Source: Levilactobacillus lanxiensis (GTDB lineage Bacteria > Bacillota > Bacilli > Lactobacillales > Lactobacillaceae). Taken from it: a stretch of DNA of 64,000 nucleotides. The stretch's first letter is position 1, and every line of letters starts with the position of its first letter. The notes under the pieces were generated by a model. That model was not told the origin of the DNA. It did no database searches and worked only from the letters and a program-made list of their open reading frames with translations. A program made the position numbers and the translations under genes. Of this stretch, positions 1-64,000 are shown piece after piece. Location: NCBI RefSeq assembly GCF_016861655.1, contig NZ_BOLN01000001.1:1-64000 (forward strand), written 5' to 3'.

Positions 1-87
1 AAACTGGAATCCTCGTTCTAGCATTGAATATCCTCAAGTTAGTCTCCACCAGGAGAAGACGGCTTGAGAATCAAGAGTATGGAAATA

Positions 88-126
88 AGGCACGAAACCA
101 AAGTTCGGTTTCGTGCCTCATTTTTG
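88..126 (+). terminator. Rho-independent terminator
   Basis: A 12-bp perfect stem (AGGCACGAAACC pairing with GGTTTCGTGCCT) is followed by TTTTT. The T-run is on the plus strand, so it most likely ends a gene lying left of the window. It also faces the 3' end of the MFS gene and could stop that transcript weakly. Bases 1-87 show no supportable gene. Confidence 0.8.
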
Positions 127-166
127 TTCTACAGAGGCTAGTTATGTCACAGCCTCTTTACTTTAT

Positions 167-1366
167 TTATTCTGTTGATTGGTTCGGTCGCAAACTCTCC
201 GGCCGCTTCAGTAAGAACGCCATCAGGTAGGAGACAATCAGGAAACCAGACACAACCAGGTATGGCACGTGCGTGTTCCAGTCGAGGAGCATCCCCGACA
301 TGATTGGCCCAACAATGTTCCCGATACTAGTCAGAGACATGTTCAGCCCATTGATCAGACCTTGGTCGGATTCACTAGCCTTCGTCAGCAGCGTGGTAAT
401 CGCTGGCCGCAAGAGGTCGAACGCTGAGAAGATGACCAGCGTGGCAATCATGACTTCAATCTTAGTATGCGCCTGCGTAATCCAAATCGTACAGATGGCT
501 GCCAAGAAGAAGCACATCCGGATGACCCGGCGCTCACCAAATTTGCTAACGAGCGTGTCAAACATAGCCACCTGCAGGAACAGGGAAATCAGTCCGTTTA
601 ACGTCAAAACCAACGCAATGTTGCTCAAACTAAAGTTAAATACTTCGTTTACGTAGATACTGTAGATACTTTCAAACCCTTGCAGGCCAAAGGAAGAGAC
701 CAGAATCATCGTAAATAAGATGATGATGGGCACCGTCCAAAACGCCCGGGTCATCGGATGAGCGGAAGGCTGCGCATCCACCGCTGGTTCTTCAACGACG
801 CGGTTAGTTTCGACGTCATTTGGTAAGAGGCTAATCAAGACGATGGCACTGATCAGGCCTAACGCACCAGCCACCCAGAACGGCGTTTTGTAGCTGATAC
901 CGGCTAGAATCCCCCCGATACCAGGGCCCAAGATCAGACCCCCACTAAAGGCCGCCGACAGCCAGCCGATAACCTTGGCCCGTTGCCGTTTCGTGGTAAT
1001 GTCGGACGCTAACGCCATGGCGGTTGGCACAACCATCGCGGCGGACAGCCCCCCAATCAGTCGGGAGATGTCGAAGACCCACAGGTAGTTGGTCAGGGCA
1101 AACAGGACTTCGGAGACCATGAATAAAATCAGGCCCGCCGTCAGGACTGGCTTCCGACCAATTTTGTCGGACAGTCGCCCAATCAGGGGTGACGCCACGA
1201 ACTGGGCGAAGGCAAACAGGGCATTCATAATCCCCATGTCGGTTGCGGTTAAATGCAGCTCGGTCTTCAAGAATGGCATGACCGGTATGATCAAACTGAT
1301 CCCTAAACACACTAAAAATTCACTAAAGATTAAGATAAAAATGGCCCGTTTCGTTTTTTTCGTCAC
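167..1366 (-). CDS. MFS drug/efflux transporter (DHA1 type)
   Basis: This 399-residue protein has about 12 hydrophobic segments and fits the size of DHA1-family multidrug exporters (NorA, Bmr, TetA type). Motif A (GRLSDKIGRKP) lies at residues 63-73, between TM2 and TM3. An antiporter-type motif C (GPGIGG) lies at 147-152 in TM5. These mark it as a proton-coupled exporter of the cytoplasmic membrane. The start is GTG, with AAGGGGTG about 8 nt upstream. The gene stands alone; the neighbour across its promoter is a structured repeat. An AT-rich inverted repeat in the promoter region suggests local repression. The substrate cannot be read from sequence. Confidence 0.85.
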   Translation of the reverse strand: MTKKTKRAIFILIFSEFLVCLGISLIIPVMPFLKTELHLTATDMGIMNALFAFAQFVASPLIGRLSDKIGRKPVLTAGLILFMVSEVLFALTNYLWVFDISRLIGGLSAAMVVPTAMALASDITTKRQRAKVIGWLSAAFSGGLILGPGIGGILAGISYKTPFWVAGALGLISAIVLISLLPNDVETNRVVEEPAVDAQPSAHPMTRAFWTVPIIILFTMILVSSFGLQGFESIYSIYVNEVFNFSLSNIALVLTLNGLISLFLQVAMFDTLVSKFGERRVIRMCFFLAAICTIWITQAHTKIEVMIATLVIFSAFDLLRPAITTLLTKASESDQGLINGLNMSLTSIGNIVGPIMSGMLLDWNTHVPYLVVSGFLIVSYLMAFLLKRPESLRPNQSTE

Positions 1367-1393
1367 GGTAGCTCACCCCTTCTCTGAGATTTT

Positions 1394-1436
1394 GACAACA
1401 ATATTATAATAATAACAATATTTAATGACAGTTGTC
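1394..1436 (-). promoter_or_regulatory. Inverted repeat in promoter of MFS gene
   Basis: GACAAC (1394-1399) and GTTGTC (1431-1436) form perfect arms around an AT-rich centre that itself carries two AATATT blocks. It sits 28-70 nt upstream of the GTG start, where an operator would be expected. The binding protein is unknown. Confidence 0.4.
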
Positions 1437-1490
1437 TAATCTTACGCTCAAAGAATAACGGGCGCAACCTTTATTTTATGAATGTTTACA

Positions 1491-1680
1491 GCGCCTACCG
1501 GGTGGTGAAAATGAGATTGGAACGCGGCGGGCAGGACGTCCAGAGCCAAAGTACGGTCTCTGAACTCGATTTGAGCCTCAAAATTCGAATCTCAAAGTCG
1601 CCATTTGCTAGGCTCTGCCCAGCAAATCCCACGGCTGAACTCATTTTCACCACCCTCCCGGCTAACATTGATTTAGCCCA
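1491..1680 (+). repeat. Structured repeat SR1 (subfamily a)
   Basis: The outer stem at 1500-1515 pairs perfectly (16 bp) with 1640-1655. Inside are hairpin B (stem CAGAG/CTCTG in the minus sense), hairpin A (TTTGAG/CTCAAA) and the variable hairpin C (ATTTGCT/AGCAAAT), followed by the conserved CCCACGGCTGA. It fills the gap between the MFS promoter and the LysR 3' end and is antisense to LysR. The rest of gap 1367-1823 shows no gene. Confidence 0.85.
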
Positions 1681-1823
1681 AGTATCCGATTGCCACCGTT
1701 TCTCTAGCCATTCTTATGACGTATTTCAAAGTGCAGTTGTCACCAATTCTATTGGTAGTCGGCGTACGAGACAAAGTCGTGTCCATTCACTTATCATTCA
1801 GAAAAAAATTAGCTTTTTCTAAG

Positions 1824-2714
1824 TTATCTAGCCGTTCCATTCCCCAGTGCCCTAGCCCAGCGTTGGTAATTTGCTGCGAAGACGCTGTCGCGGGCGTAGA
1901 CCACGTCCAAGTCGTGTAACAGGTGGCCGGCCGGTAAAGGCAGAACCTTCAGCTGACCACTGGCCAACTCATCGGCTACGACCGAGCGGTAGACGAAGCT
2001 GATGCCCGCACCCCGTAACAACAATTGCCGGATGGCCGCTGGATTATTGACGGTGATCAACTGGCTGAACTCAGCTAACGTGACATTGGCCGCCTGAGCC
2101 AGACTGACCAGGATTTCCCGGCTGCCGGACCCCTCTTCCCGGACCAACAAGGGATATGCCGTGAGGTCGTGCCAGCTCACGGCCGACTGGTGGGCGACCG
2201 GTTGATCTGCGGCGATGACGCCAACGAAGGGTTCCTCCCGAACAATTTGATAGTCGTAACGGGTCTTGTCAAAGTTTCCTTCAATTAAGGCAAAATCGCT
2301 GGTCCCCTCGTCAATGGCCGTCAACGCCGCCTGGGTATTAGTCACCTGACAGGTCACTTGCCGGTAATCTGCCTGGTCTTGTAGCAACCGAATCAATTGC
2401 GGCGCGAGAAATTCACTCAGCGAAAGGGTCGTGCTAAAGGTGAGTTGCCGTTGGGCCTGCGGATGCTGGAGGCTGGCAACGACCTTTCCCGCCTGTACCT
2501 GCACCCGCTGCACAAAGGCGGCCAGCTCCTGCCCCGCCGGTGTGATGGTCAAATGCGGCCGCTCGTAGTGCACCAACTCAACGTTTAGTTCTGTCTCCAA
2601 ACTCTTGATCTGTTGTGACACGGCCGGCTGCGTAATAAACAACTGCCGCGCCGTTTGCGTATACGATTTGGTCTGCACCAGGACCAGCAATGTTTGATAG
2701 CGATTATCTAACAT
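1824..2714 (-). CDS. LysR-family transcriptional regulator
   Basis: At 296 residues this has standard LTTR length. The N-terminal winged helix-turn-helix spans about residues 4-62, with the recognition segment around TARQLFITQPAVSQQIKSLE. The rest is a periplasmic-binding-like effector domain. The ATG is preceded by GGAGGTG. It is divergent from a YeiH-family gene, the classic partner of CysL/YeiE-type LysR proteins, so it probably activates or represses that gene in response to a sulfur- or nitrogen-related metabolite. The effector is inferred from context only. The A+T-rich region upstream (2740-2800) contains CGTTAT and ATAACG in inverted orientation, which may be part of the binding site. 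Confidence 0.88.
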   Translation of the reverse strand: MLDNRYQTLLVLVQTKSYTQTARQLFITQPAVSQQIKSLETELNVELVHYERPHLTITPAGQELAAFVQRVQVQAGKVVASLQHPQAQRQLTFSTTLSLSEFLAPQLIRLLQDQADYRQVTCQVTNTQAALTAIDEGTSDFALIEGNFDKTRYDYQIVREEPFVGVIAADQPVAHQSAVSWHDLTAYPLLVREEGSGSREILVSLAQAANVTLAEFSQLITVNNPAAIRQLLLRGAGISFVYRSVVADELASGQLKVLPLPAGHLLHDLDVVYARDSVFAANYQRWARALGNGTAR

Positions 2715-2884
2715 TGGGACACCTCCAAGTTGTCTTTATTATAAGCTGAATTTATAGCGTTATTAAATATCCCAATTTTATCTTATAACGAGTTTCCAGT
2801 AAACTATTACTTGCTTAATAAGAACGACAATCCAGCTGAAACCAGCAATAGGATTGCATGAACGATAGCTAAATAATTGGCAAC

Positions 2885-3075
2885 CGTGAGTGACCAGAGG
2901 CGGATCAAGGTGACCAGCTGTGTCGATGGCCTTAGCTGAGTGATTTTTCTCAGCTTAGACCATGGGGCGACCTTGGAGACTGGTGGCTTTCCAGGCTCCA
3001 AGGCGAGCTGGAGGACCGCCTCTTAGGCCGTAAGCGTCCCCCACAGCAGGGCACCTTGAATCCGCCGTCGGGAAC
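2885..3075 (-). repeat. Structured repeat SR2 (subfamily b)
   Basis: The outer stem at 2899-2912 pairs with 3052-3066 with one bulged base. The interior contains a subfamily-b hairpin (TTAGCTGAG/CTCAGCTTA) and hairpin A as CTTGGAG/CTCCAAG. The element occupies the intergenic space directly before the yeiH-like ribosome binding site, so it probably lies in that gene's 5' leader or promoter region. A 64-codon open frame inside it is not a gene. Confidence 0.85.
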
Positions 3076-3111
3076 GCACACTTGCAAAACATATTTGAGG
3101 AGGAGTTTCAT

Positions 3112-4143
3112 TTGGATATTCGAGCAACTATGGCAACGCGCAGCTTCTGGGGTGCCGCTGGCCTAACACTAATCTGCGCCGTCGCCGGCAGTGAGCTGGC
3201 CCAACTGCATTACCTGAACTTAGTCGGTGCCCTAGTCATCGCCCTACTGCTGGGCATGGCGCTCCAACTGGCACCACGCGCGGTGAATGCCAATCGCGCC
3301 GGCATTGGGTTCATCAGTAATAAATTTCTGCGTTTAGGGATTATTCTCTTAGGGTTCAAATTGAACCTGATTCAACTCGCCCAAGCTGGCGTCAAGACGA
3401 TTACCCTGGCCGCCGTCGTGGTTACCGGGATGGTGCTTCTGACCTACAACCTCAGCCGTAAGCTCGGCGTCGACCGGGAGTTGGCGATTCTCACCGCTAC
3501 CGGGACCAGCATCTGTGGGGCCGCCGCAGTGATGGGCGTGTCACCGCAGATCAAGGTGAGCCCGGACAAGGCCGAACGGCAACGTGAAAACGAAGTTCTG
3601 GCCGTGGCCATCGTTGCCATTTTAGGAACGGTCTTTACGCTGATTGAAATCGGGTTGAAGCCCCTGCTCCACCTGACTGCCGTTCAATTTGGCGTCATGA
3701 CGGGAGGCTCTCTGCACGAAATCGCCCACGCCGTTGCGGCTGGGAGCGCGGGCGGTCCGGTCAGTCTGGATACGGCCATCATTACCAAATTATCGCGAGT
3801 TCTGTTGCTGGCACCGGCTGCCCTCATCATTGGCTGGTGGTACCAGAAGCAAACGGCCGGCACCACGACCAATGACGGCCCAACCAAGCTGCCGATTCCT
3901 TGGTTCATGGCTGGCTTCCTGTTGACCAGCGTCATCGGTACCTGGATTCCATTGGGTGCCGCTACATTAGCTGCCTTGGTCAAATTGGCCTACATCTTCT
4001 TGGGCATGGCGATGGCTGCCCTCGGCATGAGCGTCAACTTCCGCGTTATTTTCCAGCGCGGGGGTAACGCCTTTCTCGCAGCCACGCTGTCGTCCGTCGT
4101 CCTCTTAACCGGTGTGACGATTGCCAGCAAATTATTCTTCTAG
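3112..4143 (+). CDS. YeiH/UPF0324 family membrane protein (putative sulfate exporter)
   Basis: This hydrophobic protein of about 343 residues has around ten predicted membrane segments. It carries the family hallmark GTSICGAAAVMG in the middle of the chain and a C-terminal GMAMAALGMSVNF-like segment. UPF0324/YeiH proteins are annotated as putative sulfate exporters, but the substrate is not firmly established. The chosen start is TTG at 3112, six bases after GAGGAGGAG (3097-3105); an open frame also extends upstream to 3082 but would include the ribosome binding site. The LysR gene upstream is divergent and is the likely regulator. A terminator follows at 4171-4206. Confidence 0.85.
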   Translation: MDIRATMATRSFWGAAGLTLICAVAGSELAQLHYLNLVGALVIALLLGMALQLAPRAVNANRAGIGFISNKFLRLGIILLGFKLNLIQLAQAGVKTITLAAVVVTGMVLLTYNLSRKLGVDRELAILTATGTSICGAAAVMGVSPQIKVSPDKAERQRENEVLAVAIVAILGTVFTLIEIGLKPLLHLTAVQFGVMTGGSLHEIAHAVAAGSAGGPVSLDTAIITKLSRVLLLAPAALIIGWWYQKQTAGTTTNDGPTKLPIPWFMAGFLLTSVIGTWIPLGAATLAALVKLAYIFLGMAMAALGMSVNFRVIFQRGGNAFLAATLSSVVLLTGVTIASKLFF

Positions 4144-4170
4144 TCACTCTTTCAACCGACAACACAATTA

Positions 4171-4206
4171 AAGCGACGCCCACTAAATTGCGGGTGTCGC
4201 TTTTTT
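4171..4206 (+). terminator. Rho-independent terminator of yeiH-like gene
   Basis: AAGCGACGCCCAC pairs with the GGGTGTCGCTT side and is followed by TTTTTT (4201-4206). It lies between two convergent genes. Confidence 0.85.
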
Positions 4207-4225
4207 CATGAAGGCTGTTCCGCTA

Positions 4226-4828
4226 TCACAGGGCTAACAAATGCTGGAACGTCCCACTGTCCCATAGGATGTACAGCCCAATCAGAATGTACACGGCAAT
4301 CGTAATGTAGCGCCCTTCCTTTTCCAAAACGGCCGCTACCTTGGGCAAGCAGGCCAGCCGGTATCCAATTTCCCAGAAAATCACGACCATCACCGCAAAC
4401 GTCAGCAAAATCAGCGGTATCGTGGCTGGCGCAACCGTGGTGAAGAGCGGCACATAAATGCCCACGTTATCCGCCCCACAGGTTGCCATGGTAATCAACG
4501 CGACACTGCCAATCAGGCGTTTCGGATCAGCTACCTTGGCCGCGATGGCGTCGGTGTCATCGTCATCCCCGGCCACCCAGAGCTTGATTCCCAAGAAAAT
4601 TGGAATCAATCCCAGAAAGCCCAGTAGCCACGGTGCGGGCACGAAACCCAGGAAAAACGCGATGGCTAACGAGCTTCCCACCAGGACAATGGTCCCTAAA
4701 AAATCCCCGATTAGGACCAGCCAGCGGTCTTGGTGCTTTACGCGGCCGAAGATTACCATTAGAATAATTAAGTAGTCTAACCCGGTGGAGATGTACGCCG
4801 TCACCCCGGTTAAAATCGTCTTCATCAT
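4226..4828 (-). CDS. cadD: CadD-family cadmium resistance transporter
   Basis: At 200 residues with five to six hydrophobic helices, this has CadD-family length. The N-terminal segment (ISTGLDYLIILMVIFGR) and the conserved ATCGADNVGIYVPLF stretch are typical of CadD proteins, which give cadmium (sometimes zinc) tolerance by export across the cytoplasmic membrane. The start is ATG (a double ATG, 4825-4828 region) after GGGAGGGG. It is divergent from an ArsR/SmtB repressor across a 70-bp region with repeated ACATATGT boxes, so metal-responsive derepression is likely. The acidic DDDDTD loop near residue 90 may be metal-related; that is inference. Confidence 0.82.
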   Translation of the reverse strand: MMKTILTGVTAYISTGLDYLIILMVIFGRVKHQDRWLVLIGDFLGTIVLVGSSLAIAFFLGFVPAPWLLGFLGLIPIFLGIKLWVAGDDDDTDAIAAKVADPKRLIGSVALITMATCGADNVGIYVPLFTTVAPATIPLILLTFAVMVVIFWEIGYRLACLPKVAAVLEKEGRYITIAVYILIGLYILWDSGTFQHLLAL

Positions 4829-4842
4829 GAACCCCTCCCCTT

Positions 4843-4881
4843 ACATATGTTATCTATGACATATGTTATCACGTTCATATG
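4843..4881. promoter_or_regulatory. Operator repeats between cadD and arsR-type gene
   Basis: ACATATGTTATC occurs at 4843-4854 and again at 4859-4870, with a partial copy (TCATATG) at 4875-4881. Each core ACATATGT is itself palindromic. The 16-bp spacing between boxes and the position between divergent starts suit an ArsR/SmtB dimer operator controlling both genes. Confidence 0.6.
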
Positions 4882-4899
4882 AAAGGAGCAAGCTTTTTC

Positions 4900-5238
4900 A
4901 TGTCGGATATTACTGAAAACGTGCATTTAATTACAGAGCCCGCGCTGGGTGCATCTCAGGATATTTTTAAATTATTAAGCAATACGACGCGCCTACAAAT
5001 CCTCTACTTACTGGAACAACGGGAACTCAACGTCAGCGAGCTCAGTACCTTGCTGGCAGCGGAACAATCCGTGGTCTCCCACCAGTTAGCCATGCTCAAA
5101 AAGGAACAGTTAGTGTCCTCGCGTCGGGTGGGCAAACAGAGTTTTTATCAACTCGATGACCCGCATATTTTAGATATCGTCAATGAAACCTTAGCGCACG
5201 TGGATCACGTATTGCGTGGGAAAACACATGGCCATTAA
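4900..5238 (+). CDS. ArsR/SmtB-family metal-sensing repressor
   Basis: This repressor of about 112 residues has a winged helix: [13 protein letters not shown], then the recognition helix around [18 protein letters not shown]. The ATG at 4900 follows AAAGGAG (4882-4888); the upstream ATG at 4879 has no good binding site. There is no cysteine, so the alpha-3 CxC site of CadC/ArsR is absent. The C-terminal helix has D-x-H followed 11 and 14 residues after that His by two more His (DPH...HVDH), the spacing of the alpha-5 zinc/cobalt site of CzrA and SmtB. It ends in HGH. It probably represses itself and the divergent cadD. Zinc or cadmium sensing through alpha-5 is inferred. Confidence 0.85.
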
Positions 5239-5272
5239 AACCGTTTGGAATGGACGTTCCAAACGGTTTTTG
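5237..5272 (+). terminator. Rho-independent terminator of arsR-type gene
   Basis: AAAACCGTTTGGAA pairs with TTCCAAACGGTTTT over a short TGGACG loop, with further T residues after it. The stem is perfect. Confidence 0.85.
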
Positions 5273-5318
5273 TTTGCGCTAGTTTATGCGGAACATCAGC
5301 TGTTCCAAGATTGTGGTT

Positions 5319-5443
5319 CCTTGAAACGTGCTACACGAGCCAGACTCCTGCGCTTAGCAAAAGAAAGAGCTCCTGATCGACGTTGTCGACCAGAAGCCCT
5401 TTCTTCGCTAATGCTCAGAGTCTAAGCGGCTCGCTCCGCACTC
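5319..5443 (-). repeat. Long-hairpin repeat LH1
   Basis: This element of about 124 bp folds on itself almost end to end. GTGCTACACGAGCC (5328-5341) pairs with the arm at 5428-5441, and the inner arms (AGACTCCTGCGCTTAGC... and ...GCTAATGCTCAGAGTCT) continue to a GTCGAC-containing tip. On the minus strand it begins two bases after the TAG stop of the multicopper oxidase. A second copy (LH2) lies at 26544-26663. It may act as that gene's terminator or as a small mobile or palindromic element. Confidence 0.85.
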
Positions 5444-5444
5444 T

Positions 5445-6980
5445 CTACATCTTCATACCCATCTTCTCATAAGAACTCATCCCAGGCAGCTTCAAGTCCT
5501 TCACGTCAATCCCGCGTTCTTCTGCGACCGCATTCATTAACGTGTCCATATCCATCAGCTTGTACGTCTGTGGATGGTCTGGGTCGTAAGCCTCAATCTG
5601 CGCCATCATCCCACCATCTTCGTGTTCGATGATGTGACAATGATACATGTAGACCCCGGTGTGTTCGAACCAAACCTTGATTCGAACCGTTTCGCCTGGG
5701 TTGACGCCGACCGTATCCTTCAGCCCATGTTCGTTGGCGTATGGTTCGTGGCCGTTCCGTGACAGCACTAGGAACTGGGTCCCGTGCATGTGGAACGGGT
5801 GAACCATGCCGGCGTCCATGTCGTTGGTGTTGGTGACGTCCCACAGCTCAACGTTGCCGACCTTTTGCCGGGCGTCGATCCGTTGCATTTCAAATTTCTT
5901 GCCATCCATCATAACGGCTTCATCCATCCCGGACATCACGACCTTGCGGACTGGCGTATCAGGTGTCACGTCTGGATTTGGAATATCGACCAGGTGGTCT
6001 GGCAACTGGGTGTCGTCCGTTTCAAAATCGTGGACCCGGAAACGAACCAACGGCACATCATCGCTGTACAACGTGACGGTGTGGCCCGGGGTCACCTTGC
6101 CAAAGTCGACAATGATTTCGGCCCGTTCCGCACAGGTCAACATCAAGTGGGTGAATTCAACGGGTTCTGGCATCACGCCACCATCGGAAGCAATTTGCGT
6201 AAATGGCAGGTCATCGCTAAAGTGTAACCGCCATTCACGCCGGTTGGCACCGTCTAAAATCCGTAAGCGTAGCCGTTGCGTGGTGACATCAAAGTAAGGA
6301 TTGATGGTCCCGTTGATCATGGCTGTTGGCCCTTGAACGCCATCTGGATCGTAGTCGGCTTCGTAATCCCACTGATTATCCTCGTGGAAACGGCGGTCTT
6401 GCAAAACCAACGGAATGTCATCGACCCCATAATTGTGTGGGAACGGCAACTTAGCTTCCGTTTCATCCGTGACCAGCGCTAAGCCAGCCAGGCCGTGCCA
6501 AACTTGTTCCGCCGTTGATGGGCACGGATGAGCGTGTAACCACAGCGTGGCGGCTGGTTGGTCAACCTTGAAATCAATGTGGCGGGTCTTCCCGGGATAA
6601 ACGGGGGCGTGGCAACCGCCATCGGTATAAGGGCCGGGAACGTTCAACCCATGCCAGTGGAACGTGGTCAGTTCAGGCAATTCATTTTTCAAATCAATAT
6701 GCATGGTCTTGCCCTTGGCAAAGACAACCGTTTGACCCAGTAAGGAGCCATTGTAGCCCCAGGTCTTGGTCTTCTTACCAGGCAACAACTGGGTTTCACC
6801 GGTCTGCGCAACGACCGTGTAATAAGTATCCGTCGGCGTTTCCTTATCCGGCTTCAACAGAGGTGGCACCCGCAATGGTTGTTGTGGCACATCGGGTTCC
6901 TCTAGTGGCACATAGCCCCCATCATGCGTGTTATAAGCTGTTTCATCAAAGAAATAATCAGTATGGATTGATTTTGTCAT
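5445..6980 (-). CDS. Multicopper oxidase (laccase / CotA-like)
   Basis: The 511-residue, three-cupredoxin-domain protein has all four copper-binding motifs: HWHG (108-111), HAH (149-151), HPFHMHG (394-400) and HCHIIEHEDGGMM (447-459). The last holds the type-1 Cys448, His453 and axial Met458. There is no signal peptide or Tat motif, so it is probably cytoplasmic. Related lactobacillus enzymes oxidise phenolics and biogenic amines, and some multicopper oxidases oxidise Cu(I); the substrate here is unproven. The ATG follows GAGGAG. The gene lies beside a cadD/arsR pair and a metal ATPase, which suggests a metal-stress context. The 3' end runs straight into repeat LH1. Confidence 0.9.
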   Translation of the reverse strand: MTKSIHTDYFFDETAYNTHDGGYVPLEEPDVPQQPLRVPPLLKPDKETPTDTYYTVVAQTGETQLLPGKKTKTWGYNGSLLGQTVVFAKGKTMHIDLKNELPELTTFHWHGLNVPGPYTDGGCHAPVYPGKTRHIDFKVDQPAATLWLHAHPCPSTAEQVWHGLAGLALVTDETEAKLPFPHNYGVDDIPLVLQDRRFHEDNQWDYEADYDPDGVQGPTAMINGTINPYFDVTTQRLRLRILDGANRREWRLHFSDDLPFTQIASDGGVMPEPVEFTHLMLTCAERAEIIVDFGKVTPGHTVTLYSDDVPLVRFRVHDFETDDTQLPDHLVDIPNPDVTPDTPVRKVVMSGMDEAVMMDGKKFEMQRIDARQKVGNVELWDVTNTNDMDAGMVHPFHMHGTQFLVLSRNGHEPYANEHGLKDTVGVNPGETVRIKVWFEHTGVYMYHCHIIEHEDGGMMAQIEAYDPDHPQTYKLMDMDTLMNAVAEERGIDVKDLKLPGMSSYEKMGMKM

Positions 6981-7005
6981 TTTTCGGACTCCTCTTCGAT
7001 TATTT

Positions 7006-7023
7006 AAGCAGATGTATCTGCTT
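7006..7023 (-). promoter_or_regulatory. Palindrome upstream of multicopper oxidase
   Basis: AAGCAGAT-GT-ATCTGCTT is a perfect 8+2+8 palindrome 25-43 nt upstream of the ATG. It is a candidate operator or 5'-leader hairpin. It does not match the CopY box TACAnnTGTA. Confidence 0.5.
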
Positions 7024-7097
7024 CAATGATACCGCATTCACGAAAGAAGAAAAAGTCTCCACTCACGACCTTTCCCCCCCGAGAAACCGTCGACAAA

Positions 7098-7134
7098 TGA
7101 AAAAGCACCCAGACCAGTTCCGTCTAGGTGCTTC
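7098..7134 (-). terminator. Rho-independent terminator (minus strand)
   Basis: A stem of about 11 bp (AAGCACC.AGAC with GTCT.GGTGCTT) is followed on the minus strand by TTTTT. It lies downstream of the metal ATPase, with repeat SR3 in between, so it probably ends that transcript. Confidence 0.7.
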
Positions 7135-7309
7135 ATTCGTGTCATTAAATTTATTATAAAAGGTAATTTCAAAGGAACATGCCATCAGTTCAGTTCTCTA
7201 AGCTATCCAGTTTTTCACAACTGAAATAACTGGAACAAGCGACTGACCCGGAACGTTAGCCGGAGGTGGTTAAGTCTGCTTACACCATAGACATTGCTAC
7301 GTCGAATCA

Positions 7310-7528
7310 AACAACTGGAACAAGCAGCTGAACGGTAATGGTAGCCGGAGGTGAGTAGCTATGGAATCCCGTGTCGATGGTGTTAGGTCGGTTTCTTCGA
7401 CCTTACAGCATGGGACGTCCGCAAGACTCACGTTTTTGGTGAGGCTTGCGGGCGAGGCTGAAGACCGCTTTTCGGCTTCAGTCGTGCCCCACGGGCTGGA
7501 ATAGCTACTCACCGCAGGCGGCAACCAC
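7310..7528 (-). repeat. Structured repeat SR3 (subfamily b-like)
   Basis: The outer stem at 7350-7362 pairs perfectly (13 bp) with 7501-7513. Hairpin A here is CCGCAAG/CTTGCGG and the b-type hairpin is TTAGGTCG/CGACCTTA. Both differ completely in sequence from other copies yet remain paired. It begins directly after the stop codon of the ATPase in the same sense. A second copy of its far end (7228-7268, matching 7313-7353 at an 85-bp offset) lies beside it, a partial duplication. Confidence 0.85.
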
Positions 7529-9322
7529 TTACCGGTCAGTCCGGGCGCGGAGGGCGTAGAGGATGGTGACCGTATCCACCACTTCCTGGAACACCGCCCC
7601 AATGATGGCTGGAATGACCCCGAAACTAGCAATCAGCATCAGGACCGTACAGATGATAATCCCAATCATCACGGCTTGTTTCGCGACTCGCATGGTATCG
7701 TGGGCAATTGCCCGGGCCATGCTGACCCGCGTCAAGTCATCCTTCAGGACAACGGCATCGGCAGATTCACTGGCCGCAGTGGCTCCGTGCGCCCCCATGG
7801 CAATGCCAACATCGGCGGTCGCCAGGGATGGCGCGTCGTTGATACCGTCACCGACCATGGCAACCGGCCGGTGTTCCGCAGGTAGGTCCGCCAGCACCTG
7901 AATCTTATCCGCTGGCAAACACTCGGCGTGAATTTGGTCGATACCGACCTCACCCGCAATCTGTTTGGCAATCGGTTCGCGGTCCCCGGAAATCATGAGA
8001 AGGTTGCCGACGCCCAGGTGATGCAGGTCGTTCATGGTCTGGGCCGCTTCCGGCCGGACCTGGTCACTGAAGCTCACGTACCCTTGATAGACTCCGGCAG
8101 CGGACACATAAACCGCCGTCTGATCTGGCTTCTTGATAGGCTCATCGCTCACAAAGGACGCCTTCCCGGCCCGGACAACTTGGCCGTTGATGGTGGCGAC
8201 AACTCCCTGTGCCGTGGTTTCCTTCACATCTGTCGCGACCAAGAGCGGTTCGGTATTCGCGGCCACTAAGGATTGCGCCAGCACGTGACCCGAATGTTGT
8301 TCCGCACTCGCTGCCAGTTGCAGGAGTGTTTCAGTTGGAACGGCCGTCACCGGCACGACCTTATCGACCACCAATTTTCCTTGGGTGATGGTCCCGGTCT
8401 TATCAAACGCAAACGTTTTGACCTGCGCCAATTTTTCTAGCGTGGTCCCCGTCTTGACGATGATTCCGTTTCGGCTGGCCCGGCTCATCCCTGAAATCAG
8501 GGCAATCGGCGCCGCCAGAATCAGGGGACACGGTGAAGCCACAACTAACACTTCCGCCAACCGAACTGGGTCGCCGGACAGGTACCAGGCAATCCCCGCA
8601 ATCACGTAAGCCAGCAAGGTAAACGGCACGGCATAACGGTCGGCCATCCGTACGAACTTGGCTGGTTGTGACTCGGCTTGCTTAACCAACCGCACAATGT
8701 TTTGGTACTGACTGTTATCGGCGGTCTGGTCGGCAATCAGATAGACCGAGGCCTCCCCGTTAACACTCCCGGACATGACGGTGTCACCGGCCTGTTTATC
8801 AATGGGGCGGGCTTCACCAGTCAGTGAGGATTCGTTGACCGTGGTTGGACCCGTCTCTAGCGTCCCATCGACGGGCATGACTTCGCCGGGCTTGACCAAC
8901 AACCGGTCACCCACGACGACCGTCTGGATGGCAACGTCCGTAATCGTGTCGCCATCCGCCTTGTGCGCCGACTGGGGCGAATTGTTAAGGAGTTCCTGCA
9001 ACTCACTGTTGGCTCGCCGCGCGGCAAAGTCTTCCAGCGCGTCACCCCCGGTCAGCATCAGGAGGACGATCAAGGCCGCCCAGTATTCGCCAACCGCCAA
9101 CGTGGCAACAACCGCCGTAATCGCGAGCAGGTCCACCCCAAATTTTCCTGACCGCAACGTCTTAACCATTTCAACGAACATCATTAAAGCCAGCAAAATA
9201 CCCAATCCGGTAATCAGAATTTGTGCATAACCCGCCTGGTGATTCACAAATTGGAGCCATAACGCAATGACCCCTAGAATGATAACGAACCAGAATTGTT
9301 TGTACTGACGTAGTTGTTGCAT
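7529..9322 (-). CDS. Heavy-metal P1B-type ATPase, no N-terminal metal-binding domain
   Basis: With the start at 9322 (ATG after GGGGAGGGG) the protein has 597 residues. An upstream GTG/TTG extension to 9385 lacks a binding site. Visible P-type features are the TGE actuator motif (about 168-170), membrane SPC motif (263-265, followed by PLIL), phosphorylation motif DKTGT (307-311) and hinge GDGINDAP. There is no HMA/CxxC domain at the N-terminus. The last helix reads QEVVDTVTILYAL rather than the HEGGT of typical P1B-4 pumps, so the metal class (Zn/Cd/Co or other) cannot be assigned. It pumps metal across the cytoplasmic membrane. The nearby cadD and multicopper oxidase fit a metal-tolerance neighbourhood. 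Confidence 0.88.
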   Translation of the reverse strand: MQQLRQYKQFWFVIILGVIALWLQFVNHQAGYAQILITGLGILLALMMFVEMVKTLRSGKFGVDLLAITAVVATLAVGEYWAALIVLLMLTGGDALEDFAARRANSELQELLNNSPQSAHKADGDTITDVAIQTVVVGDRLLVKPGEVMPVDGTLETGPTTVNESSLTGEARPIDKQAGDTVMSGSVNGEASVYLIADQTADNSQYQNIVRLVKQAESQPAKFVRMADRYAVPFTLLAYVIAGIAWYLSGDPVRLAEVLVVASPCPLILAAPIALISGMSRASRNGIIVKTGTTLEKLAQVKTFAFDKTGTITQGKLVVDKVVPVTAVPTETLLQLAASAEQHSGHVLAQSLVAANTEPLLVATDVKETTAQGVVATINGQVVRAGKASFVSDEPIKKPDQTAVYVSAAGVYQGYVSFSDQVRPEAAQTMNDLHHLGVGNLLMISGDREPIAKQIAGEVGIDQIHAECLPADKIQVLADLPAEHRPVAMVGDGINDAPSLATADVGIAMGAHGATAASESADAVVLKDDLTRVSMARAIAHDTMRVAKQAVMIGIIICTVLMLIASFGVIPAIIGAVFQEVVDTVTILYALRARTDR

Positions 9323-9444
9323 AAAATCCCCTCCCCATTGATTTGTTTGTAACTTGAGTATAGCAGAGCTTGTGACTTTTGCCACACTTGATGAGTCAGT
9401 ATTTTAGCCGCTGAACTAACTGAACGGTCAACCGTTGACCGCAA

Positions 9445-9479
9445 CAAAAAAGTGAGACCCGCCCAACGGCAAGTCTCAC
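9445..9479 (-). terminator. Rho-independent terminator of LPXTG gene
   Basis: GTGAGAC (9452-9458) pairs with GTCTCAC (9473-9479), followed on the minus strand by six T. It is 19 nt after the stop of the adhesin gene. Confidence 0.8.
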
Positions 9480-9497
9480 ATCAATGACTCAGTTAAC

Positions 9498-10859
9498 TTA
9501 GAAATGCCGACGAATCACAGCACCGCCAAGCGTTGCCAAGAAGACCGTTGCACCGAGGAGACTGGCAATATTGCCATTAGCATCCTTGGTTTGAGGTAAC
9601 TTGGTGTTGGCACTAGCATGGTGCATGGTCGTTGTCGTGCCTGGCGTCTGCGTTGCGGTCGCCTTGGACACTGCTGGTTTGGCAGCTGCGGCTTTGGCTG
9701 CGGCAGCCTTCTTAGCAGCGGCTTTTTTGGCAGCAGCTTTCTTCTTGGCCTTAGCAGCTTCTTTGGCTGCTTCTTCCTTCTCTTCTGCTTCCTTTTCTTC
9801 TTGCTCGCGGGCTTCTTCTTCCTCGTCCGTTTCGGTACCGCCATCGACATCAATGGTCCCGGTGTCTTCGTCCTCGTCCTCTTCGTCAGTTTCGTTCACG
9901 TCACCGCTCCCGGAACCACTATTCCCCGTAGAAGAGGAGACTTTACCGTTGGCTTCTTCCGAGTTCTTCCCACCGGAATTGCCGCCGCCCCAGGTCATCA
10001 CGGCATTATTACGGAACTTGTAGCCGGAATGGATCAGTGAAGGATCGGTCACCTTGGTGTAGTAGTCAATCGTGACCAAATTATTCACGGTATTGTTAAA
10101 TTTCAAATCAAAACCCTTGTCCGTGTAGGTCACATCGTAATCCGTGCCCTCCGTCATGGCTGGTTTTTCACGAGTATAGCTCGTGTTGGTGTTCCAGTGA
10201 GCGTTGCTGACGGTAACACCCTTGATCAGTTCTTGGTTATCACCAATCGTGTCTTTGATGTCCAGGTTCTGCATTTCAATTTCACGCCGGTCAACTAAAA
10301 TCGTCCACTTGATGGTCCCATCGTCTTGCAGGACCCCCTTCTTGGACATGTTGGCGTCGTTTTCGACGATGTTGATTTGCGAGGTACTGCTGCCGTTATT
10401 CTCCAATGGGAAAACAACGTCCTTCTCACCAGAATCATCGTAACGGTACTTGGTGGCCAGATTCAACGTTAATTTTGCATTCGTCTTGCCCTCAAGCGCA
10501 TCGTTCATGGTGATGACTACGCCCGTGTCGGACACGACGGCCTTACCGATGACCTGGCCGGTTTCATCCGTCACGTCAAAGGTATCTCCTGGTGTCTTCC
10601 CCTTTAAATTCTCGGGAAAGTCCAGGGTGATGGTGTCCCCACTATGTATTGGTGTGTTGCCAAAGTTCAGCTTGTACTGAATGTCAATCGTATCAGCATG
10701 CTTGAAGTCTGGTCCGTTCGTGACACTAGCCGCGGTGGTAAAATCAGCCCCGTTGTGTGTGGCCGCCTTAGCTGGTGTCGCAGTTTGGCTGACAACTAAC
10801 ACAAAGACTAAACTAAGTAGTCCAATTAGTAGTCGCCAAACTTTACTGTTTTTACTCAA
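9498..10859 (-). CDS. LPXTG-anchored surface adhesin with Ig-like/collagen-binding-type domain
   Basis: This 453-residue protein starts at TTG after GGGAGGGG. Residues 1-33 form a Sec signal peptide ending near AKAA. Residues 34-300 are beta-rich, resembling the Cna/Sdr adhesin fold (segments such as HSGDTITLDFPENL, and a later domain from about 180). A Gly/Ser stretch and very acidic linker (EDEDEDTG) follow at about 320-355, then a Lys/Ala/Glu-rich segment of about 60 residues likely to be helical and wall-spanning. The end is LPQTK, a hydrophobic helix and RRHF, the sortase signal. It is probably an adhesin; the ligand is unknown. Confidence 0.82.
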   Translation of the reverse strand: MSKNSKVWRLLIGLLSLVFVLVVSQTATPAKAATHNGADFTTAASVTNGPDFKHADTIDIQYKLNFGNTPIHSGDTITLDFPENLKGKTPGDTFDVTDETGQVIGKAVVSDTGVVITMNDALEGKTNAKLTLNLATKYRYDDSGEKDVVFPLENNGSSTSQINIVENDANMSKKGVLQDDGTIKWTILVDRREIEMQNLDIKDTIGDNQELIKGVTVSNAHWNTNTSYTREKPAMTEGTDYDVTYTDKGFDLKFNNTVNNLVTIDYYTKVTDPSLIHSGYKFRNNAVMTWGGGNSGGKNSEEANGKVSSSTGNSGSGSGDVNETDEEDEDEDTGTIDVDGGTETDEEEEAREQEEKEAEEKEEAAKEAAKAKKKAAAKKAAAKKAAAAKAAAAKPAVSKATATQTPGTTTTMHHASANTKLPQTKDANGNIASLLGATVFLATLGGAVIRRHF

Positions 10860-10961
10860 AAAAATCCCCTCCCATAACTTTTACGTAGTTTGAGTATACG
10901 CGTCTCACCGGACACTTGGCAATAGTCCCTAGCCAGGTTGCCTTAAATGATAGGTTGCATT

Positions 10962-10997
10962 CAAAAAGCGCCCCCGAAAGTAACTCTCGAGCGCGCT
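10962..10997 (-). terminator. Probable terminator of HesB-like gene
   Basis: AGCGC...GCGCT arms with an inner CGAGAG/CTTTCG pairing are followed on the minus strand by TTTTT. It lies immediately after the stop at 11005. Confidence 0.6.
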
Positions 10998-11004
10998 CCG
11001 ACCC

Positions 11005-11412
11005 CTAGCAGATTCGGGTGCCTAACGTTTGCATTTCTTTCTTCAAATCTAAGTCGGATTTTTCTTCGGCCGTGTAGGTGATCATCCCAACGGCACTGTC
11101 GAGGATTCCCGTGTCATCGCGTAAGGAAAGTTGGTTGAAGACGCGGTCCAGAATCAAGCCGTTGTTCAGGTACAGTTCCGTGTCAGCGTTGGTCCACAGA
11201 TTTAGACCGGCGTCATTTTCAACGGGAATGCTGTACTTGGGGTCCGGTTGGGTCAAGGCCACGAACTGGAACTTGTCGCCAATGGCACAGCTCCCGCCTA
11301 AGGTGGAGTACTGGTTGGATCCGTCATCCAGCGTTAATAAGAGCACCGTCTCCGGCTGAACATTGTCGGCTAAATACGTTTTGGCCGCATCTTTAATTGA
11401 AATTTTCATCAT
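11005..11412 (-). CDS. HesB/IscA-like iron-sulfur biosynthesis family protein
   Basis: The 135-residue acidic, soluble protein resembles the lactobacillus branch of the HesB/IscA (Fe-S_biosyn) fold: N-terminal MKISIKDAAK, central beta segments and a C-terminal RIC. The three conserved cysteines of true IscA are not present as a CxC pair; only one Cys near the middle (GGSCAIG) and the terminal Cys are seen, so a scaffold role is doubtful. Start is one of two adjacent ATGs after AAGGA. It has its own terminator and no operon partner. The family call rests on overall similarity as remembered, so confidence is moderate. Confidence 0.6.
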   Translation of the reverse strand: MMKISIKDAAKTYLADNVQPETVLLLTLDDGSNQYSTLGGSCAIGDKFQFVALTQPDPKYSIPVENDAGLNLWTNADTELYLNNGLILDRVFNQLSLRDDTGILDSAVGMITYTAEEKSDLDLKKEMQTLGTRIC

Positions 11413-11606
11413 TAAATCCTTCTTTCCAGGTCCTGGTTAAAATGACCGTGTTTCTGGGATTATCCGTTCTCAGCAGTCGGCTTTTGTTTTGTTAAAACAA
11501 TTTCATTGTGCACAATCATTTATACACCCAGTTCGCCTGAAAGTAAACGATTTTGCTTACAAATAGGCAGTGTCAAAATGGAAGACCCCTGATTCTTACA
11601 CAAGCC

Positions 11607-11651
11607 CAAAAAGTCGCCAACCACCGATGAACTCGGCAGTTGACGACTTTT
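11607..11651 (-). terminator. Rho-independent terminator of ABC operon
   Basis: AAGTCGCCAAC pairs with GTTGACGACTT (one G-T pair), with TTTTT on the minus strand. It follows the GntR gene, the last of the operon. Confidence 0.75.
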
Positions 11652-11663
11652 ACGGTTAGGACA

Positions 11664-12032
11664 TTAACTTTCAAAACTCCGTTTGACCATGGCAATCAAC
11701 TCGTCTTCCGACAGGTTGAGCTTCTTGGCCTCGCTGGTGAAACCCGCCACGTAGCGTTCCGAGAACTCTGACCGACGCTTCTCGCGGATCATGCTCTCAG
11801 CTGCCGGCGTGACAAACATCCCCAGCCCCCGGCGTTTTTCAATCATCCCCGCCGTGACTAGGCGGTTCATGCCCTTCAAGGCAGTCGCCGGATTAATATG
11901 AAATTCTTTGGACATTTCAGTCGTCGACGGGACCTGTTCACCTGCCTGGTAAATACCGGTAAAGATGGCATCTTCCATCTGCTCGGCCACCTGCAGGTAA
12001 ATCGGTTCCGGACTATCAAAGTTAAAATTCAT
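11664..12032 (-). CDS. GntR-family regulator, YtrA subfamily
   Basis: About 122 residues from the ATG at 12032 (GTGGGA upstream); the frame stays open to 12044. Residues 5-70 form the GntR winged helix (PIYLQVAEQMEDAIFTG, VPSTTEMSKEFHINPATALKGMN, then KRRGLGMFV). The short C-terminal tail of two helices is typical of YtrA, which lacks a full effector domain. It is the last gene of an operon with an ABC exporter (24-36 nt gap to the permease), an arrangement in which YtrA-type proteins repress their own operon until cell-envelope stress. The palindrome at 14683-14704 is its likely operator. Confidence 0.85.
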   Translation of the reverse strand: MNFNFDSPEPIYLQVAEQMEDAIFTGIYQAGEQVPSTTEMSKEFHINPATALKGMNRLVTAGMIEKRRGLGMFVTPAAESMIREKRRSEFSERYVAGFTSEAKKLNLSEDELIAMVKRSFES

Positions 12033-12068
12033 ACAATTTCCCACATTCTTTTGACGTGCATTTCGTCA

Positions 12069-13883
12069 CTAGTCGTTCGGTGCTTGTGGCAACACGATGC
12101 GCCAGTACAGGGCCAGCGTGATGAGGTAATAAATGGCGTACAGCCCGATGAAAATCAGGAAGGTACTGCCAATTCCCAGATAGGGACTCATCGGCGCGGC
12201 CATCAGTGGCTTAAACATTTGTAGCCCGAACAAAACATCGATTACTCCCATGATACCAGGAATCAGGAATAAAATCCCAATTTCTTTTGCAATACCGTGG
12301 CGCATCAAGCTTTGACGCACGCCGACCTTGTACAGCATCCGGTAACGCCGTTGGTCGCCGGGAGCCCCAGAGAGGATCTTAAACATCAAGCAGGACGCCA
12401 GCATGGCCAGGAACGCGATTCCCAAGAAGTACCCAATGAATTCCAGTCCCCCGAAGAAGGCCAACATCATTTCATAGTTCTGGTAATTGCCGACCGTCAT
12501 GGTACCCGGTTGGCTGAAGCGCGCCGTTTCCAGCTTGTTCAATTTTTTCAATGCTGGGAGGTCCTGTTGCAGGTTCTTGACCCGCACTGTGGTGACCATG
12601 ACCACGGTGCCGGATTGTTTCGCAAACTGCTTGGCCGTCAAGATCTTCGGTGCGTAGGCGCCCACCTTGCCCAGGGCTAAACTGAGAAAGTCTAGATCAC
12701 TGATACCGGACTTTTTGAATTTCGTCAAGGATTCCGTGTACAGCTTCTGGTCATTCATGTTGCCAGAATTGCTGTGCGCCCGCAGTTCAACGGGCGTTGC
12801 CGTCAATTCACTGGCGTTGTAGTACACCGTCTTGCCCTGGCGCTTTTGCGTATAGGTCGCCTGATGGGCAATGTGCAACTGGTCGATCAATTTCTGCTCA
12901 CGCGCCGTTTTATCATGCACGGCAACCGTGTACGTGCCAATCTTCTCGGCCATCATCGGCAATTGGCGGTGATACCCGGAGCCGACGGTGATTGCGCCCA
13001 AAGCCATGGCAAAGAGCAACGACACAATCGTCAACATCCGCGTATAATTGTGGACCCGGAAGTTTAACTGACCTAATAGGAAGCCGTTCAAGTGTTTCTT
13101 AGCCCAACCCGTGTGACGTAACGCCCGAATTACCATTAAAATGGTTGCCCGGAACAACAGGTAGGTCCCCAACGTAATCGTCACCAGGCCAATTGGAATC
13201 GCTAATAACTGAAGTGCCTTGATGTCAGCCAGTGCCCAGTAGCCGGCAGCCAGTAAGCCGATGCCCAGCACGCCTTGGACCATTTGCCGCAACGGCTTGA
13301 CCTTCGGCTGGTTGGCCAATTCATCACTGTGTAACAATTTCAAAACAGTGGTCCGCGTCAGCTTGATCAGGTTAAACAGGGACGCCAGAATGAACAACCC
13401 CACGTAGAGCACGCCCGTGGCCACGATGGCTGGCACGTAGACCGCCGTCAAATGGCTCAGGTGTAGCCCCAACATATTTAGCAGGAAGCCCACTAAGAAT
13501 TTGCTCATCAATAGTCCTAAGACCAAACCAATCGCCGTCGCAAGGGTTCCCAGAATCAACGTTTCCAAGAAGACGAGTTCCCCAACTCGTTTGCGCGTGG
13601 CCCCGAGCATCATGAACAGCCCGTAGTCGTGTTGCCGCATGCTCAGCAGGAAACTGTTGGCATACATGATGTAGACCACGGTGATCAGAATCAACAGGAC
13701 CGCCCCGAAGCCAAAAATCACGTTGGCGGAGGAGATGGCGGCGTTGGCCTTCAGAAAGGCCTGGTTCGTCGCCAGGTTGGCGAACATGTAAAAGATGGCG
13801 GCCGACATGGTCAGTCCTGCCAGCAAGACCAGATAGTCTCGCCGCCGGTTCTTAATCCCGGCTAAAGCTAATTTTCCTAACAT
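12069..13883 (-). CDS. ABC transporter permease, FtsX/BceB-like
   Basis: The 604-residue membrane protein has about ten helices. One lies near the N-terminus, then a three-helix FtsX block around residues 55-190, further helices at 200-300, an extracytoplasmic region of about 200 residues (about 310-500), and a second FtsX block at the C-terminus. Size and layout match BceB/VraG-type permeases involved in antimicrobial-peptide sensing or resistance, though those are usually paired with a two-component system, not GntR. It starts 11 nt after the ATPase stop and shares its operon. Confidence 0.85.
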   Translation of the reverse strand: MLGKLALAGIKNRRRDYLVLLAGLTMSAAIFYMFANLATNQAFLKANAAISSANVIFGFGAVLLILITVVYIMYANSFLLSMRQHDYGLFMMLGATRKRVGELVFLETLILGTLATAIGLVLGLLMSKFLVGFLLNMLGLHLSHLTAVYVPAIVATGVLYVGLFILASLFNLIKLTRTTVLKLLHSDELANQPKVKPLRQMVQGVLGIGLLAAGYWALADIKALQLLAIPIGLVTITLGTYLLFRATILMVIRALRHTGWAKKHLNGFLLGQLNFRVHNYTRMLTIVSLLFAMALGAITVGSGYHRQLPMMAEKIGTYTVAVHDKTAREQKLIDQLHIAHQATYTQKRQGKTVYYNASELTATPVELRAHSNSGNMNDQKLYTESLTKFKKSGISDLDFLSLALGKVGAYAPKILTAKQFAKQSGTVVMVTTVRVKNLQQDLPALKKLNKLETARFSQPGTMTVGNYQNYEMMLAFFGGLEFIGYFLGIAFLAMLASCLMFKILSGAPGDQRRYRMLYKVGVRQSLMRHGIAKEIGILFLIPGIMGVIDVLFGLQMFKPLMAAPMSPYLGIGSTFLIFIGLYAIYYLITLALYWRIVLPQAPND

Positions 13884-13894
13884 CGTGCGTCCCC

Positions 13895-14653
13895 CTACTC
13901 GTTAAACGTGCCTAATTCGTTCAAAATCCCCTGATAAAAGGTACTCCGGTCCTGGTCGCCGCGGCGTAACTCAGAGCCAATCTGCCCGTCCTTGATGAAC
14001 AGGATACGTTGGCAGAAGCTAGCTGAGAACGGATCGTGGGTCACCAAGAGGACGGACATCTTTTGTTGTTCATTGATGGTCGTCAATAGATCCAACAATT
14101 CCCGTGCGCTGGTCGAATCCAACGCCCCGGTCGGTTCATCCCCCATTAAAATGGCGGGATGGTGAACGATGGCCCGGGCAGCGGCGACCCGTTGTTTCTG
14201 GCCCCCGGAGAGTTCAGCGGGGTATTTCTGCAACAGATCCGCAATCGACAGCGTCTCAGCCACCTCATGAATCGCCTGATCCATTACTTTGGATGGCGTC
14301 CCCTTCAAGGCCAGTGGCAGGCCGATATTTTCTTCAGCCGTTAAGCTTTCCAACAGATTGAAGTCTTGGAAAATAAAGCCGACTTCTTGTGCCCGAAAAT
14401 CTGCGAGCTGGTTACCGCGCATCTTAGTGACGTCATGGCCGTTGACCACCACGTCCCCCTTGGTTGGCGTGTCTAGTGTGGACAGCATGTTCAGCAGCGT
14501 TGTCTTCCCGGAACCGGACGCCCCCATGATGCCGACGAATTCCCCGGAATCGACGGTGAAGTTCAATCCTTTCAAGGCGGTGTACTGCCGTTCGTTTGCT
14601 TTGCCATACGTTTTTTCTAGGCCACTGACGCTGACCACTGTGTTTGTTGTCAT
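13895..14653 (-). CDS. ABC transporter ATP-binding protein
   Basis: About 252 residues from the ATG at 14653, preceded by GTGGGGG; an ATG at 14668 lacks a binding site. Walker A is GASGSGKTT, the Q-loop lies in FIFQDFNLL, the signature is LSGGQKQR and Walker B is ILMGDEPTGALD. The family is MacB/LolD/BceA-like, which works with FtsX-type permeases. It is first in the operon ATPase-permease-GntR. Together they probably export or remove a peptide or lipid-targeting compound at the membrane. Confidence 0.9.
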   Translation of the reverse strand: MTTNTVVSVSGLEKTYGKANERQYTALKGLNFTVDSGEFVGIMGASGSGKTTLLNMLSTLDTPTKGDVVVNGHDVTKMRGNQLADFRAQEVGFIFQDFNLLESLTAEENIGLPLALKGTPSKVMDQAIHEVAETLSIADLLQKYPAELSGGQKQRVAAARAIVHHPAILMGDEPTGALDSTSARELLDLLTTINEQQKMSVLLVTHDPFSASFCQRILFIKDGQIGSELRRGDQDRSTFYQGILNELGTFNE

Positions 14654-14682
14654 GTTAAGTTCCCCCACTCATTAGTTTGTTG

Positions 14683-14704
14683 GTTAGTTACTTGTGTAAT
14701 TAAC
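14683..14704 (-). promoter_or_regulatory. Palindromic operator of ABC/GntR operon
   Basis: GTTAGTTAC-TTGT-GTAATTAAC is a 9+4+9 inverted repeat with one mismatch, 30-51 nt upstream of the first gene. Position and the presence of a YtrA-type regulator in the operon make autoregulation at this site likely. Confidence 0.65.
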
Positions 14705-14760
14705 TATAACGGTTCTTGGAAAATTGTCAACATTTTTTAAAAACAGATTGGCAAAATCAG

Positions 14761-14935
14761 CGCCTTGCCGGGCGGCCAAAATGAGACCGGTCCGCTGAGG
14801 GAAGGACGCCGGAAGCCTGAGATACGGTCTTCCAGCTTGCTTTGAACCGAAGCCCACGTTTCAAAGTCACCATTCTCTGAAAATCACAGAGAATCCCACA
14901 GCTAGGCTCATTTTGTCCGCCCTATCGGCTGATGT
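14761..14935 (+). repeat. Structured repeat SR4 (subfamily a)
   Basis: It starts CGCCTTGCCGGGCGG. The outer stem GGGCGG.CAAAATGAG pairs with CTCATTTTG.CCGCCC. Hairpin B is GGAAG/CTTCC and variable hairpin C is ATTCTCTG/CAGAGAAT. It lies upstream of the ABC operon. Confidence 0.8.
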
Positions 14936-15007
14936 TGCACAATCCAATAAAAATACCAAATTCCAAGAGCAACCATTCTGGTTTACACTATCCCCACTGC
15001 CAACTAA

Positions 15008-15184
15008 GCAGTAAACCGCCTACTTCAACTGCCCGTACAAGACCCTCCAGCCAACCCCGTCGCCACAGCTGGCTCCGTCCTGGCCTCCTCCGGCTACGTT
15101 GGTCCACAATTGCGACGAAATTTAATGCAGAGACAAACTTCTTGCAACCGCTTGGTTAATGTTAAAGAAGCCACCACCAACTAA
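15008..15184 (+). pseudogene. Possible 3' remnant of a lost gene
   Basis: A frame of 58 codons without a usable start reads like real protein (VATAGSVLASSGYVGPQLRR and onward) and ends in TAA at 15182. It lies between two structured repeats in a 960-bp gene-free stretch (14654-15614). I do not recognise the family. It could equally be chance; the codon pattern alone supports it weakly. Confidence 0.2.
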
Positions 15185-15230
15185 TCTGCAAAAAAAATTA
15201 GCCCAAGAGCCACCACACTCGCGCGGGCAA

Positions 15231-15505
15231 AACCAGACTTAGTCGCAGGGTTGGGAAAACTGGGCCGGTCGTGGGAGTGACCAGAGGCGCGCCAAGGTGC
15301 CCGGCTGTGTCGATGATCTTAGCTGAGCGATTTCCTCAGCTTAGAGCATGGGACAACCTTTGAGACCGCTTTTCGGCTCAAAGTTGAGGTGGAAGCCCGC
15401 TTCACAGGCTGGAACCGGCCCCACAGCAGGGCGCCTTGAGCTCGCCGCCGGGAACGGACGCGACTAGGCCCAGTTTTCACCAGCCCGGAGGCGAATACAA
15501 AGACA
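15231..15505 (-). repeat. Structured repeat SR5, nested a/b mosaic
   Basis: The ends are subfamily a: GAAAACTGGGCC (15255-15266) pairs with GGCCCAGTTTTC (15467-15478), and the flanks match SR7 (CCCGGAGGCGAATACAAAGACA-like). In place of the subfamily-a interior there is a complete subfamily-b element (about 15275-15460) with its own outer stem and hairpins. It ends about 110 nt before the aldo/keto reductase start. Confidence 0.85.
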
Positions 15506-15614
15506 AGTGTCCACCCGCAACCAAGTGCTGGAAGGCTCTCACGCGAATTTTTGGTAAAAGTCGTGTACACTAGTACCTGTAAGCTTTTATTCTATAATTA
15601 AAGGAGTTTTTCCG

Positions 15615-16565
15615 ATGAAACAACTGCAATTAGGCGGGACCGACTGGCAAGCGTCAGCCGTTGCCCTGGGAATCATGCGCATGTCGACGCTCTCCGTTGA
15701 CGATGCCGTTAAAGCTTTACAAGCTGCGCACGAAGCTGGCATTACCTACATTGACTCCGCCGACATTTATGGCGATGGTCAATCCGAAAAGATTTTCAAG
15801 GAAGCGCTGGCTAAGTCCGGTCTCTCCCGCGATGATTTCTACATCCAATCCAAGGGTGGTATCGTGTTGGATCAAAGTCGCAGCCATGATGGCTTAGTCT
15901 TTGGCCAACGTTACGACTTCTCCAAGCAACACTTGTTGGATTCTGTCGATGGCATTTTGGAACGGATGGGGCTGGATTACCTGGACGCCTTCTTACTTCA
16001 CCGGCCAGACCCACTGATGGACCCCGCAGAAATTGCGGACGCCTTCAACACCCTGCAACGGGCTGGCAAGGTTCGTCACTTTGGGGTTTCCAACTTCAAC
16101 GTGCAACAATACCTGATGGTTCAGGAAGCCGTTGACCAGAAGCTGATGTTCAACCAACTACAATTTGGTGCCGCACATGCCCAAATGGTGACGGAAGGTC
16201 TGCGCGTCAACATGGACGATGCCCCAGCCGTGACCGACGGTGGGTTACTTGAATTTTCACGGCGTAAGCACGTCACGATTCAAGCTTGGTCACCTTTCCA
16301 ATACGGTCTGTTCGAAGGCATGTTCATCAACGATCCTAAGTATCCTGAACTGAACGCCAAGCTCCAAGAACTCGCTGACAAGTATGGCGTTTCCAAGAAC
16401 GGTATCGCCACGGCCTGGATTCTCCGGCACCCAGCCAACATTCAAGTCTTGCTGGGAACCATGAACCCTGACCACATCAAGGATAGCGCGGCCGGTGCCG
16501 ACGTTAACTTGACCAAGCAGGAATGGTACGACATCTACTTTGCTGCCGGTAACTACCTGCCATAA
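15615..16565 (+). CDS. Aldo/keto reductase (YdhF-like)
   Basis: The 316-residue protein is a standard (beta/alpha)8 AKR. The tetrad is visible: Asp47 or Asp50 (IDSADIYGDG), Tyr52, Lys80 (IQSKGG) and His129 (LLHRPD). The NADPH-binding end shows LLGTMNPDHI. It resembles the YdhF group of NAD(P)H-dependent carbonyl reductases and acts in the cytosol; its substrate is not determinable. The ATG follows AAAGGAG. It is monocistronic, with TATAAT at about 15593 as a candidate -10 and a terminator at 16606-16652. Confidence 0.9.
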   Translation: MKQLQLGGTDWQASAVALGIMRMSTLSVDDAVKALQAAHEAGITYIDSADIYGDGQSEKIFKEALAKSGLSRDDFYIQSKGGIVLDQSRSHDGLVFGQRYDFSKQHLLDSVDGILERMGLDYLDAFLLHRPDPLMDPAEIADAFNTLQRAGKVRHFGVSNFNVQQYLMVQEAVDQKLMFNQLQFGAAHAQMVTEGLRVNMDDAPAVTDGGLLEFSRRKHVTIQAWSPFQYGLFEGMFINDPKYPELNAKLQELADKYGVSKNGIATAWILRHPANIQVLLGTMNPDHIKDSAAGADVNLTKQEWYDIYFAAGNYLP

Positions 16566-16605
16566 ACTTATTTTTAAACCCGTAAATTTAATTTCGACTG
16601 AGAAA

Positions 16606-16652
16606 GACGACGCTATCCCTGGGACTCTAAGGGATTCAGCGTCGCCTTTTTC
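16606..16652 (+). terminator. Rho-independent terminator of aldo/keto reductase
   Basis: GACGCT-ATCCCT pairs with AGGGAT-TCAGCGTC and is followed by CTTTTTC. Confidence 0.8.
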
Positions 16653-16679
16653 ATTGCCCAAAATTTTTGGCAAAAAGGG

Positions 16680-16739
16680 TTGTCATTTTAAAAAATGGTG
16701 GTAAACTGAAGTTGTTCTTGAGGGCGAGTAAGTACTCGC
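16680..16739 (+). promoter_or_regulatory. Promoter and palindrome of small membrane protein gene
   Basis: TTGTCA (16680-16685), a 16-bp spacer and TAAACT (16702-16707) form a plausible sigma-A promoter. GCGAGTA-AG-TACTCGC (16724-16739) is a perfect palindrome just after the expected start point, a candidate operator or leader hairpin. Confidence 0.5.
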
Positions 16740-16767
16740 TCGAAGATTTGGAAAGGGGATTATAATC

Positions 16768-17037
16768 ATGTTTACCACTATTTTTTGGATTCTTGCTATT
16801 TGGTTAGTTGTTAACGGTGTTTGGACTTGCTTTGCAACGGATAACCAGGAGTTGATGAAATGGTTCGGTTGGATCAACGTGATTGCGATCATCCTAGGAT
16901 TCTGGGTATTCTACGGTGCTGCTAGCGTGGCCGTTCTGGTCGGCTGGTTCACCGCAGTTAACTGGGTCAACGTGGTCCTAGCCATCATCCAGTTAGTCCT
17001 GGCTTACCGCAAAGTCGGGTCAACCCACAACGCTTAG
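16768..17037 (+). CDS. Small membrane protein of unknown function
   Basis: This 89-residue protein has three hydrophobic segments (about residues 3-22, 32-58, 62-83), is rich in Trp and ends in a short polar tail (RKVGSTHNA). The ATG has GAAAGGGG upstream, its own candidate promoter and operator-like palindrome, and a strong terminator, so it is very likely a real gene. I do not recognise a family. A role in envelope stress or as a small membrane modulator is possible but unsupported. Confidence 0.75.
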   Translation: MFTTIFWILAIWLVVNGVWTCFATDNQELMKWFGWINVIAIILGFWVFYGAASVAVLVGWFTAVNWVNVVLAIIQLVLAYRKVGSTHNA

Positions 17038-17062
17038 ATTTTCCGTTTCACCCCTGACGACA

Positions 17063-17106
17063 CAAAGAGCCGGACTGTCCTGGACACAGACAGACCGGCT
17101 CTTTTG
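17063..17106 (+). terminator. Rho-independent terminator of small membrane protein gene
   Basis: AAAGAGCCGG.CTGTC pairs with GACAG.CCGGCTCTTT and is followed by T residues. Confidence 0.85.
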
Positions 17107-17154
17107 CTCTAGTATTCCTGCTTTCTACGGGTTACACTGGTTGTGTTAGTACCG

Positions 17155-17345
17155 TTTCTGACGGCGGGTTCAAGGTTAGCGGCTATGGGGCCCGGCTCCA
17201 GCCTGAAAAGCGGTCTCCCGACTCGACTTGAAGCCGACAAAATCATCGTCTCCAAGGTCGACCCATGCTCTAACCTGAGAAAAAACCTCAGGCAAGACCA
17301 TCGACACAGCTGCCAACCTTGCCCTGCCTCTGGTCACTAATACTG
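17155..17345 (+). repeat. Structured repeat SR6 (subfamily b)
   Basis: The outer stem GGTTCAAGGTT pairs with AACCTTGCCCTGCC (imperfect). The b-type hairpin around CCTGAGAAAAAACCTCAGG and hairpin A (CTTGGAGAC/...CTTCAAG on the minus strand) are present. It comes after the terminator of the upstream gene. Together with SR7 it fills the 700-bp gap 17038-17738; the stretch 17346-17495 shows nothing. Confidence 0.8.
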
Positions 17346-17499
17346 TGCACCCCAGTTTCACCCGAGGATGATTTCTTCATCTTTCGGTTTGACATGTACG
17401 CAGAGTGTCATCACACAGCCATTCTAAACTCGGGGTGTCAGGCGTAAACTAGGCTGCAGATACTCATAACGACAGCACATTACCGATTAAATCTACTGC

Positions 17500-17690
17500 T
17501 ACCGTTAGCCGCAGGACTGGTGAAAATGGGCTCAGCCGTGGGAGTTGCCTTGGCGGGTTCCCGCTTAGGCAACTGCTATCTTTGAGACGTGGTTTTCGGC
17601 TCAAAGTAAGCCTGAAGACCGCCCTTTGGCTTCAGACGTGCGCCCACAGCGTCACGGCCCATTTTCACCAGCCCGGAGGCAAATACAAAG
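17500..17690 (-). repeat. Structured repeat SR7 (subfamily a)
   Basis: CTGGTGAAAATGGGC (17517-17531) pairs perfectly with GCCCATTTTCACCAG (ending 17671). Variable hairpin C is AGTTGCC/GGCAACT, hairpin A CTTTGAG/CTCAAAG and hairpin B CTGAAG/CTTCAG. It ends about 50 nt upstream of the TetR gene. Confidence 0.85.
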
Positions 17691-17738
17691 ACAGTTTTAA
17701 TCGTAAACAAATTTGACTCAACCAAAGGTGGTATTTTC

Positions 17739-18389
17739 ATGTCAAATAAGAAAATTTTGGACGAATTCCCTGACGTCATTCAGGCCAACGAAGACCTGAC
17801 GCAAAAACAAAAAGACGTGCTGATTGCCAGCATCCGTCTTTTTGCCGAACAGGGTTACGCCAATACGAGTACGCGCCAGATTGCTGAAGCCGCGCACCAG
17901 TCCGAAGGGACCATGTTTAAACATTTTAAATCCAAGGCCAATATCTTGCGGGCGGCCCTGGAGCCCATCATTCACGAAATCATCCCCGACGTCGAGGCCG
18001 AGTTCAAACGGGAAACGCTGACGCACCCCGCCGCCAATCTCCATGAGTTTCTGGACTTCTTCGTCCGTAACCGCATGGCGTTCGCGGCGAATAACCAGGA
18101 TGCCATCAAAGTTTTCTTCAGTGAGCTCCTTTACAACGAAACGTTGCGGACCGAATTCATTGAGACCGCTCGCCAAGAATTGATTGCCGCGTTCAAAGAT
18201 ACCATTCTGTTGTTACAAAAAAACAAAATCATCATCGACTGGCCGTTTAACGAAATCTTTCGTTACATGATTGCCGTCGTTGTCGGCTACGTCCTGGATC
18301 GGTACGTCCTCTTCCCCAATCGGGCGTGGGACGATGACGTTGAAGCCGGCTATTTAGTCGCCGAACTGGAAAAAGTTTTACAGCCCTAG
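17739..18389 (+). CDS. TetR/AcrR-family regulator
   Basis: The 216-residue protein has the TetR N-terminal helix-turn-helix at about residues 25-70 (KDVLIASIRLFAEQGYANTSTRQIAEAA, GTMFKHFKSKANIL), then an all-helical ligand domain. The ATG lies 8 nt after AAAGGTGG. No transporter or enzyme gene is adjacent on the same strand, so the target is unknown and it may act at a distance. The 3' end overlaps a stem (CTGGAA/TTCCAG, T-run at about 18407) that may serve as terminator. Confidence 0.85.
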   Translation: MSNKKILDEFPDVIQANEDLTQKQKDVLIASIRLFAEQGYANTSTRQIAEAAHQSEGTMFKHFKSKANILRAALEPIIHEIIPDVEAEFKRETLTHPAANLHEFLDFFVRNRMAFAANNQDAIKVFFSELLYNETLRTEFIETARQELIAAFKDTILLLQKNKIIIDWPFNEIFRYMIAVVVGYVLDRYVLFPNRAWDDDVEAGYLVAELEKVLQP

Positions 18390-18504
18390 TCGTTGGGTCT
18401 TCCAGTTTTTTATGGGTTTCTGCTGCGGGCAGGAACCTTTTTTCGTTTACATATTATTAAATATATAATAGCCCAAACGGCCATAAATTTGTCAGTCAGT
18501 GTCA

Positions 18505-18690
18505 GTGACCAGAAGTGGGCCAAGGTTCCCCGCTGTGTCGATGGTCTTAGCTGAGTGGTTTGTTCTCAGCTTAGACCATGGGTCGACCTTTGAGACCGAT
18601 TCTCGGCTCAAAGTCGAGGTGGAGGACCGCCTCTCAGGCCGGAACCGCCCCCATAGCGGGGAACCTTGAGCCCACCGTCGGGAACGGAAA
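18505..18690 (-). repeat. Structured repeat SR8 (subfamily b)
   Basis: The outer stem GTGGG.CCAAGGTTCCCC pairs with GGGGAACCTTG.CCCAC. The b-type hairpin is TTAGCTGAG/CTCAGCTTA and hairpin A CTTTGAG/CTCAAAG. It starts about 16 nt after the stop codon of the WxL protein in the same sense, like SR3, SR9, SR11 and SR13. Confidence 0.85.
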
Positions 18691-18705
18691 CGCAAATCGA
18701 TAAAT

Positions 18706-20871
18706 TTAAGGCGCGTCTTGGAGCCGCCACTCCAGCACCCCTTGGTATTTGCCCGCGAGCGTATCACTATTCACGAGCATATGTGGCCCTTGATCCGCCT
18801 GCCAACTCCCACTCACGCTGGTCTGTTCCGAGTCACTCGCTGTCGTCTTTTCCGCAACCAGCACCGCGGCCTGGCTCTGATCACCCACCGGCTGTTCTTC
18901 ATGACCTCGCATGAAAATCACATGGCCCCGTAATAGCTGGCCAGAAGCAGTCCGGAACGGTGTCTGCTGTTGCACGAATAATTTCCACCGCCGCTGCGGT
19001 CCCCGCTCATCCAACACGGTTAGCCGCCAGCCCGACTTGCGTTGAATGTGTTGTGCTGTTCCAGTCAAGGTCGTGGTTGCGAAGTCTGCTTCAGGGGATA
19101 CCTCCGTAAAGCCTAATGTTCCGGGGCCCCGCGTCAAAGTGACCTGAATTTCATTGGAATGGACCTGCGCATCCGCCTTGTCTTCTGCCTGCAGAGTCAG
19201 CTGATTGTCTCCTGACTTGAGGAGCGCCGATTTCACAGTTAGTTGCGTCGTACCGACTGGTTGTCCCGCGACTAATTGACCGGCTAAATCAGTCATGGAA
19301 ACGGTCTGGCCATTCAGCTTAGCTCGTAATCGATACCCCGCCAACTCGTCCACCGCAAAGGGCTCGCCGTTGTTGGTCAGCTGAACCCGTACCTTCGCAT
19401 CCTCATGATGGCCGAGCTGTTGCGTGGCATCGCCTAAATTGGCCAACTTCAGTTGCACGCCCGCCTGAATCCGATAGCTGGGTAACGGCAACTGCGTTTG
19501 GTAATTGGGGCCGTAAAAGCGCGCTGTCACAGCCGGAACAGTCGTTTCATGACTCACCGCCGGGACTGTTCCAGTCGCTGAAACGGTCACCCGGTTGCGG
19601 CTTTTATCCAGTGTTTCCTTCCAGGACTTTCTAACCTCAGGTTGATTTAATTCAGCCAGACTAAACGGTTCGCTAATGGGATTCTGATCATAACTGACCC
19701 CACCTACCGTCCAGGTCAATGGTTGCGGCAATGGTAGATTCATCGTCAACGGCTGAATATCCTGATTGCTGGTCGCGGCATCATAATCAAATTGATACTG
19801 ATAGCGCACCTGATCACCCACGGCCACCCGTCCGCCAGCCGGGACCGGCTGTTTGGTCGTCAAATTGTAGAGCGTGGCGTGCGGGGTGATTTTTCCTAGA
19901 CTGTCGGAACTATCAACCATTGCCAGGGCATTTTCACTATTATCAGGATTAGTCGACCCGGTGATGCCCCAATAAACATTGCCGTTATCTGCCGTCGCAC
20001 CTAGTTTACTAGGCTCTACGCTCACCGTATCCTGAACGACATCTAGTCCACCCCGTGCCATTCCGGTCACCGGATCACGATCATTGTAGTGGTAGGTCAT
20101 TTGTTTTTTATCCGCTTGCCAGTCTAAGGTCAAATGATGCCACTGACCATCCGCAAAGTTCGTCACCATCTTAGGCTGTTTGTGATTCATACTAAAGTAG
20201 GATTGCCTGTCACTTCCTAATTTGCGATAAGTGGCTACTTCCCCCGGATAGCCACTGGCGATGTGCATGCCAGAATTGACGGACGCATCGAGATCAAATG
20301 AATCACTCTTTCCAACCGTAGTAGTACGATTAACGTGGGTATCAAATTCCAACGCCCAGCTTTGTTTAATCGCAGTTTTCGTAACCAAATCAACACCCAG
20401 CCCGTTGCGGTCATTCCCCCACACGCCTAAAGACTCACCGGCCCCCGCAACCGCCCGGCCTTCTCTCTCCGAGTTTTGCAACACAAAGGCCATGCCTGAC
20501 CCAGGCATATTCAGCTTAGCAACTTCATCACCCTTATTGCCGAAATACAGCCACAACGCGATATGCTCATTCACATTCATATTAAACTGATTATTCGTCC
20601 GGGCTAGCCCCGTCTTAGACCAAATAGCTCCTGCCTGGACAAACTTCGAATCAGGATTGTCACGGGTAATCTGGGCAACTGAAGATGGCACTAAAGGTGA
20701 ATCAATCAACTTCGTAAAATTGTCTTCTCCCGCCATCGAAAATAAATTATCCAACGGAACTCCCTGTGGCGCCGTTGCCAACGCGTGGTCTAAGTCCGCA
20801 TTGGCCTGACCACTTATCATCGGAAATAGTAGGCTTAACCCCACTACCATCCCCATCAACCACCGTTTCAT
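18706..20871 (-). CDS. Secreted L-type lectin-like protein with C-terminal WxL domain
   Basis: The 721-residue protein has a signal peptide (1-25, ending QANA). Residues 40-330 form an L-type lectin-like jelly roll (ALWLYFGNKGDEVAKLNMPGSGMAFVLQNS region, ALEFDTHVN, WHHLTLDW). Beta-sandwich repeats follow. The C-terminal 180 residues form a WxL domain (WRLTVLDE, WKLFVQQQTPF, ending YQGVLEWRLQDAP), which attaches non-covalently to peptidoglycan. There is no LPXTG motif. It stands alone: the DUF916 and small WxL partners usual for such loci are not next to it. It probably binds glycans at the cell surface. The ATG follows GGGGAGGA. Confidence 0.85.
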   Translation of the reverse strand: MKRWLMGMVVGLSLLFPMISGQANADLDHALATAPQGVPLDNLFSMAGEDNFTKLIDSPLVPSSVAQITRDNPDSKFVQAGAIWSKTGLARTNNQFNMNVNEHIALWLYFGNKGDEVAKLNMPGSGMAFVLQNSEREGRAVAGAGESLGVWGNDRNGLGVDLVTKTAIKQSWALEFDTHVNRTTTVGKSDSFDLDASVNSGMHIASGYPGEVATYRKLGSDRQSYFSMNHKQPKMVTNFADGQWHHLTLDWQADKKQMTYHYNDRDPVTGMARGGLDVVQDTVSVEPSKLGATADNGNVYWGITGSTNPDNSENALAMVDSSDSLGKITPHATLYNLTTKQPVPAGGRVAVGDQVRYQYQFDYDAATSNQDIQPLTMNLPLPQPLTWTVGGVSYDQNPISEPFSLAELNQPEVRKSWKETLDKSRNRVTVSATGTVPAVSHETTVPAVTARFYGPNYQTQLPLPSYRIQAGVQLKLANLGDATQQLGHHEDAKVRVQLTNNGEPFAVDELAGYRLRAKLNGQTVSMTDLAGQLVAGQPVGTTQLTVKSALLKSGDNQLTLQAEDKADAQVHSNEIQVTLTRGPGTLGFTEVSPEADFATTTLTGTAQHIQRKSGWRLTVLDERGPQRRWKLFVQQQTPFRTASGQLLRGHVIFMRGHEEQPVGDQSQAAVLVAEKTTASDSEQTSVSGSWQADQGPHMLVNSDTLAGKYQGVLEWRLQDAP

Positions 20872-21124
20872 GTCATCCTCCCCCTAGTCCGATTCCAAAT
20901 AAGTATAAGCCTATTAACCAACATAATTTGGATTATACAGGATGAGATAGTTCATGACAATCAATGTTAACTTTTATAATTATTTAAATATAACGTCACT
21001 TATAAAAACAGTTTCACGCCAGTTTCTTCGCGACTGCCATTACAAATTTGGCGGTTTAATTCTTTAACACCACAGCTAATAACGGCCCCAATTTTCTCCG
21101 GGCCATTGCGCCAGCAGCACGCGC
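20872..21124. other. Gene-free stretch upstream of WxL gene
   Basis: This AT-rich region contains the probable WxL promoter (20880-20960) and a short GGCCCC/GGGGCC-like stem near 21085. No open frame with a ribosome binding site was seen. Confidence 0.5.
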
Positions 21125-21169
21125 AAAAAACCAGCGTCAATCTTATCCCACAAGATTGGCGCTGGTTTT
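21125..21169 (-). terminator. Terminator of MFS gene (bidirectional)
   Basis: AAAACCAGCGTCAATCTT pairs with AAGATTGGCGCTGGTTTT (one G-T), with T-runs on both strands. It is 19 nt after the MFS stop. Confidence 0.85.
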
Positions 21170-21187
21170 AATTGTTTTGCTTATTTT

Positions 21188-22393
21188 TTAGTATTCGTTA
21201 AACTTGTGAATCAATCGTTTCACTGGTCGGGCTAACCGAATCAGTAACAGCGTTAACCCAATACTCAAGGCCACCATGCCGGCACCGAACAGCGGCGTCC
21301 AGCCCAACCCAAATTGACTTGTGACCTGACCACCGATACCGGAGCCCAACGCGATTCCCACGTTGAACGCAGAAATATTGAGGGCCGAGGCCATGGTGAT
21401 GTCGTTCGGCGTTTGCTTTTCTGCCAGCTGAACAATGTATAGCTGCAGGCCGGGCACGTTCATGAAGGCAAAGAAGCCCATCACTAACACGGTCAGTAAG
21501 CCCAACCATTGGTTATTAGCGGTAAACGTCAAGACTAATAACGTCACGAATAGCCCCGTGAACATTTTCAACAGCGCTGCCAGTGGCTTCGCGTTGGCCC
21601 AGCGGCCGCCTAAGGTATTGCCAATGGCCACCATCAAGCCGTACACGACCAGAATGATCACGACGGCACCAGCCGACCACCCCATTTTTTGTTCCAAAAG
21701 TGGGGACAGGTAGGTATAAGCCACGAACGTGCCGCCATAACCTAAGGCCGTCACTAACAGGGCCACCAAGATTTGGGGGTTGCCGAGCACGCGGAGAATT
21801 CCCCGGGCCGTCGCCTTACTTGGCAATGGCAGGTTGCGCGGCACCAACACGTAGTCGGCCACCAAGCCAATCAACCCAATGGCACTGATGAAGATGAAGG
21901 ACCAGCGCCAGCCACCTAATTGGCCGATCATGGTTCCCAGCGGCACACCGGTCACCGTGGCCACCGTCAAACCGGTAAACATCACGGCGATTGCCGACGC
22001 CCGTTTAGAAGGGGCCACCACGTCCGCCGCAATCACGGAAGCGACGGTCATGAAGATGCCGTGCGCCAAGGCCGCGATTACCCGTCCCGCCAGGAGAACG
22101 ATGAAGGCGGGCGCAAAGGCGGCGACTAAATTACCTAGGATAAATAACAACATAATAATGATCATCAACGTGTGTCGGTTGATTTGGCCAGTCAGGAGCG
22201 TCATCAGCGGGGCCCCAATCATGATGCCCAACGCGTAAACGGACACCGTTAACCCGGCTTGGGCGATACTAATGTGGAAACTTTGAATCAGCAGGGGCAT
22301 TAACCCTACGCTGATAAATTCGGTTGAGCCAATGGCGAATGCGCTGATAGCCAGCGCCAATAACGTCATGGCTGGTGAAATTTTCTTAGTCAT
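21188..22393 (-). CDS. MFS transporter, AraJ/YdhP-like DHA1 group
   Basis: The 401-residue protein has 12 hydrophobic helices. The N-terminus (ALAISAFAIGSTEFISVGLMP) is typical of the AraJ/YdhP/YtbD group of sugar or drug efflux proteins. GVPLGTMIGQLGGWRWSF marks TM5-6. The ATG follows GAGGAGG. The divergent neighbour is an HxlR-type regulator 131 bp away, a common pairing for drug- or aldehyde-inducible efflux genes. The substrate is unknown. Confidence 0.87.
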   Translation of the reverse strand: MTKKISPAMTLLALAISAFAIGSTEFISVGLMPLLIQSFHISIAQAGLTVSVYALGIMIGAPLMTLLTGQINRHTLMIIIMLLFILGNLVAAFAPAFIVLLAGRVIAALAHGIFMTVASVIAADVVAPSKRASAIAVMFTGLTVATVTGVPLGTMIGQLGGWRWSFIFISAIGLIGLVADYVLVPRNLPLPSKATARGILRVLGNPQILVALLVTALGYGGTFVAYTYLSPLLEQKMGWSAGAVVIILVVYGLMVAIGNTLGGRWANAKPLAALLKMFTGLFVTLLVLTFTANNQWLGLLTVLVMGFFAFMNVPGLQLYIVQLAEKQTPNDITMASALNISAFNVGIALGSGIGGQVTSQFGLGWTPLFGAGMVALSIGLTLLLIRLARPVKRLIHKFNEY

Positions 22394-22524
22394 AATGACC
22401 TCCTCGTTTTTCGTTTGCTAACGTAATAAATAATGATTATACTGGTTAGTAACCGGAGAACAAGAACCGACTTTAAAGTGCCCTACCCACCAAAAGGTAA
22501 CTATTAGACAGGAGGCCGTTTGAC
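22394..22524. promoter_or_regulatory. Divergent promoter region of MFS and hxlR-type gene
   Basis: The 131-bp spacer holds CCGGTTACTAACC-like symmetry (GGTTA-G-TAACC around 22444-22454) and an AT-rich GTAATAAATAATGATTATAC block, both candidate HxlR sites or promoter elements. Confidence 0.4.
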
Positions 22525-22887
22525 ATGCCCACAAAAACTTATCATATTGGTGTCGAAGCTACGATGGAGATCATCGGTGGCAAATGGAAATCCATTATTC
22601 TGTGCCACCTCCGCCATCAAACCATGCGCACCAGCGAACTTGCTCGCGCCATTCCACAGATTTCGCAAAAGATGTTGACGCAACAACTGCGCGAATTGGA
22701 AAATGCGGACATCGTTGCCCGCCACGTTTACAAGCAGGTGCCGCCCAAGGTTGAGTATTCATTGACCGACTACGGCGAATCGCTGTCGGGAATTCTTCAC
22801 GAGCTGTGCGTGTGGGGCGAGGACAATATCGACCGGCGCGAGGCTGCGGGCGAAGAGATCACCCTGCTCAGCCGCGACGACGTTTAG
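22525..22887 (+). CDS. HxlR-family winged-helix regulator
   Basis: The 120-residue protein has the HxlR pattern: TMEIIGGKWKSIILCHL at 14-30, then SELARAIPQISQKMLTQQLRELE and the wing PPKVEYSLTDYGESL. Two cysteines (about residues 28 and 97) leave redox or electrophile sensing open, as known for HypR/YodB-type HxlR proteins. The ATG follows AGGAGG. It is divergent from the MFS gene, the probable target. Repeat SR9 begins 17 nt after the stop and a strong bidirectional terminator follows. Confidence 0.87.
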   Translation: MPTKTYHIGVEATMEIIGGKWKSIILCHLRHQTMRTSELARAIPQISQKMLTQQLRELENADIVARHVYKQVPPKVEYSLTDYGESLSGILHELCVWGEDNIDRREAAGEEITLLSRDDV

Positions 22888-22904
22888 GGCTAACCGGATT
22901 TTTC

Positions 22905-23096
22905 CGCCTTACCGGGCGGCACAAATGGACCGGGACGCTGTGGGCGGACGCCCGAAGCCTTAGAGCGGTCTTCAGGCTTACTTTGAGCCGTAGATCACGT
23001 CTCAAAGATACTAGTTCTCTAAGCGGTGAACCGCTAAGAGAACTCCCACGGCTGAGTCCATTTGTGCCGCCCTCACGGCTTACATCCACTTAGCCC
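22905..23096 (+). repeat. Structured repeat SR9 (subfamily a, best-preserved copy)
   Basis: GGGCGGCACAAATGGA (22914-22929) pairs perfectly with TCCATTTGTGCCGCCC (23057-23072). Inside are hairpin B, hairpin A (CTTTGAG/CTCAAAG) and a long variable hairpin C (GTTCTCTAAGCGG/CCGCTAAGAGAAC), then CCCACGGCTGA. It sits right after the hxlR-type gene in the same sense. Confidence 0.88.
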
Positions 23097-23187
23097 TGAA
23101 CGTCCCACGGCTGTATGGCCGATTACTTTTTCAATATAATCGTTTCAACATTCAGCTCATAGGATTCAAATCAACCGCAACAAAAAA

Positions 23188-23237
23188 TAAAAGCACACAA
23201 AATTCGACCAATTTCAGACGAATTTTGTGTGCTTTTT
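23188..23237. terminator. Strong bidirectional terminator
   Basis: An 18-bp stem (AAAAGCACACAAAATTCG with its complement) and T-runs on both sides. It ends the HxlR/SR9 transcript. Confidence 0.9.
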
Positions 23238-23415
23238 CAATCAGCAGAATCTTTATACACCAGCATTTCCACTCATTTCTCAACACTTCCTAAACCGATT
23301 CTAAGAAATTCACAGTTTAAGCTTATTCCGCCCTCAAGATGATTGGGCGTCCCGGATGGTATAACTAATACATCGAAAGCGATACGCCAAACCAACAAAC
23401 CGAGGAGTGAGTAAC

Positions 23416-23712
23416 ATGAATAAAATTAAATCAATGATGACTAAAGTAATGTTAGGTGCCATGACCGTGACGACCCTGATGGCAACGTCCGCCGGGGCTT
23501 CCGCGGCGACCACCCAGGTGTCAACCCCCGCGCCCGCCGTTGCGGAAACATCCATCAGTTTGAAACAACAGGCACAACCCGCGATTCAACCCATGACCAT
23601 CAAGCTTCACAAGCACGTGACGTCCAGCCAAATTTCTAGCCAAGTCCAAACGGCCGTTGATGCCAGCGCGTTAAACCTGGATCAACAACACCACGACAGC
23701 CAACTGAAATAA
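23416..23712 (+). CDS. Small secreted protein of unknown function
   Basis: This protein of about 98 residues starts with ATG at 23416, ten bases after GAGGAG; a GTG at 23407 is too close to the binding site. A basic N-terminus, hydrophobic core (VMLGAMTVTTLMATSAGA) and ASAA give a clear Sec signal peptide ending near residue 32. The mature part is about 65 residues, rich in Gln, Ser, Thr and His (QPMTIKLHKHV, ending HHDSQLK). No family recognised. The transcript would run into the CU-rich hairpin region described next. Confidence 0.7.
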   Translation: MNKIKSMMTKVMLGAMTVTTLMATSAGASAATTQVSTPAPAVAETSISLKQQAQPAIQPMTIKLHKHVTSSQISSQVQTAVDASALNLDQQHHDSQLK

Positions 23713-23949
23713 GTCCACTGAACTAGTCCGCTACGGCCAGTTTCCCCCAAACACTGACGCGCACGACTACCCCAATTCCCCCCTTAACCGGTTAGCCTCC
23801 TCCAAACACTAACCGATCCCTCAAAAACGACTCACCATCCCTCAGGTGAGTTTCCCCAATTGAACCGCGACCTTAACCGTGGTTCCCCCCCAACAGAATA
23901 GACAACAAACCCGACTGGTAGATTGCGCCAGTCGGGTTTGTTGGTGTTT
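23713..23949 (+). ncRNA. Candidate CU-rich multi-hairpin RNA (3' UTR or sRNA)
   Basis: This gene-free stretch is strongly C-rich and G-poor on the plus strand. Three 7-bp hairpins follow one another: CGGTTAG/CTAACCG with loop CCTCCTCCAAACA (about 23788-23814), ACTCACC/GGTGAGT with loop ATCCCTCA, and AACCGCG/CGTGGTT followed by an unpaired CCCCCCC run. A strong terminator ends it. Exposed CCTCC/TCCC loops complement Shine-Dalgarno sequences, as in Gram-positive C-rich sRNAs (RsaE, FsrA, SR1 type). Transcription is inferred only. Confidence 0.4.
23904..23949 (+). terminator. Rho-independent terminator
   Basis: AACAAACCCGACTGG pairs perfectly with CCAGTCGGGTTTGTT (15 bp), followed by a T-rich tail. 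It may also serve the Rrf2 gene on the other strand. Confidence 0.85.
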
Positions 23950-24382
23950 ATTGATTTTTTTGTCGTTCCCGGGTCAGGATGTCGCCAATCAGCCGGGCCA
24001 GCGTGACTTCTTTCATCTGCGCTTCCGCGGCCGCTTGGACCTCCGCGTAGGCCACTCGCAGCGTATCCTGGATGTTGCCACCCACGATGCAGTGCGGATT
24101 GGTTTTATCGTCCACGTGTAATAGATTGCCGTCGTCTTCCACGGCGCGATAGACGTCTAGCAAATTAATTTCAGCCGGGTCGCGGGCTAACTTAGGCGTC
24201 GCGGACCCCTGTTGGGTGGCTAACAGGCCGCCCCGCCTTAGTGCGCCCATCAACCGCCGTACCAGAGCGGGATTGGACTCCACGCTGGATGCGATGGCCG
24301 CACTGGATAAATCGCCATCATGACAAATATCAATGTATGCCAAAATATGAACAGCATCACTCAATTTATGCGAATAACGCAC
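23948..24382 (-). CDS. Rrf2-family transcriptional regulator
   Basis: About 144 residues from the GTG at 24382, seven bases after AAGGGGG, giving the canonical MRYSHKLSDAVHIL start; the TTG at 24388 is too near the binding site. The winged helix covers about residues 3-75 (SAAIASSVESNPALVRRLMGAL). It lacks the three-Cys cluster of iron-sulfur Rrf2 proteins such as IscR and NsrR; one Cys lies near residue 20 and another at about 100 (NPHCIVGG, a position seen in CymR/YwnA relatives). Its target may be the NAD(P)H-linked genes to the right, which is inference. Confidence 0.83.
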   Translation of the reverse strand: MRYSHKLSDAVHILAYIDICHDGDLSSAAIASSVESNPALVRRLMGALRRGGLLATQQGSATPKLARDPAEINLLDVYRAVEDDGNLLHVDDKTNPHCIVGGNIQDTLRVAYAEVQAAAEAQMKEVTLARLIGDILTRERQKNQ

Positions 24383-24563
24383 GAACAAGCCCCCTTCTGG
24401 ATTTTCTCGGCACTTATTGATGGGGTGCGTAAATGGATTGGCTCGCCCATCAGTTATTTTACCTAGACAATAAGCTTGAATATTAATTAATCACCCACAT
24501 ATGTCTAACGTCCATTTTAAGTTTCATGCAACCATTTCGCCACTTATTGGCTTAGCCTAACAA

Positions 24564-24648
24564 CGCCTTACCGGTCGGCAAAAATGATTCGGAACGCTGG
24601 GGCGGACGCCAATGTTTCCGATCTCACGGCTCATGTTGGTTTAAACCC
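24564..24648 (+). repeat. Structured repeat SR10 (subfamily a, interior deleted)
   Basis: The left end CGCCTTACCGGTCGGCAAAAATG and the GCTGGGGCGGACGCC block are intact. The sequence then jumps to the right-hand end (CTCACGGCT, GGTTTAAACCC), so hairpins B, A and C are missing. The gap 24389-24741 holds nothing else recognisable. Confidence 0.7.
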
Positions 24649-24741
24649 GATTTGGCAATTTTACTTCACCATTTTTAGTCATTCTTAGAACAAAAAGCAC
24701 TTACCTTTTACCAGCGTTATCATAACGACAATTATACCGAT

Positions 24742-25608
24742 TTAATCTTTGTTCGCAAGGTTCGCTGTTAAGAAATCTGGCAGGCTTTGGGCTGGGTGAC
24801 CCATGATTTTGCGGTAATCATCCGTGACCGTCGCCAGCAACCCCTTGGCCCCACCGGCGTACATGGAGGCTAGCATGTGCCCTTCGTTGCCCTCATTGTA
24901 CATCTCTTCAAATTGTTTGAGCGTTACTGGTGCATAACCAATGGTTTCATTTGACACTTGGCTTAAGACTTGGGCCAAGGCGGGCATGGTGTAGGACCGT
25001 TCCTGCGTCAGCGTGTACATCGGTTGCGTCCACAGACTTGGTGTGACGGCGACCTCTGCGAAGGCTGCGGCACTGTCCGCTAAACTGATGAAGCTCAGCG
25101 ATGCATCGCCCATGGGATAGATGACGTTATGGCGTTCAATTAATTCTGGTAAATAAGGCACCAGCGGATCGGCGTACAGCGCATTCCGCAAAATGGTGTA
25201 GGAAAGGCTGGATGAGGCTAACCGCCGCGGCACGTACCCGTAGAACGCGGACAGGTCAAATGGATTATCTGCCTGGTCCGCAATGAAGCCCATGACCAGT
25301 AAGTGCTTGACCTGGGCCGTCTCAGCTGCGGCAATCACATTTTCAAACTCGGTCACCCGGCTAAAACTCGTGTGGGTCTTGCTGGGCACGTAAATAGCGA
25401 CATCGGCGTCTTGAAGACTGTCGGCGATACTGGCTTGGTCACGATAATCCAACGGTAAAACCGTCATCCCCTGTTGGGCAAACGCAGCGGCTTTCGCTGG
25501 TGTGTGCACACCCAAGGTGATTGTTTCAGCGGCAACTCGCTTCCCTAATTCGGTCACGATTTGGCTGCCTAAATGGCCGGTGGCCCCGGTAATCACATAC
25601 TTTGTCAT
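24742..25608 (-). CDS. NmrA-like NAD(P)-binding protein (QorB-type SDR)
   Basis: The 288-residue atypical SDR has the Rossmann motif TGATGHLGSQI at residues 7-17 and a second conserved segment HLLVMGFIADQ. Its length and the C-terminal EMYNEGNEGHMLASMYAG region fit the QorB/YtfG group of NADPH:quinone oxidoreductase-2-like proteins. It lacks the YxxxK pair of classical SDRs. The cytosolic role may be quinone reduction or redox sensing. It is divergent from a classical SDR gene. The upstream region carries a direct ATGTTAC repeat at 25632-25638 and 25644-25650. Confidence 0.8.
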   Translation of the reverse strand: MTKYVITGATGHLGSQIVTELGKRVAAETITLGVHTPAKAAAFAQQGMTVLPLDYRDQASIADSLQDADVAIYVPSKTHTSFSRVTEFENVIAAAETAQVKHLLVMGFIADQADNPFDLSAFYGYVPRRLASSSLSYTILRNALYADPLVPYLPELIERHNVIYPMGDASLSFISLADSAAAFAEVAVTPSLWTQPMYTLTQERSYTMPALAQVLSQVSNETIGYAPVTLKQFEEMYNEGNEGHMLASMYAGGAKGLLATVTDDYRKIMGHPAQSLPDFLTANLANKD

Positions 25609-25723
25609 GGTTCATTCCTCATTTCCTTTTGATGTTACTTTAAATGTTACACCATTTTGTTTTGACGTCAAACATTTAGTCTCAGCTCCCAGCATATTAA
25701 GCGCTTTCCAACACGAAAGAGAC

Positions 25724-25749
25724 TATAATAAGGGTTAGGTATTAACCCT
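25724..25749 (+). promoter_or_regulatory. -10 box with adjacent palindromic operator of SDR gene
   Basis: TATAAT (25724-25729) is followed at once by AGGGTTA-GGTAT-TAACCCT (25731-25749), a perfect 7-bp inverted repeat covering the expected start point. This is a classic repressor position. Confidence 0.6.
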
Positions 25750-25778
25750 AAAATCAATATAAACAAGGAGTGAGTAAC

Positions 25779-26543
25779 GTGGTTCAACAATTAGCAGGTA
25801 AAGTTGCAATCATCACGGGTGCCGGGTCCGGCATGGGGAAGTCCATGGCCGAATTATTTGCCAAGGAAGGCGCCAAAATTGTCGCCGCCGACATCAATGA
25901 AGACCGGTTAAACGAGGTTGTTAAGGCCATCACCGACGCGGGTAATGACGCCGTCGCCGCTGTCACCAACGTGACGAAGGAAGCCGATGTCGTCGCCATG
26001 GTCAAGACGGCTGTCGATAATTATGGGCATTTAGACATTCTGGTCAACAACGCCGGGATCATGGACAACATGGCCCCTGTTGGCACACTGACCAACGAGT
26101 TGTGGGACCGCGTTATGACGGTCAACACGACCAGCGTTATGTTGGCAACTCGGGAAGCGCTGAAGCTATTTACGAAGCAAAAATCCGGGGTCATTTTAAA
26201 CATCGCTTCCGTCGGTGGCATTGGTGGCGGCCGGGCCGGTGCGGCTTACACGGCTTCGAAACACGCTGTGGTCGGCTTGACCAAGAACACCGCCTACATG
26301 TACGAAAACGTTGGGATCAGAACCAACGCCATCGCCCCAGGTGGCATCAAGACCAACATTGCCGAATCCATGAAGGGGATTGACAAGGAAGGCATGCAAC
26401 GGCAAAGTGTCGGCATGCCACTTTCACCAGAACCCGGAACCGGCGACGAAATCGCCCAAACGGCGCTGTTCTTATGTTCAGACGCCGCAAGCTACGTCAA
26501 CGGGACGGTTGTGCCGGTTGATGGTGGGTGGACTAGTTACTAG
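25779..26543 (+). CDS. Short-chain dehydrogenase/reductase (classical SDR)
   Basis: About 254 residues from the GTG at 25779, eight bases after AAGGAG; the GTG at 25770 overlaps that site. The cofactor motif TGAGSGMG is near residues 13-20 and the acidic DIN near 38-40 suggests NAD(H) preference. NNAG is near 90. The catalytic Ser, Tyr and Lys are seen as NIAS and YTASK. The C-terminus VNGTVVPVDGGW is typical of FabG/acetoin- or alcohol-dehydrogenase-like SDRs. The substrate is unknown. The stop codon TAG abuts repeat LH2. Confidence 0.9.
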   Translation: MVQQLAGKVAIITGAGSGMGKSMAELFAKEGAKIVAADINEDRLNEVVKAITDAGNDAVAAVTNVTKEADVVAMVKTAVDNYGHLDILVNNAGIMDNMAPVGTLTNELWDRVMTVNTTSVMLATREALKLFTKQKSGVILNIASVGGIGGGRAGAAYTASKHAVVGLTKNTAYMYENVGIRTNAIAPGGIKTNIAESMKGIDKEGMQRQSVGMPLSPEPGTGDEIAQTALFLCSDAASYVNGTVVPVDGGWTSY

Positions 26544-26663
26544 AGTGCGGAACGAGCCGTTTAGACTCTGAGCATTAGCGAAGAAAGGGCTTCTGGTCGA
26601 CAACGTCGGCCGGAAGTCCTTTCTTTTGCTAAGCGCAGGAGTCTGGCTCGTGTAGCACGTTTC
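26544..26663 (+). repeat. Long-hairpin repeat LH2
   Basis: This is the second copy of LH1, read in the sense of the SDR gene, and begins at the base after its TAG stop. GTGCGGAACGAGCC pairs with GGCTCGTGTAGCAC, the inner arms AGACTCTGAGCATTAGC and GCTAAGCGCAGGAGTCT continue the stem, and the tip is GGTCGAC-AAC-GTCGGCC. The whole is a stem of roughly 55 bp with few mismatches. Confidence 0.85.
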
Positions 26664-26840
26664 AGAGGAAGCATATTTCCGGATATCAAGGCGAGAGAAA
26701 ATCTAACGCCCCAAACCAATATCAACAACCGCACCTCCAAGAAAAAGTCCTTCCACCCCACTCACCCACCAAATTGACGTATCCCACCGTAACCGGTAAA
26801 CTAATCAACATGATTAGTCGGTAAGGAGACGATTGGGTAA

Positions 26841-27584
26841 ATGATGTGGTTAGTCTTTCTAATAATTGGGTTCTTAGTTGGCCTATTGGTTATTTCAACC
26901 GGGGGTGGCGGCGCGGCCATCTACTTAGGTCTGTTGACCAGCGTCTTCGGGCTCGCCCCAGCCGTGGCGGCATCCACGTCCCTATTTACGGCATTCCCCT
27001 CGTTAGTGGTCGGCGCTTATGGCCACTATCGCACCGGTCAAATTCACTTTAAGGTCGGTAACCAAATGCTGATGACGGCCATCCCCGCAACGGTAATCGG
27101 CGCGCTACTGGCCCCCTACATTCCCAACGACGTCTACACGTGGATTGTCGCCATTATCTTGACCGGCTTAGGTGTGCAGGTTCTGGTCAAACGGTTCCTG
27201 ACGCACGCCAGTAAACCCGCGCGCCATCAGGGTTTGCAGGCCGCTATTTATGGTATGTTGAGCGGTATTATGGTCGGTGTGGCCGGACTGAGTGGTGGCG
27301 GGCCCATTATTGCGGGACTCCTGGTCCTCGGTCTAGATATGTTACCGGCCGCGGCCACCTCCTCGTATGTTCTAGTCGGCACCTCGTTGGTCGGTCTCCT
27401 CTTCCATTTGTCGGCCAACAACATCGACTGGCACGTCGGCATCGGCCTGATGATTGGTGCAGTGCTCGGCGCCATCTGTGCGCCCCGTCTCCTGATGCAC
27501 GTGAATCCAGAAAAACTCAACTACTACGTCAAACCCTTCATGGGCGTGCTCCTACTCGTCATGGGCTTACGTATGATTCTCTAA
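26841..27584 (+). CDS. TSUP/TauE-SafE family sulfite/organosulfonate-type exporter
   Basis: The 247-residue protein has about eight hydrophobic helices in two homologous halves. The N-terminal repeat motif is GGGGAAIYLGLLTSVFGLAP and the second half has GLSGGGPIIAGLLVLG, the glycine-rich signature of TauE/SafE (UPF0721) proteins. Members move sulfite, sulfoacetate or related anions across the membrane; the substrate here is inferred only. The ATG (double) follows AAGGAG. It has its own bidirectional terminator at 27601-27648. Confidence 0.87.
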   Translation: MMWLVFLIIGFLVGLLVISTGGGGAAIYLGLLTSVFGLAPAVAASTSLFTAFPSLVVGAYGHYRTGQIHFKVGNQMLMTAIPATVIGALLAPYIPNDVYTWIVAIILTGLGVQVLVKRFLTHASKPARHQGLQAAIYGMLSGIMVGVAGLSGGGPIIAGLLVLGLDMLPAAATSSYVLVGTSLVGLLFHLSANNIDWHVGIGLMIGAVLGAICAPRLLMHVNPEKLNYYVKPFMGVLLLVMGLRMIL

Positions 27585-27600
27585 AAGACTTCCAAACTAA

Positions 27601-27648
27601 AAACAGGCTTTGACCCACGCAAACTAGCGTGAGGCCAAAGCCTGTTTC
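27601..27648. terminator. Bidirectional terminator of TSUP gene
   Basis: AAACAGGCTTTG...CACGC pairs with GCGTG...CAAAGCCTGTTT. It could also stop the minus-strand transcript coming through SR11. Confidence 0.88.
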
Positions 27649-27749
27649 TGTCTATTCTACTGAAATGCAACGATTCATGTGACTCAGCAACCACCGATTC
27701 AAAACCACCTGTTAGAAATCTCAAGAAACAAGACTGCCAACGACGGTAC

Positions 27750-27945
27750 TAAACCAGTGTAAGCCGTGAGGGCGTCCCAAATGGCTTCAGCCGTGGGAGT
27801 TCTCTTAGTGACGGTTTAGGCCACTTAGAGAACTGGCGTCTTTGAGACGTGACTTTCGGCTCAAAGCGAGTCTGAAGACCGCTTTTGGGCTTCAGGCGTC
27901 CGCCCACCGCGTTCCGAGCCATTTGGGACGCCCGGTAAGGCGCAA
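27750..27945 (-). repeat. Structured repeat SR11 (subfamily a)
   Basis: GGGCGTCCCAAATGGCT (27770-27786) pairs perfectly (17 bp) with AGCCATTTGGGACGCCC (27917-27933). Hairpin C is AGTTCTCTTAGTG/..ACTTAGAGAACT, hairpin A CTTTGAG/CTCAAAG and hairpin B CTGAAG/CTTCAG. It begins about 10 nt after the stop of the LPXTG gene in the same sense. Confidence 0.88.
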
Positions 27946-27954
27946 GCACCCGCT

Positions 27955-30114
27955 TTAGTACCGGCGCTTGCGGTCGACGGCGATGCCGGTGGCTAATAAC
28001 GTGCCCGCCAGTGCAAACCCAACAGCACTCAACCAGCTATCGTTAGCTTCGCCAGTTTGTGGTAAGCCATCAGACAAGCCCAAGGCCTGTAAGATATTGC
28101 CCCGAACGGATTCCAATTGGGCAACTAATGTGGTGTCACCCTTGGCCCGAGCAGCGGCGATGGCAGCATCCACCTTGTTCAACAAGGTTTCTTCAGCGGC
28201 CGTGTTACGCTCAGCCTCAAAATCAATCAAGTCGTCTTCAAAGTCTTGCGCCATGTCTTCCGTGTATTCTGGGTGTTCATGCTCGTAGGTTAAGTTCTCG
28301 TCCCCACCGTTAGGTTCGCCTTCAGGCTCCTCGGTGTCAGGATTTTCTGTGTTCGGTTCCTCAGTATTCGGGTTCTCAGTGTTAGGACCTTCAGTCCCAG
28401 GCGTTTCGGTGTCTGGACCTTCTGTGTCAGGACCTTCCGTACCAGGAATTTCTGGCATTTCAACATCGATACCAGGGTGTACAGGGATTTCGAGGTCTTC
28501 TTCACCATCGCCGTCCCCGTCGCCTTCGTTGTCCTTGTTATCTTGCAAGTCCCAACGGTGGGTTTCGGCGTTAACGATGACCTTGTCCGCGATGATGTTC
28601 CCATCAATGTTGGAGCTGGCAACGACCGTAGCGGATGGCGCTAAGATACTGCCTTGGAAGGCCTTCTTAAAGTCCAACGTCCCGGTGTATTGCTTATCGC
28701 TGGCGCCGCTGTTGTAGAAGTTCCACAGCAGATGGTTGTCCCCAAAGTCTTCCGTTTCGTGATTGTCCCGGTCGGACCCGTCACTGTACTTGATCTTAAT
28801 TTGAGAGTTGACGTCATAATCCGCCGCACCACCGGTATCCACGTTGATGATGACAGTGGTCCCATCAGCGTCTGGTGATAAGCCGGAGATGGTCAGTGGC
28901 GTATTGCTGTTGAGCACGTCCGGTGTCAAATTGATGACGATTTGGCCGTTAGCGTTTGGCGTCATGTCACTGATATCAATGACCCGGTTGTTCTGGTCGT
29001 CAAAGTCGCTGTTGGAATAGCTGGCTTCACTCTTTTGATTGGCCAGGGCTTCGTTCAAGGCCTTCAGCTTGGCAAATTCGGCGTCAAAGTCGATGTACGT
29101 TTGACCGTTTTGGTCTTGGTAAACTTCCTGCGCCAATAAGTGGTCAATGTATTGGCCGTTGACCATCGGCCGGTTCGGGTTGCTGATATCAATTTCAATG
29201 CCTTTACCGAAGATGACCTTGTTTTCCCGAGTTGAGCCCCCGGAAACGAAGGAGCTGTTGGCAATGTTGGTAATGTTCTGTATGTAAGAAATATCCTTGT
29301 CGAGCAGTTCTTCAATGATGTTAGTCCCGAAGTTCACGTTCCCAGTCAAGTTTTGGACGGCCACGTTCCCGTTAGTGTGGGCGTTCAATTCGGCTTCACG
29401 GGCGAAAATGTGAAAGACGGAGGAGACCCCAAGAATGTTGTTCAGATCAGGGAAGTCATCGTAAACACTGCCACCGGCTTGAATCCCAGAATCCGCGTAA
29501 GGTTCAAACGCACTGGTCTTCGTGGCGGTTCCGGCAAGCTTTTGGAGCATGTTGGTAATCGTTTGCTTAGCGGCTTGCGGCTTTTCAGAACTAGCTAAAC
29601 TGGCAACCACGGCCTTGGCACTAGCCGGACTGGTGTGGGCGTAAGTGACCGTCTCAGTCGTTGTGGCCTTTTTAACCGTCTTCCTGATTGACTTCTTAAC
29701 TAACTTGTTTGCCTTGAGGCCTGGCTTCAACGTGCCCTTTTTCAAGGTCGTCCCTGGCCGAACGCTGGTCGTCTTCACCGTCTTGGCTGAAGATGAACTG
29801 GTCGATTGACTGTTAACTGAACTATCTTGTGCGTCAGAACTGCTTTGTTCTGAGGACATTGAAGATGCGCTCGTTGACGTTGATTGGCTACTAGATTTGC
29901 TTTCATTTTGTGAGGTTGCCCCAGTTGATTCTGCCTGACTCTCAGAACCTGCAGCGGCCTTAACTTCAGTCGTATCGCTGGCGCTCGATGTGTTCGTGTC
30001 GGCATTGGCAGTTACCGTGGCCCCCGCGCCTAACGTGACTAACATCACAGCGCAAGCGAAGACCCAGCGACGGCCACTCTTATACATTTTGAAGTGTGTC
30101 CGTTTCGTTTCCAT
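27955..30114 (-). CDS. LPXTG surface protein with choice-of-anchor-A-type adhesin domain
   Basis: The 719-residue protein has a KxYKxGKxW-type signal (FKMYKSGRRWVFACAVML, about 8-40). A Ser/Thr/Gln-rich stalk runs to about 130. A large domain at about 195-540 matches the choice-of-anchor-A adhesin pattern (SVYDDFPDLNNILGVSSVFHIFAR, NVAVQNL, GSILAPSATVVASSNIDGNIIADKV). A repeat of short EGPDTE/ENPNTE units follows at about 560-610, then a helical segment and LPQTGE with a C-terminal helix and KRRY. It is probably a wall-anchored adhesin. The ATG follows AAAGGTAGGG. SR11 follows its 3' end. Confidence 0.82.
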   Translation of the reverse strand: METKRTHFKMYKSGRRWVFACAVMLVTLGAGATVTANADTNTSSASDTTEVKAAAGSESQAESTGATSQNESKSSSQSTSTSASSMSSEQSSSDAQDSSVNSQSTSSSSAKTVKTTSVRPGTTLKKGTLKPGLKANKLVKKSIRKTVKKATTTETVTYAHTSPASAKAVVASLASSEKPQAAKQTITNMLQKLAGTATKTSAFEPYADSGIQAGGSVYDDFPDLNNILGVSSVFHIFAREAELNAHTNGNVAVQNLTGNVNFGTNIIEELLDKDISYIQNITNIANSSFVSGGSTRENKVIFGKGIEIDISNPNRPMVNGQYIDHLLAQEVYQDQNGQTYIDFDAEFAKLKALNEALANQKSEASYSNSDFDDQNNRVIDISDMTPNANGQIVINLTPDVLNSNTPLTISGLSPDADGTTVIINVDTGGAADYDVNSQIKIKYSDGSDRDNHETEDFGDNHLLWNFYNSGASDKQYTGTLDFKKAFQGSILAPSATVVASSNIDGNIIADKVIVNAETHRWDLQDNKDNEGDGDGDGEEDLEIPVHPGIDVEMPEIPGTEGPDTEGPDTETPGTEGPNTENPNTEEPNTENPDTEEPEGEPNGGDENLTYEHEHPEYTEDMAQDFEDDLIDFEAERNTAAEETLLNKVDAAIAAARAKGDTTLVAQLESVRGNILQALGLSDGLPQTGEANDSWLSAVGFALAGTLLATGIAVDRKRRY

Positions 30115-30321
30115 ATCGATTAAATCCCTACCTTTCCCAAATAAACTCCACCCCCATTTTGGGCCTTCTTAAGGAAACAATCAATATAAATGGTGAAAAT
30201 ATTTTGAACAAAAACTACTTAATCGTCCGTTAGTTTACCACAATGACCATTTTGGCTAAAAAGTTCACAAGAAAAGGACCCGCTAATATTTAGCGAACCC
30301 TCAGATAATTAACATTTATGG

Positions 30322-32445
30322 TTATTCGTGGTGCTTAGCAGTAAAGCCCATGCCGAAGGTGGCGATGATCAAGGCAATCCCCACAGCAAGCAGACTAGCG
30401 CCGCTCCGTTCGTTGGTTTGTGGCAACGTCGTCTTGGCCTGGTTGGGCGTTGTGGTAGCTTGTTGTTGACCGCTAGAAGCCAGTGCCTTTGGGGCAACAA
30501 CTTTAGCTGCCTGACCCTTGGACTCGGTGACTGGTTTAGCAGATTGACGACTTGGCTTTGCGACTAATTGGTCAGCCTGACCAGCCTTGGCAACTTGCTT
30601 AGTTTTAACAGGCGTCGTAGTGTCAATTGTCGCCGCGTCCCCACCGGTTTGTGGGGTGGTGGTAGTGTCCGGATTGGTGTCCGTTACAGCTTGAGCTGCA
30701 TCGCCGCCATTATCGACTGTGAGATCAGGCGTTGTGGTGTCGGTACCTGGGGTGACGGTGCTGGTACCCGTACCCGGATTGGTGTTGGTATCTGGATTTG
30801 TGGTACCAGTCCCTGGGTCTGTCGTGCCGGTGCCAGGGTCAGTGGTGCCAGTCCCTGGGTCAACGACAGGATCTTTGGCGTTAGTTACGGTGAAGGTCAA
30901 ATCAAAGTTGTAATGATTGGTCTTCTGATTGAAGACCTCAATGGTGTAGGTACCATCGGGTGTCCTTTCAGCAGCCACAATGTTAAAGCCAATCGGGTTG
31001 TCCGGATCGGCCTCGACCGTAAAGTACAAATCTCCTGGAGTACCTAAATTGTACGCAACCATCGGATCGGTGAGGTCCAGTTGACCATTCTCATCCTGAA
31101 CACCTTTGATCACATCAGTAATTGGGTCAAATGAACGGACTGTTGGGGTGATGATGTAGTCTTTACCGGTAACGGTTTGATACATAGAGTTGCCCAAGAT
31201 CCCCATGTTTTTCTGAATCCCCGTGACCAGATTATTATGGCTGAAATCGTACATCCCAGTATACCCGCTCATGTCTGGAATATCCGTTAAATGGTTGTAT
31301 CCCAGATATAAGTATGTCACCTTGGGAATCGTCGTCAGACTGGGAATCGCGCCAGTCAGTTGATTGTTATCCATTTGAAGAGACTTCAAGTCAGTAAATG
31401 CCGAAAGGTCAGGAACCTGTCCAGTTAAGCCATAGTTACTGACAGTCAGCGATGTTAATTTTTTATTGTTAGCCAGCAAGTTAACGAGCGCTGTCGCATC
31501 CATAGTGCCGGTTGCAGTGCCTTTATTGTAAAGTTTCAAATAGGTTAAGTTAGGCGCAAATGAGAAATCAATCATGCCAGAAGCCGGGACGTAGCCGTAG
31601 TAAGTAAAGCTAGTCAGATTCGTGAAATATTGCAGACCTTCTAGACTTTGGGCGTCAGCGAAAGTCTTTGATGAGTCAGGTGAAAGCACGGTCGCTCCTT
31701 GGACATAAGTGGCCAGATTGCTATCATCTACAGTCGTCTTGTTCGTTTTGCTCAAGGACGCTTCAACCCAGGCCCGCAAGTTTGCATCCGGCATCCAAAC
31801 AGACGCATCAATGCTTGGTGCTTCATCCCGTAACAGGGAGTCACTTTCAACCACTGACTTAGCAGCGCCAAGATTGCTGACGTCTTCTTGCTTGTCCCCA
31901 TTAAGATTCTCATCTACTGGTGCTTCTAGAGGTTCTTGTTTAACTTTATTTTCAGGTTCTACTGAGTTTTGGAGTTGCTGCTGGTTTTCTGGTTGCCCTT
32001 GGTTTTGGATATCCTTACTAGAATCATCTTGCTTGTCACCAGCTACATTATTTGGAACATCCTTATCTTGGTCAACAGGTTTGTTAGCATCTTCGACATT
32101 GGCATTTTTGCTATCGTCATTGTTGATGTCTTTGTTAATATCCTTATCGGTATCGACCGCACCCGCACCGTTTGCAGAACCATCGCCTTTGTCTAAAGAA
32201 CCTGAATCGCTGTTAGCTACCGGAGTGTCAACTGTGTCGCCGACTGCTGGATTTTGCTCATCAGCTGCTGGTTTGACCACGCTTGTTTCTGGTTCACTCG
32301 CGTTATTGGTATCAGCTTGTGCCGTTTCGTTGGCCCCCACCAGACCCAAGCCGAGACTCATAACCGTGATGCAAGCGAAGACCCAGTGTTTGCCTGCCTT
32401 GTAGCTCTTGTAGTGTTCCTTTGATTCACTCTTTAAGTTCCGCAT
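30322..32445 (-). CDS. LPXTG surface protein with leucine-rich repeats
   Basis: About 707 residues from the ATG at 32445, which follows GAGGAGGA; the frame runs up to 32493. A KxYKxGKxW signal (YKSYKAGKHWVFACITVM) is followed by a long Asp/Asn/Gln-rich region (about 50-200). LRR-like repeats lie at about 225-410 (NLTYLKLYNKG, LTSLTVSNYGLTGQVP, LKSLQMDNNQLTGAIP, VTYLYLGYNHLTDIP). An Ig-like domain, repeated DPGTGT units and LPQTNERSG with a C-terminal helix complete it. The LxGxIP repeats resemble plant-type rather than internalin-type LRRs, so it is distinct from the five paralogues to its right. No MucBP domain was seen. Confidence 0.8.
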   Translation of the reverse strand: MRNLKSESKEHYKSYKAGKHWVFACITVMSLGLGLVGANETAQADTNNASEPETSVVKPAADEQNPAVGDTVDTPVANSDSGSLDKGDGSANGAGAVDTDKDINKDINNDDSKNANVEDANKPVDQDKDVPNNVAGDKQDDSSKDIQNQGQPENQQQLQNSVEPENKVKQEPLEAPVDENLNGDKQEDVSNLGAAKSVVESDSLLRDEAPSIDASVWMPDANLRAWVEASLSKTNKTTVDDSNLATYVQGATVLSPDSSKTFADAQSLEGLQYFTNLTSFTYYGYVPASGMIDFSFAPNLTYLKLYNKGTATGTMDATALVNLLANNKKLTSLTVSNYGLTGQVPDLSAFTDLKSLQMDNNQLTGAIPSLTTIPKVTYLYLGYNHLTDIPDMSGYTGMYDFSHNNLVTGIQKNMGILGNSMYQTVTGKDYIITPTVRSFDPITDVIKGVQDENGQLDLTDPMVAYNLGTPGDLYFTVEADPDNPIGFNIVAAERTPDGTYTIEVFNQKTNHYNFDLTFTVTNAKDPVVDPGTGTTDPGTGTTDPGTGTTNPDTNTNPGTGTSTVTPGTDTTTPDLTVDNGGDAAQAVTDTNPDTTTTPQTGGDAATIDTTTPVKTKQVAKAGQADQLVAKPSRQSAKPVTESKGQAAKVVAPKALASSGQQQATTTPNQAKTTLPQTNERSGASLLAVGIALIIATFGMGFTAKHHE

Positions 32446-32823
32446 GATAACTTCCTCCTCATTGATTTGTGTTGTTGCGTTCGCCCTAGTCATTGATTTA
32501 ATTGTAACATTTCAGTAAAAGTGGATAGCCTTTTCTATATCTACATTGTAGTCCGATTCACAACAAAATCAAGCTTAATTGTCAGGCGATAAAACTAATC
32601 ACACTTGAACCGTGTTTTCATCAAAACAATTAATTTTGATAATGATGAATCCCCGTTTCGTCAATGGTTTTACCTATCTTGCATTAAAAATTATCTAACA
32701 CTTTCATGCCCGGTTATACACGGCTTTTAGGGACAAAATCAGCTGTCTGTCGTTTAAGTCCAGAATCGTCATTTTAAATAATTTTAGTGCACCCTATATT
32801 CGTTATTTTTCTTTACTTTACGC
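32446..32823. other. Gene-free AT-rich stretch between surface-protein genes
   Basis: The promoter of the leucine-rich LPXTG gene should lie in 32450-32560. The rest is AT-rich, without an open frame, repeat or clear palindrome. Confidence 0.5.
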
Positions 32824-32854
32824 AAAAAGAACACCCCTACTCGGCAGTGTTCTT
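32824..32854 (-). terminator. Rho-independent terminator
   Basis: AAAGAACAC pairs with GTGTTCTTT, with TTTTT on the minus strand, 31 nt after the stop at 32885. Confidence 0.8.
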
Positions 32855-32884
32855 TGGCTTTGGTCATATAAGTTCCCTAATTCT

Positions 32885-34882
32885 TTAATCTTTTCCACGA
32901 TACGCCAATCCCCAAAAGGCAATCAGCAGGCCAATCACACCCAGAAGCTGGTAGGCACTTTGCCCATCCGTCTGCGGTAACAGTGTGTTGCCCTTGGACT
33001 GCGCTGTCGTTGGCATGACGGGTGGCAATTTGCTGGGATGTGGCTTAGCCGGTGTCATCGCCTGATTGGTCGTTTCTCCATCCACTTGGTCAGCCGCACT
33101 GCCGGCAACACTAACTGGTACCGGCTTTACCTGATCCGGCTTACTCCCAGTATCCACCTGATCTGGTTGCTGACCGGGCGTGGGCTTCGTGGTTGGAGTC
33201 GTTCCCCCATCAGTTGGCGGCGTCACAGTCGGGGGTGTCACGACAGGAGGTGTGACAACTGGAGGCGTGACACTAGGTTTTTCCGTTGCATTCTTCCGAT
33301 AAACATAAGTAATTTCGATGGGCGTTTCTATATAGACACCTTGGGCATTCTCCGGCGTTTTACTAAGCGTATAGTCCTTTATTTTTAGCGGGGTTGTGCG
33401 GTAGGCGTCATCGACATACCCCATTGGAAGTTCATGATCCTTCTCCAGAGAGTTTCCTCCTTCATCTTGGTAATGAACGGTAATTTTTCCCGCCTGTTTA
33501 GCTGTGGTGTAGGGCTGAATCACGTACCATTCGACGTCTGAGTCATCGGAAACCACATCCCCCGGCTCCACATCTGCCATCGCCACCAAGTAGTAATAAT
33601 TGGGAAGCTGTATTTGGTGCTCCTCTAAAGGCTCCGCATCCCCTGGCTTCTGGTCCGGAATATTAACGTAGGTCAGATTTCCCCAATCGTTCTCGTCAAT
33701 ATCTCCCCCCAGCAAAACATCATCATTGGGAATATTGTGATAGATATAGCGATTGAAATAATAATCATTATGGTTATTCTCATCAATATGAAAATCCATA
33801 ATTTGTTCAACCCATTCCCCAGGACTATACAAGCCGGGGAAATCTCCGCTGGGCAGATAGTAGGGGGCCAACATATGGGCCGTCCGTTTTTCTGGGTCGA
33901 CTTTAATCGTAGGCAACGTAATATACTGTTCCGTAATCGTTAATTGCCAAAAGTCTTTGCCATTGAGCGGCCGGAAATCCGAGATTTGATTAAAGGTTAA
34001 ATAGAGTTGTTCCAGGTTATTCAGATTTTTCAACGGTGAAATATCTTTGATTCGATTGTTATCGAGAATGGCTGACCGCAAGTGTGTCAAGCCAGCTAGT
34101 GGTGAGAGGTCCACGACATCCCCAAACACTTGATAGGGGCTATTATTCGCCAATCCTCCGCCTAAGGCAATGTGTTCCAAATTCTTGGCATATTCGATGC
34201 CCTTGAGAGAGAATTCTGTGTGCCCATCAATATATGTACTAATTCCGCTTGATTCCGCATTACCTGTAATGCTTAGGGCATCTAGACGCAACATATCCTG
34301 TTGCGTAATCTCATTCTCGGCCGTCCAGGTTTTATGGTCTGCCTGTGGCTCACGCCGTAGCTCCGTCAAAACGGCCGTCTGTAGCGTCTTATTTGGCATC
34401 CACTGATCAATCGCTGCTTCCGTGCGCTTAGGTTGTTTGGGTAACGCATCAGTTTTCTCACTCACGACTTCTGACACCGGTGTCGCCGCAACCACTGCGG
34501 TCGTGGACTGTTGGTCATCAACTGGTTTATTGGCCTTAACCCGCCTTAACTTATGCTTGCCGGGCTGAGATAAAACGACGCCGTCACCGCTTAAAGCCAA
34601 CGGCGCTACTGTCCCCGGATCTGCAACAGTTCCTGGCTCCACTGCAGTCTCATCCTCTGGTCTAGATTCAGCGTTGGACGCTCCCGGTTCTAATTCTAGA
34701 CTCGTCGGCTTCGATTCTTCCTTCGTCTCCGCCGTCACCACCGACTCTGCCACCGGCGCGGTATCGGCCACCTCATCTGCCTCAGCGACCGTCCCCGTGG
34801 TCAGCTGCCAGCCGAGTCCGGCCAACGTTGCTGCCGTCCATAACCCATACTTCTGCCAATTTTTTCTTCGTCGTTTCCCCAA
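32885..34882 (-). CDS. LRR-MucBP surface protein, paralogue 1
   Basis: The 665-residue protein starts with a short secretion signal (about 1-36, GLWTAATLAGLGWQL, ending EADE) rather than the usual KxYKxGKxW form. A family block WMPNKTLQ...TYIDGHTEFSLKGIEYAKNL lies at about 165-235. Internalin-type LRRs follow (LSPLAGLTHLRSAILDNNRI, ISPLKNLNNLEQLYLTFNQI), then a beta-rich domain, one MucBP-type repeat (ITVHYQDEGGNSLEKDHELP to EITYVYRK), a Pro/Thr linker (VTPPVVTPP) and LPQTDGQS. It is probably a mucus- or host-binding adhesin. It belongs to a five-member paralogous set here. Confidence 0.82.
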   Translation of the reverse strand: MGKRRRKNWQKYGLWTAATLAGLGWQLTTGTVAEADEVADTAPVAESVVTAETKEESKPTSLELEPGASNAESRPEDETAVEPGTVADPGTVAPLALSGDGVVLSQPGKHKLRRVKANKPVDDQQSTTAVVAATPVSEVVSEKTDALPKQPKRTEAAIDQWMPNKTLQTAVLTELRREPQADHKTWTAENEITQQDMLRLDALSITGNAESSGISTYIDGHTEFSLKGIEYAKNLEHIALGGGLANNSPYQVFGDVVDLSPLAGLTHLRSAILDNNRIKDISPLKNLNNLEQLYLTFNQISDFRPLNGKDFWQLTITEQYITLPTIKVDPEKRTAHMLAPYYLPSGDFPGLYSPGEWVEQIMDFHIDENNHNDYYFNRYIYHNIPNDDVLLGGDIDENDWGNLTYVNIPDQKPGDAEPLEEHQIQLPNYYYLVAMADVEPGDVVSDDSDVEWYVIQPYTTAKQAGKITVHYQDEGGNSLEKDHELPMGYVDDAYRTTPLKIKDYTLSKTPENAQGVYIETPIEITYVYRKNATEKPSVTPPVVTPPVVTPPTVTPPTDGGTTPTTKPTPGQQPDQVDTGSKPDQVKPVPVSVAGSAADQVDGETTNQAMTPAKPHPSKLPPVMPTTAQSKGNTLLPQTDGQSAYQLLGVIGLLIAFWGLAYRGKD

Positions 34883-35063
34883 TTGTCTTCCCCCTAAAGT
34901 TCGTCAACTAGTGCCGTGTCACCGAAAATAATTATGTTAATAGTGGGACCTGCCCACCATTTCGTTAACAATTATTATAGTGGAGTGGTCGGTGAAAATC
35001 TACTATAATATTAATTATTTATAATATAACGATTGTCTTTACCCGCGTTTACATTTTGACAGT

Positions 35064-35096
35064 AAAAAGCCTCAACGTCCTAGACATCAAGGCTTT
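35064..35096 (-). terminator. Rho-independent terminator
   Basis: AAAGCCT/AGGCTTT stem, T-run on the minus strand, 12 nt after the stop at 35108. Confidence 0.75.
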
Positions 35097-35107
35097 CATC
35101 CACTCAC

Positions 35108-37282
35108 TTATTCACTTTTCCGACGAAAACCTAGCCAGCCACCAATAGTCGTCGCGGCTAGTAACGCCACGCCCCACCAGGCTGAGGTTGCTTGGTCGTT
35201 GGTCTGTGGCAGGGTTGTCGCTGGGGCTGCGGACTTCTGTGGCGTGGCAGTCGCGCTATTAGCCAACTGAACTGGCTGACCGCTGACCGTTGCCCCCGCG
35301 CCGCCTTCATCCTGGGCCGTCGTCACGGAAACGCTTGGTTTCTGATCATCATCCCCATCGCCAGTCGCCAAGTCCCCGTCGTCACCATCATTCCCATCGG
35401 TGATAAGGTCCCCACCACCGCCAGTTTCTAGCTTTTCATAAACGTAGGTGATAGTGCCATCTGCGTCGCCAAAGGTCCCGCTGGCATTTCCTGGCGTGGT
35501 CACCAGCCGATAGCCGGTCACATCTAAGGCACTCGTCGAATACGTGGTGCCTGGCTTCCCGCTAATCGTCTGGCTAGCGGCGATGTTGGTGCCATCCGCC
35601 AGCTGATAGTAAATGGTCATCGTGACATCCGCAGCCGGCGTCACGACCGGTGGAGTCACGGTACCGCCGCCATCCTTTTCATACACGTAGGTGACCTTAA
35701 TGGCCTCGCTACCGTACTGACCGGTGGCGTTTTCCGGCGTCGTTTTCAACTTGTAGCCCGGAATGTCTAGTGGCGTGGTCGTGTAGTCTTCCCCGACCAT
35801 CCCCGTTGGCAGCGTCACATCCTTGGCGATGGCGTTGCCCTGCTCGTCATGATGCTGAACGACCACGGGCGCCGCGTCCTCCGCGATATCGTAGCCCTGG
35901 GCAACCACGAACAGGTAACTGCCATACGAGTCCGAGCCATCCGCCCGGCCCGTCAGAAAGTAGTTATTTTCCTGTGGATCGACTGTCACGGTCGGATACT
36001 CCGTGATGCCCGGAATCTGTGGCTTCAGCTCCGTATAGTTCAGTCCGCCCTGACCGTCACTGACCCCAACCCCACCGGTGAAGTAGAAACGGTAGGTAAA
36101 GGCGCCGTTGTAGTAGAAGACGGGGTCGGCGATTCGGACCGCCACCTGCTCCAGCTGAATCAGGTCGCCATCAATCGTGATAAATTGAATCTTCAGGTGG
36201 GCACTCAGGTCCGTGGCACTCACCTTAACGGGGTCCAAAATCACCATTTGTGAGCCCGCATGAAAACTATTATAGTTGATGCCCTTTAACGGTGAGAAAT
36301 CATGGATACGGTTGTACGACAGCAGGAGTTCTTTAAGGTTTGTCAAATTGGCTAGTGGTGTCACATCGGTGATTCGGTTGTGTTGCAGGTCCAGCTTTTC
36401 GAGCTTAGTCAACCCCGCTAACGGCGTCACATCAGCGATGTCACCATAGTAGGCCCCCGGGGCCGTGTTGAAATTTCCAGCCCCCATGCTTAACGACGTG
36501 AGGTTTGTCGCATATTCCAAGCCAACCAGTGAGAACTCAGTCTTGCCATCGATATAGGTGCCGGCCCCACTCTGGATTGACAGGGTCTTCAACAGCGCCA
36601 TGTCTGCCTGAGTAATGTCATCGACGCTGTTCCAACTCTGACCTGGGTTCTGAGATTTCAGATTTTTCAAAACGGCCTGTTGGAGTGTGGTGTTGGGCAT
36701 CCACTCGCTGATAGCGGTTGCCCGCTGCTGATGCGCCAGCTTCACCGTGGCCGGCTTGGCAACCTCGGCCTTGACCAATTTCACGGCCTTCAACTCGGTC
36801 GTTGCGCCGGTCTGCTTGTGGGTCTTGGGCTTGGCCGTTTCTGAAATAGGCACGGCCGTTTCCGGTACGGTGTCGGCCGCGATAGGCTCGGCAGTCTGTG
36901 GATCTTCTGTCGTGACATCCGTCGCTGGTTTCTCTGGCGTGGTGGTCGTCTTGTCTTCGGCTTCAGTTTCGAGGTCGCCTGCTGTTACCGAATCGTTTAT
37001 GGTACCGCTTTCATTTTCAACATTAGTAACCGTCTCTGTTTCTGTCATGGTTGGATGACCGTCAACGTCTGGTGTCGTGAGCGTCACTTCTTGATCCTGA
37101 TGGGCGTTCGTCGTGGTCGTCGTCTCTGCTTTGGCTGGGGAAGGTGTTTCACCAGTGGTATCCGCTTGGACACTCTCTGGCGCCGCAAACGCAAGCGCTG
37201 CCGTTAAAACGCCGGCAAACACCCACGTGCGCCCCTTCTTATACATCTTCACCCGGTGTGTTGATTCATCCCGTTTAAGCAC
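35108..37282 (-). CDS. LRR-MucBP surface protein, paralogue 2
   Basis: About 724 residues from the GTG at 37282, five bases after AGGAGGA; the frame remains open to 37366. The signal is KMYKKGRTWVFAGVLT. A Thr/Glu-rich segment precedes the family block (ISEWMPNTTLQ, TYIDGKTEFSLVGLEYATNL), LRRs (VTPLAGLTKLEKLDLQHNRI, VTPLANLTNLKELLLSYNRI), a beta domain, two MucBP-type repeats (VVVQHHDEQGN... and VTMTIYYQLADGT...), an Asp/Gly-rich linker and LPQTNDQ. Same architecture as paralogues 1 and 3-5, with its own terminator. Confidence 0.83.
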   Translation of the reverse strand: MLKRDESTHRVKMYKKGRTWVFAGVLTAALAFAAPESVQADTTGETPSPAKAETTTTTNAHQDQEVTLTTPDVDGHPTMTETETVTNVENESGTINDSVTAGDLETEAEDKTTTTPEKPATDVTTEDPQTAEPIAADTVPETAVPISETAKPKTHKQTGATTELKAVKLVKAEVAKPATVKLAHQQRATAISEWMPNTTLQQAVLKNLKSQNPGQSWNSVDDITQADMALLKTLSIQSGAGTYIDGKTEFSLVGLEYATNLTSLSMGAGNFNTAPGAYYGDIADVTPLAGLTKLEKLDLQHNRITDVTPLANLTNLKELLLSYNRIHDFSPLKGINYNSFHAGSQMVILDPVKVSATDLSAHLKIQFITIDGDLIQLEQVAVRIADPVFYYNGAFTYRFYFTGGVGVSDGQGGLNYTELKPQIPGITEYPTVTVDPQENNYFLTGRADGSDSYGSYLFVVAQGYDIAEDAAPVVVQHHDEQGNAIAKDVTLPTGMVGEDYTTTPLDIPGYKLKTTPENATGQYGSEAIKVTYVYEKDGGGTVTPPVVTPAADVTMTIYYQLADGTNIAASQTISGKPGTTYSTSALDVTGYRLVTTPGNASGTFGDADGTITYVYEKLETGGGGDLITDGNDGDDGDLATGDGDDDQKPSVSVTTAQDEGGAGATVSGQPVQLANSATATPQKSAAPATTLPQTNDQATSAWWGVALLAATTIGGWLGFRRKSE

Positions 37283-37483
37283 ATTAATCCTCCTCAATTT
37301 GTCGGCATCATTGCCGGTAGCAACAGTGGTGTAACGAAATCGATAATTAGTGTGGTAGTTGGTCATCCTTAACCACCCCTAGTATAACCGGTTATCGCTT
37401 GAAAAGCCAGCATAGGATAAAACATTAATAGTGTAGTTCGTCACTTGAATTAGTTCGACCCACATCTATTTTTCGAGTATGTT

Positions 37484-37516
37484 AAAGGGCGCCAATGGTT
37501 TCGTTGGCGCCCTTTT
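37484..37516. terminator. Terminator of paralogue 3 gene
   Basis: AAAGGGCGCCAA pairs with TTGGCGCCCTTT (12 bp), with T residues on the plus side and TTTA on the minus side. It lies 18 nt after the stop at 37534. Confidence 0.8.
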
Positions 37517-37533
37517 GGGTTGTAATGCTTTGA

Positions 37534-39969
37534 TTATTGCTCTTTATGCTTCAACTTTAATCCAAATAGTCCCAAGACCATAACTAACAGCGCAATACCC
37601 CAAGACTGTGAACTTTGCTCGTCATCATTGGTCTGCGGCAAACTACCCGTCACTGTCTTCGAAATATTTGGCTGGTCTGTCTGCTTACCAGCCTTGAACA
37701 CCGCTGTGGTAACTGCCTGATTACCATGACTGCCAGTTAAAGTATCTGTCTGGTCACCCGTTTGAGGTTTCTTCGCCGGTATCTGTTTGTCAACGGATGG
37801 CGTAATCGCTGGTTTATTCAGTTGCGTCGTTGGCCTGTCTGTATCTGGTGTAATTTTATCTCCAGTTCCACCAGTCTTCTCGTAAATATAGGTGACCGCA
37901 AAGTCCTTGTTACCCAATGTACCACTGGCATTAGCTGGCGTCACAGATAATTGATACCCATCTGCTACCTTTACGGCGGGACTAGTCGTATAGGTATCCC
38001 CCACCTTACCCGTGACAGTTACGTCCGGTGCAACCATGGTACCATCCGCTGTTTGATAATGAACAGTGACTGTAATTTTTTGCTCAGGCGTAACGACTGG
38101 TGGGGTAACAGTCCCAGTGTTCTTGTTATACACGAAGGTAACCTTAGTTGGCTTGTCCGTGAAAATCCCTTGAGCATCCCCTTGCGTTTCTTTGTAAGTA
38201 TATCCGTCAATATCAAGGTAATCTATATTGTAAGCTTTTCCAATTTGACCAGAAATTTCTATGTTGTCGTGAATTGGATTTCCAGACTCATCCTTGTAGT
38301 ACACGGCCACGGTTGTCATCGTAGCCTTTTTATAAATGAAATCGATTGGTTTGGGCGTAGGAGAAAAGATTCCTGTGATTGTCGACGGTGTCTCATAACC
38401 AGCAATATTTGGTGCGTCAAAGCTAAATTTTTTCCCAATCACTCCATTAACTATATTATTCGGCCTAAGTGGCTTGCGCTGCTCATCCAAATATCTAACC
38501 GTGACTGACACTAAGCTATCACTAATTTCGTACGGCTGTACCACCACAATAAACGGCTCACTAGTGCTAGCAGGGTAAGCATACGTTCCAACCATGTAAA
38601 ATAGCAGCTGATTGGGCACCACCTGTGCACCACTATACTTGGAAAAGGGATAGAGTCCATTGTTCTTCAAATTGGTATAAACTAGCCCGCCATCTTTCTC
38701 TGTTGCAACACCACCACGTCCACACAACCAAAACTTTTCAGTCGAGGGCGTTATATACTCGGCAGGAACAAGCGTTGCTCCTCCTCCTTGAATCAGCGGC
38801 GCCAACTGTCCGCCAGGAAGATAAGCCCTAAATGGCATTTCAGCAGTTCTCGTTGCGCTTGAAACGTAGATTTTAGGCAACGTGATAAACTGTGATTCGT
38901 AGTTGAAATATGTATACTGATTTGGATTTAGTGATGAAAAATCCGAAATTTTGTTGAACTCCAATTGCAGGCTAGTAACATTCTTTAAATTTGCAAGTGG
39001 CGTCACATCAGAGATTGAATTACATTCAAGCCAAACCGTCTGTAATTTTGTTAAATTTTTCAATGGTGAAATATCTTCAATTCCAGAGTAGATGGGTGAC
39101 AATGCATCTTGTGCTTGGGCTAACCCATTAAATACAATGCTTGTAAGATTAGTTGCGTATTGAAGGCCTTCCAAAGAATAGGGTGTGTGCCCATCAATCC
39201 ATGTTGTTCCACTGCCATTCAAACTGGTTAGATACAACATGTCCGATTGCGTAATATCTCTAACATTTTTCCATCTTTTGCCATTGGGTGAAATATTATT
39301 CAGTGTCTTTAATATTTCTGCCTGCAATTTAGTATTTGGCATCCACTCGTCAATCGACTCCTCAGTCTCAGCAACCGGTTGGACCACCGTTACAGCAGAT
39401 GTTTGTGTTGACGGGATTGACCGCAACTTTGGATTTAATTTCTGGATCTCAGGTCCCTTGTTTACTACCACAGGGTTTGAATCATCTGGTAGCGTGGCTT
39501 GTCTGTCAGATTGATTCACCGATGCTACTGCTGTGGGCTTCTCAGTCACTTTATTTTCATCCACTGAGTCAGTCTTTTCCTGCGATGAAGTGTCAGTACT
39601 CCTTATCCCATCCGAATCTACGCGATTTGAATCTTTAATCGTTTCTGAGTTTGATGGTGTTTGCGGATCTGCAACAGGTGTCTGCACAAAACCTTCACCG
39701 TCTTTGGTAGCTTGTTTATCAGCTTCATCCGTTGCCGGATCTTTTTCAGTGACAGTCAACGTTTGCGTCTTCTGCTGATTTAAAATTGTCTCCTGGTTAG
39801 AGTCCGCCATAACATTTTCCTGATTAGCACCAGCATCGGGCACAACATCCGCAGATACCGGCTGACTATCCAAGATTCCCCACACCAACGAGACCGCGAC
39901 CGTGGTCATCACTAGCCATCTTTTATCCGCATTATACATTATTTTATATTTTCTAATAACTTTGTCCAT
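37534..39969 (-). CDS. LRR-MucBP surface protein, paralogue 3
   Basis: The 811-residue protein starts with ATG after AGGGGGAG. The signal is a degenerate KxYKxGKxW (KIMYNADKRWLVMTTVAV). Low-complexity polar region to about 200; family block IDEWMPNTKLQ and TWIDGHTPYSLEGLQYATNL; LRRs (ISPLKNLTKLQTVWLECNSI, VTPLANLKNVTSLQLEFNKI); beta domain; three MucBP-type repeats (about 500-690); Lys/Pro-rich linker; LPQTNDDEQ and a terminal helix with KLKHKEQ. The last MucBP repeat (VTVHYQTADGT) is nearly the same as those of paralogues 4 and 5. Confidence 0.83.
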   Translation of the reverse strand: MDKVIRKYKIMYNADKRWLVMTTVAVSLVWGILDSQPVSADVVPDAGANQENVMADSNQETILNQQKTQTLTVTEKDPATDEADKQATKDGEGFVQTPVADPQTPSNSETIKDSNRVDSDGIRSTDTSSQEKTDSVDENKVTEKPTAVASVNQSDRQATLPDDSNPVVVNKGPEIQKLNPKLRSIPSTQTSAVTVVQPVAETEESIDEWMPNTKLQAEILKTLNNISPNGKRWKNVRDITQSDMLYLTSLNGSGTTWIDGHTPYSLEGLQYATNLTSIVFNGLAQAQDALSPIYSGIEDISPLKNLTKLQTVWLECNSISDVTPLANLKNVTSLQLEFNKISDFSSLNPNQYTYFNYESQFITLPKIYVSSATRTAEMPFRAYLPGGQLAPLIQGGGATLVPAEYITPSTEKFWLCGRGGVATEKDGGLVYTNLKNNGLYPFSKYSGAQVVPNQLLFYMVGTYAYPASTSEPFIVVVQPYEISDSLVSVTVRYLDEQRKPLRPNNIVNGVIGKKFSFDAPNIAGYETPSTITGIFSPTPKPIDFIYKKATMTTVAVYYKDESGNPIHDNIEISGQIGKAYNIDYLDIDGYTYKETQGDAQGIFTDKPTKVTFVYNKNTGTVTPPVVTPEQKITVTVHYQTADGTMVAPDVTVTGKVGDTYTTSPAVKVADGYQLSVTPANASGTLGNKDFAVTYIYEKTGGTGDKITPDTDRPTTQLNKPAITPSVDKQIPAKKPQTGDQTDTLTGSHGNQAVTTAVFKAGKQTDQPNISKTVTGSLPQTNDDEQSSQSWGIALLVMVLGLFGLKLKHKEQ

Positions 39970-40163
39970 ATAAACTCCCCCTATTCAGTCCCTACTCTCT
40001 TATCCAACTTGTAAGCAGGCTATAACGGCCATCTCACAAAATCATTATATGAAATATCCACATAGCAATCAAGTAAATATGTGAAACCTTTCTTCTTAAT
40101 AACTAATTTTATATTCTAGTCTTACTTTAGCAATAATCATTACCGGTTTAATTCAATTCCAAA

Positions 40164-40196
40164 TAAAAAACGAGCCAAATATCATTCAGCTCGTCT
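40164..40196 (-). terminator. Rho-independent terminator
   Basis: ACGAGC/GCTCGT stem followed by TTTTTT on the minus strand, about 70 nt after the stop at 40267. Confidence 0.7.
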
Positions 40197-40266
40197 TAAC
40201 GTGATTGCGTACTTTATTTATAAATTGAAACCAATTTAATACAGCCATCCCGGCTAGGGCCACTGC

Positions 40267-41133
40267 CTACTCGTTATCATCCTCATAGCTCACCGCGTAA
40301 AACGCTCGGTAATCTGTCGGTGTTTTCCCGGTCAATTGATTGTCTGGTAGCGTGTAAAAACCAATGCCTACCTGAGGTGATGCTTGCCAACTGGACAGTA
40401 AATCATCAAAAAATTCTGCCATGTTTTTAACCTGACTGGTGTAACTCGTCCCACGACTTAATCGTTGATTAAAATCACTAATGGTTATGTAGGCCATGCT
40501 CCCATTCATATGTGACGTTCCTACATCAATCTTCTGAATAGCCGCCAAGCTATTTGCATCCCGATTCAAGTAATTTTGAGCTTCTAACTGAGAAAGCTGG
40601 TTTGCCTTGGCTTTAAATTTAAAATTCGGTCGCAACTTCTGCTCGTAAGCAACAACGTCCCGATCAAACTTCGCGGTGCTTTTAGCACTGGTCAAATCAA
40701 GCTTCCCCTTCAGAATCGGTGTCTGCCCAGCATTGCCCAATCCAGGTGTGACACCGGCTTTCAAATAACCGCGCCAGACCCAGCCGCCAAACAAGCCGTC
40801 AGAAGTCTTAACGTGATAATAGATGCGCGATTTCCCAGTTGCTTTCACCCGAACCTTCTCATGCGCATCGGTGAAAAACGTATGGTGGGTCAACGTATCT
40901 AATGTCGCCTGGTAGCGAATCCCCAGGTGTTTGGAGTAACGCGCGCCCGCAGCCCCCGTTGGATGATAAGCCTTGCGGGCCATACTCCGCCGCCACACTA
41001 ATTTAACTGAATTCGCGCGTTGCTGAGAATAATGTGCCCCCATGAGCAAAGTAGCAGCTGTAGCGGTCGTCCCCGACATCATCGACCCAACCACAATTCC
41101 CAACACCCATAATTGTTTCACTGAAATTTTCAT
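40267..41133 (-). CDS. Secreted protein with SH3-like surface domain
   Basis: The 288-residue protein has a signal peptide (1-27, ending ATAA). Residues 60-128 contain a domain ending in GGWVWRGYLKAG, shared in pattern with the NlpC/P60 protein (GWIWHGYLQ) and the CAP protein (GWILRSYLK) further right; it resembles the SH3-like wall-associated repeat common in lactobacilli. Residues 150-288 form an alpha/beta region of no recognised family. The ATG follows GGGAGG. It probably stays wall-associated. Function unknown. Confidence 0.7.
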   Translation of the reverse strand: MKISVKQLWVLGIVVGSMMSGTTATAATLLMGAHYSQQRANSVKLVWRRSMARKAYHPTGAAGARYSKHLGIRYQATLDTLTHHTFFTDAHEKVRVKATGKSRIYYHVKTSDGLFGGWVWRGYLKAGVTPGLGNAGQTPILKGKLDLTSAKSTAKFDRDVVAYEQKLRPNFKFKAKANQLSQLEAQNYLNRDANSLAAIQKIDVGTSHMNGSMAYITISDFNQRLSRGTSYTSQVKNMAEFFDDLLSSWQASPQVGIGFYTLPDNQLTGKTPTDYRAFYAVSYEDDNE

Positions 41134-41306
41134 CTTCTACCTCCCGTTATGTCCTTAACTTTAGCAGATGTAGCCCTGGTTACCAAGCCAAAATTCATCG
41201 TTCTTTAAGAAGGTCATGACAACAATACTTTATTAAAATTTTTATCCTGAAACCAGACAGGACAATGGTTCAAGTCTGTTTGCGCACTCTCGACCCTTAG
41301 CAGATT

Positions 41307-41353
41307 GAAAAATGCCCCTCTCACGGTATTATTCCGGAAGATAGGACATTTTT
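41307..41353 (-). terminator. Rho-independent terminator
   Basis: AAAATGTCCTATCTTCCGG pairs imperfectly with CCGTGAGAGGGGCATTTT, then TTTTT on the minus strand. It is downstream of the DUF2798-like gene. Confidence 0.7.
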
Positions 41354-41391
41354 GCGTCAAAAATTTCATTTTAAATTCAACAATCCCTACC

Positions 41392-41850
41392 CTAAACCCG
41401 CTGCTTCCGTGTCATCAGTCGTTGAATCGCCGGCATAATCAAGAGATCACGGACAAAATAGGCCATCGTCAAGGTACTAAAGAAGCTCAGGACAAACTGC
41501 GTCACCGTCATGTGGGCCAGTGTTCCGTTCATCAAGAGCGCGCGGGTACTCATGGTAAAACACATCACCAGCAGCATCGTCCAGCTACGAATCGTGCCGG
41601 CCCTTAGCTGAATGGCAGACGCATTGACCAGCGGCCGCGTCCCTATTTTGACTAGCAACGTACTCAGATTACTGACGACCAACACATTGAGGACAAACGC
41701 AAATAGAATCGTCGGTCCGACAGACAGTCCAAACACCCGCCACATGTTGGCATTGATCCCCATATTTTTTGCCATGCCTAGCCAACTCATGCTGCTAGCC
41801 ATCCCCGTGCACATCAAGAAAGAAAAAATCAAGCGCTGTTTCAAAGTCAT
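41392..41850 (-). CDS. DUF2798-like four-helix membrane protein
   Basis: The 152-residue protein has four hydrophobic segments (about 9-26, 38-65, 88-108, 115-138) and resembles the DUF2798 family. Function unknown. The ATG follows GGGAGG. It is divergent from a MarR-type repressor, and the 100-bp spacer contains two ATAGTTGA-type palindromic boxes, so it is probably the regulated target of that MarR. Confidence 0.7.
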   Translation of the reverse strand: MTLKQRLIFSFLMCTGMASSMSWLGMAKNMGINANMWRVFGLSVGPTILFAFVLNVLVVSNLSTLLVKIGTRPLVNASAIQLRAGTIRSWTMLLVMCFTMSTRALLMNGTLAHMTVTQFVLSFFSTLTMAYFVRDLLIMPAIQRLMTRKQRV

Positions 41851-41863
41851 TTAAAATCCTCCC

Positions 41864-41920
41864 ATAGTTGATAAATCAACTATTAAAGAATAACCGAATT
41901 TAGTTTATTTGTCAACTATA
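41864..41920. promoter_or_regulatory. Twin MarR-type operators between divergent genes
   Basis: ATAGTTGAT-AA-ATCAACTAT (41864-41883) is a perfect palindrome. A second, weaker box (TAGTTTATTTGTCAACTATA, 41901-41920) has the same half-site. Their position between divergent starts suggests joint repression by the MarR protein. Confidence 0.7.
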
Positions 41921-41956
41921 TGTTATGCTATACTAAACAAAAAGGAGGCCGTTGTT

Positions 41957-42391
41957 TTGGATATCACCAAGATTGGCAAGTTTATCGGCGCACTCCACCG
42001 TCGCTTTCAGATTGCCATGAATCACGAACTGACGCTACCCGAGATCAATGCCAGCAACGCCAATTTTCTGCTCTTCATCAATGAGCACGATGGCGTCACG
42101 GCTAAACAAATTACGACCGAGCTTGCCATCAATAAGGGCCTAGTGAGCCGCGAATTGACCCGACTTGAACACGCCAGCTACATCACCAGAACCCCCGATG
42201 ACAGCGACCGCCGAATCACTTGGATTCGCATCACGCCTAAGGGAAAGGCCGCTTGTAAGACGATTCGTCAGCTCAAACAGTCGCTTTGGGACCAGGTTCT
42301 GGGCGACGTCCCTGCCAACGATGTTGAACTGGTCTATACGCAGTTAGAAGCCTGGAGTGAACAGGCTAAAAAGTTTGATCAGACTAAATAA
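41957..42391 (+). CDS. MarR-family regulator
   Basis: About 144 residues from the TTG at 41957, eight bases after AAAGGAGG; the longer frame from 41909 would include the operator and binding site. The winged helix (TAKQITTELAINKGLVSRELTRLEHASYITRTPDDSDRRI) with the DxDxR-like wing loop is typical MarR. It is divergent from the DUF2798-like gene and probably represses both through the twin operators. It shares a 20-bp-stem terminator with the convergent surface-protein gene. Confidence 0.88.
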   Translation: MDITKIGKFIGALHRRFQIAMNHELTLPEINASNANFLLFINEHDGVTAKQITTELAINKGLVSRELTRLEHASYITRTPDDSDRRITWIRITPKGKAACKTIRQLKQSLWDQVLGDVPANDVELVYTQLEAWSEQAKKFDQTK

Positions 42392-42397
42392 ACGCCA

Positions 42398-42450
42398 AAA
42401 CAGACAGTCATGGCTCGACAAGTATCTTTGCCGAGCCATGACTGTCTGTT
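42398..42450. terminator. Bidirectional terminator
   Basis: AAACAGACAGTCATGGCTCG pairs perfectly with its complement (20 bp), serving the MarR gene on plus and the paralogue 4 gene on minus. Confidence 0.9.
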
Positions 42451-42461
42451 TGATTACGTGC

Positions 42462-44741
42462 CTATTGTTCTTTACGTTTGAATTTGAATCCGAATACACC
42501 TAAGACCGCCACTAACAGTGCAACACCCCAGAATGGTGAGGTTTGTTCACGACTGTTGGTCTGTGGCAAGTCAGCAGCGGCTGATTTCGTCACTACTGGC
42601 TGATCTGCCTGTGTGCCCGTCTTGGCGGTTAAGTCCACCTTAGCGGCCGCGCCACCCTTGGCCACAGTCGCAACCTTTTTACCACTAACAAGCTGAGCGG
42701 CCTGACCACCATTTGTCGCTTTCTTAGCAGCCGCCGCTTTTTTACCAGCTGGCTTAGCGGTTGGTTTAGTCGGCTTGGTCGTTGGCTTATCCGTATCCGG
42801 CGTGACTTTATCGGCATCCCCACCCGACTTAGCATAAACGTAGGTCACAGTGAAGTCACTGTCCCCCAGTGTCCCACTAGCATTGGCTGGTGTTGTGACC
42901 AACTCGTACCCATCCAAAACGTTCGCCGCTGGACTAGTCGTGTAGGTGTCGCCGGCCTTCCCGGTTACCAGTACATCCGGTGCGACCGTGGTCCCATCCG
43001 CCGTTTGATAGTGAACGGTGACCATGATTGTTTGGTCTGGCGTGACAACTGGCGGTGTAACATCTGGAGGCGTGACCGTGCCAGCGTTTTTGGTATAAAC
43101 GTAAGTGACGTCAATCGCCGTATCACCATAGGTTCCCGTTGCATTCTCTGGCGTTGTCTTCAAAGTGTAGTCCTTAATGGCCCAAGGCTCCGTTGTATAA
43201 GGATCACCAACCATGCCATCCGGCAATACCTTAACCGGCGCAATCTCTTTTCCCTCCGTATCCTGATAGTGAATGGTAATTGCTTGTGCTTTAGCAGCAA
43301 TGGTATATGGCGTATAAACAGAAAAGTCCAATGCCCCATTTCCGTTATTTCCCTCAAAGTAAGACTGACTCAAATAGTAAGAGTAAGGGAGTTGATACGT
43401 TGTGAACCCGTCAAATCGAACAGCGGTTGAACCCGGCATAACCTGATCAGGAATTTCTGAGTAAACGATATTCCCGCCAACAACAGTATCTATACCAGCT
43501 GGCAAAAAGTTATAAACTTCTGTCGTGGTGTGGTAAGCCCACCCATAACCGATTTTAGGTGTCAACGTCGACTGATAGTTTTGTGGCAATTTAACCACAA
43601 TCGGGGTCGTATATGTTCGTGATTCCCCGTCAACTACAACTGGATCATTTATAATCAGTTGGTTGTTGAAAGTGAACCGCTTAGTATATTGAGCCGCATT
43701 CAACGAAGATAAATCAGAGATATAGTTGTACGGAATCTCCAATTCAATAATGTTCTTCAGCCCCGCAATCGGCGATATATCAGTAATCCGGTTACTAGTT
43801 AATTGTAAATACGTCAGCTTAAATAAGGCACTGAGCGGAGTGATATCCGTAATATCCCCGTTATACCAACCTTCTCCAAGATTTAAATTATTAATTAAAT
43901 CGAGTGAGGTCAAGTTCGTGGCATACTGCAGACCCTCCAAAGAAAATGAAGTTTTTCCATCAATATAAGTTGACGTCCAATTTTCAGAGAATTGTCCATT
44001 ATCCGTAGACAATGTTGTCAGCAATAACATGTCATCTTTTGTAATCTCACTCGCATCAGCCCATGTCTTCCCAAGCTTACTATTATTTAACGTCCATAAA
44101 ACCATACCCTGAAGGCGTTTATTCGGCATCCACTCATCAATCGACTGGTCCGCCTGCACGGCTGCAGTAACGGGAGCCGCCGTCACGGCTTGTGGCACTG
44201 GCATCGACCGCAAGCGTGGATTAACTTTGGCCTTTGGCGGCATCACTTCGGTTACCGGTTTAACGTCGTTTGTCTCGTCTTGGACTGCGGTGACCTTGTT
44301 GGCCGAAGACACCTCAGGATCCCCCACCGGTGCTGGCTCTGCGGCTGGTTCGCCTGTATGCTGGTTGTCTTGTGACTCTTCGACAACGGGCGGCGTGGTT
44401 TCCGGTTCCGCTGGCGTCTGCTTTTCTGCCGCATCAGTCGCAGACTTTTCAGCGTCCGGCGTCACGTTCTCTTCGGGTTCATCCGCAACGGGCGGAACCG
44501 TCTCGTCTTTCTGAACCACCGCCGTCTTCAGTGTAACCTGTTGTTCTTGGGTGGCCGGCTGTTGCACGACCTGCTGAGTATCATTTTGTACCGCATCGTT
44601 ATCAGCCGTATCCGCATGAGCCGTCTCGGTTCCCACCGTCGTGACCAAGAAGAAGCTAGTTAGGATCCCCGCAAAAATCCAAGTTTTCCCCTTCTTGTAC
44701 ATCTTATAATGTTCTGATCCACCGCACTGTTTCAACATCAT
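42462..44741 (-). CDS. LRR-MucBP surface protein, paralogue 4
   Basis: About 759 residues from the ATG at 44741 (GGGAG upstream; a GTG at 44747 and an ATG at 44738 are alternatives). The signal is YKMYKKGKTWIFAGILTS. A Glu/Pro/Thr-rich stalk is followed by the family block IDEWMPNKRLQ and TYIDGKTSFSLEGLQYATNL, LRRs (ITPLSALFKLTYLQLTSNRI, ISPIAGLKNIIELEIPYNYI), a beta domain, two MucBP-type repeats, a Lys/Ala-rich linker and LPQTNSREQ. The 3' third is close in DNA sequence to paralogue 5, a sign of recent duplication or gene conversion. Confidence 0.84.
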   Translation of the reverse strand: MMLKQCGGSEHYKMYKKGKTWIFAGILTSFFLVTTVGTETAHADTADNDAVQNDTQQVVQQPATQEQQVTLKTAVVQKDETVPPVADEPEENVTPDAEKSATDAAEKQTPAEPETTPPVVEESQDNQHTGEPAAEPAPVGDPEVSSANKVTAVQDETNDVKPVTEVMPPKAKVNPRLRSMPVPQAVTAAPVTAAVQADQSIDEWMPNKRLQGMVLWTLNNSKLGKTWADASEITKDDMLLLTTLSTDNGQFSENWTSTYIDGKTSFSLEGLQYATNLTSLDLINNLNLGEGWYNGDITDITPLSALFKLTYLQLTSNRITDISPIAGLKNIIELEIPYNYISDLSSLNAAQYTKRFTFNNQLIINDPVVVDGESRTYTTPIVVKLPQNYQSTLTPKIGYGWAYHTTTEVYNFLPAGIDTVVGGNIVYSEIPDQVMPGSTAVRFDGFTTYQLPYSYYLSQSYFEGNNGNGALDFSVYTPYTIAAKAQAITIHYQDTEGKEIAPVKVLPDGMVGDPYTTEPWAIKDYTLKTTPENATGTYGDTAIDVTYVYTKNAGTVTPPDVTPPVVTPDQTIMVTVHYQTADGTTVAPDVLVTGKAGDTYTTSPAANVLDGYELVTTPANASGTLGDSDFTVTYVYAKSGGDADKVTPDTDKPTTKPTKPTAKPAGKKAAAAKKATNGGQAAQLVSGKKVATVAKGGAAAKVDLTAKTGTQADQPVVTKSAAADLPQTNSREQTSPFWGVALLVAVLGVFGFKFKRKEQ

Positions 44742-45005
44742 ACTCACTCCCTAAGTACTTGTCCGCACGCTTCACACTCACCTATTAATTTAGCATCTCA
44801 ATTAATTCTCTCCCTATTGGTCATTATATTGATTAACTCATAGAATGTCCACACCCCAAAAACCGTTTATGACATGCTACAAAGTTATTATTAAAATGTA
44901 AGCGACTGAAACTACCATCAAGCTTGACTTCTAAATAAACAATCTACTAGCTAGCCATCAATAAATTAGTTTGTTTTTCATGGGTACATCATCAGAAAGC
45001 TGTAA
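44742..45005. other. Promoter region of paralogue 4, otherwise empty
   Basis: This AT-rich stretch has no gene, repeat or RNA feature. The promoter of the paralogue 4 gene is expected near 44780-44850. Confidence 0.45.
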
Positions 45006-45037
45006 CAAAAAACGAACCAAGCATTTCCGCTCAGTCC
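45006..45037 (-). terminator. Rho-independent terminator of paralogue 5 gene
   Basis: AACGGAC pairs with GTTCGTT with one G-T pair, followed on the minus strand by TTTTTT. Confidence 0.6.
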
Positions 45038-45052
45038 GTTCCGTCATTCTGC

Positions 45053-47557
45053 TTATTGTTCTTTGCGCTTGAGCTTAAATCCAAATACGCCTAAGACCGC
45101 CACTAACAGTGCGACACCCCAGAATGGTGAGGTCTGTTCACTACTGTTGGTTTGTGGCAGGTCGGCCGCAGCTGATTTTGAAATCGCCGGGTGATCTGCT
45201 TGCGTGCCCGCCTTGGCAGTTAAGTCTACCTTAGCGGCGGCGCCACCCTTGGCCACAGTCGCGATGGTCTTGCCACCACGTTTGCTAGTCAAGGCATCTG
45301 CTTGACCACCGGCCTGAGTCTTCTTAGCCGGCGTCTTCTGCGTCGCAGCTGGCTTAGTGGCAGGCTTGGTTCCTGGTTTCGTCGGCTTGGTCGTTGGCTT
45401 GTCCGTATCCGGCGTGACCTTGTCGCCATCTCCGCCAGTCTCTTCGTAAACGTAAGTCACGGAGAAGTCGCTGTCGCCTAATGTCCCGCTGGCATTGGCT
45501 GGCGTAGTCACTAGCTTGTACCCATCCGGCACGTTAGCCGCTGGACTGGTCGTGTAGGTGTCGCCGGCCTTCCCAGTTACCAGCTCATCCGGTGCGACCG
45601 TGGTGCCGTCCGCCGTTTGATAGTGAACGGTGACCGTGATCGTTTGGTCTGGTGTGACAACTGGTGGTGTGACGGTCCCAGCGTTCTTGGTGTACACGAA
45701 GGTCACCTCAGTCGGCGTATCCGTGTAGGTCCCTTGGGCATCCCCCTGCGTTTCCTTGTAGGTGTACCCGGTGATGTCAGGATGGGCAATGTCATAAGTC
45801 GTCCCCACCTGACCAGAAGCCACCGTGTCGGCTTGAATCGTCGTCCCGGCTTCATCTTGGTAATGTACGGTCACGGATGATGTAGCTTCCTTGTAAACGA
45901 AGGTCACCGTCTGGGCCGTGTCGGAGAAGGTCCCGGTCGCGTTGGCTGGCGTTTCAGTCAGTTCATAGCCGGCAAATTCCTTCGTTGGTGCCGTGTAGCC
46001 TTCACCAATTAGCCCGGTTAAGGTTTCCGGGTCAGCCAATTTCTGGCCAGACTCATCAACGTAATTGACCGTTACGTCTTCGGCATAGTTGGCGACAACA
46101 TATGGGGTAAATACATCAGCAACCTCATTACCACTATCATCAAGATAGACCGAAATCAGATAGAAAGTATAGGGATTTTGAAGAACTGTATACCCTTCAT
46201 AGGGGCTGACCGTTGGACCAGGCATAATTTGATTTTGAACTACTCGAAAATCAATCTGGTTTCCCGTAAGCGTACTAGATCCGCCACTATAAAAGAGTCC
46301 AACTTTTCCATTAGGCGAAGTCGCAGGGGTAATTGGTATGCCTTTACTGGCAGAACCAGCATACGTAAAGCTTTGACCTTGAGGGGCCTTAACCAGATTT
46401 TCCATTGAGTACAGACCGGTTACTGGAATATAAACAACTGGCCGCAGAACAAACTGTCCCGAAACCCCTAAATACTTAGTGTACTGGGCACTGTTTAAAG
46501 ACGAAAAGTCTGCAATACAATCATTGCTAAGGTTCAAATCTGTTATCTTCTTCAGCCCTGCTAAAGGTGTAATGTCAGACACTCGTTGACTGCTAAGTTG
46601 TAACCGTTGCAAATTAACAAGGCTTGCCAGCGGTGTGATATCTACAATGTCTCCACGCATTGATGCAGGTGACAAATCCAGACTATTTAATAAATCTAAA
46701 TTCGTTAAATTAGTTGCATACTGAAGTCCTTCCAAAGAGAACTCCGTTTTTCCATCAATATAGGTCGAAACACTTTGGAAATCTAAACGTGTAAAGTTCA
46801 GCATATCTGCCTTGGTGATATCATCAACGCTATTCCAAGTTTTCCCATACCCACCTGCATTCAACTGCTTCAGAATGAAGTTTTGTAATGTCTTATTCGG
46901 CATCCACTGATCAATCGACTCCTCAGCCTCAGCGACGGGTTGTGCTGCCGTCACAGCTGGCGTTGGTGTTGGCGCAGCCATTGACCGCAACCGTGGATTG
47001 ACCTTTTTAACCGTATTAACTGGCGGCACTGATTGCTCGTCAGTTGTCGACGCGACCTCATTATTGGTCTGGTCGATTGGTGCGTCTGCGGCAGGTTTTT
47101 CGGTCACCTTACTGTCGTCCGTCGCGCCCGCTTTGTCTGTGCCTGGCGTTGGCGCTGCTGGTAAATCAGCGTCCCCGTTTTTGTCCGCCGTGTCGCCATC
47201 TGAATCGTTGGTTTTATCCGTAGCCGGCGTTGTTTCTGTCTCCTTAGCTGGCACCGTCACTGGATCTTTCGTTCCATCACTCGACGTTGTTGTCTCATTG
47301 GTAGTTCCAGTGGCTTCCTTAACCGTCGTATCGGCCGGCGTCTGTGAGTGTTGCTGCTGACCGAGTGTCACCTGTTTCGCTGGTTTCACCGATTCCTGGG
47401 TCGCTGTCTCTTCATCGATCGTGGCGGCTTCGCTAGTATCCGCATGGGCCGTCTGACCGCCGAAAGCCCCCAAGGCTAACGTGGCTGTGACGATGCTGGC
47501 AAAAATCCAGGTTTTCCCTTTTTTATACATCTTATAGTGTTCTTTGGTATTAAACAT
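45053..47557 (-). CDS. LRR-MucBP surface protein, paralogue 5
   Basis: The 834-residue protein is the largest of the set. ATG follows GAGGGGA. The signal is YKMYKKGKTWIFASIVTA. A Thr/Asp-rich stalk (about 45-195), family block IDQWMPNKTLQ and TYIDGKTEFSLEGLQYATNL, LRRs (ITPLASLVNLQRLQLSSQRV, ITPLAGLKKITDLNLSNDCI), beta domain, then three MucBP-type repeats (about 505-700; VTVNYVDESGQK, VTVHYQDEAGTT, VTVHYQTADGTT), linker and LPQTNSSEQ. MucBP repeats are associated with mucus binding; LRRs may add protein ligands. Confidence 0.85.
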   Translation of the reverse strand: MFNTKEHYKMYKKGKTWIFASIVTATLALGAFGGQTAHADTSEAATIDEETATQESVKPAKQVTLGQQQHSQTPADTTVKEATGTTNETTTSSDGTKDPVTVPAKETETTPATDKTNDSDGDTADKNGDADLPAAPTPGTDKAGATDDSKVTEKPAADAPIDQTNNEVASTTDEQSVPPVNTVKKVNPRLRSMAAPTPTPAVTAAQPVAEAEESIDQWMPNKTLQNFILKQLNAGGYGKTWNSVDDITKADMLNFTRLDFQSVSTYIDGKTEFSLEGLQYATNLTNLDLLNSLDLSPASMRGDIVDITPLASLVNLQRLQLSSQRVSDITPLAGLKKITDLNLSNDCIADFSSLNSAQYTKYLGVSGQFVLRPVVYIPVTGLYSMENLVKAPQGQSFTYAGSASKGIPITPATSPNGKVGLFYSGGSSTLTGNQIDFRVVQNQIMPGPTVSPYEGYTVLQNPYTFYLISVYLDDSGNEVADVFTPYVVANYAEDVTVNYVDESGQKLADPETLTGLIGEGYTAPTKEFAGYELTETPANATGTFSDTAQTVTFVYKEATSSVTVHYQDEAGTTIQADTVASGQVGTTYDIAHPDITGYTYKETQGDAQGTYTDTPTEVTFVYTKNAGTVTPPVVTPDQTITVTVHYQTADGTTVAPDELVTGKAGDTYTTSPAANVPDGYKLVTTPANASGTLGDSDFSVTYVYEETGGDGDKVTPDTDKPTTKPTKPGTKPATKPAATQKTPAKKTQAGGQADALTSKRGGKTIATVAKGGAAAKVDLTAKAGTQADHPAISKSAAADLPQTNSSEQTSPFWGVALLVAVLGVFGFKLKRKEQ

Positions 47558-48019
47558 AAATAACAGTCCCCTCTAAAAACATGTTATCGTAGTTCACTCG
47601 CCGCATGAGTAGTTGTTGATCCACCCGTTTTTGATGCAAAACGGTCTATGCTCTTTACAAATATAATTATAGCCACTTCGCCCCTTAAAATCTACTAAAT
47701 GGGCAAAACGTTTAACAGTGGTATTCGTCAATTCGACTAATTTACACACAAGATAAAATTGTGATTTAATTGCCTACGTCACGGTCACCATAGCAAGTAA
47801 TACGGTTTAACCTTTTCACAAAGTCTGGCCGTTTTTTCGTGAAAATTGTTATGTTACAAATTTTAAATTGTGTAGAAAGAAAGGCTATTGACCAATCCTA
47901 CCGAGAGGGCCCTAACTGGCCCCTTTTACAAAATACCGTGCCAACCAACCCCTCCCAGTAGGTGGTGCCACCAGAACGTGCTACACTCAATGCAACAAAT
48001 CTCGAGGGGGGCCTCCACC
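47558..48019. other. Gene-free region upstream of paralogue 5 and TatD-like gene
   Basis: It contains the divergent promoters. A short block (AAAACGTTTAACAGTG..TATTCGTCA at about 47703-47730) resembles one upstream of paralogue 2 (AAAACATTAATAGTG..GTTCGTCA at about 37421-37443), possibly a shared regulatory element. An open frame from 47888 is only the 5' extension of the TatD-like gene. Confidence 0.4.
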
Positions 48020-48730
48020 ATGTTATGTGATGCGCATTGTCATCTGGATGGCAGTTCTGAACTCGCCGCACTCCAACGCGACGAACACATTTTAGCCTTG
48101 ATCAATTGTTAGTCACCCACCGAATGGGAAACCAATCGTCAGCTCATCGACGGCCATCAGCCATTGAGCTTTGGCATTCATCCCTGGCAGGCCACCGAAC
48201 TGCGCTGGTCCGAGGTCACGCCCTACCTGGAAGCCACCAACATCATTGGCGAAATTGGCATGGACAGCGTTTGGACGGACGTGAATCTGCTGGAGCAGGC
48301 GCGTATTTTCGAGGCCCAGCTCCGGTTCGCCCACGACCACCGCAAACCGGTCGTGCTCCACACCAAGGGCTGTGAGCGCGCCGTCTTGACCAATATTCAG
48401 AAATACCCCAACCGCTACCTGGTTCACTGGTACGCCTCACCCGAGTATCAAGCAGATTATATCCGACTCGATTGTTACTTCACGATTGGCCCCGATGTTC
48501 TGACCGATCCGGCCGTCACCCAGTTGGCCAAGACCATTCCCCTCAACCGTCTCCTGGTTGAAACGGACGGTCTGGCCGCCGTGACATGGGCCCAGCACCG
48601 CCCGGTCACGGTGACGGACTACCCCATGATTCTCAAGCAGAGTCTGCGCATCATTGCCAATCTACGGGGCATGGCGCCGGCCGAGTTGGAAGCCAACGTT
48701 TATCAAAACCTCCAGCAATTTCTGTCATGA
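48020..48730 (+). pseudogene. TatD-family metal-dependent hydrolase interrupted by an amber codon
   Basis: Read through the TAG at 48110-48112, the frame is continuous for 236 codons and collinear with a TatD-like DNase/hydrolase. The metal ligands are visible: HCH (DAHCHLD), GIHPW, GEIGMD, VVLHTKG and VETDG. The ATG follows GAGGGGGG. The stop falls at codon 31, right after LALINC, and the following SPTEWETN is in frame, so a single base change is enough to explain it. Restart at ATG 48164 (lacking the HxH motif) would not give an active enzyme. It is either a recent pseudogene, a sequencing error or a readthrough case. Confidence 0.75.
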
Positions 48731-48735
48731 CAGCA

Positions 48736-48775
48736 CAAAAAGAGACGACCAGGGAATTCCCGGTCGCCTCTTTTT
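48736..48775 (+). terminator. Rho-independent terminator of TatD-like gene
   Basis: AAAAAGAG.CGACC.GGGAATTCCC.GGTCG..CTCTTTTT forms a near-perfect hairpin just after the stop. Confidence 0.85.
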
Positions 48776-48914
48776 AGCGCTTTAAAGCCTTAATCCATTA
48801 GTTGTTAAGCGTTGCATTTAAGCAATGAATCTTATTTCGGACGGACTTGGTCACGCCTTTGAAAAGCAAGTGACCAAACCAACGACTAACCAGTCGATTT
48901 CGACCGAAAAATGG

Positions 48915-49625
48915 TTAATAAGTAATCCAGTATTGCAGGCCGGCAGCTAAGATCCCACCAACCAGTGGGCCACACATTGGTACCCAAGCGTAGCTCCATT
49001 CAGCCGTTCCCTTGTGAGGGATTGGTAAGATGGTGTAAGCCAGACGAGGACCCCAGTCACGGGCAGGGTTCAAAGCGAACCCAGTCGTGGAACCTAAGCC
49101 CATCCCGACAACCATGATAACCAGACCAACGACGAACGGCTTCAAGCCGGCCGTGAAGTTCCCTAAGTTCAAGAGAACGAAGACGAAGGCCCAAGTGGCG
49201 ATTGTTTCAGAGAGAAAGTTGTACAGTGGGTTCTTGATAGCGGGCTTCGTGGAGAAGATTCCCACGTGGTTACCGCTGGCTTCGTCAGGAGAATCTTTAA
49301 AATGAGGATAATATTGAATTGCAACTAACGCGGCCCCGACGAAGGCCCCCAAGAATTGACCCAACAGGTAAGGCACAACGTCCGCCCATGGGAAGTAACC
49401 AAACAGCGCGAACCCAATGGTAACGGCTGGGTTCAAGTGGCCTTGTGAACCGAGTAACCCGGCAACATAGACCCCCATTGTCACGGCCATACCCCAGGCC
49501 ACACACACGTAGGTCCAGTTTGACCCTTTAGCGTAGGACTTGTTCAAGTTAACACTAGCCATGGTCCCAACACCCAAAAGAATCAAAACCAGGGTTCCAA
49601 AAAACTCACCAATAAAGCCATTCAT
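48915..49625 (-). CDS. glpF: Glycerol facilitator / aquaglyceroporin (MIP family)
   Basis: The 236-residue protein has six helices and both NPA motifs: NPAVT near residue 66 and NPARDWGPR near 187. Asp directly after the second NPAR is characteristic of glycerol-conducting GlpF-type channels as opposed to water-only aquaporins. It facilitates passive glycerol (and possibly lactate or water) diffusion across the membrane. The ATG follows GAGGAGGG. No glpK or glpO gene is adjacent, so it is probably one of several MIP paralogues of the genome. Confidence 0.88.
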   Translation of the reverse strand: MNGFIGEFFGTLVLILLGVGTMASVNLNKSYAKGSNWTYVCVAWGMAVTMGVYVAGLLGSQGHLNPAVTIGFALFGYFPWADVVPYLLGQFLGAFVGAALVAIQYYPHFKDSPDEASGNHVGIFSTKPAIKNPLYNFLSETIATWAFVFVLLNLGNFTAGLKPFVVGLVIMVVGMGLGSTTGFALNPARDWGPRLAYTILPIPHKGTAEWSYAWVPMCGPLVGGILAAGLQYWITY

Positions 49626-50032
49626 AAAATAACACCCTCCTCTTAATATGTAATGGAATTAATAAGCGCTACGGATAGTCTAACACAATCTGTAAGGATT
49701 GTAGATACTGAAATGTTAACGGTTACAGATTAACTGCTTAATATGAGAATTTGATGTGAATTCTGTCAAAGTTTGTTACCGCAACTAACCGCCGTCCCGG
49801 CACAGCTTAGGTCGACTTTTTGGTGACTAGTTTCCATGAACTTTTTGAACAATTAGAGCCTGATGACAACTAGTCTCGTCATTTTACCCAAGTCATCCAA
49901 CCCTTGTTACATTACTGACATACACACAATGGTAACCGCAATGATGTCACCCCGTAATCAATTTGTTACAGCCATACGTTATCTTAGAAGGAGTAGCAAG
50001 CACCACAAATATCTTACATATGAGGGATTAAA
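49626..50032. other. Promoter region between glpF and the NlpC/P60 gene
   Basis: No gene is seen. TGTTAC-ATTAC-TGACAT (49905-49921) resembles a WalR box (TGTWAH-N5-TGTWAH) with a mismatch, which would suit a cell-wall hydrolase gene. Two other TTTGTTAC stretches occur (around 49770 and 49962). Confidence 0.35.
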
Positions 50033-50803
50033 ATGATGAAAACACTTAAAAAAGTTAGTTTGGCCGTGGCCTTCGCCGCTGCCTTAGTGCCCGCACTGCA
50101 CCAAACCACCGCGCAGGCCAATAGCACCAACACCATCGTCAGCACCAGCAATATGACCGACACCGCCTACACGCGCAAGAGCGCGACCGGTTGGACCTAC
50201 AACCTAAGTGGCAGTGCCAGCGATATGAAATTTGGGCAGAAAACGCACTACTTAAAGAACTACCCCAACACCACGTGGCACGCCACTAAGAAGCGCTATA
50301 TCGTCAAGAAGGACGGCGTGAAGTACCTGTACTACTACGTCACCAACGGCAAGAAGACCGCTTCCGGCTGGATCTGGCACGGTTACCTGCAGAAGAAGAG
50401 CTACGCCCACACCAGCACCGCCACGACCGGTAACGGCACGTACAGCGCCATTTACAGTGAGGCTAAGTCCCTGCTGGGTAAGCCTTACGTGTACGGCGCT
50501 AATGGCCCCAGCTCATTTGACTGTTCCGGCTTTACCAAGTATGTCTACAATAAGGCCATTGGCCAGACGCTGCCCCGGACGGCCCAATCCCAGTACGACA
50601 CCTACACCCACGTGAGCGCCGCCAACGCCAAGGCCGGCGACCTGATTTTCTTCGGCACTAGCAAGAACAACATCAGCCACGTCGGTATCTACAAGGGTGG
50701 CAACAAGATGATCGACGCCCAACTCCGCGGCGTGGTCAACGAAGCTACCAACGTTTCGTGGTGGCATACGGTGGGATATTCCCGGCCGGCTAGTTTGAGC
50801 TAA
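50033..50803 (+). CDS. Secreted NlpC/P60 peptidoglycan endopeptidase
   Basis: The 256-residue protein has a signal peptide (about 1-29, ending AQA). An SH3-like wall domain spans about 45-122, ending GWIWHGYLQKK. The C-terminal NlpC/P60 catalytic domain spans about 136-256: Cys164 in FDCSGF, His216 in SHVGIY, and a polar third residue in the MIDAQ stretch. Such enzymes cleave peptidoglycan stem peptides during growth or daughter-cell separation. The start is a double ATG after GAGGG. It is monocistronic, with its own terminator. Confidence 0.9.
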   Translation: MMKTLKKVSLAVAFAAALVPALHQTTAQANSTNTIVSTSNMTDTAYTRKSATGWTYNLSGSASDMKFGQKTHYLKNYPNTTWHATKKRYIVKKDGVKYLYYYVTNGKKTASGWIWHGYLQKKSYAHTSTATTGNGTYSAIYSEAKSLLGKPYVYGANGPSSFDCSGFTKYVYNKAIGQTLPRTAQSQYDTYTHVSAANAKAGDLIFFGTSKNNISHVGIYKGGNKMIDAQLRGVVNEATNVSWWHTVGYSRPASLS

Positions 50804-50822
50804 GATTAAACACAATCGATGA

Positions 50823-50850
50823 TGACCGTGAGAAGTCGCGGTCTTTTTTT
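50823..50850 (+). terminator. Rho-independent terminator of NlpC/P60 gene
   Basis: GACCG...CGGTC with seven T residues following. Confidence 0.8.
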
Positions 50851-50927
50851 GCGCAATCGGACTATCGATGAGTAAAGTTCGACCACCACACAAGCTGTGG
50901 CAGTGCTTTTCTGGTCTAGCCGTTGTC

Positions 50928-51120
50928 AGCGACCAGAGGCAACTTCGCGGACGCAGCTGTGTCGATGGCGTTGGCTGGGGTCTTTCCCAGCCGACACCAT
51001 GGGACGACCTTGGAAACTCGCGGTTCTGGCGAGGTTTCAAGGCGAGCCGGAGGACCGCTCCCCAGGCCGCAGGCGTTTCCCACAGCAGTGGGAGCGAAGA
51101 TTGCCGCCGGGAGCGAAAAT
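50928..51120 (-). repeat. Structured repeat SR12 (subfamily b)
   Basis: GGCAACTTCGC (50938-50948) pairs with GCGAAGATTGCC (51094-51105) with one bulge. The b-type hairpin is TTGGCTGGG/CCCAGCCGA and hairpin A CTTGGAAAC/GTTTCAAG. Both carry base changes on both sides compared with SR2 and SR8. It lies between two convergent genes, beyond the spx-like terminator. Confidence 0.85.
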
Positions 51121-51132
51121 CAGTGACCAACA

Positions 51133-51166
51133 GAAAAAGCACCGCCACAAAATTGTGTCGGTGCTC
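51133..51166 (-). terminator. Rho-independent terminator of spx-like gene
   Basis: AGCACCG.CACAA pairs with TTGTG.CGGTGCT, then TTTTT on the minus strand, 28 nt after the stop. Confidence 0.85.
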
Positions 51167-51194
51167 GGTCATCTACTCTTCTATTATGCTGGTG

Positions 51195-51617
51195 TTAAGC
51201 CAGAGCGGTATTGTTGTTCCCGCCGTTTAAAATCTTGAAGAAACTGGCCAGTTCCTTCTTACGGTAAGCGGCTGGCACGAATTCCCGGATGGTTTCCAGG
51301 TCGAAGCCAGTGGCTAACTTGTTCTGATCGACGACAATCGGGTTCTTTAAAATCCCCGGATTCTTTTGCAAGAGATCAACGAGTTCGTTCATCCCCATGT
51401 CTTGTACGGACGCAGGCAAGGCCTTGTAAGCCTTAGAACGCGTTGAGATCAGGTCGTCGGTGCCTTCTTCAGTTAAAGAAAGCATGTAAAGAATTTCATC
51501 CTTGGTTAAAGGTTGTTTTTTAATGTCACGAGCGGTAAAGATGGCATCGTGGTTCGCCAACCATTTCATGGCTTTAGTTACCGCAGTCGTTTTAGCGTGA
51601 AAGTACATTTTGATCAT
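51195..51617 (-). CDS. Spx/ArsC-family protein without cysteines
   Basis: About 140 residues from the ATG at 51617, seven bases after GGAGGG; a TTG at 51632 overlaps that site. The thioredoxin-like fold pattern of Spx is clear: MIKMYFHAK at the N-terminus, GTDDLISTRSKAYKAL from residue 52, KNPIVVDQNKLATGF. Gly52, which in Spx contacts the RNA polymerase alpha C-terminal domain, is conserved. The redox switch Cys10-x-x-Cys13 reads Thr10 and Val13, and no other Cys exists. The family Arg in KRLQVG reads Lys. It is probably an RNA-polymerase-binding regulator that does not respond to thiol oxidation. A CIRCE-like operator suggests heat-stress control. Confidence 0.85.
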   Translation of the reverse strand: MIKMYFHAKTTAVTKAMKWLANHDAIFTARDIKKQPLTKDEILYMLSLTEEGTDDLISTRSKAYKALPASVQDMGMNELVDLLQKNPGILKNPIVVDQNKLATGFDLETIREFVPAAYRKKELASFFKILNGGNNNTALA

Positions 51618-51659
51618 AGAATCGCCCTCCAATTGATTATCTTCGATGAGGTACTTGGA

Positions 51660-51710
51660 TTAGCACTCTTTTGTTTGAGTGCTAATTATGCTTCTCATTG
51701 TACACCACAA
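51660..51710 (-). promoter_or_regulatory. CIRCE-like HrcA operator and promoter of spx-like gene
   Basis: TTAGCACTC (51660-51668) and GAGTGCTAA (51677-51685) are the exact CIRCE arms, but with 8 instead of the usual 9 bases between them. On the minus strand TTGTGG (51710-51705) and TAATTA (51688-51683), 16 bp apart, make a possible promoter whose -10 box overlaps the operator. Confidence 0.75.
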
Positions 51711-51956
51711 TCTGGAATGATGAAACCCATTTTACTCGGTCTAGGCCACCTTTTAACAATTTCTTCAGATTCTCACGATTGGCTAGCCTGTTCGTCCACT
51801 TTTCATGGGCTTACAATACACTCTATCAGGGGAATGCAACCGTTTTACGGTGGAAAGGTGAAGATTGTTTGAAGATGCTCGCTAGAACTTGGAAACAGTG
51901 TACCATTTTCAGGAAAACGGTGTCATTGATGTGAATCAAGTTTGAAGGAAAACTTA
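51711..51956. other. Gene-free stretch upstream of spx-like gene
   Basis: No gene with a ribosome binding site, repeat or RNA fold was identified here. Frames on the plus strand are antisense to the spx-like promoter region and not convincing. Confidence 0.4.
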
Positions 51957-51998
51957 ACAACCCACCGAAAAATTTGTATTCTCCGGTGGGCTGCATTT
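51957..51998 (-). terminator. Weak terminator-like hairpin after CAP gene
   Basis: CCCACCG (51961-51967) pairs with CGGTGGG (51984-51990). The following T-stretch is short on the minus strand. Confidence 0.45.
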
Positions 51999-52005
51999 AT
52001 ATTTA

Positions 52006-52872
52006 CTATCCTTGTTGGTCGACAGCGTTGTAAATCGTGCCGTTAGAAATCTTCCAGCCAATCCCAATCGTCTTGGCTTCAGGGTTGATCAGGTTGTCCC
52101 GGTGACCCCAGTTGGACTCAGCATCGTGGTAGAGGTACTGGTCGGCGGCATTGGTACCAGCCTTCTGGTAGTCGCCCACAAAGCCCTCATCGGCCATGTA
52201 CAGGCATTCAGAGCTCAGGCCCTCGTTGAAGTCGATACCAAATTTAGGCCCTTCTTCAAGGTAGACCGTGTTACCCGCACTATCGTAGTGGGTAATATCG
52301 CCTAATTTCGCACAGTCAGCGGCCCGTTGGTTAGCCAAATTCGTCAGCTTAGTCGCAATCGTCAGTGGTGCGGCGCCAGTCTTAGCCCGTTCCTTGTTGA
52401 CCATGGCTAAGAAATCAGCGTTGGCCGCTTGGGCGTTAAACGTAGACGCCGTGGTCTGCGTCGTGGTCGAGTCGTCGTTCTTCTTCGTCGTAGTCGTGGT
52501 GGTCGTCGTCTGGATCGTCTTAGTCGACTTCTTAGGCGCAACCCCCTTCTTTAAATAGCTCCGCAAAATCCAGCCGCGGGCCTTCTTCGTGGTGATGTAA
52601 CTGTAGACGGCCTTCTTGTGATTAGCCTTGCGAACCGTGCTCTGCTTGGTCACGTACAACGTCGTGTATTTGTAGTTCTTGGCGTGGTGGGCAACCTTGG
52701 TCAGCTTATTGGTCTTGTAAATGGTCCCCTTCGTGGCATGGTAGGCGGTCTTCTTGACCTTCTTGGTACTGATTACCTTGACGCCAGTCTTGGCCGCAGC
52801 CGGCGTGGTTGTGGCACTTAGACCGACCGTCGCAACGGCCAGAATGGTTAAAGCTAAATAAAACTTTTTCAT
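52006..52872 (-). CDS. Secreted CAP (SCP/PR-1) domain protein
   Basis: About 288 residues from the ATG at 52872, which follows AGGAGGA; the frame continues to 52896. Signal peptide 1-28 (ending AAAK). An SH3-like wall domain spans about 35-117, ending RGWILRSYLKKG. A Thr/Lys linker with a run of Thr follows. The C-terminal CAP domain spans about 150-288 (LAMVNKERAKTGAAPLTIATKLTNLANQRA, NWGHRDNLINPEAKTIGIGW). CAP proteins of lactobacilli are secreted and wall-associated; their biochemical role is unsettled. The upstream region is duplicated in front of the 54369-54803 gene. Confidence 0.85.
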   Translation of the reverse strand: MKKFYLALTILAVATVGLSATTTPAAAKTGVKVISTKKVKKTAYHATKGTIYKTNKLTKVAHHAKNYKYTTLYVTKQSTVRKANHKKAVYSYITTKKARGWILRSYLKKGVAPKKSTKTIQTTTTTTTTKKNDDSTTTQTTASTFNAQAANADFLAMVNKERAKTGAAPLTIATKLTNLANQRAADCAKLGDITHYDSAGNTVYLEEGPKFGIDFNEGLSSECLYMADEGFVGDYQKAGTNAADQYLYHDAESNWGHRDNLINPEAKTIGIGWKISNGTIYNAVDQQG

Positions 52873-52904
52873 CTTGTTTTCCTCCTGAAAATTCATTTTA
52901 AAAT

Positions 52905-53005
52905 CCTATGTACAAAACGAGGTAATCGGTCGAATTGAAATTACTGTCAATTCACAACCGTTCACCTCGTTAAATATATCACTTACGCTAAAACGGCGCA
53001 AACTG
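52905..53005 (-). promoter_or_regulatory. Duplicated upstream module, copy 1
   Basis: CCTATGTACAAAACGAGG, then CACAACCGTTCACC, then CGTTAAATATATCACTTACGC and TAAAACGGCGCAAA match the stretch at about 54850-54985 in the same order. It lies in front of the CAP gene and should contain its promoter. The similarity suggests common regulation of the two secreted proteins. Confidence 0.55.
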
Positions 53006-53111
53006 GGGTGTTAATAGTTACCGCAGAACGTCTTCCGACTCGCTAGTGTCGGTGATTTTGTCTATGCCTCAGCCCTTAACCCCTTTGCCTGGTGACACCA
53101 CTTCAGAAATG

Positions 53112-54305
53112 TTAATTGGTTGGATCATCAGAAACTGGCCACCAAATCGTATCACCAGCTTCTTGGCCTTCTAAGACCCCCATTGCGGTGACCCGGAACC
53201 GACCAACCCGCGGAGCAACCGGGATGTTACGGCCATAATCGTAGACATCGACGGTCACCCGCCCCTTCTTGTCCGTATCTGCCATAAATGAAGCCTGCTT
53301 GACTTGATGCGAGTCCCGATTGAAGTCCGACAAGTGCCGATTAATCCAGTTATCCAGTTGCTTCGAGGTTAAATGTAGTGCCGAGCTGTTGTCGAAACCA
53401 AAGGCCTGCCCCGGTTTGCTAGAAACCTTGTTCAGATTGGCTAGGTCGCTCTCGCCCCCCGCCACGGTCAGTTGTTTATTTTTAAGTGTGACCTTGTAGA
53501 CATTGAAAAGTCGTCCGCTTGAAGTTGTACGCAACAAATAAGTATTGTCGCTAAGTTGTTTGTAGGTGGTCGCATCGTTGGCCCCCCAACCATTTCCCGT
53601 ATCATAAACGGTATACTTCGGCGTGAAGCTATCCTTTTGGCCATCGATTCCTTGATCACTGATAAAGAAACGGGTTCGACTGTAAGGCGCCTTCTTTAGT
53701 GTTTCGGCATCATCGTACTTGCTTGGCGCCGGCTTATAAATATGTGTCGACCAGGTCCCAATTAGCGCTGTCGGTGCCCCGGTCGTCCAGGACCCATTGG
53801 TGTCGCCAACCACGTACGCCCGATTAAACTTGGGCGTGCTGGATTTGAGCCAATAAGATTGATTTGAAGAATACCACGTTAACTTCACGGTAAACTTATC
53901 CCCGTTGGTCTGCTTGCCGGTCAACTTATACTCACTAGAATCCCCACTTAGGGTTGTAATCTTTCCGCCAACAATTGTTTTCTGTGCCTTAGAAGATAAC
54001 CGCCAGTACCAATTGTTATGTTGATAATAGAACTGAGAATACGTCAATTCATTGTGCGATTGGGTACTCGGATCTTCAGCATTCTTCCCCATCAGTGGAG
54101 ACAACAACGTCGTCAACGCTGAGGGTTTAGGCGTTTCCGCTTTAGTCGCGGTGGCTTGCTTATTGCCAGTCCTGTCGGCAACCTTGGTTGACTGACTGTC
54201 CTTGTGACCCGTCTTAGAGTTAGCTTGTCTGCCACACCCAGCACCTACGACGGCAAGTGCCACCAGCAAACTTAGCCATAAAATTCTTCTTTTCATCTTA
54301 TTCAT
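53112..54305 (-). CDS. Predicted lipoprotein with lipocalin-like and DUF4767-like regions
   Basis: The 397-residue protein has a lipoprotein-type signal (hydrophobic WLSLLVALAVV, then GAGC with Cys24; the -3 Gly is unusual for a lipobox). A polar Thr/Lys linker runs to about 75. The middle contains LIGTWSTHIYK, similar to the GTW motif of the small secreted proteins downstream. The C-terminal 100 residues (DKKGRVTVDVYDYGRNIPVAPRVGRFRVT) resemble DUF4767. Function unknown. ATG lies 3 nt after GGGAG, which is close; the ATG nine bases on is an alternative start. Confidence 0.65.
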   Translation of the reverse strand: MNKMKRRILWLSLLVALAVVGAGCGRQANSKTGHKDSQSTKVADRTGNKQATATKAETPKPSALTTLLSPLMGKNAEDPSTQSHNELTYSQFYYQHNNWYWRLSSKAQKTIVGGKITTLSGDSSEYKLTGKQTNGDKFTVKLTWYSSNQSYWLKSSTPKFNRAYVVGDTNGSWTTGAPTALIGTWSTHIYKPAPSKYDDAETLKKAPYSRTRFFISDQGIDGQKDSFTPKYTVYDTGNGWGANDATTYKQLSDNTYLLRTTSSGRLFNVYKVTLKNKQLTVAGGESDLANLNKVSSKPGQAFGFDNSSALHLTSKQLDNWINRHLSDFNRDSHQVKQASFMADTDKKGRVTVDVYDYGRNIPVAPRVGRFRVTAMGVLEGQEAGDTIWWPVSDDPTN

Positions 54306-54368
54306 TAGCTCCCTATGTCCGCTTCAACTGAGTATGCTAAAAGATAATGACCCATTTCATGCATTCCA

Positions 54369-54803
54369 CTACCACCAAGTCTGACTATTCTTAGGTGCAT
54401 GCTTAAATCTTGTCATCGTAGTCAGCTTGCCAGTCTTACCATTGGCCATTTTTATTTTTTTACTAGTGAGCTTTTGAACCCGGTAATAGTAAGTGTTCAT
54501 GCCTTTTCCCATGCGGGAATCGTGATACTTACCTTTGATCAAATAGACCTTTCCCATTTTCTTATACTTAGTATGACTGATGGCTGGCGTTGGATCACCC
54601 TGGGTATGTTTCATGAACACTGTAGTTTTAGTAGCCTTAGACCACACGCCTGTATGACCCTTGATCTTACTCTTGAACTTTTTGTTCTGAATAAATGTCG
54701 GTAAGCCTTTATGCCAAGTCGCAGCCTCTCCGGTTATCGCTGACCCACCAACACTGACAGCGACAACCAGGGCAGATACTCCCGCCTTAATAAACTTGTT
54801 CAT
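54369..54803 (-). CDS. Small secreted basic protein, WHKGLP family 1
   Basis: 144 residues. Signal peptide 1-28 (ending GEAA), mature start ATWHKGLPTFIQNKKF, then a Lys/Thr-rich beta-type domain ending KHAPKNSQTWW. No known catalytic motif. It resembles the neighbouring 161-residue protein in the mature N-terminus and in the later KLTSKKIKMANGK segment. ATG follows GAGGAG. Together with five neighbours it forms an array of diverged secreted proteins on one strand. Function unknown. Confidence 0.75.
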   Translation of the reverse strand: MNKFIKAGVSALVVAVSVGGSAITGEAATWHKGLPTFIQNKKFKSKIKGHTGVWSKATKTTVFMKHTQGDPTPAISHTKYKKMGKVYLIKGKYHDSRMGKGMNTYYYRVQKLTSKKIKMANGKTGKLTTMTRFKHAPKNSQTWW

Positions 54804-54849
54804 CTTGTTATTTCTCCTCTTCTGTACGCGTACGCGCGGCTTATTTTCA

Positions 54850-54985
54850 AAAATTACCTATGTACGAAAACGAGGCAAATTGACTTGTCACCTGTGCCAT
54901 AACACTTCTGGTTAGTCGGCGTCAGATCACAACCATTCACCCCGTTAAATATATCACTTGCGCTAAAACGGCACAAATTGACTTA
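54850..54985 (-). promoter_or_regulatory. Duplicated upstream module, copy 2
   Basis: It contains the same ordered blocks as 52905-53005 (CCTATGTACGAAAACGAGG, CACAACCATTCACC, CGTTAAATATATCACTTGCGC, TAAAACGGCACAAA) in front of the WHKGLP-family gene. Confidence 0.55.
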
Positions 54986-54995
54986 CATTTATACC

Positions 54996-55481
54996 CTACT
55001 TTTGGACCCGACCATTTACCCGGGGAAAGTGGTAAAAGCGCTGCATTGTGACATACTTTCCCTCATACTTAGTAGTTTTCTTACCGTCAGCAATCTTGAT
55101 TTTCTTATTGCTTAATTTGCGGACTCGAATGTAACCGTAGACCTTTCCGGATTTGCCAGACATTTTGTTTCTAGCAGTACTGAGCTTGTCATAACCATGA
55201 ATGATGTAAGTCTTACCAACCTTTTTATACTTTGTTTTAGAAGGTTTATATGGTGCACCACTTTGCGTAGCATGCTCCATTAACGTCGATTTAGTCCCTT
55301 TGTACCAAGTGTATTGCGGATCATTTGGATAAGTCATATCAAACTTAGTCCGGTACATCTTGTTCCGAACAATCTTGGGCAACCCCTTATGCCAGGTCGC
55401 TGCATCCGCCGTCGTAACTGTCAATCCGCCAAAGCTCACAGCAACTAACGCTGTAACGCCTAATTTCACTAATTTTTTCAT
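54996..55481 (-). CDS. Small secreted basic protein, WHKGLP family 2
   Basis: 161 residues. Signal peptide 1-27 (ending DAA), then ATWHKGLPKIVRNKMY, a paralogue of the 144-residue protein. The core is rich in Lys, Tyr and Thr; the KLSNKKIKIADGKK segment matches its neighbour. ATG follows GAGGAG. It is 63 nt downstream of the next gene without an evident terminator, so the two may be cotranscribed. Function unknown. Confidence 0.75.
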   Translation of the reverse strand: MKKLVKLGVTALVAVSFGGLTVTTADAATWHKGLPKIVRNKMYRTKFDMTYPNDPQYTWYKGTKSTLMEHATQSGAPYKPSKTKYKKVGKTYIIHGYDKLSTARNKMSGKSGKVYGYIRVRKLSNKKIKIADGKKTTKYEGKYVTMQRFYHFPRVNGRVQK

Positions 55482-55544
55482 TTCAACATTCTCCTCGTAT
55501 TATCAAAAAATATATCATCCACACAAAAACTGCACAGTTGTTGT

Positions 55545-56042
55545 CTAGATGCTCCCGAAGAATGCCTTCCGACTAGCCATCGTCGGCAATTTCGTATACT
55601 CTTCAGCCCTTTTGCCATTCGGATAATTGCTCCACTTCAACGTCTTACCTTTGACTTTAAAGTAATACTTATTGGTAAAACTATCACCCTTACTTTTTGA
55701 GTGAACATATACATAACCATGTTTATTCTTCTTACTGATTGTAAATGTCTTATTCACCTTAACCTTCTTACCCAGCTTCAAGTGTTGGTAAAAATCAGTT
55801 GATTTCTGCATCACCCAATTTTTACTCTTGGTTTGTGTGACGTCGGAGAACGAAAAACTATTCTTAGTGAAAGTCACCATATAAAAATCTTCACCTAACG
55901 TGCCCCAGCTTCCCCGTAAATTTTTAGGGACAGCTGACAACTTAGCAGCATGGGCCGTCGTTGTCGAAACGCCGGTTGCACCAACAATCCCCAGTCCTAA
56001 TAATGACAGGGCAAGTGCCATTCTTGATACTGATTTTTTCAT
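55545..56042 (-). CDS. Small secreted lipocalin-like protein 1
   Basis: 165 residues. Signal peptide ends near AHAA (about residue 33). The mature protein starts with VPKNLRGSWGTLGE, the P-x-x-L-x-G-x-W motif shared by this array, followed by beta strands and the family stretch LKLGKKVKVNKTFTISKKNKHGYVY. A small beta-barrel (lipocalin-like) is plausible. ATG follows AAAGGAG. It sits 38 nt after the upstream gene. Function unknown. Confidence 0.75.
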   Translation of the reverse strand: MKKSVSRMALALSLLGLGIVGATGVSTTTAHAAKLSAVPKNLRGSWGTLGEDFYMVTFTKNSFSFSDVTQTKSKNWVMQKSTDFYQHLKLGKKVKVNKTFTISKKNKHGYVYVHSKSKGDSFTNKYYFKVKGKTLKWSNYPNGKRAEEYTKLPTMASRKAFFGSI

Positions 56043-56080
56043 ATTATTACTCCTTTAGTCAATTTATTAAGCCCTACGTG

Positions 56081-56596
56081 TTACACCCGAGGATCTAATC
56101 CTTTTTTGTACACGTCACTTAAATACTTATCTGGATGAGCCAACTTACTATACTTAAATGTAGCGCTTGAGTAAGCGTTCTTGAAGCCACCGTCATACTT
56201 CTCCCAATGCTGATAAAGATGCCCCTTCTTCATCGAATAGGTGTATGTAATCAGTCCCCAATCTGCCATCTTAGTCTTCAGTATCAGTTTCTTACCTTGC
56301 TTACTGGTTGTAAACGTCTTATTAACCGTCAATTGGTTAGCCAGCTTCAAAGGTTGCTTGTTATTCCACTTTTTAACAAATTTTCCATGACTAAACGTCC
56401 CAAAAGCTATATCGTAAGTCTTGTCCTTCAGAACAACCCGCGTGAGTCCTGGATCTTCATCACCACTAAAATAGAACCAGGTTCCCTGCATACTTTTCGG
56501 AATTGTCGTTGCAGCATTCGCAGATGTTGGCAGACTCATCCCTAACCCGAGAGCCCCCAACAACAAACTAACGCTAATCAATACGCCACGTTTCAT
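56081..56596 (-). CDS. Small secreted lipocalin-like protein 2
   Basis: About 171 residues from the ATG at 56596 (AGGAGAGG upstream; a GTG at 56605 is an alternative). Signal peptide ends near ANAA. The mature start is TIPKSMQGTWFYFSGDED, then LKLANQLTVNKTFTTSKQGKK, the array pattern. It lies only about 14 nt after the 183-residue gene, clearly in operon. Function unknown. Confidence 0.75.
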   Translation of the reverse strand: MKRGVLISVSLLLGALGLGMSLPTSANAATTIPKSMQGTWFYFSGDEDPGLTRVVLKDKTYDIAFGTFSHGKFVKKWNNKQPLKLANQLTVNKTFTTSKQGKKLILKTKMADWGLITYTYSMKKGHLYQHWEKYDGGFKNAYSSATFKYSKLAHPDKYLSDVYKKGLDPRV

Positions 56597-56610
56597 TTCT
56601 TTCACCTCTC

Positions 56611-57162
56611 CTACTTCAGACTACCAATGCCAAACTCATCGTAAAAATGCTTGGCCGGATTGGCATATTGCGCCAATTCTGACGGATATGCATCCCCCAC
56701 TGTCGGCCGTCGTTTATTGGTATAGGTCATCTCTCTATGATCCAAAACAATCTGTTTTGAATACCTAGAGGTCATCCGCTTGTACTGGGACTTCACGTAG
56801 GAATAACTGTTGTGGCGTGCCGTAATCGTGCGGTAACCCTTTTTATTATTCTTGGCCGAAATCGTGAATGTCTTTTGGTCCCTGACCTTTTTCCCTAGTC
56901 GATAAGTCTTGCCACCGTTCCAGTTAGGCGTCCATTTTCCTTTAATAAAGAACCCCTTGGAAATACTGTAGGTCTTGGCTGTCAGCTTGACCCGCATGAT
57001 TCCCGACTGGCTGTTCAACTCGTACCAGGTTCCCCACAAGGACTTCGGCACAGAATTGCCCAGCTTGGTCGCTGCGTTAGCCGTTGTCCCAGCTAATCCC
57101 ACGCTAGCCAGTGTCACCAACGCCAGACCAGCGCGCAACAACTGCTTATGTAATCTTGTCAT
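56611..57162 (-). CDS. Small secreted lipocalin-like protein 3
   Basis: About 183 residues from the ATG at 57162, seven bases after GGAGG. The signal peptide (MTRLHKQLLRAGLALVTLASVG) is nearly identical to that of the 165-residue gene upstream, showing duplication. The mature part starts SVPKSLWGTWYELNSQSG and contains YRLGKKVRDQKTFTISAKNNKKGYRTI. Probably first gene of an operon with the next two or three. Function unknown. Confidence 0.75.
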   Translation of the reverse strand: MTRLHKQLLRAGLALVTLASVGLAGTTANAATKLGNSVPKSLWGTWYELNSQSGIMRVKLTAKTYSISKGFFIKGKWTPNWNGGKTYRLGKKVRDQKTFTISAKNNKKGYRTITARHNSYSYVKSQYKRMTSRYSKQIVLDHREMTYTNKRRPTVGDAYPSELAQYANPAKHFYDEFGIGSLK

Positions 57163-57199
57163 TTTCAATCCTCCATGATGCATCTACACTCAGCGGACA

Positions 57200-57330
57200 C
57201 ATCTTTATTCGGTGTTTACGTCACATTCTGTCATTGAAGCGCTTCACAAACACCGTGTAAAGCCTAGCAAACTAAAACGGTCGATAATACTATTCCTGAC
57301 CTGGAATAATGCATGTAACTCTACATTTCG
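57200..57330 (-). promoter_or_regulatory. Upstream module B, copy 1
   Basis: CACAAACACCG, TAGCAAAC, ACGGTCGATAATACTATTCC and TGACC occur in the same order as in 57930-58030, in front of a paralogous gene. TGAAGCGCTTCA (about 57236) is a perfect palindrome found only in this copy. Confidence 0.5.
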
Positions 57331-57376
57331 TACCTCAAACAAAAAAACGCCCGCAACTATCTCAAGTTAACTTGTC

Positions 57377-57874
57377 CTAATCCATATACGTGTTGACGAT
57401 TTTCTTAGTCACCGGGAAGAACATGTCCGTTCGCTTAGAGTTGTCAGAAAATTTGGTGATCATTTTTAACTTGGTTTTGTTGTGAACTTTAACGCGTTTA
57501 ACCTTCATTACATATTTATTATACTGATCCAAGGTCGTCAGCGTCCGGTAACCATTCCTGTCCGCCTTTTTGCTCAACGTAAAGGTCTTATTCTTTTTTA
57601 ACTTCTTGCCTAGTTTCAGCGTATGCTTCTCGCTATTCACACGCCATTTACCATGTTGATACACCCCAAGAGTGTTGGTATAAGTCTTGGCTGTAATCTT
57701 AACTCTATTCGCACCGCCATCGCCTTTTCCCCAAGCAAACCAGGTATTTCTCAAGGACTGAGGCACTGTCCGTGTTGCGGCATTAGCCGTCGCTCCAGGG
57801 ATTGCGGCCCCAACCGTTGCTACCGTCATCAAGGCCAGACCAGCATGCAGTAATTGCTTATGTAATCTTGTCAT
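57377..57874 (-). CDS. Small secreted lipocalin-like protein 4
   Basis: 165 residues. The signal peptide MTRLHKQLLHAGLALMTVAT is a close copy of the one in the next gene. The mature part starts TVPQSLRNTWFAWGKG and contains LKLGKKLKKNKTFTLSKKADRNGYRTL. ATG follows GGAGGA. A long gap with its own upstream module separates it from the next gene, so it is probably transcribed separately. Function unknown. Confidence 0.75.
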   Translation of the reverse strand: MTRLHKQLLHAGLALMTVATVGAAIPGATANAATRTVPQSLRNTWFAWGKGDGGANRVKITAKTYTNTLGVYQHGKWRVNSEKHTLKLGKKLKKNKTFTLSKKADRNGYRTLTTLDQYNKYVMKVKRVKVHNKTKLKMITKFSDNSKRTDMFFPVTKKIVNTYMD

Positions 57875-57929
57875 CTATGATATCCTCCACGATGTGCCAG
57901 CCGAATCACTGAACACATTTTATTAGGCG

Positions 57930-58030
57930 CAAGAGAAATTTCCCAAAGATTCGGACAATTCACAAGCACCGCAACAATCGTAGCAAAACCCCACGGCCGA
58001 TAACACTATTTCCGACCAGTAGAGTTGCTT
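57930..58030 (-). promoter_or_regulatory. Upstream module B, copy 2
   Basis: CACAAGCACCG, TAGCAAAA, ACGGCCGATAACACTATTTCC and GACC mirror copy 1, so the duplication of the two genes included their promoters. Confidence 0.5.
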
Positions 58031-58054
58031 GCATCTCTGCATGCTGTTATTGCA

Positions 58055-58093
58055 CAAAAAAGGCCCAACCCGCAAATACACAGGTTGGACCTC
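58055..58093 (-). terminator. Rho-independent terminator (minus strand)
   Basis: GGTCCAACC pairs with GGTTGGGCC and is followed by TTTTTT on the minus strand. It ends the beta-helix gene transcript after it passes SR13. Confidence 0.8.
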
Positions 58094-58134
58094 GTAAAAC
58101 TATTTACAAAATCATCACACGAACAAAGACATGG

Positions 58135-58335
58135 TTAAACCAGTCTCAGCCGAGAGGACGGCAAAAATGGGGTCAGCCGTGGGATTAAAAAAGCGACGGC
58201 ACCTGCCGTCGCTTCTTTAATGGCGTCTTTGAAACGCGTTACTCAGCGGTTCAAAGCGAGCACAGAGACCGCTCTTTGGCTCTGGGCGTCCTGCCCACAG
58301 CGTTCCGCCCCATTTTTGCCGTCCGGTAAGGCGAG
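58135..58335 (-). repeat. Structured repeat SR13 (subfamily a)
   Basis: GACGGCAAAAATGGGG (58157-58172) pairs perfectly with CCCCATTTTTGCCGTC (58308-58323). Hairpin C is unusually long and GC-rich (AAGCGACGGCA/TGCCGTCGCTT), hairpin B CAGAG/CTCTG and hairpin A TTTGAA/TTCAAA. It begins about 10 nt after the stop of the beta-helix gene in the same sense, before its terminator. Confidence 0.88.
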
Positions 58336-58344
58336 GAAAATGGT

Positions 58345-60198
58345 TTATGAATCGAGATCGAAGGCTAGGGCACGCGTCCACAACCCATTACTCATTTGGT
58401 AATAAGTCGTGACCTTGCCGTCAGAATCGGTCCGCTTAACTCGGTGGGTAATCGTCACCCGCCGCTCGGAGATGTCTGCCGTGGTTCCCTTTTGCTTGGC
58501 TAACATCGGATCGTTAAATGGCAGCGTGTAAACCGGGTAAATCTTCATCAGCGTTAAGTCTCGACTGTATTCTTCGTTTGAGAAGGTATCGAATTGCAAG
58601 GCACCCTTGCGAATCCAGTACTTGGTCGTGGACTTCTTGCTGAAGCGGATGCGGTACCAGTCGCCGGTATCGGCCGTGGCCCGCATATCCACGTAAACGC
58701 GCATCTTCTTTTGCTTCTTCCAGTTGTACTTCATGATATTCCAGTTCTTGTGACCGCGAATATGGTTGTACAGGGAGTAAGTCGCGAAGTTGGCTTTGAG
58801 CTCAGCGTGTTGGGTGTCTAACCCGCCCACATACTTTTCACTCTTGTTAGTTTGCTTACGCTTCTTCAGCTTTTGCTTGTCTTTGTTGGGCTTGCTAGTT
58901 GAGTTGGAACCAGATGGCTTGTTGACCGTCGTGTCGGTGATGGTCTGTTGCGAGGTCACATTGGTGTCGACCACACTACCCTTGGTAATCTTGTTGTCAT
59001 GGATGTCAATACCAGCGCTAGTCAATGGGAAGTTTCCCTTCACAAACGTGGCACCCAATTTCTGGGTGATGGCATTGTTCCCGGTGATGGTGACGTCCGT
59101 CATCGGGTTATCATCGGACGTGCTATCCAAGTAAACGTACTGCTTGGTAGGGTTAACGTTGGTAAACGTGTTGTCCGTGATGTTCAGGTTGGTCATCGTG
59201 TAATCGGGTTCGGAGTTCAACAGGTAAATGTAGTTCCCAGAACCTAACACGTGTTGGTTGATAAATTTGTTACCGGTGATCCACAGGTTAGAAATGCCCT
59301 TAAAGTGAATCGTGGCAACGCCATCGTCCATCAGTGGCTTAGGATCAACGACCGTGTTATTGGTGAAGTGGACGTCATGAATGATGCCCGCCTTCCCATG
59401 GCCATAGATGGCGTGTTCACCGATTGGGTTAGGCGCGTATGAAGACACTTGCCCGGACTTCTTGGAAACTGGCAAGAACTGGTTGTTGTCGACCGTCACG
59501 TCATAACTAGGTAAGTTATCGTATTGGTCGCCCTTGTTCTTGTAAGACATCGCCTTCTTGTTGGAGTAGTCCACTTGAATGGCTTCCTTGAAATCTTGTG
59601 AGCCGTTGAATCCGGTGAAAACGGAATTCGTAATATTGACGTTGTGGCTCCCATCGATATCGATGTAGTGGCCAGTCGGTGATTCGGCGTTGTCAAAAAC
59701 ACACTTGTCAAAGTTAACGTTCGTAGCGTGATGGATACTTTGGGTGAAGACACTTTGTCCGGCAGACGTGTTATCGCCTTGGAACGTAGCGCCTTGCCAA
59801 GTCACGTTGCTGATACCGCCATCGTAACCGGCTTCCGGACTAGGATAAACAAAGTTCACCCGGTTGCCTTCAGTAATCCGGAAAACGGCACCCTTATCAA
59901 ACTTAAACGTGATGTTCGAATGTAACTTAATGTTCCCGGCGTCAAAGAGGTAAGTCCCCTTTGGCACATGGATGGTGACACTCCCACTCCACTTGTCGAT
60001 CATGTTCTGCAAAGCGTCATTGTTCGCCGTCTTGGCGTCCGCAACCATCCCCTGGTGCTTTGCATTAATCGTTGTCGCTGCGTAGGCAACTGACTCGTTC
60101 GCGCTCAGACTCGGTAAGACATTGACCGAGCTTAGACCTACTAATGTTGCTCCCGCGGCAACCGTAACCAATAGGCCGAGCTTTTTCCTCAAATTCAA
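58345..60198 (-). CDS. Secreted right-handed beta-helix (pectate-lyase-3-like) protein
   Basis: The 617-residue protein starts at TTG after GGAGGGG. The signal peptide runs to about residue 41 (ending AYAA). Residues 45-430 are a pectate_lyase_3/parallel beta-helix domain: initial INAKHQGMVADAKTANNDALQNMI, VTIHVPKGTYLFDAGNIKLHSN, then repeated coils such as NVNITNSVF, DVTVDNNQF, NLWITGNKF and DVTITGNNA. A Lys/Ser linker and a C-terminal domain (MRVYVDMRATADTGDWYRIRF, KYWIRKGALQF) resembling SH3-like wall-binding repeats complete it. It is probably a wall-bound polysaccharide lyase or glycan-binding protein; catalysis is not shown. Confidence 0.82.
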   Translation of the reverse strand: MNLRKKLGLLVTVAAGATLVGLSSVNVLPSLSANESVAYAATTINAKHQGMVADAKTANNDALQNMIDKWSGSVTIHVPKGTYLFDAGNIKLHSNITFKFDKGAVFRITEGNRVNFVYPSPEAGYDGGISNVTWQGATFQGDNTSAGQSVFTQSIHHATNVNFDKCVFDNAESPTGHYIDIDGSHNVNITNSVFTGFNGSQDFKEAIQVDYSNKKAMSYKNKGDQYDNLPSYDVTVDNNQFLPVSKKSGQVSSYAPNPIGEHAIYGHGKAGIIHDVHFTNNTVVDPKPLMDDGVATIHFKGISNLWITGNKFINQHVLGSGNYIYLLNSEPDYTMTNLNITDNTFTNVNPTKQYVYLDSTSDDNPMTDVTITGNNAITQKLGATFVKGNFPLTSAGIDIHDNKITKGSVVDTNVTSQQTITDTTVNKPSGSNSTSKPNKDKQKLKKRKQTNKSEKYVGGLDTQHAELKANFATYSLYNHIRGHKNWNIMKYNWKKQKKMRVYVDMRATADTGDWYRIRFSKKSTTKYWIRKGALQFDTFSNEEYSRDLTLMKIYPVYTLPFNDPMLAKQKGTTADISERRVTITHRVKRTDSDGKVTTYYQMSNGLWTRALAFDLDS

Positions 60199-60409
60199 AA
60201 AATCCCCTCCAGTTCCAAATTCTTTCTACATGTTCCATTATAGCTAAGACAAGAAAGCGTTGGGCCATCTTAACCAAAATGTCACACGATTGAAAGATTC
60301 CAGTCGTAAAGGGGACTTATTTTTTACATGAAAATTAACGTACTTTGTTTACATTTCGCCAACGAACCCCGCCTGGTCAATCCAGAAACGGTCTCGTTTT
60401 CGCGGCTGA

Positions 60410-60793
60410 CTACATTAATTGTGAAATGTCATCGTGCAAGCCGTTGAGGCGTTCGACAACTTGACCGCGAACTTGGGTATAAACTTTTACACCATCTGGC
60501 GTCAACTTTAAGTTGTGTTGACGACGGTCAACTTGTGAGGCGATGCTTTCGATTAAACCAGCGCGCAGTAACCGAGAGATTTGACCGGAGATCATTGACT
60601 TGGAAACGCCAATTTGCCCAGCAAATTTGGTTGGCGTGAATTCTTCCTTTTGGTCAGTGATGGCGTGCAACAAGTTAAATTGTTCCAACGAAATCGTGAT
60701 ATCCTCCGTTTTAATCGTGGTTACTGGCCGCATGATCTTTTGGAGTTGTGAGAACCATTCCAAGGATTGGTTTAAATCGTTCGTTTGCGTCAT
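60410..60793 (-). CDS. MarR-family regulator
   Basis: The 127-residue protein has the MarR winged helix (TPTKFAGQIGVSKSMISGQISRLLRAGLIESIASQVDRRQHNLKLTPDG). The N-terminal helix ISLEQFNLLHAI is typical. ATG follows AGGAAG. No divergent target; the neighbouring HAD gene is transcribed away from it across a 245-bp AT-rich gap that shows no clear palindrome. The target is unknown. Confidence 0.87.
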   Translation of the reverse strand: MTQTNDLNQSLEWFSQLQKIMRPVTTIKTEDITISLEQFNLLHAITDQKEEFTPTKFAGQIGVSKSMISGQISRLLRAGLIESIASQVDRRQHNLKLTPDGVKVYTQVRGQVVERLNGLHDDISQLM

Positions 60794-61039
60794 TAATCTT
60801 TCTTCCTTTCTGCATTGCGTTAGCGTGGCTTCTACTATCTGACCCGCTAACCATTTATTATAACCCTTATTTTCAGTCTTTATGTTACCGATTTATTAAT
60901 AGTTTATAACATATTGATTAAAAACACTAGTAATTAGAACCGTTATTTTCATTCTCTCGTTAACATACACCATTGAATTCCTAACCGGAAGTCTTTATCA
61001 TTAACATTAGAAATTCTTAAACACATGAAGGAGACCAAC

Positions 61040-61858
61040 ATGACACGTATTAAACTGATTGCCACCGACGTTGACGGGACTTTCCTGAATTCACAACGGC
61101 AATACAATCACACCCGCTTTGACCAACAACTCACGCGCCTGACGGCCGCTGGCATCCACTTTGTCGTGGCCAGTGGGAACCACTTAGGCCATTTAGAGAA
61201 AGTGTTTGCCCCCACGCCCCGCGTCCAAACATTCGTTGCGGAGAATGGTAGCCTGATTGTTAACCAGGGCCAGACCTTGTTAGAAACACCGGTCGATGCC
61301 ACGGTCGTCAAACAAGTCGTAACTGCCATTCTCGCCGACGTAACGCTGCGGCCACAGGTACTCCGCCTGTCCGGTGCCCATGGCACCTACATTAACCAGA
61401 CGGACCAGCCCACGGATGCAAAATCTCAGGCATACTTCTTCAATAACGTGGTTCGCGTGCCCGACCTGACGCAGGTCCACGACACCATTTACAAAATCAA
61501 CGGTGAGTGGCCCAACGAATCCATCCAGCAACTGGCCGCTAAGCTCAACGCCCGGTTCCCGGGACAGATCAACGCCATGGCCAGTGGCTTCGGCAGTATC
61601 GACATCGTCGCCGCCCACATGAACAAGGCCATTGGCCTGACCGAACTCGCCAAGACGTGGCACATCGACCCCAGTGAAATCGCTGCTTTTGGGGACAACG
61701 ATAACGACCGGGAGATGCTGGCTCACGTGGGTCTTGGCGTCGCGATGCAAAACGGAACCGATTCCGTGAAACAGGTCGCCAACTTAATTACCCCAGCCGA
61801 CAATGATCACGATGGCGTACTAGACGTCATTGAGGCCATTTTAGCCGACGAAGTTTAA
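61040..61858 (+). CDS. Cof-type HAD-IIB phosphatase
   Basis: About 272 residues from the ATG at 61040, eight bases after GAAGGAG; the ATG at 61025 lies before that site. HAD motifs: DVDGTF (I, about 10-15), ASGN (II), Lys in IYKING (III) and GDNDND (IV). The IIB cap is inserted between motifs II and III. Such enzymes dephosphorylate sugar phosphates, flavin or pyridoxal phosphates; substrate unknown. Cytosolic and monocistronic. Confidence 0.9.
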   Translation: MTRIKLIATDVDGTFLNSQRQYNHTRFDQQLTRLTAAGIHFVVASGNHLGHLEKVFAPTPRVQTFVAENGSLIVNQGQTLLETPVDATVVKQVVTAILADVTLRPQVLRLSGAHGTYINQTDQPTDAKSQAYFFNNVVRVPDLTQVHDTIYKINGEWPNESIQQLAAKLNARFPGQINAMASGFGSIDIVAAHMNKAIGLTELAKTWHIDPSEIAAFGDNDNDREMLAHVGLGVAMQNGTDSVKQVANLITPADNDHDGVLDVIEAILADEV

Positions 61859-61891
61859 AAGTAACTAAACCATTCAAACGGTTAGTTGCTG
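61859..61891. terminator. Bidirectional terminator
   Basis: AGTAACTAAACC pairs with GGTTAGTTGCT with minor mismatches, with a TTTT on the minus strand, between convergent HAD and hydrolase genes. Confidence 0.65.
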
Positions 61892-61901
61892 GTAGCCTGT
61901 C

Positions 61902-62717
61902 TCATTCGTCTGCCCACAGTAGCCGGGCAATCAGCCGCCACATCCGTGGTGAGCTGTGTAGCCGGCCGTGCCCAACGCCGGGAACGTGGTGTTCTTGATA
62001 CCCAAGCGCACTGTCCGCTAGTAGCGGGCGCAGTGGGGTAATCTGAGACACCGGTACGGACCCATCCGTGAGTCGGCCAGAAAGCGTGCCGTAGACATTG
62101 TGAATCATTCCCGTCCCCAGAGCCGACCAGTCGACTGGCGTGGCCCGTAGCCGCTGAAAAGTGGCATCAACGGGGTGATCCGCATCATGTTCGTCAACAG
62201 GAGATCCCAAGAGGACTAACCGGTTCAGCCGGGGAACATCCCCCGCCGCACCGTACAATAACAAACTATTAACTGCAGCACTGCCACCCCACGAGTGAGC
62301 CACGAGATTATAGGCTTGCACGTGGTCGTGGCTTTTTAAATACCGCAAAATCGCGGTGATCCAGCTAATCTGCTGTTGATAGTCGGCCGTAAACGTATGG
62401 TCAAATATCACTTGAATCAGTGGATTATCGGCTTGGCCGGTCCACTTTCCAGTGACATGTAACTCCCCGTGACGGTCGACGCGCACCGTTAACACTTTGT
62501 GACCAAATCCGGCTCGAGCCAGCCACCGCAATAACCCATTATAGGTCCACGCGTTGCCACCCCAACCAGGAATAAAGAGTGTCGGCGTTGTCGTGTAAGT
62601 GAACCGTGGTCGCCGTCGTCGCAGGGGCTCTGCCGGGGTCGTCTGCCGACTTGCCCAGTGAAACCCCAACCAACTTGCACCCAAAACCATTGGCAACCAA
62701 CGTAATTTACGCCACAT
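61902..62717 (-). CDS. Alpha/beta hydrolase, DUF915-like, membrane-anchored or secreted
   Basis: The 271-residue protein has an N-terminal hydrophobic segment (LRWLPMVLGASWLGF) that is a signal or anchor, followed by an Arg-rich stretch. The hydrolase core shows TLFIPGWGGNAWTY (oxyanion-hole region), the nucleophile elbow AHSWGG and the late His in GVGHGRLHSS; the acid is probably the Asp in LLGSPVDEHD or LADSALG. DUF915 members are lipase- or esterase-like enzymes common in lactobacilli. Substrate unknown. The 5' RBS is AAGGAGGG. Confidence 0.85.
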   Translation of the reverse strand: MWRKLRWLPMVLGASWLGFHWASRQTTPAEPLRRRRPRFTYTTTPTLFIPGWGGNAWTYNGLLRWLARAGFGHKVLTVRVDRHGELHVTGKWTGQADNPLIQVIFDHTFTADYQQQISWITAILRYLKSHDHVQAYNLVAHSWGGSAAVNSLLLYGAAGDVPRLNRLVLLGSPVDEHDADHPVDATFQRLRATPVDWSALGTGMIHNVYGTLSGRLTDGSVPVSQITPLRPLLADSALGYQEHHVPGVGHGRLHSSPRMWRLIARLLWADE

Positions 62718-62924
62718 ACCGCAACCCTCCTTAAACTAATCCATTATGCCAGTTCTCTCAATTGTACACAAGTGAAATTTCGTTCATAAAACATTTGTCA
62801 CCGTTAACATTTTTACGTGGAAATTCATCCGCATAAGTTATGGCCTATCTTGGTCAAACAAACGTTGCTTCACGACAGCCTTGTGATTAACCGCACCAAT
62901 TATTGGTTTTTGTTAGAAATTCAT

Positions 62925-62976
62925 TTGACAATTGTCCGGACAAAAATATATGATAGACTTAAATGAAACCGCTTTA
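62925..62976 (+). promoter_or_regulatory. Promoter, palindromic operator and possible cre of epimerase gene
   Basis: TTGACA (62925-62930), an 18-bp spacer and TATGAT (62949-62954) form a good sigma-A promoter. TTGTCCGGACAA (62932-62943) is a perfect 12-bp palindrome inside the spacer, with the TNGT...ACNA form of FadR-type GntR sites. TGAAACCGCTTTAG (62963-62976) resembles a CcpA cre site with mismatches. Confidence 0.6.
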
Positions 62977-63001
62977 GACAAATAGAAATCGAGGACTTGC
63001 T

Positions 63002-64000
63002 ATGCAAACTGCTACGAACCACTGGGATACTTACCAAAATGAAGCCGTCACTGAATACACCATTGAAAATGACAATGGTGTGAAGCTTGCCATCCTGAGC
63101 TGGGGAGCCACGTTGCACCAGTTAATGGTGCCGACTGCCAAGGGTGATAAGAATCTGGTGCTATCTTACCACAAGATGGCCGATTACCTAGACAATCCGT
63201 TCTACGTTTGCATGGGCATTGGCCGAACTGCTGGCCGGATTACCCGGGGAACTTTCGACTTAGACGGTCAAACCGTTCACGTTGATCCTAATGAAGGAAA
63301 GAATACCCTGCATGGTGGTCCCCACGGCTTCAACACGGTCAACTGGGCCGGTAACCTGGACACCACGGACCCCGACAAGGCACGAATCATTTTGACCCAC
63401 ACCTTCAAGAGCACCGACGACTCCTTCCCTGGTGACCTGACCGCTAAAATGATCTACAGTCTGGACAACCACGACCGGGTGACCCTGGCCTTCGAAGCCA
63501 CTAGCACGGCACTCACCCTCTTCAATCCAACGCTGCACGTCTACTTTAACGTCGGCGATGACCAGTTGATTTCTGGGCAAACGTTGCAGATCAACAGCCA
63601 AGAACACCTCGATCTTGACGGCGAAAAATTACCAACCGGGAAGATGGTCGCTAACGCTGGCACCCCTTACGACTTCGCCGACGGTCAAAACTTAGGCAAG
63701 GCCATCCGTGGACTCCAAGACATCCCCGAAAAGGGCTTCGATGACGTGTACCACGTGGTTCCGGGCGCCGATGACATGGTCGCTAAATTATCCGATCCGC
63801 AATCCAACCGGGCCGTCACCATCAAGTCCAAGCGTAACGGTCTCGTGGTCTTCACCGCGAACTCCTTCACGTCCGACATGAAGTTGACGACTGGTGCTGG
63901 CCAGCCTTACATGGGCGTTGCGTTGGAAGCACAAGGACTTCCCGACTCCCAGAACTTCCCTGAATTTGGGGACGTTAAGCTGGCGCCAGGCGAGACCAAG
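63002..64000 (+). CDS. galM: Aldose 1-epimerase (3' end beyond window)
   Basis: The ATG at 63002 follows GAGG by seven bases and the frame is open for 333 codons to the window edge, so only the last few residues are missing. Galactose mutarotase signatures are present: N-terminal NDNGVKLAILSWGATLHQL, NPFYVCMGIGRTAGRI, NTLHGGPHGFNTVNW (with the catalytic His), later HVYFNVGDD and a late GVALEAQGLPDSQNFPE with the Glu base. It interconverts alpha and beta anomers of aldoses at entry to the Leloir pathway. The strong promoter with an internal palindrome suggests sugar-responsive repression, and a cre-like site suggests catabolite control. Confidence 0.92.
   Translation, partial: MQTATNHWDTYQNEAVTEYTIENDNGVKLAILSWGATLHQLMVPTAKGDKNLVLSYHKMADYLDNPFYVCMGIGRTAGRITRGTFDLDGQTVHVDPNEGKNTLHGGPHGFNTVNWAGNLDTTDPDKARIILTHTFKSTDDSFPGDLTAKMIYSLDNHDRVTLAFEATSTALTLFNPTLHVYFNVGDDQLISGQTLQINSQEHLDLDGEKLPTGKMVANAGTPYDFADGQNLGKAIRGLQDIPEKGFDDVYHVVPGADDMVAKLSDPQSNRAVTIKSKRNGLVVFTANSFTSDMKLTTGAGQPYMGVALEAQGLPDSQNFPEFGDVKLAPGETK

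Follow-up and report, generated by a model that had tools for sequence, protein, structure and literature searches.

A hairpin-rich intergenic repeat of Levilactobacillus with covarying, nearly wobble-free stems and inverted copies of host flanks

What keeps the stems of a repeat complementary while their sequence drifts? The question is raised by a 64,000-nucleotide stretch of Levilactobacillus lanxiensis DNA (GCF_016861655.1, contig NZ_BOLN01000001.1, positions 1–64,000, forward strand), referred to here as the window. A first-pass annotation described in it a thirteen-copy family of structured repeats of common layout, lying only between genes, and took paired changes on both arms as selection on structure. 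Covariation is generally held to be the best evidence of functional RNA.

The repeat family and its two core types

The family itself is borne out, as 12 near-full copies of a ~200-bp hairpin-rich repeat (profile E 5e-30 to 3e-45) and one fragment rather than 13 full copies. The nhmmer profile was trained on the 12 window copies, which therefore match by construction. All 12 are also recovered by the core covariance model R1, whose 28 training rows include five from window copies. The copies and the flanks of copy A are as follows.

1491..1670, + strand: SR1, core type I (nhmmer; R1 62.9 bits)
2882..3079, − strand: X1, core type II (nhmmer; R1 123.1 bits)
7334..7523, − strand: SR3 (also copy F), type II-like core, 5 nt 3' of ATPase ORF 7529–9385 (nhmmer; R1)
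14761..14937, + strand: G, core type I (nhmmer; R1)
15269..15459, − strand: X2, type II core within type I-like outer arms (nhmmer; R1)
17150..17345, + strand: X4, core type II (nhmmer; R1)
17500..17682, − strand: E, core type I (nhmmer; R1)
18497..18689, − strand: X3, core type II, 16 nt 3' of ORF 18706–20871 (nhmmer; R1)
22869..22904, + strand: host flank F of copy A, the coding end of the HxlR-like gene including its stop codon (alignment)
22905..23086, + strand: A, core type I, 17 nt 3' of ORF 22525–22887, an HxlR-like regulator (nhmmer; R1)
23087..23113, − strand: F', the HxlR-like gene end repeated in inverted and diverged form, across copy A from F (alignment)
24564..24630, + strand: fragment, 5' end only (nhmmer E 9.6e-5)
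27755..27942, − strand: C, core type I, 12 nt 3' of ORF 27955–30114 (nhmmer; R1)
50921..51118, − strand: X5, core type II, with palindromic flanking sequence outside the element (nhmmer; R1; flank test)
58141..58333, − strand: D, core type I, 11 nt 3' of ORF 58345–60198 (nhmmer; R1)

In SR1, A, C, D, E, and G the layout follows the earlier description. X1–X5 and SR3 have a second core type (II) ending in ...CATCGACACAGC or a close variant. Exact CCCACGGCTGA is present in only five window copies. The build is composite, with outer modules around hairpin modules, and nesting is seen; terminal inverted repeats, short length, and high copy number are those of a MITE. The 5' end of the element adjoins genes, often directly 3' of stop codons. 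Nearly all copies are indeed intergenic: a crude ORF call finds overlaps of more than 20 nt with ORFs of at least 200 aa in 4 of 112 full copies.

The window-trained profile gives 160 matches in 464 kb including the window, 126 of which cover more than 150 of the 192 positions. The density is 146 matches/Mb in 130 unselected kb and 188/Mb in the window, corresponding very roughly to 440–570 copies per 3.03-Mb genome. R1 finds the repeat in 34 of the 35 Levilactobacillus genomes searched (all except G021), with few matches in G031 and G016; copy numbers from this search are estimates, since the best 97 candidates per genome were scored and 18 of the 35 genomes reach 97. Weak relatives occur elsewhere in Lactobacillales. 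The earlier failure to match a named RNA family was confirmed in Rfam, with no match at the gathering threshold and five matches at E ≤ 10, none overlapping a copy. Among the papers listed on repeats in lactobacilli, drawn mostly from open-access journals, none describes this family in its title or abstract opening.

Covariation and the wobble test

Covariation was measured on 28 copies chosen for diversity, with the structure taken from the same alignment and tree-blind shuffles as the null. Paired cells make up 94.5% of the total, compared with 80.2% in shuffled and 30–51% in slid alignments, and 104 cells are doubly changed, compared with 36.9 after shuffling. Four of five measures are reached by none of 500 shuffles; the fifth, further pair types, shows no rise (24 observed, 23.8 shuffled).

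A functional structured RNA, either a 3' UTR element or an sRNA with its fold under selection, would account for this covariation, for the frequent site just 3' of stop codons, and for the 21 core columns that are invariant in the 28 copies. The A-rich apical loops, as in RNase P, also speak for it. However, the stems have almost none of the wobble pairs of an RNA. Type I stems contain 3935 Watson–Crick (WC), 62 GU, and 81 AC cells, and type II stems contain 3451, 23, and 51, a count that leaves out two nearly constant G-U column pairs as unpaired (GU = 160 with these included). RNase P RNA of the same genus, used as a control, has 2170 WC, 398 GU, and only 6 AC. With both types pooled (GU 85, AC 132 in ~7,700 cells), there is no G-U bias on either strand. 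In addition, orientation relative to the 5'-side gene is mixed, being the same in 60 of 105 copies and opposite in 45. The near-pure WC stems, unlike those of the control, indicate that pairing is apparently kept at the DNA level. RNA-fold selection is thus not supported as the cause of the covariation, and we regard a functional RNA family as improbable. The paired changes described in the window are strong, but with G-U as rare as A-C they do not support selection on an RNA structure.

Double changes were also counted between orthologous copies. In 20 same-type comparisons, which are not independent, 23 of 1207 WC pairs are doubly changed to another WC pair, where the unpaired rate of 112/1176 predicts ~3.6. 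Among single changes, 14 are GT, 20 AC, and 22 other. Ectopic exchange could account for many of the double changes.

IS200/IS605 ends, REP units, and integron attC sites move as folded single-stranded DNA. The repeat could likewise be an enzyme-recognised DNA-hairpin substrate, on which WC pairing is selected without any copying of arms. The WC-only stems and the 21 invariant core columns are consistent with such a substrate, as are two signs of strandedness. DNA-parameter folding favours the complement over the strand named here in all but 11 of 125 copies, although the copies are related. In the apical loops, one strand is rich in purines (A 32–39%, T 10–11%; RNase P, A 41%, T 25%). On the other side, the sixfold excess of double changes within ~7% divergence is not readily given by selection alone, and we consider the substrate a possible but rather unlikely explanation.

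The loops and their mostly fixed orientation also speak against arm copying, as pure arm copying does not predict them. The hairpin C loop of type I reads GAA in six cases and TTC in two, and no type II loop occurs in both orientations. Inverted loops, looked for as a trace of template switching, are thus limited at most to GAA/TTC in type I.

Inverted host flanks and arm re-copying

The palindrome of some copies runs into host sequence. Locus-specific flank palindromes score above the 99th percentile of permuted flanks in 24 of 112 copies, where ~1 is expected and a direct-repeat control gives 6. At 25 nt further out, the count is 11 of 112 (control, 2), all of type II. For type I, none of 57 copies passes beyond 25 nt, and an anchored flank test gives 3 of 63. 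Mirrored coding ends belong to ORFs of 322, 180, 431, and 120 aa at L015, L008, L005, and window copy A, respectively. At the L015 4545 junction, three carriers give scores of 18.5, 13.0, and 20.5 for the inverted copy of the gene end, where shuffling reaches at most 11–12.5, and element-free L037 gives 7.0; L032, which has its own element there, has no inverted copy (score 6.5). At locus C, the inverted flank scores 18.0, versus 6.0–8.5 in four element-free relatives. An RNA family would not explain why some palindromic arms extend into unique host DNA, coding 3' ends among it, and selection on a DNA-hairpin substrate alone would not copy host gene ends either. The inverted flank at L015 4545 is decayed while the element arms are still matched, indicating that in-place correction alone is insufficient.

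We favour, with some reservation, the reading that the copies are genus-wide, non-autonomous, mosaic, BOX/MITE-like mobile fold-back repeats, with arms rebuilt through snap-back (template-switch) synthesis. The 3' arm would fold back onto the 5' arm and prime DNA synthesis by intrastrand template switching at insertion or replication. One arm would be re-copied from the other, and synthesis may run into the host flank, giving flank, element, and inverted flank. Arm re-copying together with exchange between copies would keep the stems complementary as the sequence drifts. Template switching can yield WC double changes, according to PMC8794818. Weighing against this reading are the loop composition and orientation, the type I flank counts, the missing inverted copy in L032, and the two G-U column pairs left out of the type II count.

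Relatives differ both in presence and in core. The G003 gap has no detectable element for 19 of 27 mapped matches. Of 41 typed comparisons between orthologs, 13 show different core types, at seven sites, counted per match (14 of 40 on merged matches), a further point against a functional RNA; in only 4 of the 13 (two sites) is there a single match on both sides, and the other 9 have a neighbouring match. The 150-kb comparison, which turned up no insertion younger than the g0/g12/g26 species split, also weighs against the favoured reading. For g0 123005, the strongest candidate, remnant palindromes in the relatives suggest loss there. For target-site duplications, the element-free G003 sites are strongly diverged and the element ends inexact.

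3' transduction from donor loci was rejected. Among 123 copies, 17 have non-self matches for the 3' tail and 8 for the 5' head. Among the tail matches listed (25 of 35), nearly all lie in a few spots of L010, L018, and L007, which we read as unmasked type II element pieces.

No mobilising enzyme was found among the four families checked. The Y1 transposase (PF01797) is unmatched in 12 of 35 genomes, including copy-rich G012 and G030, which counts against a REP/RAYT or IS200/IS605 derivative and also against a DNA-hairpin substrate, with few other enzyme families covered. The presence of Y1, of reverse transcriptase (PF00078), or of IS110 transposase (PF02371; in 9 of 35 genomes, unmatched in G000) does not track the element, and the IS110 result speaks against an IS110 bridge-RNA element. 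For a TnpB omega-RNA element, TnpB (PF07282) is present in all 35 genomes, 28 above cut-off, and thus also in G021, which lacks an R1 match.

More tentatively, snap-back synthesis might itself be how this element moves in bacteria, with a folded strand, self-primed on its arm, extending into a host gene end and leaving flank, element, and inverted flank. If so, every move would rebuild perfect WC arms, permit exchange of core cassettes, and mimic functional-RNA covariation. With strong covariation and almost no wobble, the G-U versus A-C count tells RNA-level from DNA-level pairing. The family offers a natural system for testing template switching as builder and keeper of hairpins, with hundreds of copies, element-free sites in relatives, and cores that differ between close species at shared sites.

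Comparison with known systems

Integron attC sites keep their structure while the sequence varies and fold at the DNA level. The repeat resembles them in both respects, but has a multi-hairpin core. Like MITEs, it is short, non-autonomous, and abundant, with inverted repeats at its ends and element-free sites in relatives. Unlike them, it has no parent IS among the four enzyme families checked, and some copies duplicate the flank inverted rather than direct.

Template-switch or quasipalindrome hairpins (PMC8794818; PMC8604942) share multi-base WC double changes, arm homogenisation, and new reverse-complement copies. They differ in that the repeat is a multicopy family and that loop inversion (PMC8604942) is at most rare here.

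In build, the repeat resembles BOX of Streptococcus pneumoniae and S. suis, described in PMC3049150 as composite and intergenic, with variable hairpin modules set between outer ones, mutual insertion, and more than 100 copies. Mobilisation of BOX by ISSpn2 is only proposed there, from end similarity. True membership of the streptococcal family would explain these likenesses, but the BOXA1R sequence is unmatched in Levilactobacillus copies, scoring no better than shuffled primers (maximum 11 versus 13; mean 8.2 versus 7.9; one BOX module end). The BOXA1R pattern was found in 0 of 7 in the genus of G164, which may not be Streptococcus. We consider membership very improbable. Compared with BOX as described there, the repeat is set apart by two site-exchanged core types and genus-wide spread in Levilactobacillus, and perhaps by its strict WC stems and inverted flank copies.

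Abundance and distribution of the repeat

The first-pass annotation described a thirteen-copy family of structured repeats, and 12 copies and one fragment are recovered by a DNA profile built from the same 12, with strong folding and covariation. Six copies have a type I core and five (X1–X5) a type II core, with SR3 classed as type II-like. Nesting of type II cores within type I outer arms (the outer long-range stem) is frequent. An Rfam search, as the annotation suggested, found no named family that fits the copies. The same profile gives 160 matches, 126 near full length, in 464 kb of the genome including the window, of which 400 kb was picked as motif-rich. A wider profile gives 19 matches in 130 kb not picked for the motif and 12 in the window; these densities correspond to roughly 440–570 copies per 3.03 Mb. 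Among the 105 copies flanked on both sides by called genes (crude ORF calls), the median distance from the 5′ end is 28 nt to the stop codon of a co-directional gene (60 copies) or 119 nt to a start codon (45 copies), and the next gene on the 3′ side is a median of 343–419 nt away.

A covariance model of the element core (R1) finds matches in 34 of 35 genus genomes, with at least 97 in 18 of them. The poorest Levilactobacillus genomes (G021, none; G031, one; G016, three) provide, against the copy-rich ones, a natural contrast for tracing a mobilising factor. Across the order, 10 of 148 genomes have matches, our own included; the others are weak (best 46.8 bits, versus 128.6 for our own copies). 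By eye, a G164 locus has an outer stem and three hairpins, and a G136 locus an outer stem and two. Locus L125 of G164 carries, at 500–1750, tandem relatives, partly truncated, in which the outer stem differs; two of these overlap, on the opposite strand, sub-threshold matches to Rfam SSRC8_2 (Streptococcus sRNA).

The window also contains other repeats and repeat-rich genes:
5322–5444 (+) and 26542–26664 (−), a separate 123-nt repeat, 93% identical, with weak sub-threshold matches to ctRNA_p42d, a plasmid antisense RNA family (E 0.08 and 1.1), and a further three diverged copies within 594 kb of this genome
27955–47557, a series of large ORFs with many direct-repeat families of 37–300 nt (e.g. 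D1–D6)
18706–20871, upstream of that series, a lectin-like/WxL-like protein (Pfam scores below cut-off)

Pairing and the wobble rule

Compared with shuffled versions, one copy (both strands) and a second (one strand) fold much more stably (z −7.5 to −9.5), and four of the five covariation measures lie above both the shuffled and the slid-partner controls. The paired changes on both arms noted in the annotation are thus borne out as covariation, but not as RNA-type selection, since G-U pairs are not commoner than A-C. A stem selected as RNA is expected to have many G-U pairs and few A-C mismatches, as in the RNase P RNA control (2170 Watson–Crick, 398 G-U, 6 A-C, 121 other; 30 genus loci, 28 distinct rows). 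Type I stems have 3935, 62, 81, and 53, respectively (80 rows), and type II stems 3451, 23, 51, and 66 (72 rows), where two nearly constant G-U column pairs (71/72 and 66/71) were dropped as probably not pairs and would bring the type II G-U total to 160. The rows take in copies from G012 and G026; of 160 copies, the 8 that were untyped are left out, as are columns filled in less than half of the rows. For variable pairs alone, G-U and A-C number 58 and 76 in type I, 20 and 45 in type II, and 73 and 5 in RNase P. Given these counts, the pairing of the element is maintained regardless of the G-U rule on either strand.

Changes at orthologous sites were followed in G000, G012, and G026 (~93% identical). 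In 20 same-type comparisons (≥80% identity), 1207 Watson–Crick pairs show 23 double changes to Watson–Crick, 6 to non-Watson–Crick, and 56 single changes, versus ~208 single and 3.6 double changes to Watson–Crick expected under independence; 112 of 1176 unpaired positions changed. Of 46 per-hit comparisons, 41 could be typed on both sides, and core type differs in 13, at 7 sites; only 4 of the 13, from two sites, involve a lone hit on each side, and the remaining sites are complicated by a neighbouring hit, often an outer arm around a nested core. No element was detected in the orthologous G003 gap for 19 of 27 mapped matches (fragments included), a comparison that could overlook more diverged copies. 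At g0 123005–123204 (G000 C3), one species has the element, and what remains in G012 and G026 is short palindromes, as would be left by deletion of the core between its arms.

Inverted host flanks and proposed re-copying of arms

In some copies the outer palindrome extends into unique sequence. Tested against permuted flanks, flank palindromes pass the 99% point in 12 of 57 type I copies and 12 of 55 type II copies, where a direct-repeat control gives 2 and 4; another 25 nt outwards, the numbers are 0/57 (control, 0) and 11/55 (control, 2). An anchored test gives 3/63 and 19/60, part of this signal coming from type I arms that covary around nested cores of type II. Among the host sequences mirrored in this way are coding 3′ ends at L015, L005, and L008, and that of the HxlR-like regulator gene 5′ of copy A (window 22905–23086, +). 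For the inverted gene end at the L015 4545 junction, three carriers give scores of 18.5, 13.0, and 20.5, exceeding all 200 shuffles, versus 7.0 in element-free L037 and 6.5 in L032, which has an element of its own at that place. The corresponding score at locus C is 18.0 in L015 versus 6.0–8.5 in four element-free relatives.

The flank, pairing, and site data fit a fold-back DNA element, the arms of which would be re-copied from each other by template switching, a process described in PMC8794818 and PMC8604942 as making and repairing hairpin stems. Snap-back priming off the 3′ arm would in addition carry copying into the 5′ flank, matching the inverted flanks. However, the inverted flanks examined are old and decayed, whereas the element arms remain matched, so arm copying would have to be supplemented by inter-copy exchange or selection on the element. 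The loops also fit arm copying poorly, being purine-rich on one strand and inverted rarely at most; RNase P loops are likewise A-rich. With DNA parameters, the complement is the better-folding strand in all except 11 of 125 copies, but the copies are related and this preference singles out no mechanism. With these misfits, a DNA-hairpin transposon substrate remains a serious rival to re-copied arms.

Comparison with known systems

The presence of Y1, RT, and IS110 enzyme families does not track the element among genus genomes, and TnpB is ubiquitous in them and uninformative. The sole BOX sequence compared with element copies does not match, but in lifestyle BOX repeats, as portrayed in PMC3049150, are the nearest match to the element.
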